IMG/VR virus record: IMGVR_UViG_3300010885_076238
Span: 1-64,000 of that record
Direction: 5' to 3' (one strand)
Origin: a virus
DNA length: 64,000 bases
Below the pieces are notes generated by a model. The model made no database searches and was not told where the DNA came from. It worked only from the letters and a program-made list of their open reading frames with translations. Of the stretch, positions 1-64,000 are shown one piece after another. The translations under genes were made by a program, and so were the position numbers. The number at the start of each line of letters is the position of its first letter. Within the stretch, counting starts at the first letter, position 1.

Positions 1-1
1 A

Positions 2-1234
2 ACCGAGTCTAGTACAAGTACACCTACTCCAACGTTGACACTGACCAATACTCCAACCGTCACTGAATCTAGTACAAGTACACCTACTCCAACGTTGACA
101 TTGACTCCTACTGTTAATTTCAGTGATGTAGTTGAAATTATCACTACACCTACACCAACGTTAACCGAGTCTAGTACGAGTACACCAACACCAACTAATA
201 CTAATACTCTAACTTTAACAAAAGGTCCTGATTGTGATGTTTTCCTAAGGTTCACACCTACTCCAACACCAACAGAAGCTCCTAATTGTGATGTTTTCTT
301 GAGAGTGACTCCTACAAGCACTTGCACTCCAACTCTAACTCCAACTCTAACTCCTACTTTAACTGCTACTCCAACTTTTACTCCAACCCTTACTCCAACC
401 GATGTGCCTAACATTTTGACAGAACAATCAGAAAAAATATTAACAGAAAATGAAGGCTATATTTTATTAGATTTTCTAATTGGACCAAAACCAACTCGAA
501 CTCTTACTGCCACGCCAACTATTACTCCTACGAGAACTATTACTTCTACAATAACAATAACAAAAACAATAACAAAAACAATGACGCAAACATTGACCTC
601 AACTAGAACAAATACTAGTACTCCTACCCAAACTCAAACTAAAACTTCAACAAGCACTGTCACTTCGACCAGTGCCGCAACCAAAACTCCAACTCCAACT
701 AATACTAACACTCCAACTACAACAAGCACTGTTACTGCTACTAAAACCCCAACTCTAACTTCAACTCTAACTTCAACTAAAACACTAACTCCAACTCCAA
801 ATCCAACCTTAACTTCAACTAATACCTTAACTTCAACTAATACTCCAACTTTAACTTCAACTAAAACACTAACTCCAACTTTAACTAAAACTCCAACTCC
901 AACTCCAACTCCAACACTAACTCCAACTCCAACACTAACTCCAACTCCAACACTAACTCCAACTTTAACTAAAACACTAACTCCAACTTTAACTAAAACA
1001 CCAACTCCAACTTCAACTAAAACACTAACTCCAACTTCAACTAAAACACTAACTCCAACTTTAACTAAAACACTAACTCCAACAACCACGCCTGGACTAA
1101 CATTAACACCAACACCAACAATAATAAATCCTCTCAACTATAGTAGATCAAGTGTAAATAACACTTCTCATACAAATTGGGGTTTGTTAAGATCTATAAT
1201 TTCATCTAATATTAATAATTGGGGGTCTGAATGA
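2..1234 (+). CDS. Thr/Pro-rich mucin-like fibre or stalk protein (5' partial)
   Basis: The frame is open from base 2, so the true start lies left of the window. Almost the whole visible protein is TPT, TLT and STS repeats, like an extended O-glycosylatable stalk. Two short copies of a P-D/N-C-D-V-F-L-R motif interrupt the repeats near residues 66 and 83, and a related PDCDF motif occurs in the product of 5462-6577. A non-repetitive C-terminal tail of about 40 residues is rich in Asn, Ser and Trp. The stop overlaps the next ATG (ATGA), which suggests translational coupling to the subtilase. A structural, virion-surface role is inferred from composition and neighbours; no catalytic domain is visible. 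Confidence 0.7.
   Translation, partial: TESSTSTPTPTLTLTNTPTVTESSTSTPTPTLTLTPTVNFSDVVEIITTPTPTLTESSTSTPTPTNTNTLTLTKGPDCDVFLRFTPTPTPTEAPNCDVFLRVTPTSTCTPTLTPTLTPTLTATPTFTPTLTPTDVPNILTEQSEKILTENEGYILLDFLIGPKPTRTLTATPTITPTRTITSTITITKTITKTMTQTLTSTRTNTSTPTQTQTKTSTSTVTSTSAATKTPTPTNTNTPTTTSTVTATKTPTLTSTLTSTKTLTPTPNPTLTSTNTLTSTNTPTLTSTKTLTPTLTKTPTPTPTPTLTPTPTLTPTPTLTPTLTKTLTPTLTKTPTPTSTKTLTPTSTKTLTPTLTKTLTPTTTPGLTLTPTPTIINPLNYSRSSVNNTSHTNWGLLRSIISSNINNWGSE
690..1090 (+). repeat. Tandem ACTCCA/ACTTTAACT-type coding repeat
   Basis: This stretch is made of short imperfect tandem units such as ACTCCAACT and AAAACACTA that encode the Thr/Pro/Leu repeats. Such arrays easily change length by slippage, so stalk length may vary between isolates. 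It also creates a false open frame on the minus strand. Confidence 0.8.
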
Positions 1235-3810
1235 AAGAAATAGAAAGCATCGATGACATTTTATCTGGACTGAAGCGGATGGACTCCGAACCCGGATCAG
1301 ATCTTAAGAAATTTACAATTGTTTTAAAAAATCAACAAGATAAACAAAATTTTATTGATGATATGCGTTCTCAAACATCTTTGGTTTCAAACATACCAAG
1401 TAGATTATGTAAAGCATTAAATGAAATAGAAAATAGCAGAAGGGTTTTAGAGTATAATTTAACTAAAGAAGAAGCTGAAAATATTAGAAAAGACTCAAGG
1501 GTAGAGTGTGTAGAACAATATATTGAAAAAAAAATAATTAACTTAGGCTTTAGAGATGAGACGATCTTGCCAAAGCCTTTTGATTATGTAGAAACTCCCC
1601 TAGATTCTAAGTTAAAAATTCAGTCCTTCGATCAATCTGCGGTAATATCAGGTTTGCCTGATGGTTCTGATGTTGATGTTGTAGTAGTCGATGGTTTCAT
1701 GGCCCCAGCCAATCCAGAATTCGCAAGCAACCCTGATGGAACTGGTGGTAGTAGAGTTAATCAAATAGATTGGTATGACGTAATAAGTTATACCAATCCT
1801 TCGTATCCTTCTTATCCATATTCTTCATTTATCACAGGAAATAGCAATTCTGATCTCAATAATAATCATGGATCTCATGTTGCAGGAACCATCTCCGGTA
1901 ATACTCAGGGCTGGGCAAAAAAATCAAATATATATAATATAAATCCATATTATTCATTCATGCCAAGCGCAGGAAAAGATCTATATTTATATGCAATTAA
2001 GACTTGGCACGAAAATAAACAAGTAAATAATTTATATGGGAACAAAAATCCAACTATAAGCAATCATAGCTATGGTTATATTTGGCCATATAATATAGAT
2101 ATTAGAAACGTACTATCAATTAAATATAGAGGAGCAACTTTAATTGCTCCAAGAAATTATAATGGAGCACGATTATCTGCTGTTTTAAACGGTTCCGGTG
2201 GGATATCCGTAATAAATGTTATAAATAATGGAACAAACTATACTAACGAGCCGCAGATATCATTTTATGGAGGGGGTCAAGCAACAGCCACTGCTGAGTT
2301 AGCTAGTGGATCTGTTTATGAGATAATTATAACCGATGGTGGTTCGGGCTATAGTTCCTCTAACCCACCAACAGTAACTTTTAGCAGCCCGCCAGCAGGA
2401 GGCACTAGAGCCACTGCAACAATAGTTTCTCGTCGATTAATAGATGATTCTTCTGGCAACCCCTATGTTTATGTGAATGACAATCCAATGTATCAAATTG
2501 GAAGTCCAGGAGTTGGTCAAATTTTTGGAATTGAAATAACAGAAGCTGGTTCTGGATACATTAATCCTCCAACGGTAACTTTTTCTAATCCTGGTCCTGG
2601 GGGAAGAGTTGCGCAAGCAACTGTTGGGCTAGGATCTAACTTTATTAAAAAAATAAATATAACAAATGGAGGAACGGGATACAGCAACAATGATAGTATT
2701 CCTGATGTTATATTAAGTGGAGTAAATTATACTGAAAGTGCAAGAATTGATAAATTTTTGGTAATTCATAATGGAGAACGAAGGTACACAGACTCAAATG
2801 GATCCTTATTAAATGGAATTTATCAACCTGGTATGAGAAGATATCAGAACTTTTTCGGAGGTCCTTTGTATATACGTTACTCTGCTGGAGGCAATTACAG
2901 TTCTAGTCCAACAGTTTCATTCTATGGTGGAAATTCATTTCCTACATTCGGACCGAATGCAGGAACAATTGTAGGAACTAAACCTCATGTTAGAGCGGTA
3001 ATGGGAACTGGATCTAATGCTGGCAAAATAATGTCAATAGATGTTATTAAATCAGGAGAAGGTTATACCTCTCCTCCAAATATAGTAATAACCAACGGGG
3101 GAGGTTTTACAGAGCAGCAACTTTCAAGCTATGGCGTTGTTATATATTATAGCGACTATCTTGAAGATTTAAATAGACCTATTATGTCCGAAATGCCTAT
3201 GAGAGATTCAGGAGTTGATTCTGATATTCAAGATTTGATTGATTCTGGGGTTGTGGTTGTGGTAGCTGCTGGCAACAATTACTACAAAATAGATTTGACT
3301 TCCGGCCAAGACTATGACAATTATATTCAAGTAATTGATACTTATCATAGGAGAGCCGAACCTTCAATACTACCCGCTGAGCTGGAAAGCACAATTGATT
3401 TTTACTACCACAGAGGTTCTTCTCCTGGAAGTTGTCCTGGTGTAATTTGTGTCGGAGCATCCGCAGCGGCATCAACGGAATATAAGACTGATTTTAGTAG
3501 TACTGGACCTAGGGTTGATGTATATGCACCGGGACAACATATAAATTCAAGTACTTATAACGATGGATTAAATGATCCAAGAGATAGCAATTATCGTTTG
3601 GCTAAGTGGTCGGGTACGAGTATGGCAAGTCCTCAGGTAGCAGGAATGATTGCTTGTTATGCACAGAATAATAGAACTATAAATCAACAAGATGCTCGTG
3701 ATTTTATTATAAATAATGCAAAACCAACCGTTCAAAATGGAACTAATTATAAATCTTTACAAGGTGGAACTAATAAGTATGCTTATTTCCCGGGAATTAG
3801 CTATAGATAG
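1231..3810 (+). CDS. Subtilisin-like serine protease (S8) with large beta-repeat insert
   Basis: The S8 triad is readable as Asp154 (VVVVDGF), His213 (HGSHVAGT) and Ser797 (SGTSMASP). Residues about 27-97 look like an I9-type propeptide that ends before the catalytic domain. Between His and Ser lie about 580 residues, far more than in a normal subtilase. They contain at least five related units of the form 'I-x-I-x-x-x-G-S/T-G-Y-x-x-x-P-x-V-x-F', typical of beta-rich phage structural proteins. It lies between fibre-like genes and overlaps the upstream stalk gene by ATGA, so a virion-associated protease that matures fibres or digests host surface protein is likely. The catalytic assignment is firm; the target is inference. 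Confidence 0.9.
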   Translation: MKEIESIDDILSGLKRMDSEPGSDLKKFTIVLKNQQDKQNFIDDMRSQTSLVSNIPSRLCKALNEIENSRRVLEYNLTKEEAENIRKDSRVECVEQYIEKKIINLGFRDETILPKPFDYVETPLDSKLKIQSFDQSAVISGLPDGSDVDVVVVDGFMAPANPEFASNPDGTGGSRVNQIDWYDVISYTNPSYPSYPYSSFITGNSNSDLNNNHGSHVAGTISGNTQGWAKKSNIYNINPYYSFMPSAGKDLYLYAIKTWHENKQVNNLYGNKNPTISNHSYGYIWPYNIDIRNVLSIKYRGATLIAPRNYNGARLSAVLNGSGGISVINVINNGTNYTNEPQISFYGGGQATATAELASGSVYEIIITDGGSGYSSSNPPTVTFSSPPAGGTRATATIVSRRLIDDSSGNPYVYVNDNPMYQIGSPGVGQIFGIEITEAGSGYINPPTVTFSNPGPGGRVAQATVGLGSNFIKKINITNGGTGYSNNDSIPDVILSGVNYTESARIDKFLVIHNGERRYTDSNGSLLNGIYQPGMRRYQNFFGGPLYIRYSAGGNYSSSPTVSFYGGNSFPTFGPNAGTIVGTKPHVRAVMGTGSNAGKIMSIDVIKSGEGYTSPPNIVITNGGGFTEQQLSSYGVVIYYSDYLEDLNRPIMSEMPMRDSGVDSDIQDLIDSGVVVVVAAGNNYYKIDLTSGQDYDNYIQVIDTYHRRAEPSILPAELESTIDFYYHRGSSPGSCPGVICVGASAAASTEYKTDFSSTGPRVDVYAPGQHINSSTYNDGLNDPRDSNYRLAKWSGTSMASPQVAGMIACYAQNNRTINQQDARDFIINNAKPTVQNGTNYKSLQGGTNKYAYFPGISYR

Positions 3811-3887
3811 AATTTGAACCAAGATTCATATTTTAATATATTAATTAGTCTTAAAATAATAAATACAAGATAACAACAGAGGAGAAA

Positions 3888-4112
3888 ATGGATAAAAAAA
3901 TATCAGAACTAGAAGAATTATTAATAGCAAAAAATAATGATTTGTTGGTTATAGTAGACTCCATCAGTCCTACTTTAGTTACAAAAAAAATAAAAAGCAT
4001 AAACTTAAGAAATGCATTTATACCAATAGAAATTAGTGACGTCAACAATCTTCAATCTGTTTTAGATAACAAGATTAATTATCAATCAATTATAGACGGG
4101 GGGTCATTTTAA
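3888..4112 (+). CDS. Small fibre-associated N-terminal-domain-like protein
   Basis: The 74-residue protein follows a strong GAGGAG site. Its pattern KISELEEL...DLLVIVD...TKKIKxxNL matches the short motif that opens many phage tail-fibre and structural proteins (a target-value-dispatch segment before a long fibre). The stop TAA overlaps the next ATG (TAATG), so it is probably coupled to the fibre-like gene downstream and may be a split-off virion attachment piece. The function is inferred from this pattern only. Confidence 0.65.
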   Translation: MDKKISELEELLIAKNNDLLVIVDSISPTLVTKKIKSINLRNAFIPIEISDVNNLQSVLDNKINYQSIIDGGSF

Positions 4113-5461
4113 TGTCCGCATCATTTATTCCGGGATTTCCCGAGTCTATCTCCCTTCAACCGCCAGATGTAAAAGTATTTTTTTTAGGTACTAATAGACT
4201 ATCTCATTGTGATTATACTTTGAAATTAAGTGAATCTTGGCCATCTTTCCCCGGCTTTCAAAATTGGGAGCTAGATCAAAATTCGGGAGAATTGACTTTA
4301 AATAATGCCGATTTTGATGAATCTGGATTCGATGTTCATATAGGTAAAAATATAGAGGTGACCATAGGAATATGTTCGGAATCTGGCAAGTGGCATGAGT
4401 GCGGAAATCTTTCAAAAACATACAAAGGAATATATACGATAACAGACATAGGTATGTGGTCAGACAAAATTATCTGCTCTCCAGATCCTGCAAACGATAA
4501 TATTCCTAGTGAATTTTTTAACCTTGGATCTGGCGAAGTCCAATATATGGAAAGTTTTTGGAATGCCTATCAATATTGTCCTATTCAAGAAAACTATTAT
4601 ACAAATGAAGTTTTAAAATTTGGAATTCAGGTTATAGGTGCAGGATCAGCCCTAGGATATAAGGTTATAGGAACCCCTAAATTAGCGATTTCTTTTTCAG
4701 GTCAAAATGGAAATATAACAAGATACGCAGAATTCAAAGAGGAGTTCAGCTCATATTCTGATTCTTCGAGAGAGGCCTATTTTGAATTTCATTATGCCAT
4801 ACAAGGCGTGGACAATGGAATTCCTAGGATTGGCGACAAAGCCACCCCTTGGTCGTCTGATGCTCTCAATTCAATTCGATGGAGCGCCCCCGATAATAAT
4901 TATTATTCTAGTTTCACCTCATATTTGCCCGTTACGGATATGACCAGAGTTAGGGTGAATATGGATGGAGAGCCATCTGGAAGAAATAGCGGTCAAGTCA
5001 CAATATTATTGAAAAGAAGTGATGTTCCAGGTAAAGCACCTAGTTCTTCAGATATTTTATTGGGAGAGCCTGCTTTAAACACAAGTGACGGCAAGCTATT
5101 TATTAAAAAAGAAGACGGCTCAGTAATATCTATAACTCCGATTGAGCCTCAAATTTTTACTACAAAAAATATAGATATAACATCAAGTCAAAATGATTTA
5201 AACTTAGAATCTAGTGCTACTGTTAGATTGAATCCAACCGTTGAAAGTGCCAATATAAGTGGATTTGCAGCAGGAACACCAGGAGAAATTAAATTATTAT
5301 TTAATGCTGGGACTCAAAGTTTAAATATACTTCATAATTCAAGTGACAGCATAGAAGGCAACAGAGTATTAATATCTGGCAATGATAATTTTTCTTTGGA
5401 TGTAAATTCAGGAGTTACTATTTTATATGATGAAGCTAGTAATGCTTGGAGATTATTTTAA
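4112..5461 (+). CDS. Putative tail fibre / virion surface protein
   Basis: The 449-residue protein has no enzyme motif that I recognise. Its last 80 residues follow a pattern frequent at the C-termini of phage fibre proteins, with NI-x-I-x-x-x-x-x-DS-x-x-x-NR-x-L-x-SG, 'GVTILYDEASNAWRLF' at the end and beta-strand spacing throughout. The N-terminal 150 residues are rich in Trp, Asp and Cys. It abuts the next gene with no gap (TAA then ATG) and follows a fibre-like leader, so a receptor-binding or fibre role is the best inference. Confidence 0.65.
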   Translation: MSASFIPGFPESISLQPPDVKVFFLGTNRLSHCDYTLKLSESWPSFPGFQNWELDQNSGELTLNNADFDESGFDVHIGKNIEVTIGICSESGKWHECGNLSKTYKGIYTITDIGMWSDKIICSPDPANDNIPSEFFNLGSGEVQYMESFWNAYQYCPIQENYYTNEVLKFGIQVIGAGSALGYKVIGTPKLAISFSGQNGNITRYAEFKEEFSSYSDSSREAYFEFHYAIQGVDNGIPRIGDKATPWSSDALNSIRWSAPDNNYYSSFTSYLPVTDMTRVRVNMDGEPSGRNSGQVTILLKRSDVPGKAPSSSDILLGEPALNTSDGKLFIKKEDGSVISITPIEPQIFTTKNIDITSSQNDLNLESSATVRLNPTVESANISGFAAGTPGEIKLLFNAGTQSLNILHNSSDSIEGNRVLISGNDNFSLDVNSGVTILYDEASNAWRLF

Positions 5462-6577
5462 ATGTGGATTATTAGAAATAAAAGATTGGTTTTTACTCCT
5501 ACTCCTACTCCTACCGTAGCGCCTGACTGTGATTTTTCTTTAATTGAAGTTCCTGACTGTGATTTTTCTTTTATATTTACACCTACCCCTACACTATATG
5601 GGCCTTATGGACCTACAAGCACCCCCACTCCTACAAAATACGGAGCTGTTTATTCTCGTTTTGGTCTTGAATCTTTAGAATATAATTCATTAGGCAATTT
5701 CAATATCAATGAAAAATACAAATCTCCAAATAAAAGAGACATGGCTGTTTGTTTAGCTTTCTTTTCTCCAGTAGGATCAAAAAATCTATTATTAAATTAT
5801 AATAGAGTTAAAAATAAATTAGATAAAGCTAAAATTCCCAACTACACAATAGAATTAACTTATAACAATAAAAAATTAATAAAAGATCCATTTGTAAGGT
5901 TAAACACAAGTTCCATAATGTTTCATAAAGAAAATCTATGGAATATTTTGGCAAATAAGATATCGAAAAGATATAAAAAATTATTGTTCTTGGATGCAGA
6001 CATAATGTTTACAAATCCAAATTGGTACAATGATTTATCTATAGCGCTAGATTTTAATGATATAGTTCAGCCTTTCGAGTCTGCAGTATGGCAAAATTCA
6101 AAAGGCAAATTTAATTCTACTAATCCTTGTTCTGCTCAATTTATAGGATTAAATAAAAAATTAAACTTTTCAATGTGTCATCCTGGATTCGCTTGGGCAA
6201 TGACAAGAAATACATTTGATAAAATTAATGGATTTTACGAATATCAAGTTCTTGGCGCTGGCGATGCGCTATTTGCAATGGCATTAAATAAAAATGAATT
6301 TCTACCTGGAAATTATGGGTACCACTATTCTTTAGCAAGTTATTATCAACAATATGTAGATAAAATAAAAAAATATAGTCTTAAGATAAATTATTTAAAT
6401 AATTGCAATGCACTTCACTTATATCACGGATTATTAGAAAATAGAAATTATGGAGGAAAAGAAATTCCTAAAAATCTTGAATTCATAAGGACAAAAGATG
6501 GATTATTAGAATGGAAAAACCAAGAGAATAATCAAATAATGATTAGAAATTTCTCTAGTAGAAAAGAAGATTTCTAA
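5462..6577 (+). CDS. Glycosyltransferase fused to Thr/Pro fibre repeats
   Basis: Residues 11-60 contain PTPTPT repeats and two PDCDFS motifs, the same style as the stalk protein at the left edge. From about residue 90 a GT-A-type domain follows, with the DxD metal/sugar-nucleotide motif at 178-180 (FLDAD), a G-x-x-W-A-M block and a late H-L-Y-H-G segment. The related gene at 21437-22288 has the same block order. The fusion links a virion-type repeat to an enzyme, which suggests the transferase is targeted to, or modifies, the Thr/Pro stalk. The donor sugar cannot be read from sequence. Confidence 0.8.
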   Translation: MWIIRNKRLVFTPTPTPTVAPDCDFSLIEVPDCDFSFIFTPTPTLYGPYGPTSTPTPTKYGAVYSRFGLESLEYNSLGNFNINEKYKSPNKRDMAVCLAFFSPVGSKNLLLNYNRVKNKLDKAKIPNYTIELTYNNKKLIKDPFVRLNTSSIMFHKENLWNILANKISKRYKKLLFLDADIMFTNPNWYNDLSIALDFNDIVQPFESAVWQNSKGKFNSTNPCSAQFIGLNKKLNFSMCHPGFAWAMTRNTFDKINGFYEYQVLGAGDALFAMALNKNEFLPGNYGYHYSLASYYQQYVDKIKKYSLKINYLNNCNALHLYHGLLENRNYGGKEIPKNLEFIRTKDGLLEWKNQENNQIMIRNFSSRKEDF

Positions 6578-6584
6578 AGTTATA

Positions 6585-6613
6585 TTGTTTTGTTTTTTGA
6601 ATTAGATTATATT
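6585..6613 (+). promoter_or_regulatory. Possible sigma70-type promoter
   Basis: TTGTTT and TATATT are separated by 17 bases, ahead of the 6639 gene. The region is A+T-rich, so chance matches are possible. Confidence 0.4.
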
Positions 6614-6638
6614 CTGCCTGTCAATTCGAGAGGAACAT

Positions 6639-6932
6639 ATGAAAAGAAAAACAAACAGTATGAATAAGAATACAAATATTTTAGTTAAATTTTATCCAGC
6701 CACAGATAAAGAAATCAATAGATTACTAAAATCTTTGAGTATTATGGGCACCAAAGTTTCTAATTTGATTCCAAGATGGGCAATAGATGTGCCTTTTTGG
6801 AAGGAAAATTATTATGTTGAAAAACTTATGAGTAGCGAGCTTGTGGAAAAAGTTTATAGAAATCCCAATAGTAAAAAATTCAATAGAGAAGTTGAAAATT
6901 CACCTAATGGGGAGATAGTAGATGAACAATAA
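6639..6932 (+). CDS. Small protein, possibly a stand-alone protease propeptide/inhibitor (I9-like)
   Basis: The 97-residue product has a good AGAGGA site. Its order ILVKFY - helix - RWAIDVP - YYVEKLMSSELVEKVYRN recalls the beta-alpha-beta I9 fold of subtilisin propeptides, including the closing 'selVekV' strand. It does not resemble the 1231 subtilase propeptide closely enough to claim homology by eye. If right, it could inhibit or chaperone the nearby subtilase; otherwise it is an uncharacterised protein. Confidence 0.45.
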   Translation: MKRKTNSMNKNTNILVKFYPATDKEINRLLKSLSIMGTKVSNLIPRWAIDVPFWKENYYVEKLMSSELVEKVYRNPNSKKFNREVENSPNGEIVDEQ

Positions 6933-7152
6933 ACTAGTTGAATTTAGAAAAATTTTAGCTGAACAAGGTAAGGAATTAACCCTAGATCAGGCGAAAGTTC
7001 TTTATATTTCTGCTGAAAAGTTGCTAAAAAGATCAAAGAAACTCTCTCAGATAGATCTATGGAACATGCAGGATGAAAAGATTGAAGGAATGACAGAGAA
7101 AGAAAAGCAAGAAGCCATAGCCTTATATCAGTACATTAGAGATCTTGTATGA
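6922..7152 (+). CDS. Hypothetical helical protein
   Basis: The 76-residue product is charged and probably all-helical, with no family recognised. It starts after GGGGAG, overlaps the upstream gene by 11 bases and the downstream mutase gene by ATGA, so the three are likely one transcription and translation unit. Confidence 0.6.
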   Translation: MNNKLVEFRKILAEQGKELTLDQAKVLYISAEKLLKRSKKLSQIDLWNMQDEKIEGMTEKEKQEAIALYQYIRDLV

Positions 7153-8240
7153 ATTTTGATTTTCTAATTGTTGGAGCCGGTCTTTTTGGTTCCACCTTTG
7201 CTAGAACAGTAGCGGAAAAAGGAAAAACTGTTTTAATTGTTGAAATAAGAAACCATATAGGTGGTAATTGTTATTCCGAAAAAATAGAAGGAATAAATGT
7301 TCACAAATATGGTCCGCATATATTTCATACTAATGACTTAAGAATTTGGAATTTTATCAATAGATTTTCTAAATTCAATAGTTATCAGCATAGACAAAAA
7401 GTTAATTATAAAAATAAAATTTATTCATTTCCCATAAATTTGATGACTTTATATCAGATTTGGGGAGTAACCTCACCAGAAGAAGCAAAGGCAAAGATTG
7501 ATTCTATCAAGGTTCCCAATATAGAATCTGATAATCTAGAAGATTGGGTTTTGTCTCAAGTTGGCGAAGAATTATATGAAATTTTTGTCAAAGGATATAC
7601 AACCAAGCAATGGGGAAAAAGCCCTAAAAGTTTGCCAAATTTTATAATTAAAAGATTGCCAATAAGACTCACGTACGACGACAGATATTTCAATGATGAA
7701 TATCAAGGAGTTCCAGTTGACGGCTATACTGGCATTTTTGAAAATATGCTTGACCATCCCAATATAAAAATTCAAACAAATGTTGATTTTTTCAGCAATA
7801 AAAGCGAACTACTGAATCAAGCAGAAAAAATTATTTTTACAGGGAAGATAGATGAATTTTATGAATATAAATTTGGGGAGTTAGAATATAGATCTTTAAG
7901 ATTTGAAAATAAAATATTAGATGGTGATCATCAGGGTGTTGCAATTATGAATTACACTGAAAAAGAAATCCCATTTACTAGAATTGTTGAACACAAGCAT
8001 TTTGAATTTAATAATTCCAATAAAACTGTTGTTACTTGGGAATATCCTGATAACTATTCTATAGGAAAAATACCTTATTACCCAATCAATGACGAAAAAA
8101 ATAATAATTTATATAAAAAATATGAAGGTCTTAATGAAAGTGGAAAAATTATTTTTGGTGGCAGACTAGGTAAATATGAGTACCGGGATATGCATCAAAT
8201 AATAGCTTCTGCACTTGTTTGTGCGAAAAAAAATATATGA
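7149..8240 (+). CDS. glf: UDP-galactopyranose mutase
   Basis: This flavoenzyme interconverts UDP-galactopyranose and UDP-galactofuranose, the donor for Galf-containing glycans. The FAD-binding Rossmann motif VGAGLFGS is at residues 8-15, followed by the family blocks GGNCY, HKYGPHIFHT and YTTKQWG. At 363 residues it is of normal length. It is flanked by ATGA overlaps on both sides. It supplies an activated sugar for the many glycosyltransferases in the window and acts in the cytoplasm. Confidence 0.95.
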   Translation: MNFDFLIVGAGLFGSTFARTVAEKGKTVLIVEIRNHIGGNCYSEKIEGINVHKYGPHIFHTNDLRIWNFINRFSKFNSYQHRQKVNYKNKIYSFPINLMTLYQIWGVTSPEEAKAKIDSIKVPNIESDNLEDWVLSQVGEELYEIFVKGYTTKQWGKSPKSLPNFIIKRLPIRLTYDDRYFNDEYQGVPVDGYTGIFENMLDHPNIKIQTNVDFFSNKSELLNQAEKIIFTGKIDEFYEYKFGELEYRSLRFENKILDGDHQGVAIMNYTEKEIPFTRIVEHKHFEFNNSNKTVVTWEYPDNYSIGKIPYYPINDEKNNNLYKKYEGLNESGKIIFGGRLGKYEYRDMHQIIASALVCAKKNI

Positions 8241-8950
8241 TAACATCAACAAAAGTTTTAGTATTAAATAAAAATTGGACAGCAATAGGCATAACTTCTT
8301 TACAAAGAAGCATGTCTTTGTTGTATTCCGAATATGAGAATGGCGAGCCTAAAGCTCACATTGTAACTCCTCCACCGAAAGGTAGCTATGAGGTTTGGAG
8401 TTGGAAAGACTGGTCTGAACTTTTTCCGTCCGAAGGAGAAAATGGGATAGTCTCAGCAAAAAGAGTTTATAAAGTGCCTGAGGTTATACTTCTTAGTAGA
8501 TATGAAGAAGTTCCATCTACAAGAGTCAATTTTTGTAGAAGAGCCATATGGAAAAGAGATGAGTTTAGATGCCAATATTGTGGAGTCAGACCAAATTATG
8601 ATGAAGCTACGTTAGACCATATTATTCCTAGATCTTGTGGCGGAGAAACAAGTTGGACAAATTGTGTTTTAGCCTGTTATCGATGCAATAGTCAAAAAGC
8701 AGATAGGGAACCACATCAGGCTTTTAGACCCAAAGATAAAGAAAAAGCCAAGTTTTGGAGAGGTCCTTCTCCAATGAAGTTGTTGAAAGAACCAAATAGA
8801 CCTGAGTTTTCAATATTTAGGGGCGAGTATAGAATTAAAGTTTTGGATACTTGGAAGCACTGGATTGATAAATTATATTGGGATATAACTTTAGATAATG
8901 ATATGGAAGAAGAAGATTTGGACATTGCAAAATTAGCATACGAAAACTAA
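8237..8950 (+). CDS. HNH endonuclease
   Basis: I chose the ATG that overlaps the mutase stop (ATGA). An HNH fold is clear: zinc pairs C112/C115 and C147/C150, the catalytic DH at 127-128 (LDHIIPRS) and an Asn at 142. The N-terminus (VLVLNKNWTAIG) matches a widespread bacterial and phage HNH family. It could be a homing-type or DNA-processing nuclease. No intron or split gene is visible next to it, so homing is not shown. Its 3' end overlaps the convergent gene by 18 bases. Confidence 0.88.
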   Translation: MITSTKVLVLNKNWTAIGITSLQRSMSLLYSEYENGEPKAHIVTPPPKGSYEVWSWKDWSELFPSEGENGIVSAKRVYKVPEVILLSRYEEVPSTRVNFCRRAIWKRDEFRCQYCGVRPNYDEATLDHIIPRSCGGETSWTNCVLACYRCNSQKADREPHQAFRPKDKEKAKFWRGPSPMKLLKEPNRPEFSIFRGEYRIKVLDTWKHWIDKLYWDITLDNDMEEEDLDIAKLAYEN

Positions 8951-10387
8951 TTGTTTTTTGTCGTCATAGCAATCAAAGCCAGATTTTGCATAGGGTATTT
9001 GAATTACTTTTAGATGATCTTGATTTGAAAAATACAACATAGCAACCCTTTCATAAAGAAAGGCTGCTTTTCTTTTGTCTTGACCGAAATCTACCTTATA
9101 GTCAAAATTGTATCCATATTTGCTATTTATATAATGAAAAATATCTCTAAATTTATAAATAAAATCAGCAAAAACAAATTTATGGCATATAAAGTTATTC
9201 GCCCAAAAAACATGCTTCCTTCTTATGGGTAGATTAAAAACCTCAGAAATCTCTCTAATATATTTTTCTATTCCTGGATGGTAATTTATAGAATAGTCAA
9301 ACCATTCTTTTCTTGCAAAATGACATGTAAATACACATCTTTCGTCTAGCTTGTCAACCATTTGTGGTAGTTTTTTGATATCTAAATTATATTTTTGTTT
9401 GTATCTATGAGTCATAACCCCAACGTATGATTCTTTGCAACGAAAAACATAATCTGTTAGATAAAATTTATTTTCTGCTATATCTTCTGTGTTTGGTATT
9501 GATAATTCTAATTTGCCTAAATCTAGCTTTTGTATAAAAGGTTCATTTTCCACCTTTTTAAGGGATTCTTCATTGTGCCCAAGAACAAAAACTTTTAATG
9601 AATTTTTTATATTTTTATTGCTTATGTCTTTTTTGAACCAAAAGTAAGGCTTAGGACACCCGCCCAGATGAACTATTGTGCTTTTTCTTTTCTTAAGTTC
9701 TTCATACAATAAATTTGGACTTTCTAACCTTAGATTAGGATTATATAAAGCATCATTGAATTCTCTTTCACAAAGAATAACATTAGAATTTTTACTTGCT
9801 TCTAATGCCCAATGAATTACTCCTTGATCCCACCACTTTATCAGATCTCTTAAGTGTTGTGATTTTGCAGCCTCCTTCGTTAAAAATAAATATTTTTTCA
9901 AAAAGTCAATATCTTTTTTTCTAGTTTTGCATATTCCAAGAACTCCTCCGTTTGGAGGATTTTTTAGACGCTCTTCAACAGGATAAATTTCATATAATTC
10001 TTTTTTATTGTTTATCTCTGCTCCAAAGAAATCTTTTATCGAAACTATATTTTTTTTCAATACTTCAAATAATTTATTTAATTTTTTATAAACAATTGTG
10101 TCTGAGTCTAACCACAAGGTATATTCGAATGGTGATCTAAAAATATAATCCGGTTTATTCCAGGTTTGCCACATGAATAGGCTTTTGGGAATTATTGGGT
10201 TTTCATATTTTATTAAATTAATTTTATTTTTTTTGCACCAATTAATTTCTTTTGATTCTAGTCCTATGTCAAAAACCAACAATGGAATGTTTGGATTTGT
10301 TTTTCTTAAGCTATGACTGAATAGTTGAAAAGCAGAAAAACAGATAGAATCTGTTGAAGTAACTATACCTTGGCTAACTTTTTTCAT
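8933..10387 (-). CDS. GT-A glycosyltransferase (GT8-like) with extra C-terminal domain
   Basis: The first 280 residues look like a GT8-type transferase, with LWLDSD (D94/D96), a 'PPNGGVLGI' block and a late HLGGCPKPYFW segment. About 200 further residues (YKQKYNL, HFARKEWFDYSINYHPGIEKY) form a second domain with no assignment. The ribosome-binding site is weak. It stands alone on the minus strand and ends in the HNH gene. The acceptor is unknown. Confidence 0.75.
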   Translation of the reverse strand: MKKVSQGIVTSTDSICFSAFQLFSHSLRKTNPNIPLLVFDIGLESKEINWCKKNKINLIKYENPIIPKSLFMWQTWNKPDYIFRSPFEYTLWLDSDTIVYKKLNKLFEVLKKNIVSIKDFFGAEINNKKELYEIYPVEERLKNPPNGGVLGICKTRKKDIDFLKKYLFLTKEAAKSQHLRDLIKWWDQGVIHWALEASKNSNVILCEREFNDALYNPNLRLESPNLLYEELKKRKSTIVHLGGCPKPYFWFKKDISNKNIKNSLKVFVLGHNEESLKKVENEPFIQKLDLGKLELSIPNTEDIAENKFYLTDYVFRCKESYVGVMTHRYKQKYNLDIKKLPQMVDKLDERCVFTCHFARKEWFDYSINYHPGIEKYIREISEVFNLPIRRKHVFWANNFICHKFVFADFIYKFRDIFHYINSKYGYNFDYKVDFGQDKRKAAFLYERVAMLYFSNQDHLKVIQIPYAKSGFDCYDDKKQLVFVC

Positions 10388-10426
10388 ATAACTTTTACCG
10401 AAGTTTGACTGTTATAATATAGTTTT

Positions 10427-11188
10427 TCAATTGTGTTTTCTTTTGTAAAATTTTACATGAATATCGATCCAGGCCTTATATCTGGATATTCTTGTGTGTC
10501 CGCTTTCATCTCCAAATTTTGAATTTGGCCTTCCATTAGAGCTGGAAACAAATGAATTAATTCCAGCTAATTTTCCATCAATAAATAAGCCACCTCCACT
10601 ATCCCCATGGGCAATTAGAAATTCCAAAGAAGTTGGGTTATTTTTACTCATATCACAAAACAAAATTGAATCTGTAACAAGCATTATCTTATTACTTCCT
10701 GCTCTTTTTTTATCATCACTTTTATGACTTCCGCTTTGTCCTGTTCCGGTCAAACCGTACCCAGCGATTCCGCAAATCTTATTATGTTCATCTTCTTTTT
10801 CATAGAGAATTGGGTAAAAATCCATCTCAATTTTTTCTTCAACATAGCATAATGCTAAATCTCCTGAACTCATCGTTTTGTTTTCGTCAAAATCTGGGTT
10901 TACTATCACCTCTTTTATTGTGTATTTTTTTTCTTTTATTATAAAATAAGGCTCTTCCATGCAATTGAGGACGTGTGCAGCAGATAAAATCCAATGCTCA
11001 GAAATTACAACGCCAGAACCAGAAGCAATGACTTTTTCATTCTTGAGCCGTCCTGATACTTTAACGACACATTTATATTTTTCTCCATATTGTATATAAT
11101 TTGAGTCAGGAACATCTGGCCTTATTGTTCCGCCATATAAATTACTACCAAATAATAAAGAAAAAATTAAAATTGTATTTTTAATCAT
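10427..11188 (-). CDS. Secreted trypsin-like serine protease (S1)
   Basis: A short signal peptide (residues about 1-20) precedes a chymotrypsin-fold domain. The triad is His72 (SAAH), Asp110 (GDLAL) and Ser197 (GDSGGG). The start follows AAAGGAG. At 253 residues the length is usual. Such exported S1 proteases are uncommon in phages. It may act in the periplasm or outside the cell, perhaps against host or competing surface proteins. Acquisition from a bacterial host is possible. Confidence 0.9.
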   Translation of the reverse strand: MIKNTILIFSLLFGSNLYGGTIRPDVPDSNYIQYGEKYKCVVKVSGRLKNEKVIASGSGVVISEHWILSAAHVLNCMEEPYFIIKEKKYTIKEVIVNPDFDENKTMSSGDLALCYVEEKIEMDFYPILYEKEDEHNKICGIAGYGLTGTGQSGSHKSDDKKRAGSNKIMLVTDSILFCDMSKNNPTSLEFLIAHGDSGGGLFIDGKLAGINSFVSSSNGRPNSKFGDESGHTRISRYKAWIDIHVKFYKRKHN

Positions 11189-11260
11189 AACACTCCTTTA
11201 TGTTAAAATCCTTGCTTATATTTAGTCTTTTAATACATAGATATGTAAAAAGGAGAAAAT

Positions 11261-11293
11261 ATGATTTTTTCATCTAAAAGGTTGGCAAAATGA
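11261..11293 (+). CDS. Leader mini-gene (MIFSSKRLAK)
   Basis: A ten-codon frame starts 5 bases after an excellent AAGGAG site, and its TGA overlaps the ATG of the 11290 gene (ATGA). That gene has no good site of its own, so translation of the mini-gene probably delivers ribosomes to it. It may be a coupling or attenuation leader rather than a functional peptide. Confidence 0.5.
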   Translation: MIFSSKRLAK

Positions 11294-11565
11294 AAAATAA
11301 AAGCGATCTTCCATTTGAAGAATTAAAAAAAGACAATGTTTTTATTCGCAAGTTTTCTGAAAATATCGACTCTCAGGAATTACATTGGCACAAAGATAGA
11401 GAAGATAGAATTGTCACCCCATTAAAAGAAACAGATTGGCTATTTCAAAGAGACAACCAACTCCCAGAGCCAATTATCGAAGGATTAAAAATAAAAGCAG
11501 GCGAATGGCATAGGGTTATAAAAGGAACTGGGGATTTAGAAATAAAGGTTAATAAATGTTATTGA
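11290..11565 (+). CDS. Small cupin-like conserved protein
   Basis: The 91-residue product carries ELHWHKDREDR near residue 35 and GEWHRVIKGTGDLEIKV at the end, a His pattern reminiscent of a single cupin barrel. It could bind a metal, but key residues cannot be assigned confidently. It is coupled to the mini-gene upstream (ATGA) and overlaps the next glycosyltransferase gene by 10 bases. Confidence 0.6.
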   Translation: MKNKSDLPFEELKKDNVFIRKFSENIDSQELHWHKDREDRIVTPLKETDWLFQRDNQLPEPIIEGLKIKAGEWHRVIKGTGDLEIKVNKCY

Positions 11566-12404
11566 CTTTATTTGTTCTTGCTTTTGGCAAGCCAAAACCT
11601 TTTCACTCTGTTATAATCAAAAATTGGAAAAAAATCCCAGATGTTAAGTTTGTATTAATTACAAATTATAGTGAATGTTGGCAAGAATTAGTGCAAGATC
11701 AGAAGCAATTTAAAATTGTTCAAATATCAATTGAATCTTTTTTTTCTTATTTTTTTAAATTTTTAGATTGTGATAATTTTAATAATTTTAGTGAAAAGTA
11801 TGGCAGTTTGTTTGATATTAAACGACATCCAATAAGTGGTTGGCTTGCTTGTACTTTAAGGCCTTGTCTATGTAGATTTATAAAGCCAGAAACTCTTTGG
11901 TGGGGATGGATCGACTGGGATGTTTTTATAGATAAAAAGAGTATTTCAGAATCACTAAATAGTAGTTCTTTTGATGCTTTTTACTTTCCAAAACAAGGTT
12001 GCCAATGGGAGCAATTCAAGGTTTTTAGATCTAATCTTCCGATAGACGAAATTTATCTAAAGACTCTTAATGAAAATCATTCAAAAAATATTTATTTGGG
12101 TCAACCCTTAGATGTTCATGTTATTTATAAAATTAGAAGTGAAGGTTTGTTTTCTCTTGATGATTCTTCTATAGAAGAATTTGCTGTTCATTGGGAATAT
12201 ACAAATAAACATAATTTGCCACATGTTCAAAAAAACGTACTACTAGACAGTAGTTATTGTAATTTATTAGATGAGAACAATACTTGTATTAAGTTTTTTA
12301 TGGCAGACATTCAAGGTAAAAAATATGGTCAAAATGAAGTGGATTTAATATTTGATAAAATTAATAATGATGGTTATTTTATTTTTAATTATAATAAAGA
12401 TTAA
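11556..12404 (+). CDS. Putative GT-A glycosyltransferase (DUF6625-like)
   Basis: The product begins with a Rossmann-like strand and carries WGWIDWDVF with D120/D122 in the place of a DxD motif, following a HPISGWLACTLRP segment. That order resembles family DUF6625 transferases. It lies immediately upstream of the TnpB-like remnant and starts inside the 3' end of the cupin-like gene. Substrate unknown. Confidence 0.65.
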   Translation: MLLTLFVLAFGKPKPFHSVIIKNWKKIPDVKFVLITNYSECWQELVQDQKQFKIVQISIESFFSYFFKFLDCDNFNNFSEKYGSLFDIKRHPISGWLACTLRPCLCRFIKPETLWWGWIDWDVFIDKKSISESLNSSSFDAFYFPKQGCQWEQFKVFRSNLPIDEIYLKTLNENHSKNIYLGQPLDVHVIYKIRSEGLFSLDDSSIEEFAVHWEYTNKHNLPHVQKNVLLDSSYCNLLDENNTCIKFFMADIQGKKYGQNEVDLIFDKINNDGYFIFNYNKD

Positions 12405-12532
12405 ATAACCTCCCATTTTAGAATTGCTTCTGGATCACTCAATCAAGCCAAAAGAACCGTAGGAACGTCGGGAATGGACCTGTGAAGACCTGAGAGCAAC
12501 AGAGGCTGAATCAGGAAGCCCAATCCCTTTAA
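12405..12532 (+). pseudogene. Decayed 3' end of a TnpB (IS200/IS605-type) gene
   Basis: Right after the glycosyltransferase stop, the same frame reads ...NQAKRTVGTSGMDL-stop, like the 'TVGTTG' motif close to the TnpB C-terminus. In another frame the next bases read TCEDLRATEAESGSP, and in the third RLNQEAQSL-stop, both like alternative TnpB tails. The pieces fit one TnpB C-terminus broken by frameshifts. No transposase or upstream TnpB domain remains. The identification is by eye from short motifs. Confidence 0.5.
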
Positions 12533-12549
12533 GGGCTTTGTAGTTCGTT
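12440..12549 (+). ncRNA. Candidate omega-RNA-like right end of an IS605/TnpB element
   Basis: In TnpB elements the gene's 3' end and transposon right end form the guide-RNA scaffold. Here GGAAGCCC at 12514-12521 begins a hairpin (AAGCCC with GGGCTT, 12516-12537) followed by GTAGTTC, resembling such right ends. If functional, the guide would be the bases just after about 12549. Whether it is transcribed is unknown. Confidence 0.35.
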
Positions 12550-12559
12550 TCTGATCGGA

Positions 12560-13330
12560 TTAAGGGTAGTATTCATTGGTGTTATAAGTAATCAAATTAT
12601 TATTAATTAAATGTTCAATTATATTATGATAGTCGTTTTCTATTCCAATATTTTTAATGACTTGATTAAAAAATGGCACCCTATCCTCAGAATGTCCAGA
12701 GCCAATATGTCTTAAAAATTGTGAAGGATATTCTTCAAACATCCAATCATCAATAACTGAAATCTTATTAATAAAATTGTTTAGATTGATGTACAACGAA
12801 TTTTGTTCCCAATTATGTAATAAATTATTTCTCGGATTATCGGTTTCAAACCATGTTTTAAACATCTCCCTACTACTAGAGTTGTTTTTAAATATATAAA
12901 AACCCGAGCAAGGCAATACCGAACTCCAGGGTTTGTCATTTAAGAATATTAGAGTAGCTTCATCAATTGAAACGCCATTGACTACTTTGGAATTTGCCAG
13001 ATAATTAGAAATACTTAAATTAATATCATAAAATATGCAATCACTATCGATATAGACTACATAATCATATTGGGGGTATTCATCAATAATTTTAATTGAT
13101 GATAATAATTTAGACCAGGCACAATATCTTAATTCATTTTTGGAAGAAAAACAATTATTGATAGGGTATTCATTTTCTAATCCAGGTCTTAAGTATAAAA
13201 AATCATAATTCATTTTTTTTGAATATGAATAATTTATTGCCGCGACCAAAGAATTATAATTTGAATTATTTAATATATTTGATAATCCCCTATTATCTGA
13301 CATTGAAATTAATATTTTTTTACTATTCAT
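12560..13330 (-). CDS. GT34-like glycosyltransferase
   Basis: The pattern YCAWSKLLSS - YDYVVYIDSDCIF (D95/D97) - CSGFYIFKN - WEQNSL matches galactosyl/mannosyltransferases of the GMA12/MNN10 (GT34) type. At 256 residues only the catalytic core is present, without a membrane anchor. A GGGGA sequence precedes the ATG. Its 3' end borders the TnpB-like remnant, so that insertion lies between two convergent transferase genes. Confidence 0.8.
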   Translation of the reverse strand: MNSKKILISMSDNRGLSNILNNSNYNSLVAAINYSYSKKMNYDFLYLRPGLENEYPINNCFSSKNELRYCAWSKLLSSIKIIDEYPQYDYVVYIDSDCIFYDINLSISNYLANSKVVNGVSIDEATLIFLNDKPWSSVLPCSGFYIFKNNSSSREMFKTWFETDNPRNNLLHNWEQNSLYINLNNFINKISVIDDWMFEEYPSQFLRHIGSGHSEDRVPFFNQVIKNIGIENDYHNIIEHLINNNLITYNTNEYYP

Positions 13331-13418
13331 TTTTCCCCACTTTTTACATATTTATATGTATTTGTGTGAATTTATTAATATAAAATCTTTTATAGGCTTG
13401 CCATAACTATATAACCAT

Positions 13419-13973
13419 GTGAAAGTTTACACTCCAAATAAAATAGATAATCCCAAGGTTATCCAAGCAATTTCTGCTTGGGGAGATATTCCCAATATTC
13501 TTCTAGACATAATTGAAAGATTCAACATTTCAAGAAGAAAATGCTTAGAATTTGGCGTTGAATTTGGCTATTCCACATCTGCATTGGCGAATTATTTTGA
13601 TCAAGTTTTAGGAGTAGACACTTTTGAGGGAGATGCTCATAGCGGACACAAAACAGATCATTTTGAAACAACTAAAAATAATCTGTTAGAATTCAAAAAT
13701 ATTAAACTAATTAAATCTCCGTATCAAGAATTTATTAAAAATAATAATGATTTTTATGATTTTGTACACATAGACATTGTGCACAACTATTTGGAAACTT
13801 TTGAGTGCGGAGATTGGTCTATAAATCATTCAAATTGTGTAATTTTTCATGATACGGAATCTTTTCCTGAAGTTAAAAAAGCCGTAGAAGACTTACAAAT
13901 CAAGTATAATTTAGAAGCTTTTAATTATGAAAATTCACATGGATTAGGAATTTTAGTTGGAAAATCTATATAA
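13419..13973 (+). CDS. Class I SAM-dependent methyltransferase (Methyltransf_24-like)
   Basis: CLEFGVEFGYST is the SAM-binding glycine-rich loop, VLGVDTFEG the acidic second strand and YDFVHIDIVHNY the fourth strand. The 184-residue size fits a minimal methyltransferase related to macrocin-O-methyltransferase or cephalosporin hydroxylase folds. It starts at GTG, because the nearby ATG is followed at once by a stop. In this context a sugar O-methylase is likely. Confidence 0.75.
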   Translation: MKVYTPNKIDNPKVIQAISAWGDIPNILLDIIERFNISRRKCLEFGVEFGYSTSALANYFDQVLGVDTFEGDAHSGHKTDHFETTKNNLLEFKNIKLIKSPYQEFIKNNNDFYDFVHIDIVHNYLETFECGDWSINHSNCVIFHDTESFPEVKKAVEDLQIKYNLEAFNYENSHGLGILVGKSI

Positions 13974-13991
13974 AATTATAAGAGGTGTTTT

Positions 13992-14591
13992 ATGAAATTT
14001 AAAGATTTTATTAATAAGAAAGAATCGTCCATGCATTTGGCCTCAGAAGTCATTGTTAGTAAAAATTTACAGTATCATATAGACAATAAAATTCCTCTTT
14101 CTGAAAATATTTTTCGTATTTATAGCAAAGCTTATTTTGATTTGATTAATGAAGCAAGAGATTTGTACGATAGAGATTTGCTTGAAGTTACCGACGAAGA
14201 CGCAGAATTATTAGAAACTGATCTTGGCAAGACGGCAGAATACAATGGAAAATTAGTTCATTTAGACGCTCCGAGACCAATAAAAGAAAAGCTAAATGAA
14301 GCTGACGTTGGTGGCAAAAAGGTAAAATTAAATAAGCCAATGAGAACTCCAGGTGGACCTAAGAAATTTAAGGTCTACGTAAAATCCGGAGACAGGGTAA
14401 AGTTGGTAAGATTTGGTGATTCTAAAAAATCAGGTCTTTCAATTAAAAATAATAATCCAAAAAGAGCAAAAAGCTTTAGAGCTAGACACAAATGCTCAGA
14501 GAAAAAAGACAGAACCACTCCTGGTTACTGGTCTTGTAATGTTTCGCGTTATGCAAAATCTTTAGGACTTAAAAGTGATCGTCCTTGGTAA
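13992..14591 (+). CDS. Prohead/virion-type protein with DUF5872-like C-terminus
   Basis: The N-terminal 100 residues are acidic and helical. The C-terminal 80 contain TPGGPKKFKVYVKSGDRVKLVRFGD, a basic linker, then FRARHKCSEKKDRTTPGYWSC. That is the conserved domain found in many T4-like and marine phage head or core proteins. Start follows AGAGGTG. It has no glycan role and is an island of virion function between glycosyltransferase genes. Confidence 0.7.
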   Translation: MKFKDFINKKESSMHLASEVIVSKNLQYHIDNKIPLSENIFRIYSKAYFDLINEARDLYDRDLLEVTDEDAELLETDLGKTAEYNGKLVHLDAPRPIKEKLNEADVGGKKVKLNKPMRTPGGPKKFKVYVKSGDRVKLVRFGDSKKSGLSIKNNNPKRAKSFRARHKCSEKKDRTTPGYWSCNVSRYAKSLGLKSDRPW

Positions 14592-14600
14592 ATCTTCTCC

Positions 14601-14629
14601 TTGCGTCTTCTTCTTTGTTCTGCTATAAT
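14601..14629 (+). promoter_or_regulatory. Sigma70-type promoter
   Basis: TTGCGT and TATAAT are separated by 17 bases, and TGC just before the -10 adds an extended -10. It sits 35 bases upstream of the 14665 gene. Confidence 0.75.
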
Positions 14630-14664
14630 TTTGAAGACTGAAGACCAATTCCAAGGAGAAATTA

Positions 14665-14847
14665 ATGTCTTTTAAAGAAAATATTCAAAAGCAATACGTC
14701 TATAAAAAAGACAATGAAAAATGGTCTTTTTATGATGAAAATAATAGACCAATTGGAATTGAATATCTAACAATAGAGAATGCCGTAGATGCCCTTTATC
14801 AGTATTTGGAATTGACTTCTACAAAAGAAGTTGGCCTTTCAAAATAA
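14665..14847 (+). CDS. Hypothetical 60-aa protein
   Basis: It has a strong AAGGAG site and its own promoter. The product has a small alternating beta pattern (WSFYDENNRPIGIEYLTIENAVDALYQYL) but no recognised family. Together with the DUF6899-like gene 10 bases downstream it forms a short operon. Confidence 0.7.
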   Translation: MSFKENIQKQYVYKKDNEKWSFYDENNRPIGIEYLTIENAVDALYQYLELTSTKEVGLSK

Positions 14848-14857
14848 GGATGTAAAT

Positions 14858-15211
14858 ATGCCATATATCAAACAAGATAGAAGAAAAGTCTTAAATGACT
14901 CTGTAAGTAAAATGGTTCTATCAATTAGAACCAATACATCAGAGAGTCCATTCACAAAAGAAGAAATTACAAACGAAGAATTTCTTTCTATTTGTGGCGA
15001 TATAAATTATTGTTTTTCTAGAGTTGTTTCTAAATTGATGCAAAATCCAAGTTATTCAAAAATAGCTATTATAACTGGCGTTCTGGAGAACATTAAACAA
15101 GAGTTTTATCGAAGAGTCGCAGAACCTTATGAAGATCTTAAAATAGAAGAAAATGAGGATATTTTAGAGTATTACGAAATTAATTCTTCTATAAGGGTGA
15201 AACCCAACTAA
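14858..15211 (+). CDS. DUF6899-like conserved phage protein
   Basis: I chose the ATG after TAAGGATG because the protein then begins MPYIKQDRRKVL, the usual start of this family, and it carries the family signature EFYRRVAEPYEDLKIEENED. The function of the family is not known to me. Alternative in-frame starts upstream would overlap the preceding gene. Confidence 0.75.
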   Translation: MPYIKQDRRKVLNDSVSKMVLSIRTNTSESPFTKEEITNEEFLSICGDINYCFSRVVSKLMQNPSYSKIAIITGVLENIKQEFYRRVAEPYEDLKIEENEDILEYYEINSSIRVKPN

Positions 15212-15217
15212 TTGCAT

Positions 15218-16462
15218 ATGTACGACCTAATTCTTTGTGTCCTTGCAACTACTAAAAACAATAGATTATCTATTTTTTCAAAAATAGGTTACAAAAAATC
15301 TAATAAATATAAGACAAAAATAATATATCTCGTTGATTCAGATGACAGACCAGATTTTATTGAAGGCGATTGGATTAATTATGGCCGTTTTTATTCAACT
15401 AGATTTCTTAAGTATTTAGAAGAAACTAAAGATGAATCAAGATGGTTTATGCAGGTCGATGACGACTCATGTACAGACCTAGATAATACAATTGATTTGC
15501 TTGATCATTCTTATGACTACAAAGACCCGGTGGTTGTTACTGGGTCTTTTTGTTATGTTTTAGATGTTCCAAGATATGTTGATCAAACTCAAAGTTCAAG
15601 GCCTTGTTTTTCTAACAACATAGATTCTAAGATGCAGCAAGTTTTAAAAGAAATGAAAATTGAAAACTTGTTTTTGGAAACTGATGATTTAAATCAATAT
15701 GAAACAATGCCATATGTTTGTAGAGGTTGGGAGCAAAGTGTCTTTTCATTAAAAGCATTAGATAGAATTAAGAACTACAATAGATTACAAGAATATGTTT
15801 CTAAGTGTGTTGAAATCAAACCTGATTTCGGTGATCAAGTTCCTTTTGTTTTGGCCAAAATAGCTAAAATTCCAATTTCTCAATGTTTCTTTCTTAGTCC
15901 CGCTCCTTCTGCGAGCGAATACACAGCAATCAATAAAAACGGTAGGTTTTCTCATATACATCATGTTTGTGAATCTTGGGATCAACTAGATTATTTTAAA
16001 GATATAATTGAAAATAATATTATTTTTAATTCTTCTGAGGATGTTGATAAATTCTTAGATAAAAAAATAGAAAATACAGAATGGTTTTTCTTTCACATCA
16101 TAAACAATAAGTTGCAATCAAGGTGCGTACTAAAACTCCTTGATCATGCCAAAATAAAGATTGTAAATATTAATATAGATTGTTTAGTTTCTTATTGTGC
16201 TGTTCCTGAGTTCGATCTAAGTTTTAATTATGAACAATATAATTTTGAAGATAAAGATTGGAATTTTAATTTAGAAGATGATTGTTTTGAAATTTCTAAT
16301 ACTTTTAATCAAAAACTTATTTTTAATAAAATCAAATATAAGTTATATGGGTCCAAAGTCAGTGAAAATGAGTTTTATTTATTGTCTAAAATCAATCCAA
16401 TAGATTCTGTTTATTGGCGACAAAAAAAGTTTTTAGATACAAATTTTACGAGAATTGAATGA
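15218..16462 (+). CDS. GT-A glycosyltransferase (GT31/fringe-like) with C-terminal extension
   Basis: WFMQVDDDSCTD places a DDD motif at 81-83, and VCRGWEQSVFSL and DFGDQVPF follow as in beta-galactosyl or fringe-type enzymes. Residues about 270-414 are a Phe/Asn-rich extension with no assignment. The ATG at 15218 is preferred over a TTG two codons earlier. The stop overlaps the helicase start (ATGA), an odd coupling of a sugar enzyme and a replication enzyme. Confidence 0.7.
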   Translation: MYDLILCVLATTKNNRLSIFSKIGYKKSNKYKTKIIYLVDSDDRPDFIEGDWINYGRFYSTRFLKYLEETKDESRWFMQVDDDSCTDLDNTIDLLDHSYDYKDPVVVTGSFCYVLDVPRYVDQTQSSRPCFSNNIDSKMQQVLKEMKIENLFLETDDLNQYETMPYVCRGWEQSVFSLKALDRIKNYNRLQEYVSKCVEIKPDFGDQVPFVLAKIAKIPISQCFFLSPAPSASEYTAINKNGRFSHIHHVCESWDQLDYFKDIIENNIIFNSSEDVDKFLDKKIENTEWFFFHIINNKLQSRCVLKLLDHAKIKIVNINIDCLVSYCAVPEFDLSFNYEQYNFEDKDWNFNLEDDCFEISNTFNQKLIFNKIKYKLYGSKVSENEFYLLSKINPIDSVYWRQKKFLDTNFTRIE

Positions 16463-17499
16463 AACTCACAGAAGAACAAAAATCTGTAATAAGACAAGTA
16501 TCTAAATTTGATAAAAAAGTCTATAAAATTGGCGGATTGGCTGGGACGGGCAAGTCTGTTCTTGTAAGAAATTTAATGGAGCTTTTCCCTAATTTTGCAG
16601 CTTGTGCCTACACCGGCAAGGCAGCGAATGTTCTTAGAAAAAAGGGAGTTTGGAATGCAACAACTATTCATAGCTTAATCTACAAGGCTAGCGAAGACGA
16701 TGAGGGTAATGTCCACTTTTCTTTAGCAGGGAATATTGATTATGATGGCGTGATTGTTGATGAAGCTTCTATGGTTAGTGAAGATATTTATAAAGACCTG
16801 TTGTCTTTTGGTAGGCCGGTTATATTTGTTGGTGATCATGGTCAATTAGAGCCAATAGGCGATAAGTTTAATTTGATGAAAGAGCCTGATTTTACTTTAG
16901 AAGAAATTCACAGGAATGCGGGAGAAATTGCTCATTTCGCTGAGTTTGTCAGAAAGGGATACAAGCCCAGCTCTTGGCAACATAGATCTGGATCTAGCGA
17001 TAAGATTAAATTTTTAAGTAAGTCTGTTTATAAAGAAATGGTCACTGAAGTTGATCAAATTATTTGTGCTTTCAATAAAACAAGAACAGAAATAAATCGT
17101 TTTGTTAGACAAAAAATGGAAATGAATGCAGATTTTCCTCAGATAGGAGACAAGGTTATTTGTCTGAGAAATAATTCTGGCAAGGGCATTTTTAATGGAA
17201 TGCAAGGAAATATAGGTTGGTTTTATGATAAAAATTTTATTCAATTTGTTTCTGAAGATCATTGCGTTGATATCTCCATAGACTTAAACTCTTTTAATCA
17301 AGCAAAATATGAATTTGATTTTGATAAGGATAGTCCTAATCCTTTTGATTACGCATATGCTATAACATGTCATAAATGCCAAGGAGATGAGTTCAATAAG
17401 ATTCTAGTTTTAGAACAAAAATGCGATTTGTGGTCTCATCAAAGATGGGCCTACACGGCGGCGAGTAGAGCAAAAGAAAAAATTTACTGGGTTTATTAA
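16459..17499 (+). CDS. Dda/RecD-like SF1 DNA helicase
   Basis: Walker A GLAGTGKS is at 26-33, AYTGKAA (motif Ia) at 50-56, Walker B VDEAS at 100-104, GDHGQLEPIG is motif III, and the C-terminal UvrD_C_2-like block YAITCHKCQGDEF and AASRAKE is motif V/VI. At 346 residues it is close to the short phage Dda form. It likely unwinds 5'-3' in replication or repair. Confidence 0.93.
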   Translation: MKLTEEQKSVIRQVSKFDKKVYKIGGLAGTGKSVLVRNLMELFPNFAACAYTGKAANVLRKKGVWNATTIHSLIYKASEDDEGNVHFSLAGNIDYDGVIVDEASMVSEDIYKDLLSFGRPVIFVGDHGQLEPIGDKFNLMKEPDFTLEEIHRNAGEIAHFAEFVRKGYKPSSWQHRSGSSDKIKFLSKSVYKEMVTEVDQIICAFNKTRTEINRFVRQKMEMNADFPQIGDKVICLRNNSGKGIFNGMQGNIGWFYDKNFIQFVSEDHCVDISIDLNSFNQAKYEFDFDKDSPNPFDYAYAITCHKCQGDEFNKILVLEQKCDLWSHQRWAYTAASRAKEKIYWVY

Positions 17500-18423
17500 A
17501 TGAAAAAAATAATAGTTACTGGCGGAACTGGCTTGGTTGGACAAGCACTTAAAAAAGTTGTTGGAAATGATTCAAGATTCTTTTTTTTATCATCTAAAGA
17601 TTGCAATCTTCTTCAATATGACAAAGCTTACGAAACAATAAAATCAATACAGCCAGATTTTGTTGTTCATTTGGCGGCTAATGTTGGAGGTGTTTTTAAA
17701 AATATAAATAAAAAAGTAGAAATGTTTGAAGACAATCTTTTGATTAATTTTAATATATTAAAAATTTGTAGAGAATTGAATGTTGAAAAGTTTTTGGGGT
17801 GTTTGTCTACTTGTATATTTCCTGACAAAACAACCTATCCTATATCTGAAGAGATGTTGTTTAACGGGCCTCCTCATTATTCTAATTATGGATATGCTTA
17901 TTCTAAAAGAATGCTAGAAATTCATTGTAGGGTTTGTAGAGAGCAATATGGGTTGAATTATAATTGCATAATTCCTACCAACATATATGGGCCTTATGAT
18001 AATTTCAATTTTGAAAATGCCCATGTAATTCCCGCCTTAATTCACAAATGCTATTTGGCAAATCAAACAAACGAGCCTTTTGTTGTTAGTGGAACAGGAA
18101 GGCCTAAGAGACAATTTTTATATTCTATTGATCTTGCCAAAATAATTCTAAACTTAATAAATTTTGAATTTAATGAAACAATAATAATATCTCCAAGCGA
18201 AGAATTTAGCATAAAAGACGTTGCGGAAATTATTGCTAATAAGTTTAATTATATAGAAAATATTAAATTCGATACTACAAAATCAGACGGCCAGTACAAG
18301 AAAACAGCTAGCAATTACAGACTAATGAAAATTATGCCTGATTTTAAGTTTACAGAAATTTCTGTTGGACTAAACAGCACAATTGATTGGTTTTTGGATA
18401 ATCAATCAATTGCTAGATTATAA
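17500..18423 (+). CDS. fcl: GDP-L-fucose synthase
   Basis: This enzyme epimerises and reduces GDP-4-keto-6-deoxymannose to GDP-L-fucose. Cofactor loop GGTGLVG is at 8-14, LAANVGGV (59-65) is the synthase signature, and Tyr132-Lys136 with Ser103 and His175 form the catalytic set. It starts right after the helicase stop. The enzyme for the preceding step (gmd) is at 51564-52535, so the phage carries the whole two-step branch. Confidence 0.95.
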   Translation: MKKIIVTGGTGLVGQALKKVVGNDSRFFFLSSKDCNLLQYDKAYETIKSIQPDFVVHLAANVGGVFKNINKKVEMFEDNLLINFNILKICRELNVEKFLGCLSTCIFPDKTTYPISEEMLFNGPPHYSNYGYAYSKRMLEIHCRVCREQYGLNYNCIIPTNIYGPYDNFNFENAHVIPALIHKCYLANQTNEPFVVSGTGRPKRQFLYSIDLAKIILNLINFEFNETIIISPSEEFSIKDVAEIIANKFNYIENIKFDTTKSDGQYKKTASNYRLMKIMPDFKFTEISVGLNSTIDWFLDNQSIARL

Positions 18424-18624
18424 AATCCATCTCCATAAAAAATTTAAAATAGTGCAAATTCCCGAAAGAAAACACACTATGTAAAACGCTACAACTATGC
18501 AGCCAGTAGCAACAACAAATTGGGCTTCAATTTTATCTTTTTTATTTTCATTATGATATAATATAAGCCCGCCGGATACTAAAAAAATTACCAAGTAAAT
18601 CCAAGGATTGTATAGCCATTCCAT
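18418..18624 (-). CDS. Small two-helix membrane protein
   Basis: Two hydrophobic spans (about residues 8-23 and 38-62) are separated by a charged loop. The start has GAGGAAA, and its 3' end overlaps fcl by six bases. No family recognised; a holin role is conceivable but unsupported. Confidence 0.6.
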   Translation of the reverse strand: MEWLYNPWIYLVIFLVSGGLILYHNENKKDKIEAQFVVATGCIVVAFYIVCFLSGICTILNFLWRWIL

Positions 18625-18626
18625 AT

Positions 18627-19574
18627 TTATTTCCTCAAAACGTAATCATGAAAGCATTGTTCTATTTGAAATTTTGGAAAATCATTTATTCCAAATAAAG
18701 TTTTAATTCTATTGGCAACAATTTGATTTTTATCAAAGAAATCTTCATATGTTTGCTTTTCTATATCTTCCGATTCTTTATTGATACCACATTTTCTGAA
18801 TAGTTCTTGATAATCTCTTATAGGAAACAATACGTTGTTGTTTCTTTCTTCTAAAACATATCCCATATTATTTAGTTCTTGTTCTGTAAAAACCAAATGA
18901 ACAAAAGCTTTATTTATTTGTCTGTAATAGTGTCCTCCATGTCTTCCGCACCAAGGATGACATCTAAGATATATTTTTCCGTTATCAGAAAGCACAGATT
19001 TAGCTTTGATCAAAACGTCTTCAGGGTTTTCTGCATGATCTAAGACATCATAGATCATAATTATATCATATGGACCTTTTTCTTTTATTTTGTCAAAATT
19101 GGTAGTAAGTAAAAAGTTGTTTTCTTCTACTTCCCAATTTAATTTAGACTTTTCGGATTTTATTATATCATAGCCAATACTAAATGTTGTTTTTTGATTT
19201 GATGCGTATTTTGCCATATGTCCTTCACCACAACCAATATCTAAAAACTTTTTATTTTCTAATTCTTCTTGGACTAATATATCAATAATTCCTTCCGCTC
19301 TGTCCATTTTTTCTTCTTCTAATTCGATATTGACTATTTGAAATGCACTAACAGCTTCGGGCCATTCGTCGGATTGTAGTAGCATTTTAAGCTTTTCAAA
19401 ATCACTTGAAACTGTTGGAGTTTCATTCAATACGGGTGTATCTTCATTTTGTTTTGGAATAAGCATTTCGCCTTCATGTTTTAGAACTATATTTTCTTCA
19501 TAAATTTCGGCAGCTAGTCTATCTAGATTATTTTTAATTTCTTGAATTAAGTTTAATTTTTCTTTTTTATTCAT
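18627..19574 (-). CDS. SAM-dependent methyltransferase with N-terminal helical region
   Basis: The ATG after TAGGAG was chosen over an upstream in-frame start. About 90 helical, acidic residues precede a class I domain with LDIGCGEGHMAKYA (SAM loop), GYDI and DIIMIYDVLDHAENPED (motif II region). The later CHPWCGRHGGHYYRQ block is typical of sugar-modifying class I enzymes. A glycan methylase is likely from context. Confidence 0.8.
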   Translation of the reverse strand: MNKKEKLNLIQEIKNNLDRLAAEIYEENIVLKHEGEMLIPKQNEDTPVLNETPTVSSDFEKLKMLLQSDEWPEAVSAFQIVNIELEEEKMDRAEGIIDILVQEELENKKFLDIGCGEGHMAKYASNQKTTFSIGYDIIKSEKSKLNWEVEENNFLLTTNFDKIKEKGPYDIIMIYDVLDHAENPEDVLIKAKSVLSDNGKIYLRCHPWCGRHGGHYYRQINKAFVHLVFTEQELNNMGYVLEERNNNVLFPIRDYQELFRKCGINKESEDIEKQTYEDFFDKNQIVANRIKTLFGINDFPKFQIEQCFHDYVLRK

Positions 19575-19610
19575 TTTTTCTCCTACTATTATTATAGTAT
19601 AGTATATAAT

Positions 19611-20237
19611 ATGAAAATCGCCATACAACAACCTTATTTTTATCCGTATTTTGGTTATTTTAAATTAATTAAATCTGTAGATAAATTTGTATTTTTCAAT
19701 GATGTTCAGTACATTAGAAGAGGCTGGGTCAATAGAAATAGAATTTCTAATGGTTTGTTTATCACAGTGCCCGTTTGTAAATCGAAAAGAAGTGACTTCA
19801 TTAATAAAATTAAAATAGACTATTCATCAAATTGGCACTACAAACATTGTAGAACCTTAGAAACAAGGTATGGGAAAAAATGCACTAATCATCCTATTTA
19901 TTTGTTTTATAAAAATGTTCAAAAATATATTTATCTTGTTGATTTATTGAAAGATTCTATAATGAACGTTTGTGAATTCTTAAAAATAAAAACAGAATTT
20001 ATAGACTCAGAAAAAATTAAAATAAATCCTTTATCTAAAAAACAGCAAAGAATAATAGAAATTTGCAATAGACTAAATTGCAAATCTTATTATAATCTTC
20101 CTGGCGGTAAAGGTCTGTACTCTGCGGAAGACTTTTTGTCTAACGAAATCAGCATACAATTCATACAGACGGAAAAAATTGTTAATTATCTTTCTGTATT
20201 TGACCTTTGCCTAGGAGAAGGTTTAGAAAAAATATGA
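19611..20237 (+). CDS. WbqC-like family protein
   Basis: MKIAIQQPYFYPYFGYFKLI and VFFNDVQYIRRGWVNRNRI are the hallmarks of the WbqC family, found in O-antigen and other sugar clusters with aminotransferases. The biochemical role of the family is poorly settled; transfer onto amino-sugars has been proposed. It has no clear ribosome-binding site and overlaps the next gene by ATGA. Confidence 0.85.
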   Translation: MKIAIQQPYFYPYFGYFKLIKSVDKFVFFNDVQYIRRGWVNRNRISNGLFITVPVCKSKRSDFINKIKIDYSSNWHYKHCRTLETRYGKKCTNHPIYLFYKNVQKYIYLVDLLKDSIMNVCEFLKIKTEFIDSEKIKINPLSKKQQRIIEICNRLNCKSYYNLPGGKGLYSAEDFLSNEISIQFIQTEKIVNYLSVFDLCLGEGLEKI

Positions 20238-20836
20238 ATCCATACAGTATAGTAGCAGAATTTGAAAAAACAGTAGCAGAATATGCCGGTAGCAAATATG
20301 CAGTTGCAATAGACAATTGTACAAATGCAATTTTTTTATGTTGTAAATATCTGTGTGTGAAAGAAGTGACTATTCCTAGTCGAACATATGTTTCGGTTCC
20401 TTGTGCAATTATTAACTCTGGTGGTGTGGTGAAATTTTCAGATTATGAATGGTTGAATAAAGGATATTACAAATTAGATCCATATCCAATTTATGATGCA
20501 GCACAATTTTTTAATCGAAATATGTATATTAGACATTCATATTTTTGCTTGTCTTTTTCATCCACCAAGACAATAAATATAGGCAAGGGAGGAATGATAC
20601 TAACAGATGATGAAAAAGCAGCCAATTGGTTCAAACAAGCAAGGTATTGCGGAAGACATGAAGTTCCTTTGATGAATGACAAGTTCGAAATTGTTGGATG
20701 GAACATGTATATGCTTCCAGAGCAGGCCGCAAGAGGATGTCTTTTAATGAGTCACGTTAAAGACATAAATGAACAAAAAAAACCACAATATCCCGACTTA
20801 TCAAAATATGAAATTTATAAATCAAAATCTTTATGA
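20234..20836 (+). CDS. Short DegT/DnrJ/EryC1/StrS-type aminotransferase
   Basis: It begins at the ATGA overlap. VAIDNCTNAIFLC and IPSRTYVSVP match the PLP-enzyme N-terminus, and the lysine in SFSSTKTINIGKGGM is the expected PLP Schiff-base residue. At about 200 residues it lacks the C-terminal half seen in ~370-residue sugar aminotransferases, as do other phage short forms. It may still work on a keto-sugar with the WbqC neighbour, or be a remnant. Confidence 0.75.
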   Translation: MNPYSIVAEFEKTVAEYAGSKYAVAIDNCTNAIFLCCKYLCVKEVTIPSRTYVSVPCAIINSGGVVKFSDYEWLNKGYYKLDPYPIYDAAQFFNRNMYIRHSYFCLSFSSTKTINIGKGGMILTDDEKAANWFKQARYCGRHEVPLMNDKFEIVGWNMYMLPEQAARGCLLMSHVKDINEQKKPQYPDLSKYEIYKSKSL

Positions 20837-21440
20837 AGAAAAAATAAAAATTGATTTAAATAATAATTATCGTTGGTTTGATTATCATAATTTTTATGAT
20901 TTTATTATAAACAAATATAATCCTAAAGTTTTTGTAGAGATTGGATGTTGGAAGGGACATTCTATTTCTTACTTATCTTCTAAGGCTAGTAAAAATTCTA
21001 TTTTATACGCTATTGATTTGTGGTCTTTAGACTTGGCAATAAAGACTATTGGAAAATTAGAATATGAAAAAATCAAAGATTTTTATGGAGATTTTTTTAA
21101 TGAAGATTTATTTTTTGATATTTTTTTAGAAAATATCAAAAATATAAACAATATAAAGCCAATTAGAAAAAGTTCAATAGATGCTGCTTCTTTTTTTGAT
21201 TATTTGAAGGTGGATTTTGTCTTCATAGACGCGGACCACTCTTACAGCTCAGTAACAAATGATTTATTGTGTTGGATGAAAGTTATAAAAAAATCTAAAT
21301 TTGCAATAATTGCCGGACATGATTATAAAATAAATTCTGTTAGATCTGCGGTTCAAAAAGTTATAAGATCTAATTTGAAAGTTTTTGATTATAATTGTTG
21401 GTATTATATTCATAACAATTACGATAAAATTTATAATTAA
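20808..21440 (+). CDS. Class I SAM-dependent methyltransferase (Methyltransf_24-like)
   Basis: VFVEIGCWKGHSISYL is the SAM loop, LYAIDLWS strand 2 and VDFVFIDADHSYSSV the fourth strand with an Asp pair common to catechol-type methylases. It has no good ribosome-binding site. A start 39 bases upstream (20769) is also possible. Overlap with the aminotransferase gene suggests coupled expression. Confidence 0.75.
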   Translation: MKFINQNLYEEKIKIDLNNNYRWFDYHNFYDFIINKYNPKVFVEIGCWKGHSISYLSSKASKNSILYAIDLWSLDLAIKTIGKLEYEKIKDFYGDFFNEDLFFDIFLENIKNINNIKPIRKSSIDAASFFDYLKVDFVFIDADHSYSSVTNDLLCWMKVIKKSKFAIIAGHDYKINSVRSAVQKVIRSNLKVFDYNCWYYIHNNYDKIYN

Positions 21441-22288
21441 TTTTTATCGTAATTAACACAAAGACTGTTCATTTCTTCATGCATCTTTAATTTGTTAGAG
21501 CACCATTCGAAGCATTTTTTTTCATTTATTTTTATATCTTTTTTAGGATCAAAATCTTTTAATATCTCTATTCTTTTATTGTAGTTTCTTTTTTTCATGT
21601 CTCCATGCCATAAGTGTTTTATTTCTGTGTCTAAGAATCCAAAGCTACTCTTTGCTTCTTTATGAAAAGGAATTGCCCATTCTAAATAATGATCTCTCAT
21701 TTCTTTATTAATCAATTTTAGAAAATTAGCATCAAACAGACCGAGTAATCCTATTAGAATTGCCAAGTCGCTACTCCACATCCAATAGTCATAAATTTTC
21801 CACTTTTTAATAAAATCCAAATCACATGCCCAGGCGAAACCGGACCATGCTTTTTTGTCAAATGGGGTCTTGTATTTTGAATAGAAACTACCACAGCTAT
21901 ATCTTGTTTCATTTATTTTATTGTCTTTGTCAAGAAAATGAGCCTTGTAAAATAATTGTATAAATAGATTTTTTTCTAAACATTTTGTTGCTTTTTTGGC
22001 CCATTCTTTATCTTCGAATATTATATCACAATCCACCCAAGCAACAGATCGATATCTGTCCGGCAGATTTTCAATCAGTATATTTATCAGCCTATATTGC
22101 TGCCAAATGTTATTTTTCGCATCAATATTTATTGAAATATTATTTGAACTTTTATTTATTGGCGAATTTTGATTCAATTCTAAAGTATATAAATTTAAAT
22201 TATCTATATTTTTAAGAAATATTTTATAATTGTTTAGTTTTTGTGGATCATTATTTGGATTATAATAATTTGTTATAACTGCTAGCAT
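21437..22288 (-). CDS. GT-A glycosyltransferase
   Basis: WVDCDIIF holds D86/D88. SGFAWACDLDFI followed by the DxD-distal IKHLWHGDMKKRNYNKR block resembles the catalytic part of the fibre-fused transferase at 5462-6577, so the two are probably paralogues. Its start lies nine bases from that of the divergent carbamoyltransferase gene. The donor is unknown. Confidence 0.75.
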   Translation of the reverse strand: MLAVITNYYNPNNDPQKLNNYKIFLKNIDNLNLYTLELNQNSPINKSSNNISINIDAKNNIWQQYRLINILIENLPDRYRSVAWVDCDIIFEDKEWAKKATKCLEKNLFIQLFYKAHFLDKDNKINETRYSCGSFYSKYKTPFDKKAWSGFAWACDLDFIKKWKIYDYWMWSSDLAILIGLLGLFDANFLKLINKEMRDHYLEWAIPFHKEAKSSFGFLDTEIKHLWHGDMKKRNYNKRIEILKDFDPKKDIKINEKKCFEWCSNKLKMHEEMNSLCVNYDKN

Positions 22289-22297
22289 AGGAATTTT

Positions 22298-23764
22298 ATG
22301 TTTTTTGGAATTAACACTGTATCACACGACTTAGGGTTATCTATAATAGATGACACAGGAAAAATAATTTTTTACGCTCCAACAGAAAGATATAACAGAA
22401 ATAAAAAAGGAGTTTCAGAATTTGGACTTCATCTATCTAAAAAAGAAAAGCTCAAGTGTATATTTGATATTTTTTCTAATATTCAAAAGCCAAAAAAAGG
22501 CGACATTGTTTGTTGGGTTTCTGGTGATTTTGGTGGCATGAAGACCAAAAGAGCCATGGAAGAAATGCTAATAGAAAGTTCAAATCAAATTAAAAATATT
22601 TCTACAAATTCAATTTGTCAAGTTGATGAGTGTGATGGAATAAAATATATTAGGCTTGACCACCACATAGCTCACGCAGTTTCTTCTTGGATGTTTAGAA
22701 AAGATGATGAAGAAGGAAAATTTTTGGTTTATGATGGCGGAGGCTATGGGGTAGACCATGTTAGTTACCATTCAACAACGGGCTATATTGATAAGCATAA
22801 ATTAGAAATAATAGATAAGAATACGATTCCTAGTTCTTTTAAAATATCTAATTTATTGGGCTGGATGTCTGCTGGAAAACTAATGGGCCTAGCAGGATAT
22901 TACCCAGAAGCTAATATTCAATGTGAATTTCCTAGTGGCGAACTAATGGAATTTGCTGGATTTTATAAATGTTTTATAGAAGATCTTTGGAACTCAATAG
23001 AAAGTAAACTTGATAAAAAAGTAGTTATAGCAGGTGGCACTGCCTTGGCCTTAGAAATAAATTCTAGAATACATAGTAAAGTCAATGATTTGGTATTTGG
23101 ACCGGCTCCCGACGATAGCGGATTATGTTTGGGATGTTCGGCATACGGTTATTTTTTCTCTAATGGACATTGGCCCAGTTCTATTTCAACCCCTTCAATT
23201 GTTTCTTTGCAAAGTCCTCATTTTCAAGTCGGTCCTCAGAGCACAAGAGAAATAGCAAAGGAAATACACGAGGGTAAAGTAATTTTTTTAATGAGAGGTA
23301 AAGCAGAATGCGGCCCAAGGTCTCTGGGATTTAGGTCTATCTTATCATCTTGTAATATTGAAAATTTAAAATTAGTTTCTGTAGATATTAAAAAAAGAGA
23401 ATTCTATAGACCTTTGGCTCCAATCGTTACGGACAGTCAATTTTTTAATTTTTTTTCTGGACCTAAAGGGCAATACATGCAATACAAAGTAGAATGCAAA
23501 GAAGCCGCAGCCAGATCAATACCAGCAGTAGTTCACAGAGATAACTCTTCTAGGCCGCAAGTTGTATGTGAAAAAATAGATCCTTGGTTACATGAGTTGT
23601 TGGTCGAATATGGAAAGTTGTCGGGGGTTGAGTGTTTAGTAAACACTTCTCTTAATGTTGCCGGAAAGCCAATTTGTAATACAAATAAAGATTTATTAGA
23701 ATTTGACAAAGAAACTATGAAGAATGTTGTTGTTGTTTCAATTCCTTCTTTTAAATTATATTAG
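22298..23764 (+). CDS. Carbamoyltransferase (NodU/CmcH family)
   Basis: This family moves a carbamoyl group from carbamoyl phosphate to a sugar or other hydroxyl. DHHIAHA (121-127) is the metal-binding His set of the N-terminal domain and AECGPRSLGFRSIL belongs to the C-terminal domain. At 488 residues it is slightly short but complete. No clear ribosome-binding site. Among glycosyltransferases, sugar O-carbamoylation (as in Nod factors) is the natural role. Confidence 0.93.
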   Translation: MFFGINTVSHDLGLSIIDDTGKIIFYAPTERYNRNKKGVSEFGLHLSKKEKLKCIFDIFSNIQKPKKGDIVCWVSGDFGGMKTKRAMEEMLIESSNQIKNISTNSICQVDECDGIKYIRLDHHIAHAVSSWMFRKDDEEGKFLVYDGGGYGVDHVSYHSTTGYIDKHKLEIIDKNTIPSSFKISNLLGWMSAGKLMGLAGYYPEANIQCEFPSGELMEFAGFYKCFIEDLWNSIESKLDKKVVIAGGTALALEINSRIHSKVNDLVFGPAPDDSGLCLGCSAYGYFFSNGHWPSSISTPSIVSLQSPHFQVGPQSTREIAKEIHEGKVIFLMRGKAECGPRSLGFRSILSSCNIENLKLVSVDIKKREFYRPLAPIVTDSQFFNFFSGPKGQYMQYKVECKEAAARSIPAVVHRDNSSRPQVVCEKIDPWLHELLVEYGKLSGVECLVNTSLNVAGKPICNTNKDLLEFDKETMKNVVVVSIPSFKLY

Positions 23765-24559
23765 TTTTTCTATTTCTTCAAAAACAAATTCTGCACTGAT
23801 ATTTTTCGTGCAAATATTTTCATGTATACAATTTTCATGCGTTTTAAGAAAACAGGGGCAGCATTGCGTTTTGTATTCAATAACTTTATAGTTATATAAG
23901 TTCCACCAATTAGAGGAAGTAACTCCCGATTGTATTACTAGTCCTTTATTTGCTACCATAGAAACATAATGGCTTGTTCCTGTGTCCATTCCCAAATAAA
24001 TTTTAGAACTTTTTACATAATTCAAGCATTCGTTGTCTTTTATTTTATTTTCATTTAAGTCTATAAATGATATTTTTTTATCTGATAGTAAACTTTTTAG
24101 TTTATTAAAATACGGCCATTTTTTGTGAGTGCTAAATTTGCCAACATCGCTACAAATTACGACATCATATCTATTTATATTTTTTATTTCTTCGTATTTT
24201 ACTGGTATGAAATTTCTATTTATTTTTATTTCTTTTTTTATTTTATATTTTATTTTAAACTGATTTAATAAATCATCAAGTATGCTAATTTTTGTATTTT
24301 TTTTGGCAACATCTTCATTTGGAATGGGCCAATGCACTATCATATTTTCATGGCAATTTTTAGAAAGAGGGCAGTCTATTAAATTTTCTATATATGTACA
24401 TCCTCCCCAAAAGATTGCTGTTTCTTTTTTTATTCTGGACTCATAATAAGACTCTATTCCGTTGTCATTTAAGACATGCACCATCAAAGTTGCAATCAAT
24501 TGATCCCCAAAACTAGCATCTCTACGTATTGAAAATTTCTGATTTTTTTGAAATAACAT
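23756..24559 (-). CDS. GT9-like (heptosyltransferase-type) glycosyltransferase
   Basis: YLGMDTGTSHYVSMVANKGL and the Cys-rich tail CCPCFLKTHENCIHENIC are GT9 C-terminal signatures. The 267-residue length suggests a reduced N-terminal domain. The start overlaps the 3' end of the next minus-strand gene by 38 bases, and its own end overlaps the carbamoyltransferase gene. Confidence 0.75.
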   Translation of the reverse strand: MLFQKNQKFSIRRDASFGDQLIATLMVHVLNDNGIESYYESRIKKETAIFWGGCTYIENLIDCPLSKNCHENMIVHWPIPNEDVAKKNTKISILDDLLNQFKIKYKIKKEIKINRNFIPVKYEEIKNINRYDVVICSDVGKFSTHKKWPYFNKLKSLLSDKKISFIDLNENKIKDNECLNYVKSSKIYLGMDTGTSHYVSMVANKGLVIQSGVTSSNWWNLYNYKVIEYKTQCCPCFLKTHENCIHENICTKNISAEFVFEEIEKLI

Positions 24560-25400
24560 CTTTCATATTCCATTTTGGATTTTTGTTCATGCAATAAATT
24601 TCTTTTGCCAATTCATTTGTCTCATAAAGATCAAAGATAAAACTAGTCTTATTTAAACCCACGGCATGAAACATTTTGTATTTTATTTTTGCGTTGGCTT
24701 TTTTTAGTCTTGAGGGAGTTAGATGCTCTGATTCGTCTAACTCTTCTACCAAATTTGTACTAGAAGACAAATAATAATTAACAAGTTCATCAGATATCAT
24801 CTTTCTATAATTTTTACATGGATGAAATTCTTTTATTTTTGTAAAATATTCAAAATCTGATAGCGCGAGATCTATAGTCTCTTTATATTTGTCAAAATAA
24901 TTCGAAACTTGATGGGAATTTTTATTGAAATAAAATAACCCGGTATTTCCAAAAGAAGTGAATTTGGATCCGGATTTATTAAGACTTAGAACGTTGTCGA
25001 GCCAAAACACATCACAATCACAATGTATTATTATTTCTTCTTCAATATTAGCAGAGAACTTAAAAATATCCAAGTGCCTAGAAGCCAGAATGGAAATTAA
25101 ATGATCATCTGCTGATATATCTTTTTTGTCGTATGGAAATTTTGTTATTCTTTTGTCTATACCCCATGAAAATATAATTGGTTCGCATCTTATAACTTTG
25201 AAGTTGTATTTTTTTTCGAAGTCTATCCAATTTGTTTTTTCATCACAATCAAGAACATATATTTTTATACTTTTATTGTATTTTCTCAAAGTAGCAATAG
25301 ACAATATAATAGGTGTGCTTGTGTTTTCATTTATTTTATTGCATTCATTACTCCAATAGTAATATACTATTGCATGTTTTTGTTTTTTTATAGATAGCAT
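24522..25400 (-). CDS. GT-A glycosyltransferase
   Basis: Residues 124-131 read IIHCDCDVF with D128/D130, preceded by a run typical of transferases that use a large acceptor. A late HAVGLNKTSFIFD segment may position the acceptor. No ribosome-binding site is visible, only TATTTATTATAG-like A+T-rich bases 20 nt before the start. Donor and acceptor unknown. Confidence 0.7.
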   Translation of the reverse strand: MLSIKKQKHAIVYYYWSNECNKINENTSTPIILSIATLRKYNKSIKIYVLDCDEKTNWIDFEKKYNFKVIRCEPIIFSWGIDKRITKFPYDKKDISADDHLISILASRHLDIFKFSANIEEEIIIHCDCDVFWLDNVLSLNKSGSKFTSFGNTGLFYFNKNSHQVSNYFDKYKETIDLALSDFEYFTKIKEFHPCKNYRKMISDELVNYYLSSSTNLVEELDESEHLTPSRLKKANAKIKYKMFHAVGLNKTSFIFDLYETNELAKEIYCMNKNPKWNMKDVISKKSEIFNT

Positions 25401-25421
25401 TTATTTATTATAGTTTAATTT

Positions 25422-26243
25422 ATGAAATATTGTATGAGCACAATGTGTATTGACACATCATCTTTTGAAGAAAAAGTAAAGGCCATTTCCTTTGGTGGGT
25501 TTGAGTCAATAGAAATTTGGTTAAAAGATTTTAAAGATAAAAAAATTAGCGAAGTCAAAAAAATCATCAAAGATCACAACCTAAGGGTTGCAGAGACTGT
25601 TAAATTGGAAGGTTGGTTTGAATTAGACGGATCTTTAATGGGAGTTAAAAATAATTGGAGTTCAATTTTTGATGAATGTAAAAATAGAATGGAGATTTCT
25701 AAAGATTTAGGCAGTGAATATATTGTAACACTACCCAGCAGAGATGACAGAGGTAAATTTTCTTCTTTTGAAGATGGGGCTGAAAGATATTTTCAAATTT
25801 TAGAATTTGGTAAAAAAATTGGAATATGTCCTACTTTAGAGTTCGTAGGTCAGTCTTCACAGATATATAATGTCAGGACAGTTTTGGATTTTTGCAATTT
25901 AATAAAAGATGATTATTGCAAAATAATTGTTGATGTTTTCCACGTTTGGAGAAGTGGAGATGATATAGAAGAAGTTTCAAAAATACCAGTTGAGCTTGTG
26001 AGTTTGCTCCATCTTCATGATGCTACATCAAAATTTGGTAGAGAAGAATACAAAGACAGACACAGGGTTATGCCAGGAGACGGAATATTGGATTTGAAAA
26101 AATTTATAAATATATTTAAGAAAAAAGGATTTTCTGGAGACATTTCATTGGGAGTTTACAATCATGACAACTGGACTAGGGATCCATATAATGTTTGTAG
26201 AGAAGGATTTTTGAAGATGAAAAAAATAATAGAGGATTATTGA
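25422..26243 (+). CDS. Sugar phosphate isomerase/epimerase-like TIM barrel
   Basis: The 273-residue product has the AP_endonuc_2/xylose isomerase-like pattern: GGFESIEIW at strand 2, PTLEFVG, IIVDVFHVWRSG and VSLLHLHDAT, with metal-ligating E, D, H and D positions in order. It probably interconverts an activated or free sugar for the cluster. No Shine-Dalgarno sequence is seen. Confidence 0.85.
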   Translation: MKYCMSTMCIDTSSFEEKVKAISFGGFESIEIWLKDFKDKKISEVKKIIKDHNLRVAETVKLEGWFELDGSLMGVKNNWSSIFDECKNRMEISKDLGSEYIVTLPSRDDRGKFSSFEDGAERYFQILEFGKKIGICPTLEFVGQSSQIYNVRTVLDFCNLIKDDYCKIIVDVFHVWRSGDDIEEVSKIPVELVSLLHLHDATSKFGREEYKDRHRVMPGDGILDLKKFINIFKKKGFSGDISLGVYNHDNWTRDPYNVCREGFLKMKKIIEDY

Positions 26244-26245
26244 CA

Positions 26246-26821
26246 ATGAAAAAAGCTTGTGTAATTGGATCAAGTGGAAAGTTAGGTTCTGCAATAACTA
26301 GAAATTTGCGCTGTAATCATCAAGTCATAGAGCATCTTGGGCGAAACCACTCAGATTTAACAAAAGAAAATAATGTAATAGAATTTTCCAACGCAGTAAA
26401 TGATATAGATTTATTAATTTGTGCGATTGGAAAAAAAATAGAAGGCTCTGCAACAGGAGAATTTGATGATTTTAATAAAATTTTTAATATAAATTTTTTT
26501 TCTATTTTTTTGTGTTGTAAGCATATTTCTAAAAAAATGAAAGAAAATTCTTGCATACTAATAATTGGAAGTGTAGATGGTTGTTTTGGAAACAAGTCAG
26601 CAATGTACTCCACGGCAAAATCTGCTCTTCACATGTATTCAAGATGTCTTTCTAAAGAGTTGGTTGATAGAAAGATAAATGTAAACTGTATTGCACTTGG
26701 AACTCTTTATGATTATAATATTGAAAATTGTGCCAAGTCCATATTAGGACTTGCAGATTGTAAACATATTAATGGACAGGTCATAAGAATAGATGGAGGA
26801 AACCATACATTCCCATGTTAA
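26246..26821 (+). CDS. Short-chain dehydrogenase/reductase
   Basis: The ATG just after the upstream stop was chosen over a TTG two codons earlier. GSSGKLGS is the NAD(P) loop, and the YSTAK at about 122-126 contains the active Tyr and Lys. At about 190 residues it is a little short. In this operon it likely oxidises or reduces a sugar carbonyl. Confidence 0.82.
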   Translation: MKKACVIGSSGKLGSAITRNLRCNHQVIEHLGRNHSDLTKENNVIEFSNAVNDIDLLICAIGKKIEGSATGEFDDFNKIFNINFFSIFLCCKHISKKMKENSCILIIGSVDGCFGNKSAMYSTAKSALHMYSRCLSKELVDRKINVNCIALGTLYDYNIENCAKSILGLADCKHINGQVIRIDGGNHTFPC

Positions 26822-27585
26822 AAAATGAAGGATTTTTATTAGTTAAAAATTTTTTTAGTAAGAATAAAATTACAAAAATTAAAAAAGAAATGGAGTATTG
26901 TTTTGAATTGATTTCAAAAAGAAATCACAATGAAATTGACAAAGATATAATTGAATTATTTAAAAAAGATACGCAATCTTTTTTGGGTTGGGCCAATTTA
27001 TGTCAAAATTTATTATCCCTTCATAGGCTGTCTAGTTCTAAAAAAATAGAAAATCTTCTAAAAAAATTAGGACTAAATAAGCCAACAATAAACACGAGAC
27101 CTCTTTTGTCTCTAAGTTGTAAAAGTTTGTCAAAACACGATTCACATTGGAAAGTTCCAAGTCATCAGGATTGGCCCAGCACAAGAGGAAGCCTTAATGG
27201 GGTAACGGTATGGATTCCTTTGGTTGGCATAAACAAGGATATTGGGCCATTAGAAATTGCACCAAAGAGTCATTTGCTGGGATTTTTAGAACATCATAAT
27301 GATGGCTTAGTGCCTATAATATCAAAACTAGAAGATAGAAAATTTATTTCAAATTCCATGAATGTCGGTGATATTTTAATTTTTAATTATTTTACTATAC
27401 ATAAGTCGGGATTGAATATCAATCTTGATAAAATAAGATGGTCTGTCCATTTCAGATACGACGACGCAGAAGAAAAAACTTTTATTGAAAGAAAATACCC
27501 TAGATATAAAAAAGAAATAAGATCTGATGAAAATATTGATTCTTCTTTCCCAAATCTTAAACAGATTGAGGACTCTCTAAAATGA
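26815..27585 (+). CDS. Phytanoyl-CoA dioxygenase-like Fe(II)/2OG oxygenase
   Basis: The iron ligands are His117 and Asp119 (SHQDW) and His196 (TIHKSG), with Arg near 208-214 for 2-oxoglutarate. The PhyH fold is common in natural-product and phage gene clusters, where it hydroxylates small molecules or modified sugars. It overlaps both neighbours, in one transcript with the next oxygenase. Confidence 0.87.
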   Translation: MLKNEGFLLVKNFFSKNKITKIKKEMEYCFELISKRNHNEIDKDIIELFKKDTQSFLGWANLCQNLLSLHRLSSSKKIENLLKKLGLNKPTINTRPLLSLSCKSLSKHDSHWKVPSHQDWPSTRGSLNGVTVWIPLVGINKDIGPLEIAPKSHLLGFLEHHNDGLVPIISKLEDRKFISNSMNVGDILIFNYFTIHKSGLNINLDKIRWSVHFRYDDAEEKTFIERKYPRYKKEIRSDENIDSSFPNLKQIEDSLK

Positions 27586-28292
27586 AAGTAAAATTAGATA
27601 AAATTAAAAAAGACTACGAAAATAATGGATTTGTTTTTATTGATGATTTTTTAGATAAAAATCTTTTTATTGAATACGTCAATAACATAAACAACATTAC
27701 TATTTGGAATGATCCAAATAATGGGTTTTTGGAAAGACAAAAAAAACAAAACAAAAGCAATTATGAACTTCATGAAAATTATTCTTCTGAGTATAATCCA
27801 ACAAGCAATAGAACGGTTGCAGACAGAAATCAGATAAAACAAAATTTACCAAAAACTATTAGTTTTTTTTCTTCTTTTGATTTTATAAATTTCATAAAAA
27901 ATGTTTCTGGTATTGATGATTTGTTTTTTGACGATAGTCTAAGGGGTGGAGGATTGCAAAAAAGTGAAAATGGAGCCTATCTAAACATTCATTTAGATAA
28001 TAACTGGAGTCCCAACACAGAGAGCTATCCTGTAGTCAATTTGATTTTATTTTTTAGCAATTGGAAAAAAGAGTATGGTGGAGAATTGGAAATTTGGAAC
28101 AAAAATTATAAAAACTATATTTTGCCAAAAGAAAACAGACTGGTAATCAGGCACAACTCAGAAGAATCTTATCATGGATTTCCAAATCCAATTAATTGTC
28201 CAAAAAATGAAAATAGAATTGCTTTAGTCTTATTCTATCATACAAAAAAAATAATTCCAAAAAATAAAAGATCAAGTGCATTATGGATTTGA
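27582..28292 (+). CDS. Fe(II)/2OG-dependent oxygenase (prolyl-hydroxylase-like)
   Basis: His137-x-Asp139 (IHLDNNW) and His198 (YHGFP) are the iron ligands, and Arg212 fits 2-oxoglutarate. The layout with GGELEIWN resembles the prolyl-4-hydroxylase-like branch. A Pro/Thr-rich fibre in the same genome makes prolyl hydroxylation followed by O-glycosylation an attractive but untested idea. Confidence 0.85.
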   Translation: MKVKLDKIKKDYENNGFVFIDDFLDKNLFIEYVNNINNITIWNDPNNGFLERQKKQNKSNYELHENYSSEYNPTSNRTVADRNQIKQNLPKTISFFSSFDFINFIKNVSGIDDLFFDDSLRGGGLQKSENGAYLNIHLDNNWSPNTESYPVVNLILFFSNWKKEYGGELEIWNKNYKNYILPKENRLVIRHNSEESYHGFPNPINCPKNENRIALVLFYHTKKIIPKNKRSSALWI

Positions 28293-29023
28293 GACTTCCT
28301 GATTTTATCTGCGTTGGCACACAAAAGTCTGGGACAACTTGGTTGTATCATGAGTTGTCTAAGCACCCGGACATTGATATGCCAAAAACAAAAGAGGTTG
28401 GAAATAACAACGCCTCAACAGGAGTTGAAAAAAATAAACATGGAATTTCTTCGCCTTTTTTAAATTTAGAAAAATATTCTTCTTATTTTCCTAAAAACAA
28501 TAAAATAACTGGAGATATTACCCCCCTCTACTTCTACGAGCCAGATTGTGCCAAACAAATAAAAAAAGTCTTGCCTAATTCATTTGTTTTTGTAATATTA
28601 AGAAATCCTGTAGATAGGGCTTTTTCTCAATGGAGAATGGTTAGAAACTTAGGGGCAATGGAGAAAACAGCAACATTTATGAAGTGTTTTGAAGAAAATG
28701 TGAGAAACATAAAAACTAGAGGTCTATATATTAATTATATTAGGTCTTTTATTGATGAATTAGGAGAAAATTTTAAATTTTATTTTTATGATGATATTTT
28801 GAAAAATCCAAATTATTTTTTAAAAAATATATTAAAAAATATAAATGTAAATTTAGAATTTAACTTTAGTTCTTCTTGGTTAAAAATGCCCTACCATGAT
28901 GACAATCAAATAATTAAAAAAGAAGACAAGAAAAGATGCATGTCTTTTTACTATAGTTCTATTAAAGAATTAGAAAAACTTGTTCATGTCAATACGGAAT
29001 GGACATATGAAAAAATTCTATGA
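28283..29023 (+). CDS. Sulfotransferase
   Basis: The PAPS 5'-loop is GTQKSGTTW (12-20) and the 3'-phosphate site RNPVDRAFSQW is at 107-117. It has the length of a bacterial sugar sulfotransferase (246 residues). It overlaps both neighbours and probably sulfates the glycan made by this island. It would need host PAPS. Confidence 0.93.
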   Translation: MDLRLPDFICVGTQKSGTTWLYHELSKHPDIDMPKTKEVGNNNASTGVEKNKHGISSPFLNLEKYSSYFPKNNKITGDITPLYFYEPDCAKQIKKVLPNSFVFVILRNPVDRAFSQWRMVRNLGAMEKTATFMKCFEENVRNIKTRGLYINYIRSFIDELGENFKFYFYDDILKNPNYFLKNILKNINVNLEFNFSSSWLKMPYHDDNQIIKKEDKKRCMSFYYSSIKELEKLVHVNTEWTYEKIL

Positions 29024-29438
29024 TTTAGTTCTTCACAGCTCAGTAATAAATAAAAGTAATACTTATAAGGTTGCAAAAAAAATATCTAATTTTTTGAAAA
29101 TAGATATTTTACACATAGATGATGTTGATTTTTTTAAATATAAAAACATAATAATTTGCTGTTCTACTTTTGGTGATGAAGAATTACCTTTTAATATGGA
29201 GTTTTTTTTAGAAAATTTAAAAATTAAGTCAAAAAATTATACTATTTGTGAATTAGGTAACTATTTTGGAGTCGATGATAAAGAATTCGGAGCAGCCAGA
29301 ATAATTAAACATAAGTTGAAATATTTGAATTGGAAACTTATTGATGAGTGTCTTTCTTTAGATTCTGTGCCTGAAATAGATTGGCAAAGTTTTTCTTTAT
29401 GGATTAAAAAAATAAATGAAAGATATAGAAATAATTAG
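29007..29438 (+). CDS. Flavodoxin-like electron carrier
   Basis: CCSTFGDEELPFNM, with STxGDxELP, is the phosphate/FMN loop, and CELGNYFGVDDKEFGAA is the later flavin-contact block. The length, 143 residues, is normal. The start chosen overlaps the sulfotransferase by 17 bases. It may supply electrons to an oxidoreductase of the cluster or to a host enzyme. Confidence 0.85.
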   Translation: MKKFYDLVLHSSVINKSNTYKVAKKISNFLKIDILHIDDVDFFKYKNIIICCSTFGDEELPFNMEFFLENLKIKSKNYTICELGNYFGVDDKEFGAARIIKHKLKYLNWKLIDECLSLDSVPEIDWQSFSLWIKKINERYRNN

Positions 29439-30288
29439 TAAAATTAAAAAAATTACTAATTGCAAATTTATTTTAAAAGAAGATAAGTGTATTTTTTTAG
29501 ATTTTTATGATAATGAATCTACTTATGGTGGAGTTTTTAGACATTCCACTAAAAAAAAAGAAATTTTAGATCTTTTAAACAATCTTAAAAATATTATTTA
29601 TCTTGATTTAAGAAAGAATAGAATAAACTCAGAGTTTAATCTTGATTTGCCAAATTTAAAACATTTAGATTTAGGTTCTAATTATTTGTCAAAAGTTCCA
29701 TTTTGGATTAAAAATTTATCTTTAGAATATTTAAATTTGGGAGTAAATCAATTAAGTACAGTCCCAGAATGGTTTGCAGAAAAAAAATTTACCACATTGA
29801 AAATTCATAAAAATAATTTAAATCACATGCCTGTTCTCAGAGCGGATAATTTAATATTTTTAAATCTTTATCAGAATAAATTTGAAAAAATTCCTGAATT
29901 TGTTTTTAGTTTATATAAATTAAAATATTTTTGTTGGGGCATGAGTTGTATTGAAGAGATCCCAGAAGAAATTTCGAACTTAGTTAATTTAGAGTGGCTT
30001 TCTTTGGTTCCTAATAAAATAAGATTTTTACCTAGTAATTTTAATAATTTAAAAAAATTAATTGGAATTAGAATTGGTAAAAACAAACTATCAGAAATTC
30101 CAAATTTTTTTGATGAATTTTCTAATTTGAAGCAATTATCTTTATATAAAAATAAAATTAAAAAAATACCTGATAGTTTGTTTAATTTAAATAATATTGA
30201 ATATATAAATATACAACAAAATCCAATAGAAACCAAGTCAATAAATAAATTAAAAAAATATTTAGTCAATGCTAAAATTGAATATTGA
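29416..30288 (+). CDS. Leucine-rich-repeat protein
   Basis: From about residue 57, eight to nine repeats of the type L-x-x-L-x-L-x-x-N-x-L-x-x-I-P run to the end. There is no signal peptide or membrane span. It overlaps the flavodoxin gene by 23 bases. LRRs bind protein, so it may recognise a host factor; no partner can be read from sequence. Confidence 0.9.
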   Translation: MKDIEIISKIKKITNCKFILKEDKCIFLDFYDNESTYGGVFRHSTKKKEILDLLNNLKNIIYLDLRKNRINSEFNLDLPNLKHLDLGSNYLSKVPFWIKNLSLEYLNLGVNQLSTVPEWFAEKKFTTLKIHKNNLNHMPVLRADNLIFLNLYQNKFEKIPEFVFSLYKLKYFCWGMSCIEEIPEEISNLVNLEWLSLVPNKIRFLPSNFNNLKKLIGIRIGKNKLSEIPNFFDEFSNLKQLSLYKNKIKKIPDSLFNLNNIEYINIQQNPIETKSINKLKKYLVNAKIEY

Positions 30289-30664
30289 TTATAATAAACA
30301 TATTAATTTTATTAAAAATTTTGATGAAAAAAATATAAAATCTAATAAGAAATTTTTAAAATTATTGTTAAAAAATAATAATTTTAAAAATTTCTTATTA
30401 GATGATATTAGATTTTGTTATTATTTTTGCCATTGGGTCATTGAGGGTCGTTGTGAAGTTTTAGAAGATATTTTTGTTTCAAATTCTTGTTACGCTCTCA
30501 ACTACGCAGCATTTGTATTGAATAGCAAATTACCTGAAAATTTACATAATTGCATGATACTGAAGCATTTATCAGAAAAAGACGAGTGTGCAAATCAATA
30601 TTTTATTTGGCTTCTTAATAAAGAAAATAAAATTAATATCGGTGTATGGGGAGATTACAAATGA
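30269..30664 (+). CDS. Hypothetical helical Cys-containing protein
   Basis: The 131-residue product overlaps the LRR gene (20 bases) and the next transferase gene (ATGA). It looks helical, with a FCYYFCHWVIEGRCEVLEDIF segment and an E-C-A-x-x-Y-F end. No family recognised. Confidence 0.55.
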   Translation: MLKLNIDYNKHINFIKNFDEKNIKSNKKFLKLLLKNNNFKNFLLDDIRFCYYFCHWVIEGRCEVLEDIFVSNSCYALNYAAFVLNSKLPENLHNCMILKHLSEKDECANQYFIWLLNKENKINIGVWGDYK

Positions 30665-31512
30665 TTCCACACCTAGTCATAATGCTTAGTCCTAAAAAAC
30701 CAAACATGCAAATAAATGCCAAGTTTTGTATCGAATCAATCCGAAGGTTTTCAGGTTTTGAAAATTTTTATACCACATTGGTTGTGCCTGATCATGAGAA
30801 AGATCATTTGGATTCTTGGTTTTATAAAAAAAAGTGCGAGGTATATGCATATAAATATAATAATAATTTTCATTGTCCTTGGAATTTTGGTCCAAGATGG
30901 TATATAGAGCCTAAATCTGAATTTTATTTGGCATTGGATGCTGATGTTATTTGTCTTAATACAATTGCATCGATTCAAAAATTAATAAAAAATAAATCTT
31001 TTAATGCCGTTTCAGCTGTTTCTTGCCCATTTGATTTGAATCCTTTTGACATGTGGAGAAAATTATTCGAAGCAGCAGGATTGATTTTTCCTAATAAAAC
31101 ATATTCATACAGAGAAAAAAGAAGTATAAAAAATAAAAGTATTGATGATTATTCTCCTTTTTACCCAAATTGTGGAGTTCTATTATTAAATTCTTGTTTA
31201 TTAAAAGATATTAAGAAGGCATGTCCAGAAATTGTTAAAATTGTTGATAGGTTTTGTAGGAAAAATTATTATTTCCCACAGATAGTAAGTTCTTTGTTAA
31301 TATATTATTGTAATTTTGAAATTAATGAGTTAGAGTCTAATTGGAATTCGCTCGAAACTTTCGACAATCACAGCCCAGAAGTAATTTTTTATCATCACAA
31401 TCGATTTTCAATTTTTGAAAAAATAAAAAATGCACATAACTCAAATTTAGATTTAACCAAAAAACTAGATTCTATAAAAACTTCTATAGAAAAAAAGTTC
31501 AAGTTATTGTAG
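30661..31512 (+). CDS. GT-A glycosyltransferase (GT8-like)
   Basis: I took the ATG in the ATGA overlap. LALDADV has D93/D95, and PNCGVLLLN is the acceptor/donor loop as in GT8 relatives. The late VIFYHHNRFSIF segment fits the third metal ligand His. The nature of the sugar is unknown. Confidence 0.75.
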   Translation: MIPHLVIMLSPKKPNMQINAKFCIESIRRFSGFENFYTTLVVPDHEKDHLDSWFYKKKCEVYAYKYNNNFHCPWNFGPRWYIEPKSEFYLALDADVICLNTIASIQKLIKNKSFNAVSAVSCPFDLNPFDMWRKLFEAAGLIFPNKTYSYREKRSIKNKSIDDYSPFYPNCGVLLLNSCLLKDIKKACPEIVKIVDRFCRKNYYFPQIVSSLLIYYCNFEINELESNWNSLETFDNHSPEVIFYHHNRFSIFEKIKNAHNSNLDLTKKLDSIKTSIEKKFKLL

Positions 31513-31521
31513 AATTTGATT

Positions 31522-32157
31522 ATGAAACTTATTATTTTTGGAACCAATGAAATTTCTTGTTTGGCCAAATTTTATTTCGAAAATGATAGTCAATTTAGTT
31601 GTTTTTCTTATTGTTTGGACTCTGGGTTTATAAAGGAAAATAGTCTAGAGGGACTACCAATTATTTCTTTTGAAGAAATAGATGTAAAAAAATATCCAAT
31701 TGAAGAGTATTTATTTTTTGTGCCTCTTTATGAAAACAAATTGAGAGATTTGAAAACAAAACAGGTCTTATCTAAAGGGTATGGTTTAGCATCATATATT
31801 TCTTCAAAAGCAACGGTTTTTTCAAAAAAAATTGGTTCTAATTGTTTTATAATGGAAAATAATGTAATTCAACCATATGTTGAAATAGGAGATAACAACA
31901 TATTTTGGAGTGGTAATCATATTGGTCATCATAGTATTATAAAAAATAATGTATTCTTTTCTTCTCATGTTGTTTTATCAGGAAAATGTTTGGTTGAAGA
32001 TTATTGTTGGTTCGGAGTCAACAGTTGCATAAGAGATAGACTAGAAATAGCAGAGGGTTCTTTTATATCAATGGGATCTGTTATTACAAAAAGCACAAAA
32101 CCTTACAAAAAGTATTCAGGCAACCCAGCCAAGGAATATGGCGATGTTGTTTCATAA
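31522..32157 (+). CDS. Sugar O-acetyltransferase (NeuD-like, left-handed beta-helix)
   Basis: An N-terminal Rossmann-like PglD domain (LIIFGTNEIS) precedes hexapeptide repeats (NVIQPYVEIGDNNIFWSG, IRDRLEIAEGSFISMGSVIT). The HH in IGHHSI matches the active His. It is 212 residues, as in PglD/NeuD enzymes that O- or N-acetylate sugars. The start is ATG 31522, not a TTG two codons earlier. Confidence 0.88.
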   Translation: MKLIIFGTNEISCLAKFYFENDSQFSCFSYCLDSGFIKENSLEGLPIISFEEIDVKKYPIEEYLFFVPLYENKLRDLKTKQVLSKGYGLASYISSKATVFSKKIGSNCFIMENNVIQPYVEIGDNNIFWSGNHIGHHSIIKNNVFFSSHVVLSGKCLVEDYCWFGVNSCIRDRLEIAEGSFISMGSVITKSTKPYKKYSGNPAKEYGDVVS

Positions 32158-32923
32158 ATTAGGGCTAGTTTTTTCTGACCAAGCTCAACTTCCAACATTA
32201 GAAGACCGAAACGAAATCATCAGAGTTTATTATTCGTACAGAATAAATAAACAAAGTCACATAAATTATTTTGAAATACTTAAAAAAAATTTAAAATTAA
32301 AATACAAAAATAAAAGACCAGTTTTTTCTCCTGGTCATACGGGTTGTTTTGATGACGTGGGAGTTATGCCTTCCTGCCTAGTTGGAGGAAGACTATATTA
32401 TACAGGTTGGAATTTGCGCGGAACTGTTCCGTACGGCCACTCAATAGGTTTTGCTATTTTCAATGAAAAAAAAAATAAATTCGAAAGAATTCAAAAAGGT
32501 CCGGTTTTGGACAGAGGTAGAAAAGTTCCTTATTTAGCAAATTCTCCTTTTGTAATTGGCAATAAAATGTGGTTTTGTAATGGAACCGGTTGGGATGGAA
32601 ATTTTGCAAAATATACTATATGGGAAGCAGAAAATAACAATGAAGATTGGATTGTAAAAAAACAATTATTCGGCAAATTAAATGAGGCTTGTTCAAGAGC
32701 CTGCTATTCTGAAATTGGATTTTTATTTGCAAAAAAAACAAAAAAAACTCAATATGAAATATTTTTATATAAAAAAAATAAAATTAAAAAAATTATAAGA
32801 AAATCTTCAAAAGACGACTGGGACTCTGAGATGACATGCTATCCTTATTTTTTTAAGGATATGATTTTTTATAATGGCAATGGATACGGAAAGTCTGGCG
32901 TTGGTGTGGTTAGGCTAGAATGA
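32138..32923 (+). CDS. Five-bladed beta-propeller glycosidase-like protein
   Basis: GCFDDVGVMPSCLVGGRLYY-TGWN, PFVIGNKMWFCNGTGW and the strand periodicity are typical of GH32/43/62/68/130-like propellers. Two Asp and a Glu are expected to form the active site. D73 and D74 in FDDVG are candidates, but the rest cannot be assigned. It probably trims or transfers sugars. It overlaps the acetyltransferase gene by 20 bases. Confidence 0.65.
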   Translation: MAMLFHKLGLVFSDQAQLPTLEDRNEIIRVYYSYRINKQSHINYFEILKKNLKLKYKNKRPVFSPGHTGCFDDVGVMPSCLVGGRLYYTGWNLRGTVPYGHSIGFAIFNEKKNKFERIQKGPVLDRGRKVPYLANSPFVIGNKMWFCNGTGWDGNFAKYTIWEAENNNEDWIVKKQLFGKLNEACSRACYSEIGFLFAKKTKKTQYEIFLYKKNKIKKIIRKSSKDDWDSEMTCYPYFFKDMIFYNGNGYGKSGVGVVRLE

Positions 32924-33796
32924 TTTTTTTATATGTTTTATATATTCTGCTATGCCTTCCTTGATTGTGTATTTAGGCTCCCATCCTAATTCTTTTTTTG
33001 ATTTTGATATGTCACATTTTGTGTCTATTTGATATTTTTTTGAAAAACAGCAATTAATATATTTAGGCTCTAATTTTGTTTTTAAGTTTGTATTTATAAT
33101 TTTAATTAATTCCAAAAAACTCACAGAATTACCAGACCCAATATTAAAAATTCCGCTTTTATTGTATTTTAGGCATTTTAGATTTGCTTCCACAACATCT
33201 TCAACAAAACACCAGTCTCTTTTCTGTTTTCCAAATTTGAATATCTTAGGATTTTTATTTTCCATCATTTGTTTGATTATTTGAAATATCATGCTTGATC
33301 TTTTTTCTTTTATTTGTTCGTAAGGCCCATACACATTGCAATATCTTAGTCCTATTATGCTAATGTTATTTTTTTTTGCAAAATCTTCTGCAAATTCGTC
33401 AAACGCCAGTTTTGATTCGGCATACAAATTTAGAGGATTTGTTTTTGTTTTTTCACTAAATGGAGCTGGGCTGTTACCATAAACAGCGGTAGAAGATGCA
33501 TAAATAAATTTTTTACATCCATTTTCTAATAATTCATTAAATAGATTTATGGGTTCATGTAAATTTGCCCTAAACATTTCTTTTGAATTTGTACATGTTG
33601 TATCATTGTTTGCTGCCATATGAAAACATACATCTTGTTTTTTTAAATTTTTAATATTATTTATAAAATAAGTTTTTTTAAAAATTGGATTTTCTTTTGT
33701 TTTTCCTGTAATAGAGATTGTATGTTTTTGTTTTATTATTTTTTTAATTAAATTAAATCCTATAAAACCAGTTGCACCAGTGACTAAAATATTCAT
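32915..33796 (-). CDS. NAD-dependent sugar epimerase (HldD-like)
   Basis: GATGFIG is the NAD loop and LYAESK holds the catalytic Tyr and Lys. YCNVYGPYEQIKEKRSSMIFQI and FKFGKQKRDWCFVEDVVEANL resemble ADP-glyceromanno-heptose 6-epimerase and related UDP-sugar epimerases. The exact substrate is uncertain. It is convergent with the propeller gene, overlapping by nine bases. Confidence 0.8.
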   Translation of the reverse strand: MNILVTGATGFIGFNLIKKIIKQKHTISITGKTKENPIFKKTYFINNIKNLKKQDVCFHMAANNDTTCTNSKEMFRANLHEPINLFNELLENGCKKFIYASSTAVYGNSPAPFSEKTKTNPLNLYAESKLAFDEFAEDFAKKNNISIIGLRYCNVYGPYEQIKEKRSSMIFQIIKQMMENKNPKIFKFGKQKRDWCFVEDVVEANLKCLKYNKSGIFNIGSGNSVSFLELIKIINTNLKTKLEPKYINCCFSKKYQIDTKCDISKSKKELGWEPKYTIKEGIAEYIKHIKKSF

Positions 33797-33827
33797 ATTT
33801 TAATATTAGTTATACTATTTTATAAAT

Positions 33828-34628
33828 ATGTCAAACACCAAAACAGCAAAGCCACTATCTTTTGTTCCTTTTTCAAAGTCCAGAGTAGATATAATAATAC
33901 CTTTTCATGGTCAATATGAAAAGGTAGTCTCCCTCGTTCAGAGTATAATATTTTCTGTAAAAAGCAATCCTTATCAAATTACTTTAGTAGACGATCACTC
34001 AGAAAATGAAACTTTCCACAAAGAGTTGGCAGATCAATTTAAGAAAACAACCCCAGAAGGCTATAGACATCAAGTTGTTTGCATTAGAAACAAAAAACAA
34101 CTTGGTTTTGGTGGCTCTTTAAGAGTGGGATATGAAAATACAAATTTGCCTTGGGTTTTGTTTTTGCATTCTGATTGTTTGGTGGAAGATCCCAACTTTA
34201 TGATTGAAATGGGCCAGTCGCTATTAGATTGGAAAGAACAGAACGTTCCTGTGAAATTTGTTTCTGCAAGATCAAATAATCCTGGTGATCTACTAAAAGC
34301 AAAAGCAAAAAGCCATGAGAAAGAAAATAAAAATATAGTTTTAGAAGAAAATGAAACATTGCCTCTTTTTTGTGCAATGTGTCATAGAGAATTGTTTGAA
34401 AGAATTGGAGGTTTTATAAAAGAATATCCGTATGCTTGGTATGAAGATGAAGAATTAGCACATAGAATGAGAAAATACGGATACAAACAAGGAGTATCAA
34501 CTAAATCTTGGATTTATCACGAAGGCGGTTCTACAATAAAATATCTTTGGGATAAAAATAAAAAAGCAAAAGAAATTATGGACAACAACAGAGAATTGTG
34601 CTTGAGCGACATAAAGTCAATTAAATGA
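33828..34628 (+). CDS. GT2 glycosyltransferase
   Basis: An N-terminal ITLVDDHSENE, LFLHSDCLV as the DxD and GGFIKEYPYAWYEDEELAHRM near the C-terminus are standard GT2 blocks. The length is 266 residues. Divergent from the epimerase gene with 31 bases between, and a TATACT element lies 11 bases before the ATG. Confidence 0.9.
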   Translation: MSNTKTAKPLSFVPFSKSRVDIIIPFHGQYEKVVSLVQSIIFSVKSNPYQITLVDDHSENETFHKELADQFKKTTPEGYRHQVVCIRNKKQLGFGGSLRVGYENTNLPWVLFLHSDCLVEDPNFMIEMGQSLLDWKEQNVPVKFVSARSNNPGDLLKAKAKSHEKENKNIVLEENETLPLFCAMCHRELFERIGGFIKEYPYAWYEDEELAHRMRKYGYKQGVSTKSWIYHEGGSTIKYLWDKNKKAKEIMDNNRELCLSDIKSIK

Positions 34629-34705
34629 TATGGAATTATTTTTTTCCATAGTTCAAATATAAGCATTTGAACAATGAATAAATAAGGTTGAACAAATTTG
34701 TTCAA
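34629..34705 (+). promoter_or_regulatory. Palindrome cluster with four TTGAAC/GTTCAA half-sites
   Basis: After a TATGGAA/TTCCATA hairpin (34629-34650), GTTCAAAT (34651) and ATTTGAAC (34665) form an 8-base inverted repeat. A perfect 18-base palindrome TTGAACAAATTTGTTCAA follows at 34688-34705. All four arms share TTGAAC. It sits just before the Cys-rich gene and is a candidate dimeric repressor operator or an mRNA hairpin pair. Confidence 0.65.
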
Positions 34706-34726
34706 ATTAACAAGGAGGAAACATAT

Positions 34727-34948
34727 ATGTATTGTCGCAGACCAGATGGTGTATTGATAAATTTCGATTCAGTAAAATACAAACGTTGTTCAAACGGTCT
34801 AACCAACGCAGCTGGACAAAAGTCAGCTAAATGCGGTGGTTGGAAATATTTTTATGCTAATTGCCCAAAAACCAATTTTATGTGCTCCGCTCTTTCTGGA
34901 GCTTGGGTTTCGGCCATAACCGTATGCCGTCAGCAACTTTATAGCTGA
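34727..34948 (+). CDS. Small Cys-rich protein
   Basis: The ATG follows an optimal AAGGAGG six bases ahead. The 73 residues contain six cysteines (CRR, RCSNG, KCGGW, NCPK, MCSAL, VCRQ) and many aromatic residues. No family recognised; a strong ribosome-binding site, upstream palindromes and a downstream terminator suggest a regulated, highly expressed monocistronic gene. Confidence 0.75.
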   Translation: MYCRRPDGVLINFDSVKYKRCSNGLTNAAGQKSAKCGGWKYFYANCPKTNFMCSALSGAWVSAITVCRQQLYS

Positions 34949-34962
34949 TCTTTCGGTCTCAT

Positions 34963-35006
34963 AAATAAATCCTTGTAAATTAATTTTTATGAGGATTTAT
35001 TTTTTT
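34963..35006 (+). terminator. Rho-independent terminator
   Basis: AAATAAATCCT pairs with AGGATTTATTT over 11 bases and is followed by a T run. It ends the Cys-rich gene and separates it from csrA. Confidence 0.7.
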
Positions 35007-35032
35007 AATTTATGAAACCAGCACGCAAATCA

Positions 35033-35060
35033 TTGACAACAAAAAAAATTCATGTATATT
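35033..35060 (+). promoter_or_regulatory. Sigma70-type promoter of csrA
   Basis: TTGACA and TATATT lie 16 bases apart, with TG before the -10. It is 44 bases upstream of the csrA start. Confidence 0.75.
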
Positions 35061-35103
35061 GTTGTTGCTGTCTAATTTGTTCTCAAGAAAGGAATCTTTT
35101 ACA

Positions 35104-35286
35104 ATGCTTGTTCTTTCAAGGAAGATTGACGAATCTATATTAATTTCTAACAATATCGAATTGATAATTGTTGATATCATTGGAGATAAAGTTAAAATTG
35201 GAATCAATGCTCCGAAAGATGTTAGAATTCTAAGATCTGAAATCTATGAAAAATTGTGCAAAAAAAATATTGTGCAAAAAAAATAA
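35104..35286 (+). CDS. csrA: CsrA-family RNA-binding translational regulator (copy 1)
   Basis: It starts MLVLSRKIDESI, the standard CsrA N-terminus, and continues with IELIIVDIIGDKVKIGINAP and a VRILRSEIYE helix. At 60 residues it is complete. CsrA dimers bind GGA motifs near ribosome-binding sites and block or stabilise mRNAs. An upstream in-frame start would add an atypical extension and was rejected. A second copy lies at 43508-43705. Confidence 0.95.
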   Translation: MLVLSRKIDESILISNNIELIIVDIIGDKVKIGINAPKDVRILRSEIYEKLCKKNIVQKK

Positions 35287-35459
35287 TTTTTAAAGTATTT
35301 TTTTTACATGGTCGATAACAGTACTACTTGGTTTATATCCAAGTTTTTTACTAATTTTTTAATTTTAGCTAATATTTCTTTAGATTCGCTAATTCTTTTC
35401 GGCAAAAATTTTGTCGGAAATTATCTTAATTTTAATCATTAATTAAATATTTTATTCAC

Positions 35460-35487
35460 TTTACTCCTTGAGTATTCGGCCTATAAT
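35460..35487 (+). promoter_or_regulatory. Putative promoter TTTACT-16-TATAAT
   Basis: It lies 25 bases before the ligase-like start. The same TTTACT...TATAAT pair occurs upstream of two other genes in the window. Confidence 0.55.
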
Positions 35488-35512
35488 CGTCTTAAACTGA
35501 ATGGAGTTGATT

Positions 35513-36151
35513 ATGAAAATTTTATTCCCGCCTCATCCAAACGTAAGAATTCCATCTCACAAATTAAGTGAGTATGAAAAAACTGGAAATTGGATTGCAC
35601 AAAGAAAATTCAACGGAACTAACGTTGTAATTTATGTGTCTTTAGATAGAAAAATTCATATTCTGACGAGACATGGAACTCCCCCTAAATTATTTTCTTT
35701 GAGCAAATCACACACAGATCAAATTTTGTCTCTAAATTTAGAGCAAGGAAAAGATTATTGGTTAAATGGAGAACTTCTGGATCATAAGACAAAAAATCCT
35801 GAATATAAGAAAAAAATCGTTTTATTCGATGTTCTTCATGCAGGAAGGTATTTGATCAAAAATCCCAATCAAGAAAAAAGATTGGAAATATTAAATGACA
35901 TTTGTAAAAATCCTACAAAATTAGAAAAAAATGGTTTGGCTTTAGAAATATCTGATGATATTTGGTTGGCAAATTCTTGGAAAAATGATTTTGAATTTCA
36001 TTATAAAGAGTATTTAGATCGAGATGAAATTGAAGGATTAGTTTTGAGGAAATTAAATTCATTTATAGATAATTTTGGACAAAAAGAACATGATGTTTCT
36101 TGGATCGTTAAGTGCCGAAAGCCCCACGCTGGAGGCAACTACAATTTTTGA
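35513..36151 (+). CDS. ATP-dependent nucleic-acid ligase-fold protein
   Basis: RKFNGTN places the adenylated lysine at K32 (motif I K-x-N-G), WLNGELLD is motif III, EIEGLVLRK motif IV and SWIVKCRKP motif V. No OB-fold is visible, so it resembles a minimal RNA ligase or capping-type nucleotidyltransferase. The ATG with GGAG six bases ahead is preferred over ATG 35501. It might repair cut tRNA or seal DNA nicks. Confidence 0.8.
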   Translation: MKILFPPHPNVRIPSHKLSEYEKTGNWIAQRKFNGTNVVIYVSLDRKIHILTRHGTPPKLFSLSKSHTDQILSLNLEQGKDYWLNGELLDHKTKNPEYKKKIVLFDVLHAGRYLIKNPNQEKRLEILNDICKNPTKLEKNGLALEISDDIWLANSWKNDFEFHYKEYLDRDEIEGLVLRKLNSFIDNFGQKEHDVSWIVKCRKPHAGGNYNF

Positions 36152-36159
36152 TCTTCCTC

Positions 36160-36188
36160 TTGACAAGTACTTTTTTCTGTTTTATACT
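36160..36188 (+). promoter_or_regulatory. Strong sigma70-type promoter
   Basis: TTGACA and TATACT lie exactly 17 bases apart. It begins a leader of about 110 bases before the acidic-protein gene and overlaps the end of the ligase-like gene region. Confidence 0.8.
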
Positions 36189-36307
36189 AATGCCCAACAT
36201 TTTGGGGGTCTCTTACTCATTGGAGATTTGTTTTCTTAGAACTCTTTTTCTTCAAGAGTATAGCATAGTATATCGTCGCCTTTCCCTTTATTCACGGATG
36301 GATAAAC

Positions 36308-36907
36308 ATGAAAATAAAAATTGGTTTAAAGCAGAAGACGGTTCAGTCAGTTGAAATCGCAGAAAAAATAAGCATCAAACCCAAGGAAATTTCTTGTGGG
36401 GTTGATGAACAAAAAAAATCTATTTCAAATGAATTAAATAATTCTGATATTGAAGAGCATATCAGACAATATTTCTTAACTCCCTTAAAAGAATTGATCA
36501 AAAATGAAGGAGTTAGCAATGGCTACTTAATTGCCAACGTGGAGGCTTTAGGTGTTATCAAAAAAATTATAAAATCCATACTAAAACAGAAGAAAATTTC
36601 AGTTATAGAAATTTTAGAAAAGGCCGCATTCGAAGAATATGGAGAATATAAAGAATCTGATGAGCCTGGAGAATATGAATCAGAAGAAGAATCTGTGGAA
36701 TATGAGTCCGAGGAATCTGACGAAGATGAGTCTGAAGCATCTGTAGAATCTTCTATTGTTCAAAAAGCCGTACTTGTCACCGAAGAGGAAGAAGAGGAAG
36801 AGGAAGAAGAGGAAGAAGAGGAAGAGGAAATTGACGAGTACGACTTGGAAGAGGCGAGAGAATGCGATTCATACTGTTTTAATGAAGATGAAAGTATGGA
36901 CGGATGA
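36308..36907 (+). CDS. Acidic, poly-Glu protein
   Basis: About 110 helical residues are followed by repeated ESEEE/YESEE units and 16 consecutive Glu near residue 160, ending in a Cys-containing tail. The strong acidic run recalls DNA mimics or histone/RNA-binding chaperones, which is conjecture. It has its own good promoter and overlaps tilS by ATGA. Confidence 0.65.
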   Translation: MKIKIGLKQKTVQSVEIAEKISIKPKEISCGVDEQKKSISNELNNSDIEEHIRQYFLTPLKELIKNEGVSNGYLIANVEALGVIKKIIKSILKQKKISVIEILEKAAFEEYGEYKESDEPGEYESEEESVEYESEESDEDESEASVESSIVQKAVLVTEEEEEEEEEEEEEEEEIDEYDLEEARECDSYCFNEDESMDG

Positions 36908-37542
36908 TCAAAATAATTAAGGAAATTTTACCTAAAGATAAAAAATATTATTTTGCTGTTTCTATGGGGGTTGATAGTGTAGCTGCATATCTCTTTTTGA
37001 GGTCAAAAGGCTATAAGGTTACCCCTGTTCATTTTAATCATAAACTAAGAATTCAAAATGATCTGATGGAGCAGAAGTATATTGAATTATGTAAATTTAC
37101 CAATGTTGATCCAATTGTTGGACATGGCGAAAATTTAACAACAGAATCCGATTGTAGGAATGCAAGGTTGAATTTTTATAAACAATTTTGCCACAATGAA
37201 ACAATAATTACGGCTCATCATATGAACGATTGGATCGAGAGCTATTTATTAAACTGCTTCAGAGGTCAGCCAAATAACGATTGCATCGAATTAACTAGTG
37301 AATTCAAAAGCTTTAAAATAATTCATCCATTCCTTCTATCCAGAAAAAAAGATTTTGAACAGTATCTTGAACGCAACAACTATTTGTGCTATACTGTTCA
37401 AGACGAAACCAATTTCATTTGCAAAGGAAGTAGAAGAAATTGGATTCGGAAGCAGATTTTTCCTGAGATGATTAAAAATAAATTGTCTTTAGAAAAATTT
37501 GCTGAAAGAAAAATAAAAGGAGATTTAGTAGAAAGCATTTGA
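36904..37542 (+). CDS. tilS: tRNA(Ile)-lysidine synthase, short form
   Basis: This enzyme adds lysine to C34 of tRNA-Ile(CAU), changing its reading from AUG to AUA. The PP-loop SMGVDS is at 20-25 (usual SGGxDS), then VHFNHKLR, RNARLNFY and TAHHMNDWIESYLLNCFRG, all TilS landmarks. At 212 residues it has only the N-terminal catalytic domain. A CAU tRNA begins 25 bases downstream. Confidence 0.9.
   Translation: MIKIIKEILPKDKKYYFAVSMGVDSVAAYLFLRSKGYKVTPVHFNHKLRIQNDLMEQKYIELCKFTNVDPIVGHGENLTTESDCRNARLNFYKQFCHNETIITAHHMNDWIESYLLNCFRGQPNNDCIELTSEFKSFKIIHPFLLSRKKDFEQYLERNNYLCYTVQDETNFICKGSRRNWIRKQIFPEMIKNKLSLEKFAERKIKGDLVESI
37367..37395 (+). promoter_or_regulatory. Possible promoter inside tilS
   Basis: TTGAAC and TATACT lie 17 bases apart within tilS, about 170 bases before the tRNA; it could transcribe the tRNA alone. 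Confidence 0.4.
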
Positions 37543-37547
37543 ATAAG

Positions 37548-37666
37548 GTAGCGGAATCAAATACATTGGGCCATTAACTCAGCTGGTTAGAGTGTCAAAC
37601 TCATAATTTGAAAGTCCTTGGTTCGAATCCAAGATGGCCCACTTCAGTCACTTTTGATTCCTCTAC
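37548..37666 (+). other. Inverted repeat flanking the tRNA
   Basis: GTAGcGGAATCAAA at 37548-37561 pairs with TTTGATTCCtCTAC at 37653-37666, 13 of 14 bases. It would close a stem around the whole tRNA precursor, like RNase III-type processing stems. Confidence 0.6.
37568..37641 (+). tRNA. tRNA with anticodon CAU, probably tRNA-Ile2
   Basis: It is a full cloverleaf: acceptor GGGCCAT/ATGGCCC, D-stem ACTC/GAGT, anticodon stem TCAAA/TTTGA with loop CTCATAA, T-stem CTTGG/CCAAG and discriminator A. CCA is not encoded. Pairs C4-G69 and C5-G68 are those reported to favour TilS over tRNA-Met, and tilS is adjacent. Elongator tRNA-Met remains the alternative. Confidence 0.92.
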
Positions 37667-37713
37667 TTTTATCAAAATGAACTTCTCTGACTTCTAATTT
37701 TTTCACTTAGATA

Positions 37714-38499
37714 TTATGTCTTGTCTACAATCCAATGCGAGTTTCGATTCATGTAATATATTTTTTCTTTACCTAAGAGATATGTGTAGTGTAGCATCCA
37801 ATATTCACTCAAATTTTTGTAATAGAAAGAAGTAGAGAAATTTGGGAAAATTATTTTTGGAATTGTATAAACATTCATGTTTAGTGGAGTAATTTTTTGA
37901 TTTATGAAATTTTGATTTCCACTATAATTCTTAATATCTTCTTTGTTATAAGAAAGAAGTTCAATAATTTTGTCTTTTTTTTCGCTATTGAAAACCATGA
38001 AGCCTGTGCAATAGTTATCGCATTTTCTCTTTTTTACCAATACGCCATCAATTAGATCGCAACACTCATCGGTGCCATTTAAATAATCTTCGCCATCTTG
38101 AAAAATAATATCAAAAGGATCGCTTTTTTTCTTCAACATATTTTTTAATATTTTATCTAACTCTTTGGTGAAGTTAAAGTTCACCCAAATATCAGTGTCT
38201 ATATAAGTTACGAAAGGATAGTTTTTACTTTCTTGCTCAATAAATTTTTTCTTTATATCCAGCTTATTGAATACTATTTCTTTATATTTTTTTGTTTCCC
38301 ACTGATGAAACTTTTCAGATAAATTTTTGTTTTCTACTAACTCACAATCAGCTCCTTCTTTTTTTAACTCTTCGTAACAAATGTTATCCGTACAAATAAA
38401 AACTAATTTCGAATCTATTTTTAATTGCTTCCATCTTTTGTAGAAATTAAAAGCAAAATATTTGTACCCATTGTTTATTATTGCGAAAAATATATTCAT
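37714..38499 (-). CDS. GT-A glycosyltransferase (GT77-like)
   Basis: YIDTDIWV has D101/D103, with NYCTGFMVFNSEKK and NQNFIN later, the order seen in nucleotide-diphospho-sugar transferases of the GT77 type. It overlaps the next upstream gene by ATGA, in a minus-strand run of eight genes. Confidence 0.78.
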   Translation of the reverse strand: MNIFFAIINNGYKYFAFNFYKRWKQLKIDSKLVFICTDNICYEELKKEGADCELVENKNLSEKFHQWETKKYKEIVFNKLDIKKKFIEQESKNYPFVTYIDTDIWVNFNFTKELDKILKNMLKKKSDPFDIIFQDGEDYLNGTDECCDLIDGVLVKKRKCDNYCTGFMVFNSEKKDKIIELLSYNKEDIKNYSGNQNFINQKITPLNMNVYTIPKIIFPNFSTSFYYKNLSEYWMLHYTYLLGKEKIYYMNRNSHWIVDKT

Positions 38500-39257
38500 A
38501 GCACTCCCTTTGTAGGATAGTCTAAATTATTGTTTCTTATTTTATTTATCATTAACGAGAAAGAGCTTTCGTTTGACCCAATAAAATAACGACAACTTTG
38601 CAAGATAAAAAAATCAGCTATAGTGTGGATATCGCTTGTATATCTAACAACTTTTTTTCTATCATACATACCTTCAAACTTTTCTTCTCCTTTGCTTATT
38701 CTCTCGAACAATATTATTCTATCTTTGAATATTTCGATGAATTTTCTTTGAGTTTCTGCGTTATCTGTTGCTAAGAAAATTTTTTTATCATTAGTCTCTA
38801 GAAATCTTACAATAGCTCTTTGAGGAATCGGTTTATCTCTTGTCTTATCAGACATCAACAGTGCTGTCTTGCAACCCGTTCTTATGTGCAGACCGATAGT
38901 TTCTTTGATTTTAAATTTTTCAACAAAGTCTTGAAAAAAGTTCTTATATTCTTCTTTTAATTTCAAATAGCTATAGGCTTGTCTGAACAAATCTGTAGAA
39001 GAGTTACACTTAAATGTTTCCATCATTTTTTTAAACGAAGTGGTTTTTATAACATCATCCGCTTCTGTTAATTTTTCAAATTTCAAAGAAGGAAGATAGT
39101 CGAAAAATTTTAAAAATTCTACTAAGTTATGGTTGTTTACAATCCATTCTTGCGTTGCTTCGCTTGCAATTTTTTTTTCAACCAAAAGATTCGCAGCCAA
39201 TGACAGTCTTAGTTGATTTGCAAATCCATCTGGGCATTTTATATAAATTTTATTCAT
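38496..39257 (-). CDS. Fucosyltransferase-like GT-B enzyme
   Basis: GLHIRTGCK is the HxRxG donor motif of the GT11/GT23 fucosyltransferase group, and IFLATDNAETQRKF and FFILQSCRYFIGSNESSFSLMI are its usual following blocks. With gmd and fcl in the window, GDP-fucose is a plausible donor. Length 253 residues. Confidence 0.75.
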   Translation of the reverse strand: MNKIYIKCPDGFANQLRLSLAANLLVEKKIASEATQEWIVNNHNLVEFLKFFDYLPSLKFEKLTEADDVIKTTSFKKMMETFKCNSSTDLFRQAYSYLKLKEEYKNFFQDFVEKFKIKETIGLHIRTGCKTALLMSDKTRDKPIPQRAIVRFLETNDKKIFLATDNAETQRKFIEIFKDRIILFERISKGEEKFEGMYDRKKVVRYTSDIHTIADFFILQSCRYFIGSNESSFSLMINKIRNNNLDYPTKGVL

Positions 39258-40197
39258 ATTTTTCTACCAAAAAATTAGAAGTATAAAACGCCTCTTTTAA
39301 ATGAAGTACATTTGAAAATTCATGCCAATTCATCTGTACTTTACACTTAGACTTATCTACTCCTTGTGAAAGCCTTATAGAATAATGTCCTGGCTCTTTA
39401 AGTTCAAGCTTTATGGTTTCTCTTTCATAATGGCACCAAACATCCCATATTGGGTATTTACTTAAAATTTTTCCATCCTTATAAATTTCCACACAATCAG
39501 AGTAGGGACCAATAGTTTGAAAAATGCCTATTAATTCGTCTTCAACATAAATATCAATAAAATTTTTAACACTTATGTTTAATTCTTTTATTAGTATTTC
39601 TGTATATTTATTTTTTAATGGACAGACTATGTTGTAATTCGAGTGCAATGGCTCATCAGGGTGGTTGAATACGTTGTGCTCTAGGTGTTGGAATATTTTT
39701 GAGGAATAATAATTTCCTCCAAATTCTGTGGTATGAACATAGTCCTTAATTATTTGACTAATCTCTATTTTATCTTCTAAAAATTCTTCATAAACATTTA
39801 TGCAATGAATATTGTGTTCAGAAGAATATTTTTTAACGTCATCATACATCTCAAGTCTTGAGTTTAGCATTTCACTTATTGGGAAAAGCAAAAAAATTGG
39901 AGTTATATTGTTTTTTAAAAGTTTAAAAGTTATACAATCAAGATATTCAAAAATTTTCTTATCATAATTAGTTCTAGAAGTTGAAAACCAATCAATTAAA
40001 CATATTTCTGGTTTGTATTCTATTACTTCTTCTATAAAGCAAATTCCCGCATCCGATAAATGCATAGATCCATAGCCGAACTTCCTATACTCTGCTTGCA
40101 CCATTGACATGAGCGAATCTGCGTATGAGTTATTTTGCTTCGTAACAGATGCTCCGAAGAAAGCTATTTTATTGTATGTTATTTTCATATATTTCAA
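39250..40197 (-). CDS. SGNH/GDSL-type hydrolase with C-terminal domain
   Basis: FFGASVT near residue 13-19 replaces the GDS block and DYVHTTEFGG holds the D-x-x-H pair of the catalytic site. About 120 C-terminal residues look beta-rich. Such enzymes act as sugar O-acetylesterases. An alternative start is three codons later. Confidence 0.75.
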   Translation of the reverse strand: MKYMKITYNKIAFFGASVTKQNNSYADSLMSMVQAEYRKFGYGSMHLSDAGICFIEEVIEYKPEICLIDWFSTSRTNYDKKIFEYLDCITFKLLKNNITPIFLLFPISEMLNSRLEMYDDVKKYSSEHNIHCINVYEEFLEDKIEISQIIKDYVHTTEFGGNYYSSKIFQHLEHNVFNHPDEPLHSNYNIVCPLKNKYTEILIKELNISVKNFIDIYVEDELIGIFQTIGPYSDCVEIYKDGKILSKYPIWDVWCHYERETIKLELKEPGHYSIRLSQGVDKSKCKVQMNWHEFSNVLHLKEAFYTSNFLVEKYE

Positions 40198-40375
40198 TCA
40201 ATGCTAGTATTATCTCGTTTTCTTGCAAGTAGTATGACTCTTTATCATATGGATCTTTGATTAGTTCAAAAAAATATGGATTTTTACTTAATTGTATTTG
40301 AGTCTCAAGTATAAAAAAATCTTTATCTTCAAATAACTTTTTCTTATATTCTTCAATATTCATTATCTTCTTCAT
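40169..40375 (-). CDS. Hypothetical acidic 68-aa protein
   Basis: A short helical protein (EEYKKKLFEDKDFF) that overlaps both neighbours. A start at 40363 is also possible. No family recognised. Confidence 0.5.
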   Translation of the reverse strand: MKKIMNIEEYKKKLFEDKDFFILETQIQLSKNPYFFELIKDPYDKESYYLQENEIILALIEIYENNIQ

Positions 40376-40541
40376 CCTTTATTTGATAAAAATAATCATT
40401 ATAGTCTAGATTGTTATCATAGTCTTTTTTTTTGGCATCATCTATGTAATTCTTCGCTTCATCTAAAGATAGAAAATTTTTGCGATAAATTTCTTTAAAT
40501 ATATCTGCGTATCCCTCGTATTTGATTACTAAAAATTTCAT
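40353..40541 (-). CDS. Hypothetical 62-aa acidic protein
   Basis: Rich in Asp, Tyr and Lys, with MKFLVIKYEGYADIF at the start. It overlaps the upstream GT61 gene by 47 bases. No family recognised; kept because it fits the run of overlapping genes. Confidence 0.45.
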   Translation of the reverse strand: MKFLVIKYEGYADIFKEIYRKNFLSLDEAKNYIDDAKKKDYDNNLDYNDYFYQIKDEEDNEY

Positions 40542-41232
40542 AAAATTCTTTCTTGAAAAAATCTAAACTCATTTCGAAACTATTGTTTTTTATTTCTTTA
40601 CCACTGTGTTTATTATTGATTAATAAATGATATTTTCCCTCACAGAATTTAGATATTTTTTTGTAACAATTAGAATTAAACCCATTATTTAATTCTAATA
40701 TTTTTGTTTTTTTACTGCAAAAAATAATATTGGTTAGCCCTGCTCCGTGAGAAGCGACAACACAATCGGCATTATACATAATGTTTGCTTGTTGTTCTAC
40801 TGAATAATTTTCTAAAAATATTTCTACGAAATCTTGTTGGGCCAAAAAGTCTAATATTTCTTTAGAAATATATCTATTGTTCCTTTTTATTATAATTTTT
40901 TTATGACTATTTTCTATATTTGATCTTATTTGCTTTAAATAACAAGCCAATTCTTCATTAATGCTATTTTTTATTTCTTCGTATTTAAAGGCGACTTTAT
41001 CAGATGGATCAAAAGAACTTAATACATTTATTGTTTTTTCTTTATATAATTCTTTTAAAATTTTTTCGATCAATAAAATTTGATCATTTGGCAGATCAAA
41101 AAATAAATCAAAAGAATTAAAGTTTTTGTATATTTCGTGAATAATTGGTAAAAAATCAATTATTGCATGATGATAATTTGATACTTGTTTTGAATCTAAA
41201 AATATGAACTTTTTTGATGATTTGCTACTCAT
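40495..41232 (-). CDS. GT61-like glycosyltransferase
   Basis: ADCVVASHGAGLTNIIFCSKKTKILEL is the GT61 signature, here beginning near residue 155. The 245-residue size is that of the catalytic core. GT61 includes xylosyl-, GlcNAc- and arabinosyl-transferases that add sugars to protein or polysaccharide. Confidence 0.85.
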   Translation of the reverse strand: MSSKSSKKFIFLDSKQVSNYHHAIIDFLPIIHEIYKNFNSFDLFFDLPNDQILLIEKILKELYKEKTINVLSSFDPSDKVAFKYEEIKNSINEELACYLKQIRSNIENSHKKIIIKRNNRYISKEILDFLAQQDFVEIFLENYSVEQQANIMYNADCVVASHGAGLTNIIFCSKKTKILELNNGFNSNCYKKISKFCEGKYHLLINNKHSGKEIKNNSFEMSLDFFKKEFYEIFSNQIRGIRRYI

Positions 41233-42238
41233 AAATGTATTCTATATATTTATCAATCATGTATTCGAAAACTTTGTACATAAAGTTTTCACTTAAATAC
41301 TCTGAGGCGAACAAATTTGCTTGATTCTTTATTTCTAAGCATTTGTCATCATTTTTAATACACCATGAAATCTGCTCATGCAGGTCTGATAAATCTTCTT
41401 TTATTGGCAAGTAATGAATATATGGTTTCAGTAAAGGCTGGAACCATTCTAAAACTTCTGCGGAGTGTATTACTGTTACGCTGTTCATAAACAACAATAT
41501 TCTTAATCTTTCTGCCCAATCTATATTATTACCGATATTCAATATGAATTTGTATTGTTGCTGATCAGACATTGGCATAAAATCAGACAAAGGAATTTCC
41601 GGTTCGTATGACTTGGTGAATCCTATGTCGAATAACGGATCGTTGTGAAAATTTTTGTATAAAAAACCTCTGGTAGTATCCGACCAGCACGATGATTTTT
41701 CTACACCAACTTTTGCTATTTTCCAAGTTTTTTTGGATAGTTGTCCTCGAAAAACAGCTTTGTTAATCTTGGCATCCCAGGGATATAAACTTTGTTTTTT
41801 TACAATAGTTTTATCGATATAATCATCCCATCCAATAATTGGTGTGCCACAACTTCGCTCTATTCCTCGATCATTTCCCATAGGTATGGGAATATTGTAC
41901 ACAGCTTTTTTAGATTCTCTTGTGATTGAGAAACAAGGTATATTTAGTGGTCTGCCGTCGTTTAATACAAATAAAGCAGTAAAGTTTTTACTAGGATTAT
42001 TAAAAATATATTTATTTAAAAAATAATTTAGGTGCTTGAATCTCGCGTGCTTATCTGTGTCTCCGATACATAATAATTCTCCTCCCGAAATTTTTATTAA
42101 ACAAGAAACATCTGAGATGTGTGTTGAATTTTGAAAAGACTCTAGAAGTTTATTGTGCGAAATCTTACACCCAGCGGAAATCAATGAATTAAAATAGGCA
42201 TCTAATGTTTCTTTTGTCGCCTTATCTATTGTGTGCAA
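41225..42238 (-). CDS. GT90-like glycosyltransferase
   Basis: AVFRGQLS, KFILNIGNNIDWAERLRILL and YIHYLPIKEDLSDL are motifs of GT90/CAP10 enzymes, which include protein O-glucosyltransferases. It could work on hydroxyl groups of the fibre or on polysaccharide. It adjoins the next gene without a gap. Confidence 0.82.
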   Translation of the reverse strand: MHTIDKATKETLDAYFNSLISAGCKISHNKLLESFQNSTHISDVSCLIKISGGELLCIGDTDKHARFKHLNYFLNKYIFNNPSKNFTALFVLNDGRPLNIPCFSITRESKKAVYNIPIPMGNDRGIERSCGTPIIGWDDYIDKTIVKKQSLYPWDAKINKAVFRGQLSKKTWKIAKVGVEKSSCWSDTTRGFLYKNFHNDPLFDIGFTKSYEPEIPLSDFMPMSDQQQYKFILNIGNNIDWAERLRILLFMNSVTVIHSAEVLEWFQPLLKPYIHYLPIKEDLSDLHEQISWCIKNDDKCLEIKNQANLFASEYLSENFMYKVFEYMIDKYIEYIYE

Positions 42239-42754
42239 CTAATCTATTTCTCCAAGTATTATTTCAGGGTATTTTTCACTTATTATTTCTTGGACTTGAA
42301 TGTTATTTATTTCTTCAAACTTCTTTGTAATGGCATTCAAGATATAGTCATCTTTTTCTTCTGCTGACATTGTGTTTAATACTTGGATGGCATATTTATT
42401 TATAAAATAATTCCTGTTGTGATCAACTACATATCCATCCATATTTTTAATCTCTTCTTCTACAACGTATTTGTCTAATTCTCGTAGATCTATTTCTTCA
42501 TCTCTTCCTCGGAGTTGATTATTTTTTTTTATTTTTTCTGTTTTTAATTTTTCAAACTCTTCTCTACACCCACAGAGTCCAAGGTTTTTACCAAAAAAAA
42601 TATAGTGATAAAACAATCTTTGTCGCTCTGTTATGCTATTTTCCCGGCAGTATGGTTGGTAAAAACTTTTTACATCACCAGTTTGCGTTATATAAAATTC
42701 ATCATCAAAATTTTTTTCTATAAGATTTTTTTCGTAAAACTCAATGATTTCCAT
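42239..42754 (-). CDS. Protein with N-terminal glycosyltransferase-associated motif
   Basis: FDDEFYITQTGDVKSFYQ...FYHYIFFGKNLG resembles the short repeat found before glycosyltransferase domains, but no catalytic domain follows. The rest is helical and charged. Possibly a partner or detached domain of the GT90 neighbour. Confidence 0.55.
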   Translation of the reverse strand: MEIIEFYEKNLIEKNFDDEFYITQTGDVKSFYQPYCRENSITERQRLFYHYIFFGKNLGLCGCREEFEKLKTEKIKKNNQLRGRDEEIDLRELDKYVVEEEIKNMDGYVVDHNRNYFINKYAIQVLNTMSAEEKDDYILNAITKKFEEINNIQVQEIISEKYPEIILGEID

Positions 42755-42833
42755 GTTTTAAACACATCCTTTTTTTGTAAATTATAACGACATCCGCCTC
42801 CGTAAGATTATAATAGCACAAACAACTATATTT

Positions 42834-43505
42834 TTGAAAAAAACATTCATATCATCTCTATTATTCAATATGTCTTTAGATTTTTATACTTCTTTTTCAA
42901 AAAATTATGGCGATCAATATAAAACTTGGCTTTCATTTGCAAATGAAATTTTTGCGATTCAAGCACAAGAAGAAACCAGTCCAAATGATGCAGAGACAAT
43001 ATGCAATAAAGCCAATTTAGTTGATAATAAAAATCTCCATAAAATTAACGATATAACAAAAATTGCCAGAAACAACTCTGGCAATTTTTGTTTAACTAAT
43101 TGTGATATTGAATTAGTAGGCGATCATTTTATTTGGGATGAAATTTTAAAAAAAGAAGGTCTGATAATTGGCCAGAGATATAATTATAAAAAAAAATACG
43201 AACATATAGGTCAGAACTTTGGTGGAATAGATTTTTTTATATTTAATAGGCAATTTGAAATTGAAGAATCAAATTTTGCCATGGGATCTTGTTGTTGGGA
43301 TTGGTGGATTGTTTATTTAGCTATGATTCAAAGTGTTCCGATATACAAAATAAATATTCCTTTTGTATATCATGAAATCCATGATCGAAGATGGTCTGAT
43401 GATCAATGGATGAATCAAATGAAGATTTTTGAAAGCATGTATGGAATAAAACAAGACAGAGAATTTAAAATAAAATTATTAAATTATGCAATTGATATTT
43501 TTTAA
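42834..43505 (+). CDS. Putative glycosyltransferase-like protein
   Basis: CLTNCDIEL sits where a DxD is expected, and GIDFFIFNR, FAMGSCCWDWWIVYLA and FVYHEIHDRRWSD follow, as in small GT-A-like proteins. Translation probably starts at TTG. A TATAAT element lies about 20 bases upstream. Confidence 0.6.
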   Translation: MKKTFISSLLFNMSLDFYTSFSKNYGDQYKTWLSFANEIFAIQAQEETSPNDAETICNKANLVDNKNLHKINDITKIARNNSGNFCLTNCDIELVGDHFIWDEILKKEGLIIGQRYNYKKKYEHIGQNFGGIDFFIFNRQFEIEESNFAMGSCCWDWWIVYLAMIQSVPIYKINIPFVYHEIHDRRWSDDQWMNQMKIFESMYGIKQDREFKIKLLNYAIDIF

Positions 43506-43507
43506 TT

Positions 43508-43705
43508 TTATTGTTCTGCTGCTACTGTTTTTTGTTGAATCTTTTCATCAAGTTCTGATCTTAGTATTACAACATCTTTTTCAGCTTCGACTCCTATTCT
43601 AACCTTGTTCATGTTGTCGATCCTTACAACAGTTAGACGGATGTCCTCTCTTCCAGGTATTCTTACAATAATTGTCTCGTCTTTCTTTCGGCTTAAAACT
43701 AGCAT
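43508..43705 (-). CDS. csrA: CsrA-family translational regulator (copy 2)
   Basis: MLVLSRKKDETIIVRIPGREDIRLTVVRIDNMNKVRIGVEAEKDV and the VILRSELDE helix are complete CsrA features in 65 residues. AAAGGAG precedes the ATG. It differs from the 35104 copy in sequence, so the two may have different targets. Confidence 0.95.
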   Translation of the reverse strand: MLVLSRKKDETIIVRIPGREDIRLTVVRIDNMNKVRIGVEAEKDVVILRSELDEKIQQKTVAAEQ

Positions 43706-43775
43706 TTTTGTCTCCTTTCTTTTTCCTTGCTAATAGTAGTATAGTATTCTTATCAAAAAAAATTTTCACCAAAAA

Positions 43776-43812
43776 ATAAATTAATAATAATTTTTTTTTA
43801 TTATTAATTTAT
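43776..43812. terminator. Perfect A+T-rich hairpin
   Basis: ATAAATTAATAATAA pairs perfectly with TTATTATTAATTTAT around seven T. It lies between two divergent genes, so it is not clearly a terminator of either; it could be a structural or replication feature. Confidence 0.35.
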
Positions 43813-43895
43813 GGTCTAGAAAAAAAATTATCGACGTAAGTCTTTGATTACAAGGTCTTTGCGACGTTTATTCTAGGAAAATCTGAAAAAGTTTT

Positions 43896-43923
43896 TTGAC
43901 ATTCGAACCCTGTTACGTATAGT
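43896..43923 (+). promoter_or_regulatory. Sigma70-type promoter
   Basis: TTGACA and TATAGT are 16 bases apart, 90 bases before the 44014 gene. Confidence 0.75.
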
Positions 43924-44013
43924 TGAATAGGAAACAACGAGTGGTTGAAACAAAGGCTCATCAACCGGTCGCTATAAAACATCGAGCCTAAAATTGGAAA
44001 CGGGAGTTGTGTA

Positions 44014-44703
44014 ATGACTACTAAGCAGTTCGAAAGGACGATTGCTCGGATTAAGGATTTTCATTCTAAGGCTGAAAACCTCATCAATGAGATTTTCACT
44101 TCGCACAAGGTCGAAGAAAAGACGGTTGCTAAGAAAGAGGCAAAGGCCTCTAGAAAGGCCGATAAGACCACCAAGGTCAAGACGGGAGCAGAAAAGCCTC
44201 GTTCTGGTCGAGATGGCGGTCCTAATCGTTCGGAGCTTATCCGTGCTTATTTCAAGAAGTACGGCTCTAACGCTCGTCCTAGAGATGTTATTGAAGCTCT
44301 CAAGAAAGAGGGCATAGAGGTTGCCCCTGCTTTGGTTTCTATTGTGAAGAATAAGCTTAACGGCGGAGCAACGGTTACTCCTAAAGTGGATAAAACCGTT
44401 GTGAAGAAAGCTGAAAGAGTCGCCAAGAGCGGCGATCCCCTTCCGGCAGTTGTTCAGTCTGTTCTTGGGAAAAATAAGGATGGACTTAAGTTGGCGGATT
44501 TGACCAATAGGGTTGAAGAGGCTGGCTATAATTATAGCGGTAAGAAAGGTCGCGATGGATTGAAGCAGAATGTCTATCAGTGTCTTTACAGTCTCTCGAA
44601 AGAGAAACACCACCCTGGTTATGAAGGTACTGATCCGGTCGTTCTTCACGACGAAACTAGCAAAAGGTACATGCTGAATCCTAATGCTAAACGTACCGCT
44701 TGA
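44014..44703 (+). CDS. Host-like helical DNA-binding-type protein
   Basis: After a basic Lys/Ala linker comes SELIRAYFKKYGSNARPRDVIEALKKEGIEVAPALVSIVKNKL, a helical domain that is also in the 56041 and 56411 products and that I associate with planctomycete proteins. The C-terminal 90 residues look like a winged helix (LKLADLTNRVEEAGY). Composition is G+C-richer than its neighbours, and promoter, leader and terminator are strong, so expression is probably high. A chromatin or regulatory role is inference. Confidence 0.7.
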   Translation: MTTKQFERTIARIKDFHSKAENLINEIFTSHKVEEKTVAKKEAKASRKADKTTKVKTGAEKPRSGRDGGPNRSELIRAYFKKYGSNARPRDVIEALKKEGIEVAPALVSIVKNKLNGGATVTPKVDKTVVKKAERVAKSGDPLPAVVQSVLGKNKDGLKLADLTNRVEEAGYNYSGKKGRDGLKQNVYQCLYSLSKEKHHPGYEGTDPVVLHDETSKRYMLNPNAKRTA

Positions 44704-44713
44704 TTTTTAGATC

Positions 44714-44752
44714 AAAAAATCCCACCCTCTGAAAAAGGGGGTGGGATTTTTT
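44714..44752 (+). terminator. Rho-independent terminator
   Basis: AAATCCCACCC pairs with GGGTGGGATTT, then a T run. It ends the 44014 gene. Confidence 0.9.
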
Positions 44753-44762
44753 ATTTAATTAA

Positions 44763-44945
44763 CTACCAAGGCATATCTTTTAATAATTCAATTATCCGGC
44801 GAGCTAAAGCTGCTCCACCAACAATGCGTCCATCACAATAATCCTCGCCATAACCAACTTTAGATTCATGCTTCTTTTGCTCTTCTATCTTCTCATTGCA
44901 TAATTTTATTATTTTAGAGATCTTCTCTTTTTGTTTAATATTCAT
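44763..44945 (-). CDS. Hypothetical 60-aa protein
   Basis: It has a GGAGG site. Two Lys/Glu helices surround GYGEDYCDGRIVGGAALARRII. No family recognised. Confidence 0.6.
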   Translation of the reverse strand: MNIKQKEKISKIIKLCNEKIEEQKKHESKVGYGEDYCDGRIVGGAALARRIIELLKDMPW

Positions 44946-45012
44946 AAAACCTCCAACAAATAAACCGCAAAAATAAATAATAATAACGAGTTAATTATAT
45001 TTTATTTTACAC

Positions 45013-45040
45013 TTTACTTTTCAATCGTTTATTCTATAAT
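45013..45040 (+). promoter_or_regulatory. Putative promoter TTTACT-16-TATAAT
   Basis: Same TTTACT/TATAAT pair as at 35460; 67 bases before the 45107 gene. Confidence 0.6.
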
Positions 45041-45106
45041 GTTGAGCGTTCGAAGAAGTTTGCAGAATTTTTGCAAATGGATTTCTCTAAAAGAAAGGGA
45101 TTGACT

Positions 45107-45622
45107 ATGACTAGGTTTGTTATGTTTTCGGCTATGTTTGTTTTTTCTATGGTTGTGAATGCTGCTGAGAATGGCGTTCCCACCTTAGCAAATGACACGC
45201 AGAGCGTTTTAAAGACTCCTGCTCAGGAAACCGTTCCTGCTCAGGAAACTACTACTACGTCTGCCGCTGCTGTGCAGGAGCAGATTTCCTCGACTCTTCT
45301 TGTTGTGGATTCCGCACCTGTCTGCAATGGCCCTAATTGTGTTAAGTATAAGCACAAGGGTAGAATTGCTCCTTGTGCTGTGCCGACCTCTGTTGGGGTC
45401 TGTATGACAGAAACGGGTTGTGATGCTTGTTGCCAGAAGGTAACTACCAGAACTCCTGTTTCTGTTGAAATTTGTGCTCCTCCTTGCCCCTCTAAGCAGG
45501 AAGTAAGGAAGAACAAGGACGGCAGTAGAGTTGTCTATGATTATGGCCGATATGAGGCTGTGGTCACTGGCAAGGATGGCGTTGTTGAAGTTAAGTATCG
45601 CAAGAGACTCTTCAATCGCTAA
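45107..45622 (+). CDS. Secreted Cys-rich planctomycete-like protein
   Basis: A clear signal peptide (MTRFVMFSAMFVFSMVVNAAEN) leads to a Thr/Ala linker and a Cys-rich core (VCNGPNC, PCAVP, CDACCQKV, CAPPCP). The end is a beta hairpin YDYGRYEAVVTGKDGVVEVKYRKRLF, a pattern I recall from planctomycete secreted proteins. G+C-richer than neighbours, so recent host origin is likely. An in-frame ATG 12 codons upstream was not used because the chosen one follows AAAGGGA. Confidence 0.7.
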   Translation: MTRFVMFSAMFVFSMVVNAAENGVPTLANDTQSVLKTPAQETVPAQETTTTSAAAVQEQISSTLLVVDSAPVCNGPNCVKYKHKGRIAPCAVPTSVGVCMTETGCDACCQKVTTRTPVSVEICAPPCPSKQEVRKNKDGSRVVYDYGRYEAVVTGKDGVVEVKYRKRLFNR

Positions 45623-45635
45623 TCTAATCTTAAAA

Positions 45636-46403
45636 TTAAAGCCCCGATGTCTTAACCGGCATCGGGGCTTTTTTATTTAATTTATAAAAATCCCAACCAG
45701 TATGATTTTCATTTCTATTAGATTCTAAAAAATGGTAGCCATTGCATTCTTTATATTTTGCATAAGCACAATCATAAATTAATATTTGATCTTCTGGTAT
45801 GACTATTGCCTCATTGTTCATTGTTAAAGCTGCGGTTATAATTCCTTGATCATCATTATGAGCAAGCTCTCTATCTTGTTTCCAATTTCCAATGCATAAA
45901 TTTTTTAATTTATCTTCAAAATCAAAGTTAGGTGGAATTCCAAATAATCCTCCATTTATTATGTATTTTTGATCTATAAAATGATCGTATTGTCCATAAT
46001 ATCTTTTTTGCACCTCTTTTCCATTAACTTTATGACGCTCGCCAGTAAATCCTGATAATATTATTGTTTTTTCTTTTTCTCGCAGAAACTCATCAATTTG
46101 TGGTATTTTATTTGTTATTATTAAGTCATTATCCAAGAAAATTTCATGTGTATTTGGGCTTAGTCTAGGAGGGCAAATTTTCCAAATTTCTTTTATTGGA
46201 GCGTACGGAAGACTATTTGTATATTTTTCTTGATCAATTAACTCTTCATTTATTTCTCTTAATATGTCTTTATTTTTTATTTGATTGTAACAAACAACAA
46301 TGTCGCAATCATAATTTTTTTTAAGTAAATTAATGGATTCTTTTAGTATTTCAAATCCTAAATTTGAAACAGGACCCAGAGTGTATCTAAATAATGGTTT
46401 CAT
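45636..46403 (-). CDS. GT-A glycosyltransferase
   Basis: FLDNDLII has D91/D93, then INGGLFGIPP, DDQGIITAAL and a late GYHFLESNRNENHTGW block. The final residues (KTSGL) are encoded by the neighbouring gene's terminator arm, so its natural end may have been displaced. Confidence 0.75.
   Translation of the reverse strand: MKPLFRYTLGPVSNLGFEILKESINLLKKNYDCDIVVCYNQIKNKDILREINEELIDQEKYTNSLPYAPIKEIWKICPPRLSPNTHEIFLDNDLIITNKIPQIDEFLREKEKTIILSGFTGERHKVNGKEVQKRYYGQYDHFIDQKYIINGGLFGIPPNFDFEDKLKNLCIGNWKQDRELAHNDDQGIITAALTMNNEAIVIPEDQILIYDCAYAKYKECNGYHFLESNRNENHTGWDFYKLNKKAPMPVKTSGL
45638..45674 (+). terminator. Strong bidirectional terminator hairpin
   Basis: AAAGCCCCGATG pairs with CATCGGGGCTTT and is followed by T. 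It ends the 45107 gene, and the last codons of the convergent glycosyltransferase gene lie inside it. Confidence 0.9.
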
Positions 46404-46430
46404 TACTAATTTAATTTAAAGGAGATTTTT

Positions 46431-47042
46431 ATGAGACTAGACCATCTTGCTTATAGAGTATCGGATAGGAGAAAAACCGCACAATTTTTTATTGATGCTT
46501 TTGGATATCAAATTCAAACTGAGTTTGATATAAACTTTGCTGAAGGAACATTATCAAAATGCATATCACTAGAACCGCCAGAAAAGCCAAAGGTGGAAAA
46601 TTTACATTGGCTCATCAGACAATATGTAGGTGATTTTTTGACTTCAAAATCTTCGAAAAAATCAAGTTCTTTTTCAAGTGATGAAATAGATGATACAAAA
46701 TTTGCAGAATTTCATCTTCCTCCAGAAATATTCATATCAGATGGAACTCCAGATTCTAGTGTTGGAAAATGGGTTGCAAGAAGAGATGGCGTTGGGGGTA
46801 TTCATCACATAGCATATCAAGTTGAAAGTGTTGAAAAAATAATGAAAGAATGGCAGGAAAAAGGATATGCCGAGTTTTCTTCAAGCAAACCGTTGACATG
46901 TCCTGGTTTAACACAAGTTTTTACAAAACCGAGTGCGTTGACAGGCGTTATTTATGAATTTATTGAACGTGGTGAGCATGGTTTCTGTACAGAAAATATA
47001 AAAGATTTAATGGAGAGTGCTAAAAATAATAATGAATTTTGA
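46431..47042 (+). CDS. VOC-fold dioxygenase-like protein (HPPD-like)
   Basis: Metal ligands fit His5 (LDHLAY), His126 (IHHIAYQ) and Glu176 (IYEFIER). The pattern LTQVFTKPSALTGVIYEFIERGEHGFC resembles the C-terminal module of 4-hydroxyphenylpyruvate dioxygenase. At 203 residues it is half of that enzyme. AAAGGAG site. The substrate is not known. Confidence 0.8.
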   Translation: MRLDHLAYRVSDRRKTAQFFIDAFGYQIQTEFDINFAEGTLSKCISLEPPEKPKVENLHWLIRQYVGDFLTSKSSKKSSSFSSDEIDDTKFAEFHLPPEIFISDGTPDSSVGKWVARRDGVGGIHHIAYQVESVEKIMKEWQEKGYAEFSSSKPLTCPGLTQVFTKPSALTGVIYEFIERGEHGFCTENIKDLMESAKNNNEF

Positions 47043-47781
47043 AAAAATCAAAGAAGAATTATTATTGTCTGATAGTTCTGATGGAATAAACAAAGACATA
47101 TTAATTGTTGTTCATAATCAATATGATTATGTTAAAAATTGCATAGAATCAATTTACAAAAACACTAAAAACTTTAATTTATTTATTTGGGACAACGCCT
47201 CAGATAAAAATACAAAATTTTATTTACAAAAACTTAGTAATAAAAATAAAAATGTTAAGCTATACAGATCTGAAGAGAATATAGGATTTGTTATTCCTAA
47301 TAATAAAATGGCAAAGGAGACTACGTCGCCATACATTTTATTGCTGAACTCAGACACAGAAGTTCGACCATATTGGGATGGTGTTTTGATTGGATTTTTA
47401 GAAAATAATAAAGATGTGGCAGCCACTGGTTTTGAAGGTGGAATTGTTGATTCGATGGGAATGGGTGTTTCAAGAAATTATGGTTACGAAATAGATTATA
47501 TTTGTGGTTTTTGTTTATGTATTCCGCGTAAAATTTATGAAGATTTTGGCTTATTTGATGAAGAAAACATTAAATTTGCTTATTGTGAAGATTCTGATTT
47601 TTCATTTAGACTAAAAGAAAAAAATAAAAAAATATATGCTTGCTATTCTTCTGATCTTGTTTTTCACTATGGAAGCGTAACATCTAACTCTGTTGCACAA
47701 AAAATAAACTTAAAATATAATATTCAAAATAATTTAATTTATTTACAAAAAAGATGGGGCAAATATTTAATTAAAAATTAA
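47032..47781 (+). CDS. GT2 glycosyltransferase
   Basis: ILIVVHNQYDYVKNCI, LFIWDNASD, LLLNSDTEV as DxD and CEDSDFSFRLKEKN are GT2 landmarks. ATG 47032 is preferred over a GTG 15 bases upstream; either overlaps the VOC gene. Confidence 0.9.
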   Translation: MNFEKIKEELLLSDSSDGINKDILIVVHNQYDYVKNCIESIYKNTKNFNLFIWDNASDKNTKFYLQKLSNKNKNVKLYRSEENIGFVIPNNKMAKETTSPYILLLNSDTEVRPYWDGVLIGFLENNKDVAATGFEGGIVDSMGMGVSRNYGYEIDYICGFCLCIPRKIYEDFGLFDEENIKFAYCEDSDFSFRLKEKNKKIYACYSSDLVFHYGSVTSNSVAQKINLKYNIQNNLIYLQKRWGKYLIKN

Positions 47782-47797
47782 ACGTTTCTTCTCATGG

Positions 47798-47826
47798 TTT
47801 ACTGGGTCGTCTCTTTGGGCTACAAT
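47798..47826 (+). promoter_or_regulatory. Putative promoter TTTACT-17-TACAAT
   Basis: It is 41 bases upstream of clpX and shares its -35 with the promoters at 35460 and 45013. Confidence 0.6.
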
Positions 47827-47867
47827 GTGCGTGTATATAAAATCATTGTTCCTAAGGAGTTGTATTT

Positions 47868-49130
47868 ATGAGCAGGAAGAAAGTTGAAGAAAAAAAGTGT
47901 GATTTTTGTGGCAAGGCCTCCAAAGAGATTGGCCCTCTGGTAGAAGGTGGGCCGGAAGGCACTGATCGCGTTTATATTTGCAGCGATTGCATTGATACCG
48001 CCGATAAGGTTATGTCTAAGAGAATTGCATCATCGCCTAGCAAGCCTAAAAAATTAAGCATTCCATCTCCAAGAGAAATTGTTTCGAAATTAGACGAATA
48101 TATTTGTGGTCAAACTGAAGCTAAAAAGAATTTGGCAGTTAGTGTTTATAATCATTACATTCGTCTTATGGATAAAGAACTGAGTAAGACCATAACGGAC
48201 AAGACCTTAGCAGAGACTCAGATTGACAAAAGCAATGTTTTGATGGTTGGTCCGACTGGATCGGGCAAAACTTTGTTGGCTTCTACTTTGGCTAAAATTT
48301 TGGAAGTTCCTTTTGCCATTGGAGATGCTACTACGGTTACGGAAGCTGGGTATGTTGGCGAGGATGTTGAGAATCTTCTTCTAAGACTCATTCGTTCTGC
48401 TGATATGGACATAGGCAGAGCAGAGATGGGAATTCTTTATATTGATGAAATTGACAAAATTGGTCGTTCTTCTGGAAATGTCTCTATAACAAGAGACGTT
48501 TCGGGAGAAGGAGTCCAGCAAGCTTTGCTAAAGATGCTTGAGGGAACCGTGTGCAATGTTCCTCCCGTCGGAGGTAGAAAGCACCCAGAGCAAGAGTTCT
48601 TGCAGGTAAATACTCAAAATATTTTGTTTATTTGCGGAGGAACTTTTGTTGGGATTGATGATATTATTAAGAAGCGTTTAGGCAAAAAGCAAATAGGTTT
48701 TGGAAGTCCCTTCGGTGATGCCTCTAAATTTCGAGGCGATTCTTGGATGGATTTCCTTCAATCCGAAGACCTAGTTGAATTCGGGATGATTCCTGAGTTT
48801 ATTGGAAGGCTTCCTGTCCAAACTTGTCTTAGAGAGCTTACTGAAGATGAATTGGTTCATGTTTTGACTGAACCAAAAAATGCTCTCCTTAAGCAGTACA
48901 AGAAACAATTTCTTTATAGCAATGTAAATTTAGAATTTACCAAAGAAGCCATAAAGGAAATTGCAAAAATGGCAATCAAAGAGAAAACAGGAGCTAGAGC
49001 TTTGAGAAGAATTGTTACTAAAATTATGAATCCCATTACTTTTGACTTGTCTGAGTTTGAAAGTAAAGATCTCATAATTGATGAGAAGATTATTAGAGGA
49101 GAAAGAGATATTTTCAAAAAAGCGGCTTAG
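47868..49130 (+). CDS. clpX: ClpX unfoldase
   Basis: It is a complete ClpX: zinc-binding domain C11/C14 and C38/C41, Walker A GPTGSGKT (128-135), pore loop GYVG (161-164), Walker B with D193/E194, RKH loop near 237 and the ClpP-docking IGF loop at 276-278. The AAA C-terminal sensor-2 region with GARALRR is present. It could pair with host ClpP to remodel or degrade host proteins. AAGGAG site and own promoter. Confidence 0.96.
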
Positions 49131-49391
49131 TTGAAACCAAACCACAAGAACGCAAATAAACCTAATTATTACGGGATGAAAATGGATTTTTGTTCAATAT
49201 GCTCGCTATTTTCTAGAACTTCAGAAAAAGCTCATAGAAATCCCGAATATGTTTGCAAGTGCAACTTTGAATTAAATTCAAGTAAGTCTATTTGCGATTC
49301 TTGTGGTTTGTTTTTTAAATCTTCGTCCCATTTTTATCTTTGCAAATGCAAGGATAAACCCACCAAGAAAAAAGCAGTAAGTAAAAGTTGA
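49131..49391 (+). CDS. Small multi-Cys zinc-ribbon-like protein
   Basis: Two CxxC-like pairs (CSIC, CDSC) alternate with CKC motifs in 86 residues. It begins at TTG directly after clpX, although ATG 49176 is possible. It may bind zinc and act as a ClpX adaptor, which is only inference from position. Confidence 0.5.
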   Translation: MKPNHKNANKPNYYGMKMDFCSICSLFSRTSEKAHRNPEYVCKCNFELNSSKSICDSCGLFFKSSSHFYLCKCKDKPTKKKAVSKS

Positions 49392-49415
49392 CTTTTATAT
49401 AAAATTGATTATACT
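49388..49415 (+). promoter_or_regulatory. Sigma70-type promoter
   Basis: TTGACT and TATACT lie 16 bases apart, 20 bases before the 49435 start. Confidence 0.65.
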
Positions 49416-49434
49416 AAGCCAAAGGAGGGCTTTT

Positions 49435-49722
49435 ATGAAAACTTCATCCGTTTCTGATAAACTACCCACAATATCCATTGAGGCTTTGGCCGCGATTAAA
49501 AAGGGGGTTGAAGAAAAACACTCTATTTCTAATTTGGAAAATTTAGGAGTCAAGCAAAGATTAATTAATCTACTTGAATCTCATAAAATTTCAAATTTAG
49601 AACAATTGATGTTTCATAAAAAAGAAACTTTATTATCAATCCCAAATTTTGGAAAGAGACAATTATTTGTTTTGTTTGAAGCTCTTTCTAAATATAATGA
49701 ATTAGAAAACGAGTACAAATGA
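49435..49722 (+). CDS. RNA polymerase alpha-CTD-like protein
   Basis: It starts after AAAGGAGGG. The 95-residue sequence LGVKQRLINLLESHKISNLEQLM...LLSIPNFGKRQLFVLFEAL follows the alpha C-terminal domain, in which a helix-hairpin-helix ends with 'TPNFGRKSL'. Alone, it could contact promoters, compete with host alpha or bridge a phage regulator. The family match is good by eye; the role is inference. Confidence 0.75.
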   Translation: MKTSSVSDKLPTISIEALAAIKKGVEEKHSISNLENLGVKQRLINLLESHKISNLEQLMFHKKETLLSIPNFGKRQLFVLFEALSKYNELENEYK

Positions 49723-50780
49723 TGTTGTCGTTTTCTAATTTGGTTGCAATAGCCGCTTCTTTTTTGGCAGCTTGGGCTGTTGTTAAATATCTAATATTAA
49801 TAGAAATAAGGATTGACGAAAATTCTTACAAGGTTTTATATGATATATGTAAAAATAACAAAATCGTATTAATTGAAGAAGAATTTACTCATGAAAGAAA
49901 ATATCCAATAGTTTTTTCTGCCTTATGTTTTATAAAAGAATGTCCCGGTTTTTATATCAATCATCAAGAAAGATTAATGAGTGCTGGCTTTGAAGCAAAA
50001 GATTTCATTACCAAAGTAACCCTGTTCAGATTTAGTTATTATGATTTTAAAGAATACCTAATAAAATCTCATAAGAATTGCGTAAATGTTCCGATTGATT
50101 TGTTGTTTCCTTATGGATCTGACAAGATCGGAAGCATAAAGAGCAAAGAATTGAATCCAATCATACTCAATGAAATATGTTTGGATTTTGAAAAAGAAAT
50201 AGGAGATAAAGTAAAAACAAGTGCTTTATTCTATGGCAACCCAGGTAATGGGAAAACTTATTTTATTAAATATTTGGCCACAAAATACAATTTGCCAATA
50301 AAGATGATTACTTTTTCTCCTGATTTTACCAATCATGATTTATTGATGCTTTTTTCTCAGATCCCATCTGATTGCATTGTTTTGTTGGAAGATTTTGATA
50401 ATTACTTCGACAAAAGAAAATGCATTATTGGCGACGACAATAAAAATATTAAATTTACATTCGACATTATCTTGAATGCTTTTGACGGTGTTTACAACAC
50501 CTATGAAAATGTCATTTTTATAATGACCGTTAATGATATTTCTAAAGTAGATGATGCTCTGAAGAACAGACCCGGTCGATTCAAATATGTTTTGGAATTT
50601 CCAAATCCAAGTGTAGAAATTATTGAAAAATTAGTTGATAATAAAGATTTTGCAAAAAGAATGGTTGGAATGAATCTAGATCAGGTTCTTACTGTTAAAA
50701 AATATCTTACAGCAGGAGTTGACTTTGAAGATTCATTAAAACGAATCAATTATCAAAAGGAAGTAGCTCCCATCGGCTAA
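49719..50780 (+). CDS. BCS1-like AAA ATPase with N-terminal membrane helix
   Basis: A hydrophobic helix at about 7-28, then Walker A GNPGNGKT at 173-180, Walker B IVLLEDFD at 220-227 and sensor/arginine region NRPGRF at 283-288 show a BCS1-type AAA. The ATG overlaps the previous stop. It might work as a membrane-anchored unfoldase or in virion assembly. Confidence 0.85.
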   Translation: MMLSFSNLVAIAASFLAAWAVVKYLILIEIRIDENSYKVLYDICKNNKIVLIEEEFTHERKYPIVFSALCFIKECPGFYINHQERLMSAGFEAKDFITKVTLFRFSYYDFKEYLIKSHKNCVNVPIDLLFPYGSDKIGSIKSKELNPIILNEICLDFEKEIGDKVKTSALFYGNPGNGKTYFIKYLATKYNLPIKMITFSPDFTNHDLLMLFSQIPSDCIVLLEDFDNYFDKRKCIIGDDNKNIKFTFDIILNAFDGVYNTYENVIFIMTVNDISKVDDALKNRPGRFKYVLEFPNPSVEIIEKLVDNKDFAKRMVGMNLDQVLTVKKYLTAGVDFEDSLKRINYQKEVAPIG

Positions 50781-51561
50781 TCTTTTTATGTTTTCTATTA
50801 TTGAATAAAGTTTTTTCAATATAAAAAACTTTTGAAGTGTTATAAAGTCCTGCCAATATAGAAAATGAGCTTGGGGCTGTTACTAGAACATCAGATTTCG
50901 TTAAGTTATAAAAGCTTTCAAAAACATTTTCATTTGCATGAATTTTTATATTTTGGTTTTTAAAATAATCGAATTCGTTTAGATTTTTTTTAATTTCTGT
51001 GAATATATGAATTTGATAATTTTCATATATTTTTTTTAATTTTTCTATAAGTTTTTTATAAAAATCTATTGGAACGTATCTTTTAGGATAAGATTTTATT
51101 GTTACATCTCCTCTCCTAATATGAATTGATATATTGCGGGATTTTTCATCGAACCGCAGTTGTTTTTTTGAAATTAGAGGACGCAACACGGGCATAATTT
51201 CATCATAGATTTCCATGTAATTTTTATTATCATCCCATCCTTCTATAATTCCAAATGGCAAAAAAATTCTAACTAGTGTGTTTTGTTTTTGTTCTTTGAT
51301 TTTTTCAAGTTGACTTTCTGTCGGATACAATATGTCTATTATTTGGTCATATTTTATTTGATCTACATTTTTGTAAATTTTATTTATATTAAAAAAATCT
51401 TCAGATTCTTTTGCGTCTACGCAATGCTCTATGCTTGTGATTGGAGAGTGGACATATTCACAATTTAATATTTTTGATAAAGCTATTATTCCTATTATTC
51501 TTTGATATTGTGCTCCTAGCCCATCTTTTTTTTCTTCTGTTTTATATGTCAAGTAAAGCAT
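50746..51561 (-). CDS. Fucosyltransferase-like protein (HxRRGD)
   Basis: ISIHIRRGDV is the donor-binding motif of GT11/GT23/GT65 fucosyltransferases, and VLVTAPSSFSILAGL is the usual second block. It is adjacent to gmd, on the same strand. It overlaps the AAA gene tail-to-tail by 35 bases. Confidence 0.8.
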   Translation of the reverse strand: MLYLTYKTEEKKDGLGAQYQRIIGIIALSKILNCEYVHSPITSIEHCVDAKESEDFFNINKIYKNVDQIKYDQIIDILYPTESQLEKIKEQKQNTLVRIFLPFGIIEGWDDNKNYMEIYDEIMPVLRPLISKKQLRFDEKSRNISIHIRRGDVTIKSYPKRYVPIDFYKKLIEKLKKIYENYQIHIFTEIKKNLNEFDYFKNQNIKIHANENVFESFYNLTKSDVLVTAPSSFSILAGLYNTSKVFYIEKTLFNNRKHKKISRWELLPFDN

Positions 51562-51563
51562 GT

Positions 51564-52535
51564 CTATATGTTATTTAGCCAATACTCTATCATTTCATCC
51601 ATCATGGATTTGAAAGTATATGACGGTTCCCACCCTAGTTTTTCTTTAGCTTTAGAAGCATCACCTTTCAGATAATTTAGTTCTTCAGGTCTAATGTATT
51701 TCTCATCGCAAGCAATGTATTTTTTAGAGTCTAATTCTAAATTATTAAAGACATAATCAACCAAATCTCTTACGCTTCTAGATGACCCCGTCGCCAGAAC
51801 AAAATCCTCGGGTTCTTTTTGTTGCAGCATTGACCACATTCCAACAACATAATCTTTCGCATGTCCCCAATCTCTTCTTGCATCTAAATTTCCTAAAGAA
51901 AGCTTATTGGACAATCCTTTTTTAATTTTTACTGCTTCTAAGGCAACTTTATTTGTAACAAAATTTATTCCTCTCCTTGGACTTTCGTGGTTAAAAAGAA
52001 TTCCTGAACAAATGAAAAGATTATATGAGTTTTTGTAATTATTGCATAAGGAGTGTGCAAATAATTTTGAACAACCATAAGGACTCACAGGTATCATTTG
52101 AGTTGTTTCTCTTTGATATCCATCCGCATCACAGCAATTTCCAAACATTTCTGAAGTTGCTGCATGGTAAACTTTTGATTTTGGAGAGAATTTTTTTACA
52201 GCTTCAAGCACGGCCAAAGTTCCTCCAGCATTAACATCAAGAGTATATTTGGGCAATTCAAAAGATATTTGAACATGGGACTGAGCTGCTAAGTGGTAAA
52301 TTTCATCTGGTTTTAATTTGCTAATTACCGTTTCAATACTTAGCGGATCTGTTAAATCTGTATAATGAAGACTTATTAGGTTTTCTGCATGTATATTTTT
52401 AATTCTTGTTGTTTGTGACTCGGGAACAGAATTTCTTCTTATTGTGCCGTGTATTTCATATTTTTTTTCTAGTAAAAATTCTATTAAATAAGAAGCGTCT
52501 TGTCCATTTGCCCCTAAAATTAGTGCTTTTTTCAT
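51564..52535 (-). CDS. gmd: GDP-mannose 4,6-dehydratase
   Basis: This makes GDP-4-keto-6-deoxy-mannose, the substrate of fcl. GANGQDAS is at 8-15, HLAAQSHVQISF at 81-92, and Thr127-Ser128-Glu129 with Tyr153 and Lys157 form the active site. The NADP-binding loop with RRNS is present. At 323 residues it is a little short but has all blocks. It sits two bases after the fucosyltransferase-like gene. Confidence 0.95.
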   Translation of the reverse strand: MKKALILGANGQDASYLIEFLLEKKYEIHGTIRRNSVPESQTTRIKNIHAENLISLHYTDLTDPLSIETVISKLKPDEIYHLAAQSHVQISFELPKYTLDVNAGGTLAVLEAVKKFSPKSKVYHAATSEMFGNCCDADGYQRETTQMIPVSPYGCSKLFAHSLCNNYKNSYNLFICSGILFNHESPRRGINFVTNKVALEAVKIKKGLSNKLSLGNLDARRDWGHAKDYVVGMWSMLQQKEPEDFVLATGSSRSVRDLVDYVFNNLELDSKKYIACDEKYIRPEELNYLKGDASKAKEKLGWEPSYTFKSMMDEMIEYWLNNI

Positions 52536-52543
52536 AAAATATA

Positions 52544-53452
52544 TTAGTAAATTTTTTCTTTATTGTCTACTGGTAATCTTTGTTTTTTATGAAGTATAGC
52601 ATAATTATATAAATTAATAATTTTATTTTCATCAAAATTTTCATCAAAACTAAGACTGAAATTAAATATGAATTTATTTGCTACGTAGTTTCTATTGATA
52701 AATTTCCAAAAAAAGTGGTCTTTTTTATTTTTTATATTTTCATTTATAAAACATCTAAAAGCCCAATCGTATGCTAAATTAGGAGTTTGTTTAACTGATT
52801 CTAAAAAATCTTGTTCAAAATGCTGCATAAATATTTGGAAGTTTTTTTTACCTGTTGCGTATAAAGCAACTCCATTTATATGCGTTAACATAGTAGGATC
52901 TGTTGAGAATTGCTCCCCATCGTACAAAGCCCCAGAAATCCAAAATTCATTTGAATTTTCAACATAATTTTTTATTTTTTCTAGCCAATCATTAGATAAA
53001 ATACAATCTGTTTCTAGTAGCAAAGTGGTATCATATTCTTTTGATAATTCCATAGATTTAAAAAACATTAAATTTGGTCCTGATTTTATTCCGTAAGCAG
53101 GAATATTATCTTTATTTTCTTCAATGTATCGCTTCTCTATCTTAAAAGGAATATACAAATCTTCATGCTCAGTAAGATTTAAATTATAAATTTTAACTTC
53201 TTTGAACATTTCTTTTAAATCAACATCTTCTTCAGGCATAAAGTTATTTGCTATTATTATAAAACATAAATCTTTTGATAAGTTTTTATTTGTTTTATTT
53301 TTTAATTGATTCAAGAAAATTTCATATTGATTTTTTTCTTTTGAAATAAAATTTATACAAACACACTCTAGCTTGTTTGGCTCACTTTTTATTTCATTTA
53401 AATTTAAACTATCTATTAGACTTTTGTAAATTACATTTTTAATCTCGCTCAT
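52544..53452 (-). CDS. Putative GT-A glycosyltransferase
   Basis: LLLETDCILSNDW with E147/D149 takes the place of DxD and INGVALYATGKKNF is a GT-A-type acceptor loop. The N-terminal 30 residues look like a linker. Same strand as gmd and only eight bases away, so co-transcribed with the fucose branch. Confidence 0.7.
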   Translation of the reverse strand: MSEIKNVIYKSLIDSLNLNEIKSEPNKLECVCINFISKEKNQYEIFLNQLKNKTNKNLSKDLCFIIIANNFMPEEDVDLKEMFKEVKIYNLNLTEHEDLYIPFKIEKRYIEENKDNIPAYGIKSGPNLMFFKSMELSKEYDTTLLLETDCILSNDWLEKIKNYVENSNEFWISGALYDGEQFSTDPTMLTHINGVALYATGKKNFQIFMQHFEQDFLESVKQTPNLAYDWAFRCFINENIKNKKDHFFWKFINRNYVANKFIFNFSLSFDENFDENKIINLYNYAILHKKQRLPVDNKEKIY

Positions 53453-53459
53453 TTTTTCC

Positions 53460-54344
53460 TTAAGATAAATGATTTAACTCAATTTCTATATCAAATATTT
53501 TACTAATCCAAAAAGAAAACCCAGAACCCCAAAAATGAGAGCTATAAGAAATTATGTTTTTCGATTGTGATAATATTTTCAAATCTAAAGCTAAATCAAA
53601 CATGTTTTTTATAGAAATACTCTTTTCTTGAAGACAAAGAAAACCGGGTTTATTTACACAGTGGTTGCTTTTTGTTTTGGCAACTACAATTCTTTTATTT
53701 TTTTTATTTATTAGAAACTTTTTGAATTTATTGGAGTCCGATAGCACCACTATTTTCTCTTTTGTTTTCATAAGAATTCTATTATAAATAATTTCATATT
53801 TGAATTTAGTTTGAATTTTAATTTTTTCAATTATTTCGATTGGCTCTTTTTCTAGTAACTCTATGTCTCCAAGTCTAAAATGAAACACTTTATATTTTTT
53901 TTCTTTTAGTCTATTTTCTTTTAAGAATTTTTCGTATTCCAATTCTATTTTCTCATTAAAAGAAAAGCAATTTCTAAAAAATTGCTTTTCTTTTTTTTCT
54001 AATTTAAAATTTTCAATTTTTTCGTAAAGATTTTTATTGAAATTTGTTGGAAAAACATCAAAATAAAAAGAGCTAATAAAATGATTTTTATCTTTTTCTG
54101 AAATAATTTTTTGTATAATTTCTTCTACTTGAATAATTTTTTTTGACGCATCTAGATTGATTATTTCGCATTCTTTGTAGTCTAAATTTGATTCATTCTT
54201 ATTAATTAAATAATTAGATATTGGGTGATGCTTAAAATCAATAAATAAGTTTTCTGGGCATTTTCTATAAAGAAAAACACCTCCTCGAATGAAGTCGCCA
54301 ATTCCCCCGGAAAAATTTTTATTATATGATTGAATTATTGCCAT
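53460..54344 (-). CDS. Fucosyltransferase-like protein (HxRLGD)
   Basis: VFHFRLGDIE is a variant of the HxRxGD motif, followed by KIVVLSDSNKF and SKNIISYSSHFWGSGFSFW, the same order as other GT23/GT65-like enzymes. N-terminal GGIGDFIRGG is a usual GT-B start. Probably the third GDP-fucose user in the window. Confidence 0.7.
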   Translation of the reverse strand: MAIIQSYNKNFSGGIGDFIRGGVFLYRKCPENLFIDFKHHPISNYLINKNESNLDYKECEIINLDASKKIIQVEEIIQKIISEKDKNHFISSFYFDVFPTNFNKNLYEKIENFKLEKKEKQFFRNCFSFNEKIELEYEKFLKENRLKEKKYKVFHFRLGDIELLEKEPIEIIEKIKIQTKFKYEIIYNRILMKTKEKIVVLSDSNKFKKFLINKKNKRIVVAKTKSNHCVNKPGFLCLQEKSISIKNMFDLALDLKILSQSKNIISYSSHFWGSGFSFWISKIFDIEIELNHLS

Positions 54345-54475
54345 TTGTATATTTTAATTTAGCTTCTGCACAAATTATTTATCAAATATCATTGAATTTA
54401 AATTTAATAATATTTTTACAAATTTGTCGCTTAAATTTTTTTTTTATTATTAATAAATCCATCATGAAATCGCTA

Positions 54476-54503
54476 TTGACAGAAAAAAAATATTTAGTAT
54501 AAT
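54476..54503 (+). promoter_or_regulatory. Consensus sigma70-type promoter
   Basis: TTGACA and TATAAT are both perfect and lie 16 bases apart, 28 bases before the 54532 start. Confidence 0.85.
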
Positions 54504-54531
54504 AATTTTGTCACTAAAATTTGGAGGGTTT

Positions 54532-54771
54532 ATGTTCTTGTACTATGTTAGAACGGGATCGGTTGATACAAGACAATTAGCTTCAAGTCACAAGCAAGCG
54601 GCCATAAAAACTTTAAAAAGCTGCAGTGATTTTGGAAAATTTGTGATAGTTGGAACCAATGATATTGATGACGCAACCACCAGTGGTTCGCAGATGTTCT
54701 TTTCAACCTCTGCTCTATTAGAGGATTGCGAATCAGATTTGCTTGATAACAACATGAAATTAGTTTATTAA
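54532..54771 (+). CDS. Small conserved hypothetical protein
   Basis: ATG follows GGAGGG. YYVRTGSVDTRQLASSHKQAAI near the start resembles small proteins I have seen in planctomycetes and their phages, but no function is known. It has a perfect-consensus promoter, suggesting early strong expression. Confidence 0.7.
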   Translation: MFLYYVRTGSVDTRQLASSHKQAAIKTLKSCSDFGKFVIVGTNDIDDATTSGSQMFFSTSALLEDCESDLLDNNMKLVY

Positions 54772-54810
54772 AAAAATAATTTTTATTATTTTATCTATAA
54801 TTTTTCTTGC

Positions 54811-54838
54811 TTTACAATCTTGAATTGCGACCTATGAT
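54811..54838 (+). promoter_or_regulatory. Putative promoter TTTACA-16-TATGAT
   Basis: It starts a leader of about 145 bases, with a TTACTCA/TGAGTAA hairpin at 54858-54876, before the 54990 gene. Confidence 0.5.
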
Positions 54839-54989
54839 ATAGAGTCATGTGAATGATTTACTCAGTCGTTGAGTAAGTTATTTCAAATCAAATTAAATTT
54901 TTTAGGTCAAAAAATCGTCTAAAATATTAATTACTAAGACTCGTTATCCAAGTGTGTCCAACATAATTCCGAAAACAAGGAGAGAAGTT

Positions 54990-56024
54990 ATGGCTAAGAA
55001 GATTGATATTGTGAAGAAGTCTGAAACCAAGCCCGAAGCAGCATCTAAGTCTGATGCCGCTCATTCCATTCCTATGGGTGGGGATCGTGAAGCTCCTCGC
55101 AAGCATAGTAAGGTTGTGGATCGCTTTAGGACGAAGGTGAAGCCTTCTACTAAGGAGGTCAAGGCTGACGCTCGTCCAGTCATCGATATTGATGACGAGA
55201 CGAAGGAAAAGTTTGTAGAATTCGCTGCTACCAAGGAACTTTTTGACATTTTTGAGGCCAGCAAAAAGAGTCAGACGGCAGATATTTATGGGGCCATTTT
55301 TGAAAAGTATAAGGATACTTTGTGGCGTTCCAAGACTCAGCCTAAGAATCCTTCTATCAAGGTTCAAAATTTGGATGGAAGTCTTGAAGCCGAAGGTCAG
55401 TTTATTGTTCAAGTTGGAACTAGAATTAAGATTAATATGCCAGAGGTTCCAGAAGATGAGTTGCCGGAAGATGTCCTTCTTAAGGCGCTTGTCGATCTTG
55501 GCGTAAAGAAGAGCAATGCGGCTCGTATTATTGAAGATGAGGTTTCATTCGTTCCTCAGTGGAGTCTTAACTTCACAGATATGCTCAATGGCGTGATGGT
55601 TGAAGGAAAGTTGCAGCCTGCAACAGACCCTCAGATTTCTGCTTCCGAGCTTCTTTTTCAGGTTATAAATGGTCAGGATGAAGATGGAATTGAATTAAAT
55701 TCTAAGTCTCGTCTTGATATGTTGAAAAAGATTTCGGAAGAAGGTTGGGTATTGATCAAGCAGAATGTGGAAAGTCATACCAAATACTTTCCGCAGCTTG
55801 TTGACGGTGCGGATTTTCTTGATAGAGTTTGCAATTACGCAGAATCTAAGGATGAATTGGATTCTATTCTGACAGTTTTCTGCCCTGTGCATTTCTGTCA
55901 GAGAGTCAAGTTTGCTTGTAGTGACGCTCCTGCCGATAAGACCGCAAGGCTTTTGTCGGAAGCAGAAGCTACTATTACCGGCAAGCCGAATGATGATGAA
56001 GTTGAAAGAGCTTATAAAAAGTGA
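54990..56024 (+). CDS. Hypothetical 344-aa protein, host-like codon use
   Basis: The ATG after AAGGAGAG is preferred over one 12 codons upstream. A basic, flexible first 60 residues are followed by acidic and helical segments without a recognised family. It is visibly G+C-richer than the glycosyltransferase genes and heads a group with the two helical proteins downstream, separated by small gaps. A chromatin-related or abundant structural role is only a guess. Confidence 0.6.
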   Translation: MAKKIDIVKKSETKPEAASKSDAAHSIPMGGDREAPRKHSKVVDRFRTKVKPSTKEVKADARPVIDIDDETKEKFVEFAATKELFDIFEASKKSQTADIYGAIFEKYKDTLWRSKTQPKNPSIKVQNLDGSLEAEGQFIVQVGTRIKINMPEVPEDELPEDVLLKALVDLGVKKSNAARIIEDEVSFVPQWSLNFTDMLNGVMVEGKLQPATDPQISASELLFQVINGQDEDGIELNSKSRLDMLKKISEEGWVLIKQNVESHTKYFPQLVDGADFLDRVCNYAESKDELDSILTVFCPVHFCQRVKFACSDAPADKTARLLSEAEATITGKPNDDEVERAYKK

Positions 56025-56040
56025 AAATTAGGAGTGCGTG

Positions 56041-56358
56041 ATGAGAAAAAAGTCTAGAACCGATATTATCAGAGAACACTTGCTTTCTGCAAAATCATTT
56101 GAACAAAGCCCAAATGCTGTTGTTCAGGATTTGAAGAAAAAGGGAGTTGATGTTACTGTTCATCATGTTGGAATGGTGAAACTCTCTATTAGAGGCAAAA
56201 GAGTTTTGAAGAGAATCGGTAATAGAAGTGGTCGTAGCGGTAGAACTAAGAAAAATTCTGGATTATTTATTGCCAAAGATCTTTTGAAATCTTGTAATAA
56301 TAATCTCGATTTGGCTTTGCAAAATTTGAAAGTTGTTGCCAAGCTAATGAATGATTAG
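56041..56358 (+). CDS. Planctomycete-type helical domain protein
   Basis: The first half (RTDIIREHLLSAKSFEQSPNAVVQDLKKKGVDVTVHHVGMVKLSI) matches the domain in the 44014 and 56411 products; a basic KRVLKRIGNRSGRSGRTKK linker then leads to a LLKSCNNNLDLALQNLKVVAKLM helix. It may bind DNA. Starts at ATG after GGAGTG; GTG one codon earlier is possible. Confidence 0.7.
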   Translation: MRKKSRTDIIREHLLSAKSFEQSPNAVVQDLKKKGVDVTVHHVGMVKLSIRGKRVLKRIGNRSGRSGRTKKNSGLFIAKDLLKSCNNNLDLALQNLKVVAKLMND

Positions 56359-56410
56359 GCGTTGTGTGTCGCAATGCTATTGTTTCTAAAATGCCAAAGG
56401 AGAAAATTTT

Positions 56411-56770
56411 ATGGCTGAAAAGGAAGTGGTTAATCGGTCTCAGGCGATTCGTGAATATTTGAATTCGGTGAAGCCGTCTGATCGTGGCCCTAGGGCTGTT
56501 AGCGAAGCTTTGAAGGCTAAGGGTCTTAGCGTTAGCCCACAGCTTGTCTCCCAGGTTAAAACTTCTTTGAATAAGAAAACTTCTTCAAAGAAGAAGGGTC
56601 GAGTTTATGATTCTTCTTTTTCAAAGAAGATTAAGAAGTCTCGTCCAGATTGGTTTCAATTGGAAAGTGTTGACACTTTGATTAGTGCCAAGAATCTTCT
56701 TAAGTCTGTTGGTGGAGATTTGAATGCTGCAAAAAAGAATTTAGAAATCATTTCTAAGCTCTTGTCGTAA
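56411..56770 (+). CDS. Planctomycete-type helical domain protein
   Basis: SQAIREYLNSVKPSDRGPRAVSEALKAKGLSVSPQLVSQVKTSL is the same helical repeat as in 44014 and 56041, followed by a Lys-rich linker and the helix AKNLLKSVGGDLNAAKKNLEIISKLL, homologous to the tail of the 56041 product. AAAGGAGAA site and terminator. Probably a tandem paralogue of 56041. Confidence 0.75.
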   Translation: MAEKEVVNRSQAIREYLNSVKPSDRGPRAVSEALKAKGLSVSPQLVSQVKTSLNKKTSSKKKGRVYDSSFSKKIKKSRPDWFQLESVDTLISAKNLLKSVGGDLNAAKKNLEIISKLLS

Positions 56771-56775
56771 GCAGG

Positions 56776-56829
56776 AAAAGAGAGTAGAATTCCCGTCTGA
56801 GATACGGCGGGAGTTCTATTTCTCTTTTT
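56776..56829 (+). terminator. Rho-independent terminator
   Basis: AGAGAGTAGAA...CCCG pairs with CGGG...TTCTATTTCTCT and is followed by T. It closes the 54990-56770 group. Confidence 0.85.
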
Positions 56830-56841
56830 AAAAGGATTTTT

Positions 56842-57192
56842 ATGAAAATTGACAAATCTTTAATCTTAATTGCTGTATTTTCAATTGTATCTTGGGAGAT
56901 ATTTTGTTATCAAAATAATCAAATCAAAGTATTGAAAGAATTTGTTGAAATAAATAAAAAATCTCAAGAAATTAACGAAGATGAAATTAGAGATTTAATT
57001 TGTGCAGTTCAAGAAGAAAAAAACAAAAATGAGGGAATTGCTACTCGCAACTATGTCGCTGGAATTTTGGATGGAGTGAATAAAAAAGACTACTACGCCG
57101 AGGTTTGGCATAAAGGATTCGATAGTGGCATTCAAAATAAAATTTTAATAGGAGAATCTGAAAAGGCATATGTTGTGAATAAAGGCGAATAA
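56842..57192 (+). CDS. Membrane-anchored helical protein
   Basis: A hydrophobic N-terminal helix (about 7-23) is followed by a coiled, charged region with EINEDEIRDLICAVQEEKNK, then GILDGVNKKDYYAEVWHKGFDSG. AAAAGGA site. It may be anchored to the membrane; no family recognised. Confidence 0.6.
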   Translation: MKIDKSLILIAVFSIVSWEIFCYQNNQIKVLKEFVEINKKSQEINEDEIRDLICAVQEEKNKNEGIATRNYVAGILDGVNKKDYYAEVWHKGFDSGIQNKILIGESEKAYVVNKGE

Positions 57193-57200
57193 AAATTAAT

Positions 57201-57354
57201 TTAAGGTGTTATGGATTGGATTGGGATTGCCCACAATCAAAGATAGTGCTTTGATTGAGCAATAACTTAAGCGAGCATAGTTGGTCACTCCAATGATTTT
57301 TGGGAAAGTGAGCGTTGTCGCGTCTCAAAAATAGCACCAATCCATAACCCTTAA
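57201..57354 (+). ncRNA. Candidate structured RNA with three internal hairpins
   Basis: An 18-base closing stem joins TTAAGG/CCTTAA and GTTATGGATTGG/CCAATCCATAAC, with one bulge. Inside are CAATCAAAG/CTTTGATTG with a TTGC/GCAA base, and TCACT/AGTGA with CCAA/TTGG, closed by GCGA/TCGC. No known family is recognised and no gene of its own lies here, although MDWIGIAHNQR is a possible mini-frame. Its last bases overlap the 3' end of the minus-strand gene. Confidence 0.6.
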
Positions 57355-58046
57355 ATAAATTTAGGCTTTCTTTTAATTATGCTTGTTGTATCATCAAATA
57401 ATAAAAGATCGTCAATTGATCCTATTAATCCATCTGCTAAGATTTGAATCATTTCATCATTTTCTCTTAATTCTTTGACAATTTCAATTTGCATAGAATG
57501 GACATGGTTGTTAGGATACCATATTCTAAATAATTGATTCATATTGTTTTTCGAACGCCCAGAATATTTTCCTCTTTTTTTTCCTTCATAAACACCGAAC
57601 GATTCGTTTTCTAAAAAATAACAAAAAGCATCTTTTATACGAAGATCACAAGTATATGAAGAAGGATTTCCTTCTCCGTAACCTATAATTAAGTCTAAGT
57701 TTTGATCGGCAACTTCATTTTTTACGCTATTACTGCATCCATGTAAATAAAAAATATAAACTCTGTTGTCTATTTTTTTTAGAATTCTAGCTGTCATTCT
57801 TAGAATTTGTTCTAAAAATTCTTCTTTTATAACATCTTCGTGAACATGACCAACATGATTGCAGTCTGCTTCATCTGCAAAATAATTAAATTTTTTATTT
57901 CTTTTCCATCCTCTGTTTATAACGGCAAAAGCTCCCATCTCAGAGGCAACAGTGTCCGCAATCAAGGCGGTATTTGTATCGTCTAGACCATGGGGAGCAA
58001 CCAAAATTACCGGGATGTCTCCATTTATCAGACTTACTCTTTCCAT
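57351..58046 (-). CDS. Putative metal-dependent hydrolase (N-formylglutamate amidohydrolase-like)
   Basis: APHG (18-21), DCNH, LHG and HSMQIEIVKELR are His/Glu positions like those of N-formylglutamate amidohydrolases and related zinc hydrolases. The block YEGKKRGKYSGRSKNNMNQLFR is unusual. The substrate is unknown. Confidence 0.6.
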   Translation of the reverse strand: MERVSLINGDIPVILVAPHGLDDTNTALIADTVASEMGAFAVINRGWKRNKKFNYFADEADCNHVGHVHEDVIKEEFLEQILRMTARILKKIDNRVYIFYLHGCSNSVKNEVADQNLDLIIGYGEGNPSSYTCDLRIKDAFCYFLENESFGVYEGKKRGKYSGRSKNNMNQLFRIWYPNNHVHSMQIEIVKELRENDEMIQILADGLIGSIDDLLLFDDTTSIIKRKPKFI

Positions 58047-58168
58047 AAAATTTACTCCTTATTTTTCAATATTATAGTTGTTTTATAAATTTAAAAATAC
58101 TTTAAACAAACTTTAATTTATTGTGCATAAATTTTTTTTATTCTCGACCGTTATGTCGATAGACACCT

Positions 58169-58180
58169 GTACAAGGAGAT
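58169..58180 (+). promoter_or_regulatory. Probable CsrA-binding site over the sigma-factor ribosome-binding site
   Basis: GTACAAGGAGAT matches the CsrA consensus RUACARGGAUGU at 10 of 12 positions and contains the AAGGAG of the sigma-factor gene. CsrA bound here would block translation. Two CsrA proteins are encoded in the window. Confidence 0.55.
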
Positions 58181-58184
58181 AAAA

Positions 58185-59198
58185 ATGATGATTCCATATG
58201 TTCCAATAAACGAAAATCGTCGAGAAGAACTTCAAATTGATCTTTCGAATTGTAATAAAACCTTAAAAAAGTATTACAAACAAGTTGCTCATCGAAAAGG
58301 AAGCAGGGGATTTGTAACTAGCAACAACGAAAGTATTAATAGACCCAAATATTACAAACAAATATTGGGTGCGTATAGAAGTTGTCCCACGGCAGATATT
58401 AATTTGCACGGAGTCTTAATTCCAAATTGTGATGTTAGGGCAATAGTTTTTCTTGAAGATATTAGATGGGAAATTCTAACATCTATTTCGGGAATGCTCA
58501 CTGGGCTTGCCAATAAGAAAAACAAAAGCAAGAGTCTTTGTGATTCTGCGTTATCTTTTGAGGATTTGGAAAGTGAAGCTTTCAAGTCTGCCCTTTCCTC
58601 TATTCACTCTTACGCAAAAGAAAAGATTTGTTTTTCTACATATTTTTATGTTTGTGCAAACAGACACATCAGCAGCTTGTGCAGTAGATCTAATTCTATG
58701 TCTAAACTTAGCAAAAAATCAATTAAACTAAAAAGAAGATACATAGAAGTTCAAAAGTCTTTAGGAAGAAACTCTAATTTTGAAGAAGTTGTTGAACTTA
58801 TGAATTTGAAAGAAAATGAAATTGAACTTCTCCGATCTACATTGAATTGTTTCGTTTCTCATCACGATGAAAAAACTACAATGAGTAAGCATTACGCTGG
58901 AGTTGATGGGGCGAAACATTATTCTTCCTCTGGGAAAAGGGGTGGGGATTTGATTTTATCTTCAAATAATACTTTTGTAGAATCGTTAGATGATAAAGAG
59001 ATTGGAGGCATGAATCTCACCGATTTGGAAAAAGCTGTCTTAGAAGGATTTATGCAATCTTCTAGCAAACTAGGAATAAACTCCGTTGCTAAGAATGTTG
59101 TCAATCCTAAGACTGGCAAGCCTTTTTCAAGGATGGCTGTGACTTATGCTTGGAGAAGGGTAAAAGAGAAAATCAATAACTTCAGGAAAGTTGCCTAA
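58185..59198 (+). CDS. Divergent RNA polymerase sigma factor
   Basis: The order is region 2 (LSFEDLESEAFKSALSS, FSTYFYVCANRHISSLCSRSN), region 3 (SKKSIKLKRRYIEVQKSLGRNSNFEEVVELMNLKENEIELL) and a C-terminal HTH (DLEKAVLEG, FSRMAVTYAWRRVKEKI) as in region 4. At 337 residues it is near the usual size. It could read the phage's late or middle promoters. ATGATG at the start leaves two choices. Confidence 0.78.
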   Translation: MMIPYVPINENRREELQIDLSNCNKTLKKYYKQVAHRKGSRGFVTSNNESINRPKYYKQILGAYRSCPTADINLHGVLIPNCDVRAIVFLEDIRWEILTSISGMLTGLANKKNKSKSLCDSALSFEDLESEAFKSALSSIHSYAKEKICFSTYFYVCANRHISSLCSRSNSMSKLSKKSIKLKRRYIEVQKSLGRNSNFEEVVELMNLKENEIELLRSTLNCFVSHHDEKTTMSKHYAGVDGAKHYSSSGKRGGDLILSSNNTFVESLDDKEIGGMNLTDLEKAVLEGFMQSSSKLGINSVAKNVVNPKTGKPFSRMAVTYAWRRVKEKINNFRKVA

Positions 59199-59204
59199 TA
59201 CATC

Positions 59205-60329
59205 ATGCAGAAACATCTTAATTTTTTGGTTCCGAGTTTAGACGCTAGAAGAAATTTTATTCAATCTGGCCAGTGTAATTTGAATTCTTTCATTGGAAAT
59301 GAGGAGGCAATAAGGCGCCTTTCTAGAGCGGTTTTTTCTGCCATTGGAAAAGAAGACCACTGCTGTTCGGACTATTCTTTTGCTTTGTGCGGGCCACCAT
59401 CTACCGGCAAGACTTATCTTGCAAAACTATTTGCCAAGACATTGTCTATACCTTTTGTTGTTATCGAACCGCAGACAGTGAAAAAAGTTGATGATATTTT
59501 CTTTGAAACCCAAAAGGCAATTACCGAGCATTATCAAAAGCTTGGACTAAACTTTGAATTATTTGACTTTGGCGACAAAGTTTATTGTCCTCCTCCTTGT
59601 GTTGTTTTTATCGATGAGGTTCACAATCTAAAATCAAATGTTGTTCAAGGTTTATTGAAGGCGACAGAGCCAAACGATAGACTTATGATTACTGAAGAAG
59701 GAAGTACGATTCATACAAATAATATCTGTTGGGTGATAGCAACCACAGATAGAGGCGATTTGTTCGATGCTTTTGATACAAGATTTCAAAAAGTATTTCT
59801 AAGACTGTATTCCAAGAAAGAAATTTCTAAAATTATCAACTCCAACAACCCAGATTGGAGCGAGGAGATTTGCGATATTGTTTCAAACTATAATTCACAA
59901 GTTCCAAGAGAAGCTATTGCTTTTGCAAAAGACATGAGGGTTGAACAAGAAATGAATCCAAGAGATTGGAAATTCGTTGCTCAATCTGTTGCAAGGGATC
60001 ACGGAATTGATGAATTTGGAATGAGCCAAATAAGAGTTGATATTCTTAAAGCATTGGGTCAATCTCCAATGTCTGCATCGCAACTTCCATTTGTTGCACA
60101 TGTAAAAGAAGATGAACTTAGAAAGTATATTATGCCCCCACTTCTCTCTAGAACCCCAGATCAAGCGATTCCCATGGTTACAGTCTCGACCAAAGGGTAT
60201 ACAATAACCATTGCTGGAATTGACGAGCTAAATAAGAGAGGGATTAGAAACAGGGGTTTAGAGGCTATTCCAGAAAGCGTTAGACATTCTTTCGTAAAAG
60301 AAGAAGAAAAGGAGATTTCTTATGCCTGA
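59205..60329 (+). CDS. RuvB-like AAA ATPase
   Basis: FIGNEEAIRRLSRAV, Walker A GPPSTGKT (63-70), Walker B VVFIDEVH (133-140) and IATTDRGDLFDAFDTRF (sensor 1 and arginine finger) follow RuvB. The C-terminal winged helix (LKALGQSPMSASQLPFVA) is present. No RuvA or RuvC is in the window. It probably acts on branched DNA. Confidence 0.88.
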   Translation: MQKHLNFLVPSLDARRNFIQSGQCNLNSFIGNEEAIRRLSRAVFSAIGKEDHCCSDYSFALCGPPSTGKTYLAKLFAKTLSIPFVVIEPQTVKKVDDIFFETQKAITEHYQKLGLNFELFDFGDKVYCPPPCVVFIDEVHNLKSNVVQGLLKATEPNDRLMITEEGSTIHTNNICWVIATTDRGDLFDAFDTRFQKVFLRLYSKKEISKIINSNNPDWSEEICDIVSNYNSQVPREAIAFAKDMRVEQEMNPRDWKFVAQSVARDHGIDEFGMSQIRVDILKALGQSPMSASQLPFVAHVKEDELRKYIMPPLLSRTPDQAIPMVTVSTKGYTITIAGIDELNKRGIRNRGLEAIPESVRHSFVKEEEKEISYA

Positions 60330-60462
60330 TAGTTTGAAGTTCGCAATTGCTTTAATTATAGTATTTTTTATCTATCCTCCATTGATGGGTTTGTTTTTCG
60401 GTCTTGGCGTAATTGTTTGCATTAGACTTTTGATAGAAAAAATTGTAAATGACTTTACGTAA
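60322..60462 (+). CDS. Small membrane protein
   Basis: A 46-residue frame starts after GGAG and is almost wholly hydrophobic from residue 7 to 35 (ALIIVFFIYPPLMGLFFGLGVIV), with a charged tail. It overlaps the RuvB-like gene end. A holin, antiholin or other membrane role is possible but unproven. Confidence 0.5.
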   Translation: MPDSLKFAIALIIVFFIYPPLMGLFFGLGVIVCIRLLIEKIVNDFT

Positions 60463-60468
60463 TTATGA

Positions 60469-60497
60469 TTGAAATTTGAATTTGAATTCGATATAAT
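60469..60497 (+). promoter_or_regulatory. Sigma70-type promoter
   Basis: TTGAAA and TATAAT lie 17 bases apart, 30 bases before the 60527 gene. Confidence 0.7.
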
Positions 60498-60526
60498 GAT
60501 TCTTCCTCATTAGAGAATTAATAATT

Positions 60527-60973
60527 ATGTCTTATTCAACAAATAGAGTGGTTGCTATTCCTGCCGGGAAATGCCCTGTAAAATTGCAAAGCACTAAAAA
60601 AGAAGATGTTGTCGAATGGGCAGAAGAAGTTATTGCTACTGGATTTAAAAGCAATATAAATTACCTTCCTTCTTCTTTAATATTTTTTGCACAACAATTT
60701 TTTAATATTTTTACCGATGATTACAAAACGGTTTGCAATCACATAAACTTAGCATATAATACTGACTCCAAAGAGCTTCAAAATTTAATTGATAAAATTA
60801 GCATTGAAAAAAGAATATTAGACAAGCAAAAAGAAAAACAAAGAGAAGAGAAAGACAAAGAAGAAAATATTTTGAGGCTAAAAAAAGCTCAAGCACAAAA
60901 ACCTCAAATAGTCCAAAAAACAGAAGAGAAGCCTGTGGAAGTAAAAAAGAAGATTGTCATAAGAAGAAAATAA
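60527..60973 (+). CDS. Hypothetical protein with charged coiled-coil tail
   Basis: Residues 1-75 contain AVAIPAGKCPVKLQ-like and FFAQQFFNIF segments; 85-148 are a Lys/Glu/Gln coiled coil. No family recognised. Its own promoter lies 30 bases upstream. Confidence 0.6.
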   Translation: MSYSTNRVVAIPAGKCPVKLQSTKKEDVVEWAEEVIATGFKSNINYLPSSLIFFAQQFFNIFTDDYKTVCNHINLAYNTDSKELQNLIDKISIEKRILDKQKEKQREEKDKEENILRLKKAQAQKPQIVQKTEEKPVEVKKKIVIRRK

Positions 60974-60984
60974 GACAATTAATT

Positions 60985-61053
60985 ATGGAAACAACGGCTT
61001 TAATATGGGTGTTAGTAGTTTTTGTTTACGCCTACTTTTGTAGCTTTGACTAA
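60985..61053 (+). CDS. Possible 22-aa membrane peptide
   Basis: METTALIWVLVVFVYAYFCSFD is one hydrophobic span. There is no good ribosome-binding site, so this is uncertain. Confidence 0.3.
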   Translation: METTALIWVLVVFVYAYFCSFD

Positions 61054-61066
61054 CTTAGGAGTTTTT

Positions 61067-61267
61067 ATGAAGGATCATGTTCGTGACTATTCGCCTAGTC
61101 AGGAAGAAATTGAGCAGGCTTGCTTAGAGATAAGAAAAAAATGGTCTGAAGCTGAGTTTTTTAAACGAGCAAACATAAAGAAGCAAGATTATCATGTTCC
61201 ATTTTGTGATATAAGCAACTCATGCAGTGAATTTGAAGCAGAGAAAAACATCTATAGATTAGGATAA
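61067..61267 (+). CDS. Small conserved protein of planctomycete type
   Basis: After AGGAG the 66-residue product begins MKDHVRDYSPSQEEIEQACLEIRKKWSEAEFFKRA. Such short 'YSPTxEEIxxACxxIxxxWSExExxxRAG' proteins are familiar from planctomycetes. Function unknown. An upstream in-frame start was rejected because it would lack this site. Confidence 0.65.
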   Translation: MKDHVRDYSPSQEEIEQACLEIRKKWSEAEFFKRANIKKQDYHVPFCDISNSCSEFEAEKNIYRLG

Positions 61268-61280
61268 AATTTTATTTAAG

Positions 61281-61330
61281 GTGGAACGTTATGGATTAGC
61301 ATAGATGAATTTTTTCCTGCGAGATTCCAC
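61281..61330 (+). other. Hairpin leader before the UV-damage endonuclease gene
   Basis: GTGGAA (61281) pairs with TTCCAC (61325), which touches the ATG. The upstream bases TTTAAGGTGG and downstream TTATGGATT repeat motifs at the start of the 57201 structured RNA, so the two may share a fold. This is a weak match. Confidence 0.4.
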
Positions 61331-62239
61331 ATGAAATTCGGCGTTTGTTGTATAGTTCTTGATTTAGAAAATAATGATTCGCCTAAAAAGTTTCAAAAAA
61401 TAACTTACAAAAGATTTTCTTCTCTTCCTAGAGAAGAGGCAGTCGGAATTCTAAGTCAAAGAATATTAAATAATATTGACGTTACTTTTCACGCAATCAA
61501 GTATTGTGCGGAAAGAAATTACTGTTACAGGCTTTCTAGCGATTTGTTTCCTCTAATAACTTATGATAAAGCTAACGTAACTTTAGAAGAACTACCAGAT
61601 TATTCTAAAATAGAGAATTTGTTTTCTCAAATTAAAGAATATATTTGTGCAAGTAATACTAGAATTTCTTGTCATCCTAGTGAATATAATGTTCTTGCTT
61701 CTAAAAACCAAGAAGCGGTAAACAAAACTATAAAAGAATTAAATTTCTATAGTTGGTTCATGGATCAAATCGGATGTCCAGCCAATTATAATTCACCTAT
61801 GAATCTTCATATTCACAATAACGATGGTGATCCTTCGGAGATCATCGATAGATTTATAAAGAATTGCGAAGGTCTTGATGAAAATTGTTGGAACAGACTT
61901 GTTATTGAAAATGATGATAAAATTAATTGTTGGAGCGTGAATAAATTAATTAAATATTATCATTCTGCTACAAATAAGCCAATAACTCTTGATTATCTTC
62001 ATCACAAGTGTCATCCTGATAATCTTAGCGAAAAAGACGCTGTAGCCGCTTGTTGCAACACTTGGGGTGAATACAAGCCTTTATTTCACTACTCAGAAAG
62101 CAAAGAAGGCAAAAATCCACGCGCCCACGCAGATTATGCCATTAATAAATTTGACAACTACGGATTTGATTTTGATATTGACTTTGAATTGAAAATGAAA
62201 GACCAAGCCATAGCAAAATATTTGCAAGAAGTAGCATGA
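61331..62239 (+). CDS. uvsE: UV-damage endonuclease
   Basis: UVDE cuts DNA 5' to UV photoproducts. SCHPSEYNVLAS, MNLHIHNNDGD, LVIENDD, DYLHHKCHPD and HYSESKEG follow the metal-binding TIM-barrel order of the family. At 302 residues it is complete. The next gene overlaps by ATGA. It would help phage repair in sunlit habitats. Confidence 0.92.
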   Translation: MKFGVCCIVLDLENNDSPKKFQKITYKRFSSLPREEAVGILSQRILNNIDVTFHAIKYCAERNYCYRLSSDLFPLITYDKANVTLEELPDYSKIENLFSQIKEYICASNTRISCHPSEYNVLASKNQEAVNKTIKELNFYSWFMDQIGCPANYNSPMNLHIHNNDGDPSEIIDRFIKNCEGLDENCWNRLVIENDDKINCWSVNKLIKYYHSATNKPITLDYLHHKCHPDNLSEKDAVAACCNTWGEYKPLFHYSESKEGKNPRAHADYAINKFDNYGFDFDIDFELKMKDQAIAKYLQEVA

Positions 62240-63204
62240 TTGATTTATTAGAAAAATACCACGATCAAAAATTACTAATTAAACAGAGCCACCCTACTCT
62301 TCCTTTAATTATTTGGAATTATTCTCCAAAAGTTCAATATGATCGGCTATGGAACGAAACAACCCTCATGTGCCGAGCTTTGGTTACTGATCAAGAAGGC
62401 AATATAGTAGCTAGAAGCTTCAATAAATTTTTTAATTTAGAAGAAGAAAAGCAAATACCAAACGAGCCTTATGAAATTTATGAAAAATTAGACGGATCAT
62501 TAATTGTTCTTTTCTGGTACAAAGACGAATTGATTGTATCTTCTAAAGGATCATTCATTAGTGATCATGCTTTGCAAGCTAAAAGGTTATTGAATAATTA
62601 TGATTTATCCTGTTTAGATTCTACGAAAACTTATTGTTTTGAACTTGTGGCTCCTTGGAATCGAATAGTTTGCTCTTATCCTAAAGAAGAATTGTTTTTA
62701 TTAGCTAAATTCGACAATTCTGGAAAAGAATACCCAATAGACACTTACACGAACTTTCCTTTTGTTAAAAAATATAATTCTTTAGATATTAATAAAATAA
62801 AAGAAACTATAACCGACGATAGAGAAGGTGTGGTTGTTCGTTTTGATTCTGGGAAAAGAATTAAAATAAAAGGAAGCGAATATGTCAGATTGCACAAACT
62901 GGTTACTGGGCTATCTGAAAGTTCTATTTTAGAACTATTAAAAAATAATCAATCCGTCGAATCCATATTAGACAAAGTTCCTGACGAATTCTATCAGTGG
63001 GCCAAAAGTGTCGAACAAAAATTTAAATTTGAATTTAATGAAATATTAAATGAGTGTAAAAATTCCTACAAGGAAATGGGAACCAGAAAAGAAACTGCCT
63101 TGTATTTTTTGAGTCAAAAATATCCTCAAATTTTATTTGCTTTGCTTGATAAAAAGGAAACAAATGATATAATTTGGAAAATAGTTGAGAAAAATCATGC
63201 TTGA
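62236..63204 (+). CDS. T4 Rnl1-like RNA ligase
   Basis: K84 in EKLDGSL is the adenylation site (motif I), EGVVVRF motif IV and RIKIKGSEYVRLH motif V. An Rnl1 helical C-terminal domain follows. T4 Rnl1 reseals host-cleaved tRNA anticodon loops, and this genome has its own tRNA. It overlaps uvsE by ATGA. Confidence 0.88.
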   Translation: MIDLLEKYHDQKLLIKQSHPTLPLIIWNYSPKVQYDRLWNETTLMCRALVTDQEGNIVARSFNKFFNLEEEKQIPNEPYEIYEKLDGSLIVLFWYKDELIVSSKGSFISDHALQAKRLLNNYDLSCLDSTKTYCFELVAPWNRIVCSYPKEELFLLAKFDNSGKEYPIDTYTNFPFVKKYNSLDINKIKETITDDREGVVVRFDSGKRIKIKGSEYVRLHKLVTGLSESSILELLKNNQSVESILDKVPDEFYQWAKSVEQKFKFEFNEILNECKNSYKEMGTRKETALYFLSQKYPQILFALLDKKETNDIIWKIVEKNHA

Positions 63205-63472
63205 ACACAGAGAAAGTTGCGGACATACTGAAGGGGGTTGGTGTTCTTATTGTATTGAGTTGTGGAAAGAAGCATATTATAAAGGCAAAAAAGATGGAGT
63301 AGTTGGGAAAAAAGCGTTCATGTGCGTTACAGATTATGAGTATGATCTAGAATCAGCAAGTGGTGGCTGTAGGATTTATCCAAGTGAAACAGACTTGAAA
63401 AAGCATTCCAAGTGCTGGGCAGAGTGCGGAATAGTTGAAGTTGAAGTAACACTAAAGAAAGAAGAGTCATGA
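63197..63472 (+). CDS. Conserved phage hypothetical protein
   Basis: The ATG overlaps the ligase end. Six Cys (CGH, CSYC, MCV, CRIYP, CWAEC) and the motif LESASGGCRIYPSETDLKKH...CWAECGIVEVEV are conserved in small phage proteins. Function unknown; may bind zinc. Confidence 0.65.
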   Translation: MLEHRESCGHTEGGWCSYCIELWKEAYYKGKKDGVVGKKAFMCVTDYEYDLESASGGCRIYPSETDLKKHSKCWAECGIVEVEVTLKKEES

Positions 63473-63933
63473 AAGAAGAACTTGAGCAAAAATTATTTGA
63501 TAAATATCCTTATTTATTTGAAAATCGTCATAAGTCCATTCAAGAAAGCTGTATGGCTTGGGGAATTGAATTTTCCGATGGGTGGTTTGATATTATTAAT
63601 AATTTGTGTTTTGAAGTAGAGCAATATGAAAAAGAAGTCGCAAATGAAAAGTCTTCAAGATATAACAAGGATTACCAAAAGGTAAAATTTGATCAAACTA
63701 AAGAAAAATTTGGCGGGCTTAGAGTTTATTATTCTGGCGGGGACGAATACGTCAGAGGACTAATCAACATGGCAGAAGCAATGAGTTATTCTACTTGTGA
63801 AAATTGTGGAAATAAAGGCAAGCCCAATGAAGGTGGTTGGATATCAACTCTTTGTGAAAATTGTAGAACCAAGGCAAGACTAGATTCTTTGCAAAAATTA
63901 TCAGACTCGGATCAGGAATTGGGATTCGTATGA
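63469..63933 (+). CDS. Conserved phage zinc-ribbon protein
   Basis: CMAWGIEFSDGWFDIINNLC, EKFGGLRVYYSGG and CENCGNKGK...GGWISTLCENC are hallmarks of a common phage protein of unknown role. Two CxxC pairs fit a zinc ribbon. Overlaps both neighbours. Confidence 0.75.
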   Translation: MKEELEQKLFDKYPYLFENRHKSIQESCMAWGIEFSDGWFDIINNLCFEVEQYEKEVANEKSSRYNKDYQKVKFDQTKEKFGGLRVYYSGGDEYVRGLINMAEAMSYSTCENCGNKGKPNEGGWISTLCENCRTKARLDSLQKLSDSDQELGFV

Positions 63934-64000
63934 AATATCACACCAGCCCAGAAAGATTCAGCTTTCTGAAAAACAATAAAGAAAATGACTTGTCTTTAAC
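63930..64000 (+). CDS. Partial gene at the window edge
   Basis: ATG overlaps the upstream TGA (ATGA) and the frame MKYHTSPERFSFLKNNKENDL remains open to the last base. Too short to identify. Confidence 0.55.
   Translation, partial: MKYHTSPERFSFLKNNKENDLSL

Follow-up and report, generated by a model that had tools for sequence, protein, structure and literature searches.

Exchange of a predicted glycosyltransferase module linked to Thr/Pro fibre stalks among uncultured phages

Why should an open reading frame (ORF) for a predicted glycosyltransferase (GT) begin like the stalk of a phage fibre? The question is raised by P0001, a TPT-tailed GT of 371 aa with an ATG start, encoded at positions 5462-6577 (plus strand) of the window, i.e., the first 64,000 nucleotides of the 204,311-bp IMG/VR virus record IMGVR_UViG_3300010885_076238. 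Its N-terminus reads MWIIRNKRLVFTPTPTPTVAPDCDFSLIEVPDCDFSFIFTPTPT, and the N-terminal tail (residues 1-84; 5462-5713, plus strand) carries, within residues 12-58, a TPTPTPT run, two PDCDF units (5522-5536 and 5552-5566, plus strand) and two more TPTPT runs. At the left edge of the window lies P0002 (2-1234, plus strand), a Thr/Pro stalk whose 5' end is cut by the record start and of which 410 aa are seen, with 158 Thr, 56 Pro and 49 TP steps. P0002 contains KGPDCDVFLRFTPTPTPTEAPNCDVFLRVTPTST, and has PDCDV before TPTPTPT (227-241, plus strand) and PNCDV before TPTST (281-295, plus strand). The stalk-like start of the enzyme, as claimed by the original prediction, is thereby confirmed, both proteins combining TPT with P[DN]CD[FV]. 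The further claim that PDCDF itself is present in both holds for P0001, where it occurs twice, but not in its exact form for the stalk, whose copies are PDCDV and PNCDV; the common motif is therefore P[DN]CD[FV] and not strictly PDCDF. This likeness goes beyond chance, since P[DN]CD[FV] occurs five times versus 0.06 in shuffles (107,039 residues of ORFs taken from all six frames of the whole record), with P0001 and P0002 accounting for four of the five copies, each near TPT, and since TPTPT runs are confined to three ORFs of the record (2-1234, 5462-6577 and, on the minus strand, 174425-176434).

A scan for CD-x5-TPTPT returned at least 80 loci, and many among the matches listed have the motif inside long TPT stalks. 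The motif is widespread in stalk proteins of uncultured phages and is therefore a general stalk element, not private to P0001 and P0002; its presence in many unrelated phage stalks makes it less likely that PDCDF is a docking code reserved for these two proteins. The third TPTPT-bearing ORF of the record (174425-176434, minus strand), which lies outside the window, has a C-terminus that by eye resembles formylglycine-generating-enzyme/sulfatase-modifying domains, and would be a second enzyme-like domain attached to TPT linkers in the same phage. At the far end of the record, a terminal ORF of tandem repeats (AGGLLSKGAGMAKGLAGKA; 203400-204311) is unfinished at the record end, and no end repeat linking it to the record start was found.

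Beyond the tail, residues 85-370 (5714-6571, plus strand) are confidently predicted to be a GT-A glycosyltransferase. In AlphaFold2 models made with nine sequences, residues 1-81 have pLDDT values below 50, as for a disordered tail, and a core running from residue 85 to about 360-365 has values of mostly 80-98. A GT-A fold is the prediction of AlphaFold2, Foldseek and VIA-align alike, which bears out the original assignment of the enzyme part to the GTs. The aligned family has two invariant motifs, a DxD (D178-A-D180; 5993-6001, plus strand) and an HxxHG with H319 and H322 (6416-6430, plus strand), the latter followed by a conserved R-x-Y; in the nine-sequence alignment the invariant positions are D178-x-D180, H319, H322-G323, R328 and Y330. 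On solved structures, the top Foldseek matches are GT7 beta-1,4-galactosyltransferases (best E 7e-8), with the GT27 polypeptide GalNAc-transferases close behind. With VIA-align, many GT-A enzymes score Z 12.6-14.4, too close to rank, and GalNAc-T structures are among them; the family of P0001 is therefore not nameable from its fold. A sequence search of solved structures returned nothing relevant, and no Pfam profile, those of GT7 (Glyco_transf_7C, PF02709) and GT2 (PF00535) included, matched P0001 even with E values of up to 1 allowed. The likeness to GT7 B4GalT1 and B4GalT7 and to GT27 consists of the GT-A fold and a DxD-type motif, at 10-16% identity. GT27 enzymes glycosylate Thr/Ser-Pro-rich mucins.

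Among the closest predicted viral folds are GTs of giant viruses, from Yasminevirus (A0A5K0U7Q5, Foldseek E 6.6e-21) and Bodo saltans virus (A0A2H4UTM2, 2.8e-12); unlike P0001, these come from viruses of eukaryotes, and their identity to it is 21% and 14%, respectively. Scans of bacterial and archaeal genomes, which reach only sequences matching the short peptide patterns used, returned no cellular relative. The sole isolate-phage relative found is gp205 of Xanthomonas phage XaC1 (WNA15848.1; 25.6% identity over 55% of the query), a stand-alone hypothetical gene with neither a TPT tail nor an adjoining annotated fibre gene. The window also encodes a divergent relative of this domain that stands alone, devoid of a TPT tail (21437-22288, minus strand).

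The genomic context of P0001 is that of a tail-fibre/baseplate-type locus. Its gene comes last in a one-strand, operon-like run composed of the stalk, a subtilase, a short ORF, the fibre-like P0003 and the GT. The subtilase (1231-3810, plus strand; PF00082, 8e-23), whose start overlaps the end of the stalk gene by four bases, bears a fibre-like insert with matches to PHROGs of tail and baseplate proteins, and has homologues in Synechococcus phages, the S-CREM1 copy lying between baseplate genes. The baseplate/fibre-PHROG stretch, of roughly 300 residues, interrupts the catalytic domain of the protease. P0003 (4112-5461, plus strand) matches a tail fibre PHROG (phrog_17885, 5e-8) over residues 297-346, and 27% of its length matches a tail fibre of S-SKS1. 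At the TAA-ATG junction between P0003 and the GT (5459-5464, plus strand), the two genes share one frame with a single stop codon between them, and a good ribosome-binding site (TTGGAG) precedes the ATG from which the TPT tail is read in frame.

Related GT domains are found fused to a tail fibre in other phages. Two mutually related IMG/VR contigs, L003 and L004, each from a different metagenome, have a fibre ORF that ends in a GT domain 78% identical to residues 85-370 of P0001. The complete fibre-GT protein of L004 (1594 aa; 6095-10879) opens with an Mtd_N domain (PF18454, 2.6e-10) together with a weak match to a YadA head, continues with two Thr/Pro stalks, as read directly from the sequence, and ends with the GT; its N-terminal 61 residues match proteins of isolate phages that carry tail fibre or minor tail annotations. 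When the last 585 residues were modelled, the GT core was again confident, and the segment ahead of it gave no confident domain (pLDDT mostly below 50). BLASTP found no homology between P0003 and the N-terminus of this fibre, and a Pfam search found neither Mtd_N nor any other fibre attachment or N-terminal domain in P0001. The GT gene is thus tied to a virion structural gene both by the fibre operon in this phage and by the fusions in its relatives. As to the earlier suggestion that the enzyme is recruited to, or built into, the virion, the link with fibres stands, given its place at the operon end, its fused relatives and its neighbours, but its presence in the particle is something that we infer, as are its activity, donor and acceptor.

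Comparison of the record with L003 and L004 further indicates that this domain moves as a unit. An 867-bp nucleotide block, 83.8% identical in L004 and 83.4% in L003, spans 5713-6571 and corresponds exactly to the GT domain, starting sharply at residue 85 and excluding the flanks. The other nucleotide matches are two and short (27 and 65 bp), and at E 1e-6 none of the remaining L003 and L004 proteins matches the record. A T4-type portal profile matches the L004 contig and has no match in this record; the T4-type capsid profile matched none of the records tested and is hence uninformative. Divergence of the GT domain amounts to a dS of 0.56 and a dN of 0.14, i.e., a dN/dS of about 0.26, and therefore points to a fairly recent transfer and to purifying selection on the domain. 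Both here and in the L004-type phage, the module is preceded by TPT sequence in the same ORF. As a separate observation, the T4-type portal ORF of these contigs (L004 13266-15782, 838 aa; L003 6133-8643, 836 aa) seems by eye to contain an intein/Hint-like interruption (CIAGETRIATLFEG...VMHNC).

Fibre linkage takes other forms in the wider family. In a third lineage, represented by L005, the GT gene overlaps an upstream fibre gene, and a second fibre gene lies 52 bp downstream. In L006 and L017, a GT gene with the same domain comes immediately after the gene for a short, fibre-like TPT-stalk protein, and in L016 another GT gene sits between the TPT-stalk gene and the GT gene carrying the domain. 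Together with the exact GT block in the fibres of unrelated phages, L005 and these stalk-following GTs make it a well-supported conclusion that the GT is a horizontally exchanged, fibre-linked module. In a tree of 61 domains, the GTs of P0001, L003, L004 and L005 group together (support 100/97), and L006, L016, L017 and L254 fall outside this clade; the linkage to fibres or stalks has therefore arisen more than once, with at least three changes. Most of the 58 loci recovered by a broader profile are stand-alone GTs with no TPT or recognised fibre gene within 4 kb, as judged by a crude motif search for fibre genes, and no fibre gene was found near L266, which is 32% identical to L005. Fibre linkage is therefore a mark of certain clades and not of the whole family. 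In L254, a structural-like protein (11410-15383) has many terminal SPTPDV repeats, and its end overlaps the start of another GT-like ORF (14691-15383).

A more general coupling, whereby Thr/Pro stalks travel with GTs as a rule, received no support. GT2 (PF00535) genes were present in 18 of the 37 records with TPT stalks versus 5 of 37 random virus records (16 versus 7 per Mb), in a small test of one GT family whose controls, random IMG/VR records, are unmatched for habitat or lineage. This excess is not significant once records are length-matched (p 0.2-0.7), and within the stalk records the distance from GT2 genes to stalks is no shorter than under circular shifts (p 0.80), so that the rule was rejected. 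The GT family of P0001 was found in none of the 37 TPT-stalk records, which were picked by motif, and the two GT2 matches of the present record lie away from P0001. A GT beside low-complexity stalk genes is thus seen in L006, L016, L017 and the clade of P0001, but not for GT2 in the 37 records.

Several other glycan genes are present in the window. A UDP-galactopyranose mutase gene (7149-8240, plus strand; PF03275 GLF, 5.6e-80) begins 0.6 kb downstream of the GT gene, and this proximity alone suggests that its product could possibly supply a UDP-galactofuranose donor. The oxygenase and the GT90 enzyme of the original prediction were both verified, as a 2OG-Fe(II) oxygenase (27582-28292, plus strand; PF13640, 1.1e-11) and a GT90-family glycosyltransferase (41225-42238, minus strand; PF05686, 3.1e-20), located 21 kb and 35 kb from the GT gene, respectively. 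Prolyl hydroxylation by the oxygenase is a family-level guess, PF13640 spanning many substrates. A conserved pairing of 2OG-oxygenase and sulfotransferase with L004 was also considered and rejected, the proteins being without detectable homology. Further glycan genes include epimerases, a sulfotransferase, GT34-like and O-FucT-like genes, a GDP-mannose dehydratase and a carbamoyltransferase. The latter (22298-23764), near 2OG oxygenase, PhyH and methyltransferase genes, resembles a cyanophage cluster (PMC7824862). Inside this glycan island lies a gene for a leucine-rich-repeat protein (29416-30288; PF13855, 2e-19). In another part of the window (36904-37642), a gene for a PP-loop ATPase (PF01171, TilS-like) precedes by 25 bp a tRNA that has the anticodon CAU and is called as tRNA-Met, but may be a tRNA-Ile2 accompanied by its own lysidine synthetase.

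What, then, might the enzyme do? The reading that we tentatively favour, at somewhat less than an even chance, is that P0001 is a GT of the tail-fibre apparatus acting on the Thr/Pro stalk. The enzyme would be produced from the fibre operon late in infection, and its disordered TPT/P[DN]CD[FV] tail would hold it at the stalk, whether by docking there, by assembling together with the stalk or by itself accepting the sugar; in L004, the covalent fusion would do so. Inside the infected cell, a sugar would be moved from a nucleotide-sugar, possibly UDP-galactose or UDP-galactofuranose, onto Thr residues of the TPT stalk, and the outcome would be a stiff, mucin-like fibre resistant to protease. On the evolutionary side, the module would repeatedly land at the 3' end of, or right behind, fibre or Thr/Pro-stalk coding sequences. 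Stalk glycosylation fits because of the Thr-rich fusion, the adjoining stalk genes and the retained catalytic motifs, features that partly suit a glycan-binding fibre tip as well. Counting against it are the outcome of the GT2 comparison, the lack of matches to this GT family in the 37 stalk records, the predominance of stand-alone members that have no TPT tail, and the many other glycan genes of the record, which could serve another product. A bolder form, possible but doubtful, is a self-modifying fibre, where an exchangeable GT fused to, or riding on, the stalk would sugar-coat that same fibre and travel on the virion, each fibre thus bringing an enzyme of its own.

No nucleotide-sugar is expected outside the cell, and this favours a rather unlikely alternative in which the GT fold serves as a receptor-binding tip, binding host-surface glycans that were formerly its acceptor and being swapped like host-range modules. 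Such a tip would agree with the C-terminal position of the GT on an L004 fibre whose N-terminus is Mtd_N, and with the exchange of this domain alone between unrelated phages. However, the DxD, the HxxHG and a G-x-G-D loop are retained as in stand-alone relatives, the dN/dS value points the same way, and in the present phage the GT is a separate ORF lacking a recognised fibre-attachment domain. It is unlikely, too, that the target is the envelope or capsule of the host, altered for superinfection exclusion or surface diversification, with the TPT tail as a flexible linker that plays no part in target choice: the large glycan island of the window and the interpretation of similar jumbo-cyanophage clusters as outer-polysaccharide modification (PMC7824862) speak for such a role, but the location of the GT gene in a fibre operon and the 78%-identical relatives lying physically within a fibre speak against it.

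Two further explanations concern the origin of the tail and not the activity of the enzyme. The ORF could be a relic of module exchange, in which a GT-bearing fibre 3' end recombined in and was split by a stop codon, leaving the tail as a leftover and the GT with its earlier target. The single TAA between P0003 and P0001 in a shared frame, the sharp start of the homology block and the commonness of TPT repeats among phage fibres are all compatible with this scenario, which we nonetheless hold to be improbable: the ATG of P0001 has a proper ribosome-binding site, same-frame adjacency is expected in 1 in 3 cases and the end of P0003 reads like a complete fibre domain. As for an artefact, one might suspect that a fibre repeat and a GT gene were wrongly put together during assembly, TPT being repetitive and the stalk being at the end of the record, where assembly stopped. 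An assembly or cloning fusion is nevertheless unlikely, because independent fibre-GT fusions are present on two contigs from other, mutually different metagenomes and because the TPT tail belongs to a single open frame with a ribosome-binding site; as the codons of the PDCDF units and TPT runs of P0001 also differ from those of the stalk, we give an assembly chimera hardly any weight.

Low-complexity Ser/Thr stalks with GTs encoded alongside are familiar from the glycosylation loci of serine-rich-repeat adhesins (e.g., PMC7948813), which are made intracellularly. Those systems, however, are bacterial and rely on accessory Sec export, and their enzymes are not known to be fused to the stalk. 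Phage GTs have been interpreted as DNA- or surface-modifying (PMC7326821, PMC7824862), and in mycobacteriophages, phage-encoded GTs were reported to glycosylate virion proteins (Freeman et al., 2023, as cited in PMC12619734). There, the glycans are reported to sit on the C-termini of capsid and tail-tube subunits; the GTs are separate, and the account in PMC12619734 describes no Thr/Pro stalk or fibre fusion, whereas here the GT domain is fused to the fibre or tailed like it and the glycans are hypothetical. The literature searched, whose coverage leaves out most subscription papers, yielded no description of a phage tail fibre that carries a GT domain.

Virion glycosylation is known in few phage systems, and the pairing of enzyme and protein is usually unclear. 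A GT covalently joined to a fibre would link enzyme with substrate, making the question directly testable. Uncultured phages commonly carry Thr/Pro stalks. That otherwise unrelated phages have exchanged precisely the GT domain suggests that tips with a glycosylating (or glycan-binding) role change hands in much the way that receptor-binding domains do; overall, these data suggest that phages swap such GTs to sugar-coat or arm their fibres.

Follow-up and report, generated by a model that had tools for sequence, protein, structure and literature searches.

Possible sugar-coating of its own particle by a phage with a sugar island and a fibre-linked glycosyltransferase

The window, a stretch of 64,000 nucleotides at the left end of a 204-kb viral record (IMG/VR record IMGVR_UViG_3300010885_076238, positions 1 to 64,000), carries a glycan-building island that, by profile searches and gene context, is real and phage-borne. 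About 25 sugar genes of the window have support from Pfam and PHROG searches, among them the following sugar-supply and decorating enzymes:

7149-8240, plus strand: Glf, UDP-galactopyranose mutase (PF03275, E 8.7e-82)
13419: methyltransferase (Pfam score just under the cut-off)
17500-18423, plus strand: Fcl-like, GDP-L-fucose synthase-type epimerase (PF01370, 9e-46)
18627-19631, minus strand: methyltransferase (PF13489, 5e-13)
19611-20237, plus strand: WbqC-like protein (PF08889, 3.5e-48)
20207-20836, plus strand: DegT-type aminotransferase, C-terminally truncated (PF01041, 3e-23; the product has 209 aa, the profile 360 positions)
20769-21440, plus strand: methyltransferase (PF13578, 6e-15)
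22298-23764, plus strand: NodU/Nol-type carbamoyltransferase (PF16861, 6e-43; relatives in cyanophages)
25422-26243, plus strand: TIM-barrel sugar isomerase/epimerase-like protein (PF01261, 5e-23)
26240-26821, plus strand: short-chain dehydrogenase, SDR (PF00106, 2e-18)
26815-28292, plus strand: two 2OG-Fe(II) oxygenases, PhyH (26815; 3e-12) and 2OG-FeII_Oxy_3 (27582; 1e-11)
28283-29023, plus strand: sulfotransferase (PF00685, 1e-13)
31516-32157, plus strand: hexapeptide sugar O-/N-acyltransferase, PglD-like (PF00132, 5e-16)
32915-33796, minus strand: NAD-dependent sugar epimerase/dehydratase (PF01370, 2e-48)
51564-52535, minus strand: Gmd, GDP-mannose 4,6-dehydratase (PF16363, 1e-111; 58.6% identical to that of the huge phage LR756511)

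Pfam agrees with the glf, gmd, fcl-type epimerase, WbqC, DegT and carbamoyl-, sulfo-, acyl- and methyltransferase calls made in an initial, sequence-only reading. That reading placed the island at positions 17,500 to 54,344, where it does lie, but the interval is too narrow: the left limit of the sugar genes is 5462 (~5.4 kb, not 17.5 kb), and a further set lies at 168.9-192 kb of the same record, beyond the window.

Phage genes are interleaved with the sugar genes, including housekeeping-type genes recognized by eye (HNH-like at 8219, a Dda-like helicase at 16459 and ClpX-like at 47868) and a TilS-like gene found by Pfam (36904). Because such genes are interspersed, a bacterial contaminant, which the sequence-only reading named as an outcome that would refute it, is argued against. 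The central claim of that reading, a phage with a glycan-building island, is borne out. Named phages offer only remote relatives of the record's core phage proteins, and the 204-kb fragment yielded no core genes by which to assign a family. Its relatives, though not the record, show T4-like packaging and tail genes, and on these we propose a large myovirus-type phage as the source. Since the record is a fragment, with its left end inside a repetitive Thr/Pro tract, claims of absence drawn from it are limited.

The established and putative glycosyltransferases of the island include:

8933-10387, minus strand: putative GT-A glycosyltransferase by motif only (DxD at residue 94; profiles silent)
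12560-13330, minus strand: GT34-type glycosyltransferase (PF05637, 8e-6, above the cut-off)
15212-16462, plus strand: putative Fringe-like (GT31) glycosyltransferase (VDDDS motif; Fringe E 0.05 only)
21437-22288, minus strand: freestanding paralogue of the fibre-borne glycosyltransferase domain described below (phmmer E 3e-11 to 5462-6577; same family)
33828-34628, plus strand: GT2 glycosyltransferase (PF00535, 2e-12)
38496-39257, minus strand: O-fucosyltransferase-like, O-FucT (PF10250, 8e-9, above the cut-off)
40495-41232, minus strand: GT61 glycosyltransferase (5e-16)
41225-42238, minus strand: GT90 glycosyltransferase (3e-20)
47017-47781, plus strand: GT2 glycosyltransferase (PF00535, 5e-20)
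50746-51561, minus strand: GT11, alpha-1,2-fucosyltransferase-like (PF01531, 4e-5, just below the cut-off; phrog_2644 glycosyltransferase, 4e-7)

With the gene at 5462, nine glycosyltransferases in the window are supported (5462, 12560, 21437, 33828, 38496, 40495, 41225, 47017 and 50746), and homologues and a structure model place those at 5462 and 21437 in a GT2-clan family. Seven further proposed genes (8933, 11556, 15212, 24522, 30646, 37714 and 45636) have a strand-DxD motif and zero profile matches, while 23756 ('GT9'), 53460 (HxRxGD), 52544 and 42834 are without support in any search run. The original estimate of about 20 glycosyltransferase-like genes therefore shrinks to nine supported ones, the remainder being called from DxD or other motifs; about half of the calls lack profile support, halfway to the outcome that most are not glycosyltransferases. 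By family, GT2, GT34, GT61 and GT90 are supported, whereas the GT9-like gene and one HxRxGD-type gene are not, and the GT31-like call goes no further than its VDDDS motif and the Fringe E of 0.05. Profile-profile comparison of the orphan candidates gave nothing convincing beyond known paralogue pairs; one such pair joins 15212-16462 to record positions 185490-186653 (E 1.4e-76), and a scan of viral contigs with it found no match. Phage relatives of orphans 15212, 30646 and 52544 were sought and none found. The GT90 gene had no match in a tblastn search of 50,697 phage records or in the viral-contig scan. We also asked whether the O-FucT, Fringe-like, GT90 and GT61 genes point to glycosylation of the animal EGF-repeat kind and dropped the idea, since in bacteria these families play other roles.

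At the left end of the window lie three further genes:

1-1234, plus strand: Thr/Pro-rich tail-fibre-like protein, candidate glycan acceptor (39% Thr, 14% Pro, 410 codons)
4112-5461, plus strand: tail-fibre protein (PHROG tail fiber, E 5e-8)
5462-6577, plus strand: GT-A glycosyltransferase domain behind a Thr/Pro tract (homologues, AlphaFold model, conserved residues)

The first reading frame is open to base 2, cut by the record's left end, and its product matches the Thr-rich stalk of a fibre in a relative, L035 (a low-complexity match). The second directly precedes the third in the same reading frame (TAA, then ATG), and a Shine-Dalgarno GGAG at 5448-5451 stands 10 bases ahead of the ATG at 5462. 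Read-through of the TAA was considered and rejected, since this Shine-Dalgarno makes ordinary coupled translation sufficient. The gene at 5462-6577 was not singled out in the sequence-only reading.

The AlphaFold model of its glycosyltransferase domain, built on 58 homologues (a 4-sequence version reached only pLDDT 36), has a GT-A fold with pLDDT 94.5 and pTM 0.93. The alignment adds the DxD and the catalytic/metal residues expected of such a fold: the DxD pair, D187 and H241 do not vary among the 58 homologues and are preserved in the fibre copies, and all of the catalytic-type residues D97, D99, D187, H238 and H241 are retained in the fibre-borne domain. The nearest PDB fold is a GT7 beta-1,4-galactosyltransferase (E 1e-7; TM-score ~0.4, 12% identity), and the DxD and HxxH spacing is similar to that of the GT7 enzymes. 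By sequence the domain is GT2-clan, not GT7, with a Pfam GT2 match in 12 of the 58 family members.

In two relatives known from metagenomic assemblies, L034 and L035, a domain 78% identical to this glycosyltransferase forms the C-terminus of a tail fibre. The L035 fibre is a single 1594-aa reading frame (95-4879) with Thr-rich stalks and the C-terminal domain, while that of L034 (57-3746) is 5'-truncated; the two assemblies are 95% identical across 7.7 kb. In 396 phage records the N-terminus of the fusion protein has matches, to structural, fibre or minor tail proteins, and the gene follows TerL (gp17 homologue, E 2e-30) and two other fibre genes, with the portal (gp20 homologue) downstream. 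Such fusions account for only 2 of 80 viral homologues of the domain, and in the window phage the glycosyltransferase is a separate, unfused reading frame behind the fibre gene. We found no description of a glycosyltransferase domain within a tail fibre in the open-licence literature.

Judged by gene content, a sugar island of this kind is already known from jumbo cyanophages (Kyanoviridae), whose clusters of the S-SCSM1, P-SSM2 and S-SSM6a/7 types occur in T4-like phages >200 kb. Like them, this island combines epimerases/dehydratases and clustered glycosyltransferases with accessory genes, the common set being gmd, fcl, GT11-type, O-FucT-type, GT2, carbamoyltransferase, 2OG/PhyH oxygenase and methyltransferase genes. 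It differs in its extent (~49 kb, on both strands, interleaved with phage genes), in having a sulfotransferase, Glf, GT90 and GT61 (neither of the last two occurs in P-SSM2, S-SCSM1 or LR756511, for GT90 by profile search), and in that no photosynthesis genes were noticed. The island does hold far more sugar genes than typical phages, as the sequence-only reading claimed; set against jumbo cyanophages, with ~20 genes in S-SCSM1 and 15 in P-SSM2, it does not. In LR756511 (595 kb), DegT, hexapeptide, epimerase and sulfotransferase-like genes, read from sequence, surround gmd, and the 41-kb stretch that was compared contains relatives of only four proteins of our record.

A different precedent comes from mycobacteriophages, in which virion proteins are modified by phage-encoded glycosyltransferases (Freeman et al. 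2023, as cited in PMC12619734), the kind of acceptor that we propose here. The sites given in that citing source are capsid and tail tube C-termini, whereas here they would be Thr/Pro fibre stalks; this phage also has nucleotide-sugar supply genes, and its relatives a fibre-carried glycosyltransferase domain.

Outside the window, at record positions 182008-183405, lies an HMW1C-like (GT41) gene. Its product is a remote match to solved HMW1C-type protein N-glucosyltransferases (E 8e-11, residues 167-438) and is shorter than HMW1C/ApHMW1C (465 versus ~620 aa); the C-terminal GT-B region aligns, with the PFGNxN motif retained along with Lys/Asn positions that we take to be the donor site. None of the viral collections searched contained a relative. 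In the incomplete 204-kb record, no reading frame exceeds 2 predicted membrane spans and the polyprenyl-phosphate sugar/initiating glycosyl-1-phosphate transferase family (PF02397) is absent; the combination of initiating transferase, flippase and polymerase that marks a Wzx/Wzy-type locus was not found there, and the host could supply it. Virion-protein glycosylation is favoured because a GT41-like gene is encoded, export machinery is absent and a glycosyltransferase domain sits on the relatives' fibre; it is from these three observations that we infer the acceptor. The sequence-only reading left the choice open among the Thr/Pro fibre, surface sugars and DNA, and the evidence leans toward protein, especially the fibre that it named first. 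We put at about even the chances that the main acceptor of the glycans is the phage's set of virion proteins, with the Thr/Pro-rich tail fibres foremost.

It is possible, if short of probable, that the island instead remodels the host surface (LPS, O antigen or capsule) by way of the host's lipid carrier, flippase and polymerase and blocks superinfection; typical O-antigen/capsule enzymes (WbqC, Glf, Gmd, Fcl and GT11) are among its products. The gene content closely matches that of the S-SCSM1 and P-SSM2 clusters, which are interpreted as host cell-surface modification (PMC7824862, PMC9602691). Because these clusters likewise encode zero multi-span proteins, a lack of export genes fits protein and host-surface acceptors alike. 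However, the interpretation of the cyanophage clusters is itself offered as a proposal (PMC7824862, PMC9602691), and the missing initiating transferase, the fibre-borne domain of the relatives and the HMW1C-like gene all count against carrying it over to this phage.

A rather doubtful alternative is that the fibre-borne domain is a receptor-binding, lectin-like module at the fibre tip, with a glycosyltransferase fold but without catalysis. The C-terminus of a tail fibre is the usual seat of receptor-binding domains, and nucleotide sugars are scarce outside cells. Against this, D97, D99, D187, H238 and H241 are kept, although they could still serve binding, the domain is under purifying selection (dN/dS ~0.22, window versus L034), and the same genome has the freestanding paralogue at 21437-22288.

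DNA is the least supported acceptor. DNA glycosylation is known in T-even and other phages, yet modification of phage DNA bases is highly improbable here: the thymidylate-synthase/dCMP-hydroxymethylase family (PF00303) is absent from the incomplete 204-kb record in a search that detected its positive controls, and to our knowledge the decorating enzymes far outnumber and outvary known DNA-modification sets. A Tet/JBP search of the record gave no match, and its controls gave none either. Finally, although these are metagenomic assemblies and the record begins within a repetitive Thr/Pro tract, chimeric assembly or bacterial contamination is an extremely unlikely source of the island or the fusion, given the phage genes all through the island, the fusion in two separate assemblies, the recurrence of the Thr/Pro-glycosyltransferase linkage in the window at 78% identity and a relative syntenic with record positions 89-197 kb, a span that leaves out the window island and so is silent on its conservation.

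In the favoured reading, Gmd and Fcl would make GDP-fucose and Glf UDP-galactofuranose, and soluble cytoplasmic glycosyltransferases, with the sulfo-, carbamoyl-, acyl- and methyltransferases, would build and decorate the glycans. The first sugar could come from the HMW1C-like enzyme, the fibre-carried GT-A domain (a separate gene here, fused in relatives) could extend sugars on the adjacent Thr stalk, and the island enzymes could add and cap the rest. We tentatively suggest, while regarding it as doubtful, that the C-terminal domain glycosylates its own stalk in cis to give a mucin-like coat built from nucleotide sugars of the phage's own making and primed by the HMW1C-like enzyme. The benefit might be a fibre coat that shields, binds receptors or varies antigenically. 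The gene identities, the fusion, the conserved catalytic residues, the purifying selection and the lack of export machinery in the record are observations; the acceptor, the action in cis and the benefit are what we infer.

Phage sugar clusters are commonly explained as host-surface modification, and direct tests are few. Giant eukaryotic viruses coat their own particles with sugars, and the fibre-linked glycosyltransferase suggests that this phage may do the same. A glycosyltransferase built into a fibre, Thr-rich stalks and phage-made sugar donors make a concrete, testable case for self-coated phage particles. If true, it would add a self-glycosylating protein module and change the reading of host range, receptor binding and immune recognition in such phages.

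The glycan-building genes lie within a linear viral record of 204,311 bp, of which the window is bases 1-64,000, and phage genes are interspersed among the sugar genes on both strands. Pfam scans support ~25 sugar-related genes in the window, including Gmd, an Fcl-type epimerase, Glf, a second epimerase, WbqC, a carbamoyltransferase, a sulfotransferase, a truncated DegT, a hexapeptide acyltransferase, methyltransferases and two 2OG-oxygenases. Seven glycosyltransferases (GTs) are identified in the same way, namely GT34, two GT2, O-FucT, GT61, GT90 and a GT11-like sequence counted here though just under cut-off, and the genes starting at 5462 and 21437, GT-A enzymes of one family, bring the supported total to nine. 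Seven more candidates have a strand-DxD motif as their sole sign and no match in whichever of Pfam, PHROGs, NCBIfam and phage records were searched for each; two other genes, at 23756 and 53460, have none among solved structures either. The sequence-only reading had described an island at 17500-54344, with ~20 GT-like genes across the window. It holds in part: nine GTs are supported instead of about twenty, and the island begins already at 5.4 kb. The truncated DegT aminotransferase (20207-20836, 209 aa) overlaps the next gene, a methyltransferase, and is possibly decayed. A leucine-rich-repeat protein (29416-30288) also lies within the island.

A second sugar set is found beyond the window, at 168.9-192 kb of the record:

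168.9-192 kb, two sulfotransferase-like genes
168.9-192 kb, an FkbM methyltransferase
168.9-192 kb, a methyltransferase-HtrL/YibB fusion
168.9-192 kb, a paralogue of the gene at 15212
182008-183405, a GT41-like enzyme

When compared to known phages, the island is a variant of an already known cyanophage-type cluster. In P-SSM2, genes 257-271 form a 15-gene run that starts at gmd and includes six genes annotated as GTs. S-SCSM1 has ~20 sugar genes within ~19 kb (PMC9602691), among them a Nol carbamoyltransferase, 2OG-oxygenases, gmd, fcl, O-FucT and an alpha-1,2-fucosyltransferase. Both cluster types were described by Iyer et al. 2021 (PMC7824862), who proposed host-surface modification. The closest Gmd among phage records (58.6%) is that of the huge phage LR756511, which likewise has its own sugar cluster. 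The island type itself is thus known, and GT90 and GT61 are absent from all three phages.

In the open-licence papers searched, no GT built into a tail fibre is described. The gene at 5462-6577 encodes Thr/Pro stretches (TPTPTPTV, TPTPTL, TSTPTPTK) followed by a GT domain. The gene just upstream, at 4112-5461, encodes a tail fibre by PHROG match (tail fiber, E 5e-8) and shares its frame, with a single TAA between the two; the GT gene has its own ribosome-binding site. On two viral contigs, L034 and L035 (95% identical across 7.7 kb), the GT domain recurs at 78% identity. In L035, a single ORF of 1594 aa ends with it (residues 1298-1594), after a fibre N-terminus and three Thr-alternating tracts (324-421, 791-844, 847-976) with beta-type domains in between; in L034, the same ORF is truncated at the contig end. 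For the first 50-60 residues of this ORF, 396 phage records contain a match among fibre, structural or minor tail proteins. The L035 gene lies downstream of a T4 gp17-like terminase (E 2e-30) and two more fibre genes; the initial 304 residues of one of these show 48% identity. The L034 gene lies upstream of genes that read as GT2-like, 2OG-oxygenase and sulfotransferase-like, and of a gp20-like portal. The portal gene (L034:6133-7725) contains a long insertion (CIAGETRI...), resembling an intein, ahead of its conserved part.

Relatives of the GT domain in a profile-guided scan (80 viral kept of 209 found, 57 cellular) are nearly all freestanding, at ~290 aa, and 12 of 58 aligned members match Pfam GT2 (best E 5e-6). 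On another viral contig, the same family appears fused to a second, GT25-looking domain (L037:3770-5572). An AlphaFold model using the family alignment (pLDDT 94.5, pTM 0.93) is nearest, among solved folds, to beta-1,4-galactosyltransferases (E 1e-7); lower among the matches come polypeptide GalNAc-transferase and galactofuranosyltransferases. N80, D97, D99, D187, H241 and G242 are invariant in the family and H238 nearly so; the fibre copies retain all seven, and dN/dS is ~0.22 between the window and L034 and ~0.07 between L034 and L035. With catalytic residues kept, low dN/dS and a GT fold, the domain is more probably an active enzyme, and use as a lectin is less likely.

Four observations favour protein as the acceptor. 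First, Thr-rich fibres carry the GT domain, and second, the record encodes more Thr/Pro fibre-like proteins (1-1234, 39% Thr; 174425-176428). Third, the catalytic half of the protein at 182008-183405 resembles protein N-glucosyltransferases of the HMW1C type (E 8e-11), with a weak likeness to SPINDLY, and no relatives are detectable in phage records. Fourth, the incomplete record contains no ORF with more than two predicted membrane spans and no detected glycosyl-1-phosphate transferase. This absence of export genes is a weak argument because multi-span proteins are likewise absent from the P-SSM2 and S-SCSM1 cluster regions; either those clusters also use soluble acceptors, or both rely on host export machinery. 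DNA is the least supported acceptor, as no thymidylate-synthase-family gene was found in the incomplete record. The protein at 174425-176428 (L007:10425-12428, minus strand) appears from its sequence to end in an FGE/C-type-lectin domain of the kind carried by variable receptor-binding proteins of phages.

Several other features belong to the phage setting. A relative of the record (G001, 118.5 kb) is syntenic to positions 89-197 kb and, beyond that stretch, continues with what look like baseplate and tail genes of T4 type. At least 10 paralogous short-repeat proteins of one family occur in the window (30269-30664), at 75-148 kb of the record and in this relative. A Subtilase (PF00082; 1231-3810), split by Gly/Thr-rich structural-type repeats and flanked by Thr/Pro and fibre genes, is a possible virion-borne protease. 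At 36904-37642, a TilS-like PP-loop ATPase (PF01171) stands immediately before a tRNA whose anticodon is CAT; this tRNA is called Met and may be a tRNA-Ile2 substrate of the phage TilS.

With protein as the favoured acceptor, the identified Gmd, Fcl-type epimerase and Glf would supply nucleotide sugars, and the GT41-like enzyme would prime the protein. The fibre-linked GT-A domain and the island GTs would then elongate sugars on the fibre Thr stalks, with sulfo-, carbamoyl-, acyl- and methyltransferases capping the glycans. We speculate that such a coat might benefit the phage as a shield, in receptor binding or through variability.

Follow-up and report, generated by a model that had tools for sequence, protein, structure and literature searches.

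Bacterial TilS enzymes have been described in two types. Type I carries two C-terminal domains, CTD1 and CTD2, and type II carries CTD1 only; CTD2, which is required for activity or selectivity in the bacterial type I enzymes, contacts the acceptor stem of the tRNA in E. coli and reads its pairs C4-G69 and C5-G68 (PMC12514573). The same paper calls these two pairs dominant identity elements in E. coli and cites earlier mutagenesis for the statement. Known TilS enzymes separate tRNA-Ile2 from tRNA-Met via their C-terminal domains. Determinants have been listed for E. coli tRNA-Ile2 (PMC12069591, PMC12514573), and the stem determinants are kept among gammaproteobacteria and not in other bacteria (PMC12069591).

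Published work already covers TilS and tRNA-Ile2 encoded by phages, as well as lysidine on a phage-encoded tRNA. TilS has been named in phages MIJ3 and PA5oct (PMC6892783), in Ralstonia phage RsoM2USA (PMC8504454) and in pelagimyophages (PMC7029224); the accessible portions of these reports name the gene and do not describe a pairing with tRNA-Ile2. A lysidine-type tRNA-Ile was proposed for T4-like phages (PMC1524935), and lysidine has been measured on one phage-encoded tRNA(CAU), that of a T4-like vibriophage, according to a review (PMC13191261). In the open-access literature we found no description of a catalytic-domain-only viral TilS clade or of its linkage to tRNA-Ile2.

Here we analyse a viral locus at which both partners occur side by side. 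The window, meaning the whole stretch of DNA analysed, comprises bases 1–64000 of a 204,311-bp virus record with no close DNA-level relative among named phages. Its features are as follows.

36308..36907, + strand: acidic 199-aa ORF upstream of tilS, with a 4-bp stop/start overlap with tilS; no Pfam match
36904..37542, + strand: predicted tilS, N-terminal PP-loop domain only, 212 aa (profiles, AlphaFold2 model, Foldseek); motifs, from an alignment of relatives, PP-loop S20-M-G-V-D-S25, HHMND...E at 105–112 and RRNWIR at 177–182
37553..37561, + strand: 5' arm of an inverted repeat, GGAATCAAA (fold z = -4.4)
37568..37641, + strand: predicted tRNA-Ile2, anticodon CAU, discriminator A73, CCA unencoded (ARAGORN, Rfam, reference profiles)
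37653..37661, + strand: 3' arm of the inverted repeat, TTTGATTCC, pairing with the 5' arm GGAATCAAA

A short TilS-type protein

The 212-aa ORF matched Pfam ATP_bind_3 (PF01171) far above the cut-off (4.8e-23), and it matched TilS_N (TIGR02432) at 3.7e-26 with 92.2 bits, 1.4 bits below the 93.6 cut-off. Its AlphaFold2 model (pLDDT 95, pTM 0.90) is predicted to have the catalytic-domain fold of solved TilS; the top PDB matches in Foldseek were TilS, the best being 2E21 (E 1.8e-11, TM 0.77–0.78 by query), and the nearest solved structures are TilS from Aquifex, E. coli and Geobacillus. These matches identify the ORF at 36904–37542 as a TilS-type PP-loop protein, and the short TilS gene reported in a preliminary description to lie directly upstream of the tRNA is indeed there, 25 bp away. 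Its start codon overlaps the stop codon of the gene before it (ATGA), and because of this 4-bp overlap tilS is probably translationally coupled to the 199-aa ORF.

Models of CTD1 and CTD2 (PF09179, PF11734) gave zero matches across the whole 204-kb record, and control genomes were positive. The window protein lacks the CTD1 plus CTD2 of type I and equally the CTD1 without CTD2 of type II, since it stops after the PP-loop domain. The viral loci collected share this brevity: 242 of 242 encode proteins of 190–259 aa, whereas the bacterial relatives that were measured to their stop codons run, all but one, for 276–458 residues from the start of the match. Phage TilS is the catalytic domain alone, shorter than types I and II. 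In a quick, midpoint-rooted tree, with bacterial rows picked by similarity, viral TilS grouped apart from 40 bacterial TilS (99% SH-aLRT), save one protein on a very long branch (L102), and on this tree phage TilS forms essentially one clade. The tilS gene of 'Listeria phage' LM 4-11-1 was set aside as bacterial contamination, because it is full-length and terminates a wastewater contig that is unverified. Two records named Listeria phage (OR846773.1 and OR849140.1; L015) appear to be bacterial contigs carrying full-length tilS.

The preliminary description had proposed that the assignment would fall if the ATP-pyrophosphatase residues proved to be missing on inspection of more genomes. Across relatives they are conserved, with one exception: the subclade of the window uniformly has Met for the first Gly of SGGxDS, a position filled by Gly or Ser in other phage members (SGG or SSG). 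The S, second G, D and S of the loop are invariant. Because the loop reads SMGVDS instead of SGGxDS, we file the window protein as a TilS-like variant and not as a strict equivalog. Twenty residues are invariant in 29 diverse phage members: S20, G22, D24, S25, H46, E81, R88, T103, H105, D109, E112, G121, P142, F143, K148, D167, N170, R178, N179 and R182.

A tRNA of the Ile2 type

The tRNA, which begins 25 bp 3' of the end of tilS, scored 70.7 bits with the Rfam tRNA model. Its acceptor stem, GGGCCAT/ATGGCCC followed by A73, contains the pairs C4-G69 and C5-G68, which together with the CAU anticodon are present as first described. ARAGORN labels it Met(cat). Because ARAGORN gives Met to every CAU tRNA, we assembled 95 reference CAU tRNAs from E. 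coli and bacterial genomes (30 Ile2, 36 Met, 29 fMet). An unpaired 1-72 identified fMet; position 32 of the loop and the type of acceptor separated Met from Ile2, with the annotated E. coli pair as the anchor. As these labels are partly acceptor-based, scoring was repeated without the acceptor; leave-one-out labelling was correct for 95/95 when all positions counted and for 94/95 when the acceptor was left out. The window tRNA scored as Ile2 over Met by +60.7 bits and over fMet by +86.7 bits when all positions were used, and by +18.3 and +32.5 bits, respectively, without the acceptor stem. A high-scoring call of elongator Met, which had been named beforehand as a possible refutation, was therefore not what the profile returned. 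The row of this run for a relative with a split tRNA (L076), in which the intron was omitted and one T-loop letter altered for parsing, contributes no figure.

Among references labelled partly by acceptor type, 25 of the 30 bacterial Ile2 tRNAs have C4-G69 and 23 of the 30 have C4-G69 together with C5-G68; neither the single pair nor the combination is present in any of the 65 Met or fMet tRNAs. The window tRNA has the E. coli determinants U33, C34, A37, C4-G69 and C5-G68; at the position of the determinant G27-U43 it has U27-A43. Judged by these profiles and determinants, it is a tRNA-Ile2, neither Met nor fMet, and its C34 is the expected site of lysidine. An origin from tRNA-Lys, raised by the top phage blastn matches (Proteus phage tRNA-Lys(CUU), 82%), was dropped because the tRNA-Lys that this genome encodes shares only 62% identity with it and because the profile favours Ile2 by a wide margin.

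An inverted repeat (GGAATCAAA/TTTGATTCC) with an extension surrounds the tRNA (window 37547–37670; fold z = -4.4), and is perhaps a processing stem. Two relatives (L068, L066) have unrelated 14-bp repeats at the equivalent place. Such repeats were rejected as a conserved part of the locus, being clear in the window and these two relatives and not in most others.

Recurrence of the tilS-tRNA(CAU) linkage

When the 242 viral TilS were clustered at 70% identity, a CAU tRNA lay within 1 kb of tilS in 24 of the 62 resulting clusters; the next anticodon reached 7. Comparing CAU with other anticodons, near and far from tilS, gave Fisher p = 1.7e-8 at 1 kb and 1.9e-10 at 100 bp. The pairing is beyond chance. 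All 24 paired CAU tRNAs are on the tilS strand, 13 upstream and 11 downstream, and by profile the nearest paired tRNAs are Ile2 in 22 cases, Met in 2 and fMet in 0. Three loci (L480, L413, L429) have tilS with two CAU tRNAs within 350 bp upstream. In PA5oct and two huge phages no CAU tRNA directly adjoins tilS. The state of adjacency changes about 11 times on the tree, at least 7 of these changes being forced by well-supported branches, so the adjacency is not a single frozen arrangement.

Both acceptor pairs are kept in 9 of the 24 paired phage tRNAs, and 15 of 24 lack one or both; the recurrent element of these tRNAs is the loop CTCATAA. These counts bear on the role first given to C4-G69 and C5-G68, as the features by which TilS tells tRNA-Ile2 from tRNA-Met. 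The pairs hold up as a good marker of tRNA type. Their E. coli reader, CTD2, is missing from the protein and from the whole genome, so they mark the type of the tRNA and are not the enzyme's handle as in E. coli. With no C-terminal domains and with the pairs often lost, substrate choice is not E. coli-like, and the anticodon stem-loop is probably what is read. The main interpretation of the preliminary description is supported, and its recognition argument is corrected.

Group I introns are known to interrupt a bacterial tRNA-Ile(CAU), that of Azoarcus. In at least one further cluster the CAU tRNA paired with tilS is interrupted by such an intron: in two relatives (L069/L070:5671-5935) the tRNA directly 3' of tilS carries an intron after the anticodon (Rfam group I, 59.2 bits), the 5' exon ending in CAU, a matching GUG lying inside the intron and the last intron base being G. 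A third genome (G003, L554:9389-9685) has a CAU tRNA split in the same way about 12 kb from tilS (Rfam group I, 64.3 bits). In L076 (5668-5953) ARAGORN labels the tRNA adjoining tilS as Lys with an intron, and the intron did not reach the Rfam cut-off. Since group I introns end in G, we read this gene as ...ACT|intron|CATAA..., that is, as a putative CAU tRNA split between U33 and C34. The CAU tRNA is retained in relatives even where a group I intron interrupts it. Further Rfam group I introns occur in G003 in tRNAs that ARAGORN labels Gln and Leu (L552:3920-4198 and L553:1615-1888). As in Azoarcus, the introns of L069, L070 and G003 follow the CAU anticodon; in contrast to Azoarcus, they interrupt phage tRNAs, the insertion in L076 is elsewhere (U33/C34), and the copy in the window is intronless.

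AUA codons and other tRNA genes

Heavy use of AUA had been anticipated for these A+T-rich genes. Counted over 153 long ORFs, AUA occurs in this 204-kb genome 29.0 times per 1000 codons and makes up 36.8% of Ile codons, second only to AUU among them. Judging by how often each third base is used in the Pro, Thr, Ala, Val and Gly codons of that table, a share of about 38.5% would be expected; AUA is therefore not avoided and is used as composition predicts. The genome also encodes a tRNA-Ile(UAU) with U37 (L007:314-387; record 144314-144387), and this tRNA could read AUA too. The tilS-bearing huge phages LR745206 and LR756502 likewise have a tRNA-Ile(UAU). Of the earlier proposal that lysidine would let the phage read AUA, what stands is that the pair could serve this purpose; AUA decoding need not rest on the pair alone, given the tRNA-Ile(UAU) and the TilS that bacterial hosts normally possess, and AUA may have readers other than the CAU tRNA.

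In total the genome has 14 tRNA genes and a tmRNA; the predicted tmRNA gene is at L009:864-1213, and Rfam tmRNA matches are also found in the relatives L069 and G003 (L553). The window further encodes an RNA ligase (PF09414, 35501–36151), 0.75 kb upstream of tilS and possibly concerned with tRNA repair, and at 35059–35286 a CsrA-like regulator (PF02599, 6.2e-22), here in a phage.

A probable dedicated AUA-decoding pair and its alternatives

We consider it probable that the phage has a gene pair dedicated to decoding AUA: a minimal TilS and, directly downstream on the same strand, the tRNA-Ile2 that would be its substrate. The two genes would be expressed together. The small TilS would bind ATP in its PP-loop, activate C34 of the phage tRNA-Ile2 and join lysine to it, forming lysidine, whereupon the tRNA would switch from a Met acceptor reading AUG to an Ile acceptor reading AUA. 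With no C-terminal domains, the enzyme would select its substrate mainly via the anticodon stem-loop. Most likely the window TilS lysidinylates its own tRNA-Ile2 and reads mainly the anticodon region. The recurrent pairing suggests that phages bring their own AUA-reading kit and do not rely on the host.

Phage TilS might instead chiefly top up lysidine on host tRNA-Ile2, the adjoining phage tRNA being just one more substrate. In 38 of the 62 clusters no CAU tRNA is annotated within 1 kb of tilS (one of these 38 has the intron-split CAU tRNA), and in one genome (G015) no CAU tRNA was found in the scanned 198 of 236 kb, introns included. We nevertheless think a chief role on host tRNA unlikely, given the strong local linkage to CAU, always on the same strand, and the presence of a CAU tRNA somewhere in 14 of the 15 tilS-bearing virus records of at least 180 kb, split genes counted, G015 being the exception.

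There is a slighter chance that this PP-loop protein catalyses a different reaction, such as thiolation or another modification of C34 or U34, or that it has lost activity. Its first PP-loop Gly is Met, the first Asp of HHxDD is Asn, and TtuA-type thiolases come next after TilS among the fold matches of the model. Yet Aquifex TilS has the similar HHLND, other phage members keep an SGG or SSG loop, the phage family has no invariant Cys as would befit an Fe-S thiolase, and the partner tRNA is of the Ile2 type. In three diverged pairs with computable dS, where dS is already 1.2–1.7, the dN/dS of tilS is 0.13–0.16; the gene appears to be under purifying selection, which argues for a kept function, short of proving a reaction, and against loss of activity.

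Alternatively, the pair could be a counter-defence, supplying a replacement tRNA-Ile2 and its modifying enzyme against host tRNA cleavage or depletion. The RNA ligase gene nearby and the set of 14 tRNA genes plus tmRNA would suit this, but no nuclease or defence target was identified, and we regard it as very improbable on its own, while noting that it could explain why the pair is carried and in that sense is compatible with a dedicated AUA-decoding function. That accident placed an elongator or initiator Met tRNA beside tilS is scarcely credible, since the Met label of ARAGORN is common to all CAU tRNAs and is opposed by the profile margin over Met, by the absence of C4-G69 from every Met and fMet reference, and by the recurrence of the linkage.

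We know of no biochemistry for any catalytic-domain-only TilS. Tentatively, and with some doubt, we speculate that these phage proteins form a third, minimal class of TilS with substrate rules of its own, reading the anticodon region only, and that each with its partner tRNA may be an AUA-decoding unit largely orthogonal to host TilS and to host tRNA-Ile2 and tRNA-Met, kept across phages despite the self-splicing introns that invade the tRNA. If so, enzymes reduced to the catalytic domain would reveal how little the choice between tRNA-Ile2 and tRNA-Met requires, phages would bring a tRNA-recoding enzyme as well as the tRNA, and the pairs would be small, testable and possibly orthogonal tools to control AUA decoding.

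Comparison with known systems

The phage protein shares the N-terminal PP-loop catalytic fold of type II TilS from Aquifex aeolicus and Mycobacterium smegmatis (PDB 1WY5, 2E21, 2E89), the HHxND motif of the Aquifex enzyme (HHMND in the window) and the RNxIR of type II near the end of the domain. It differs in that type II, about 317 aa long in Aquifex, includes CTD1, whereas the phage form has 212 aa, no CTD1 and SMG for SGG. With type I TilS of E. coli and Geobacillus kaustophilus (PDB 1NI5, 3A2K) it shares a homologous catalytic domain, and it is without CTD1 and without the CTD2 that touches the acceptor stem. Among named phage proteins, the TilS of PA5oct and MIJ3, about 203 aa, belongs to the same viral clade; in PA5oct the end of the tRNA array is about 5.6 kb from tilS, compared with the 25-bp gap in the window. 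ORF84 of RsoM2USA has 349 aa, compared with 212 aa here. Like the T4-like phages (PMC1524935), the window phage has a CAU tRNA bearing Ile-type signatures; unlike those phages, which rely on the TilS of the host, it carries its own TilS beside the tRNA.
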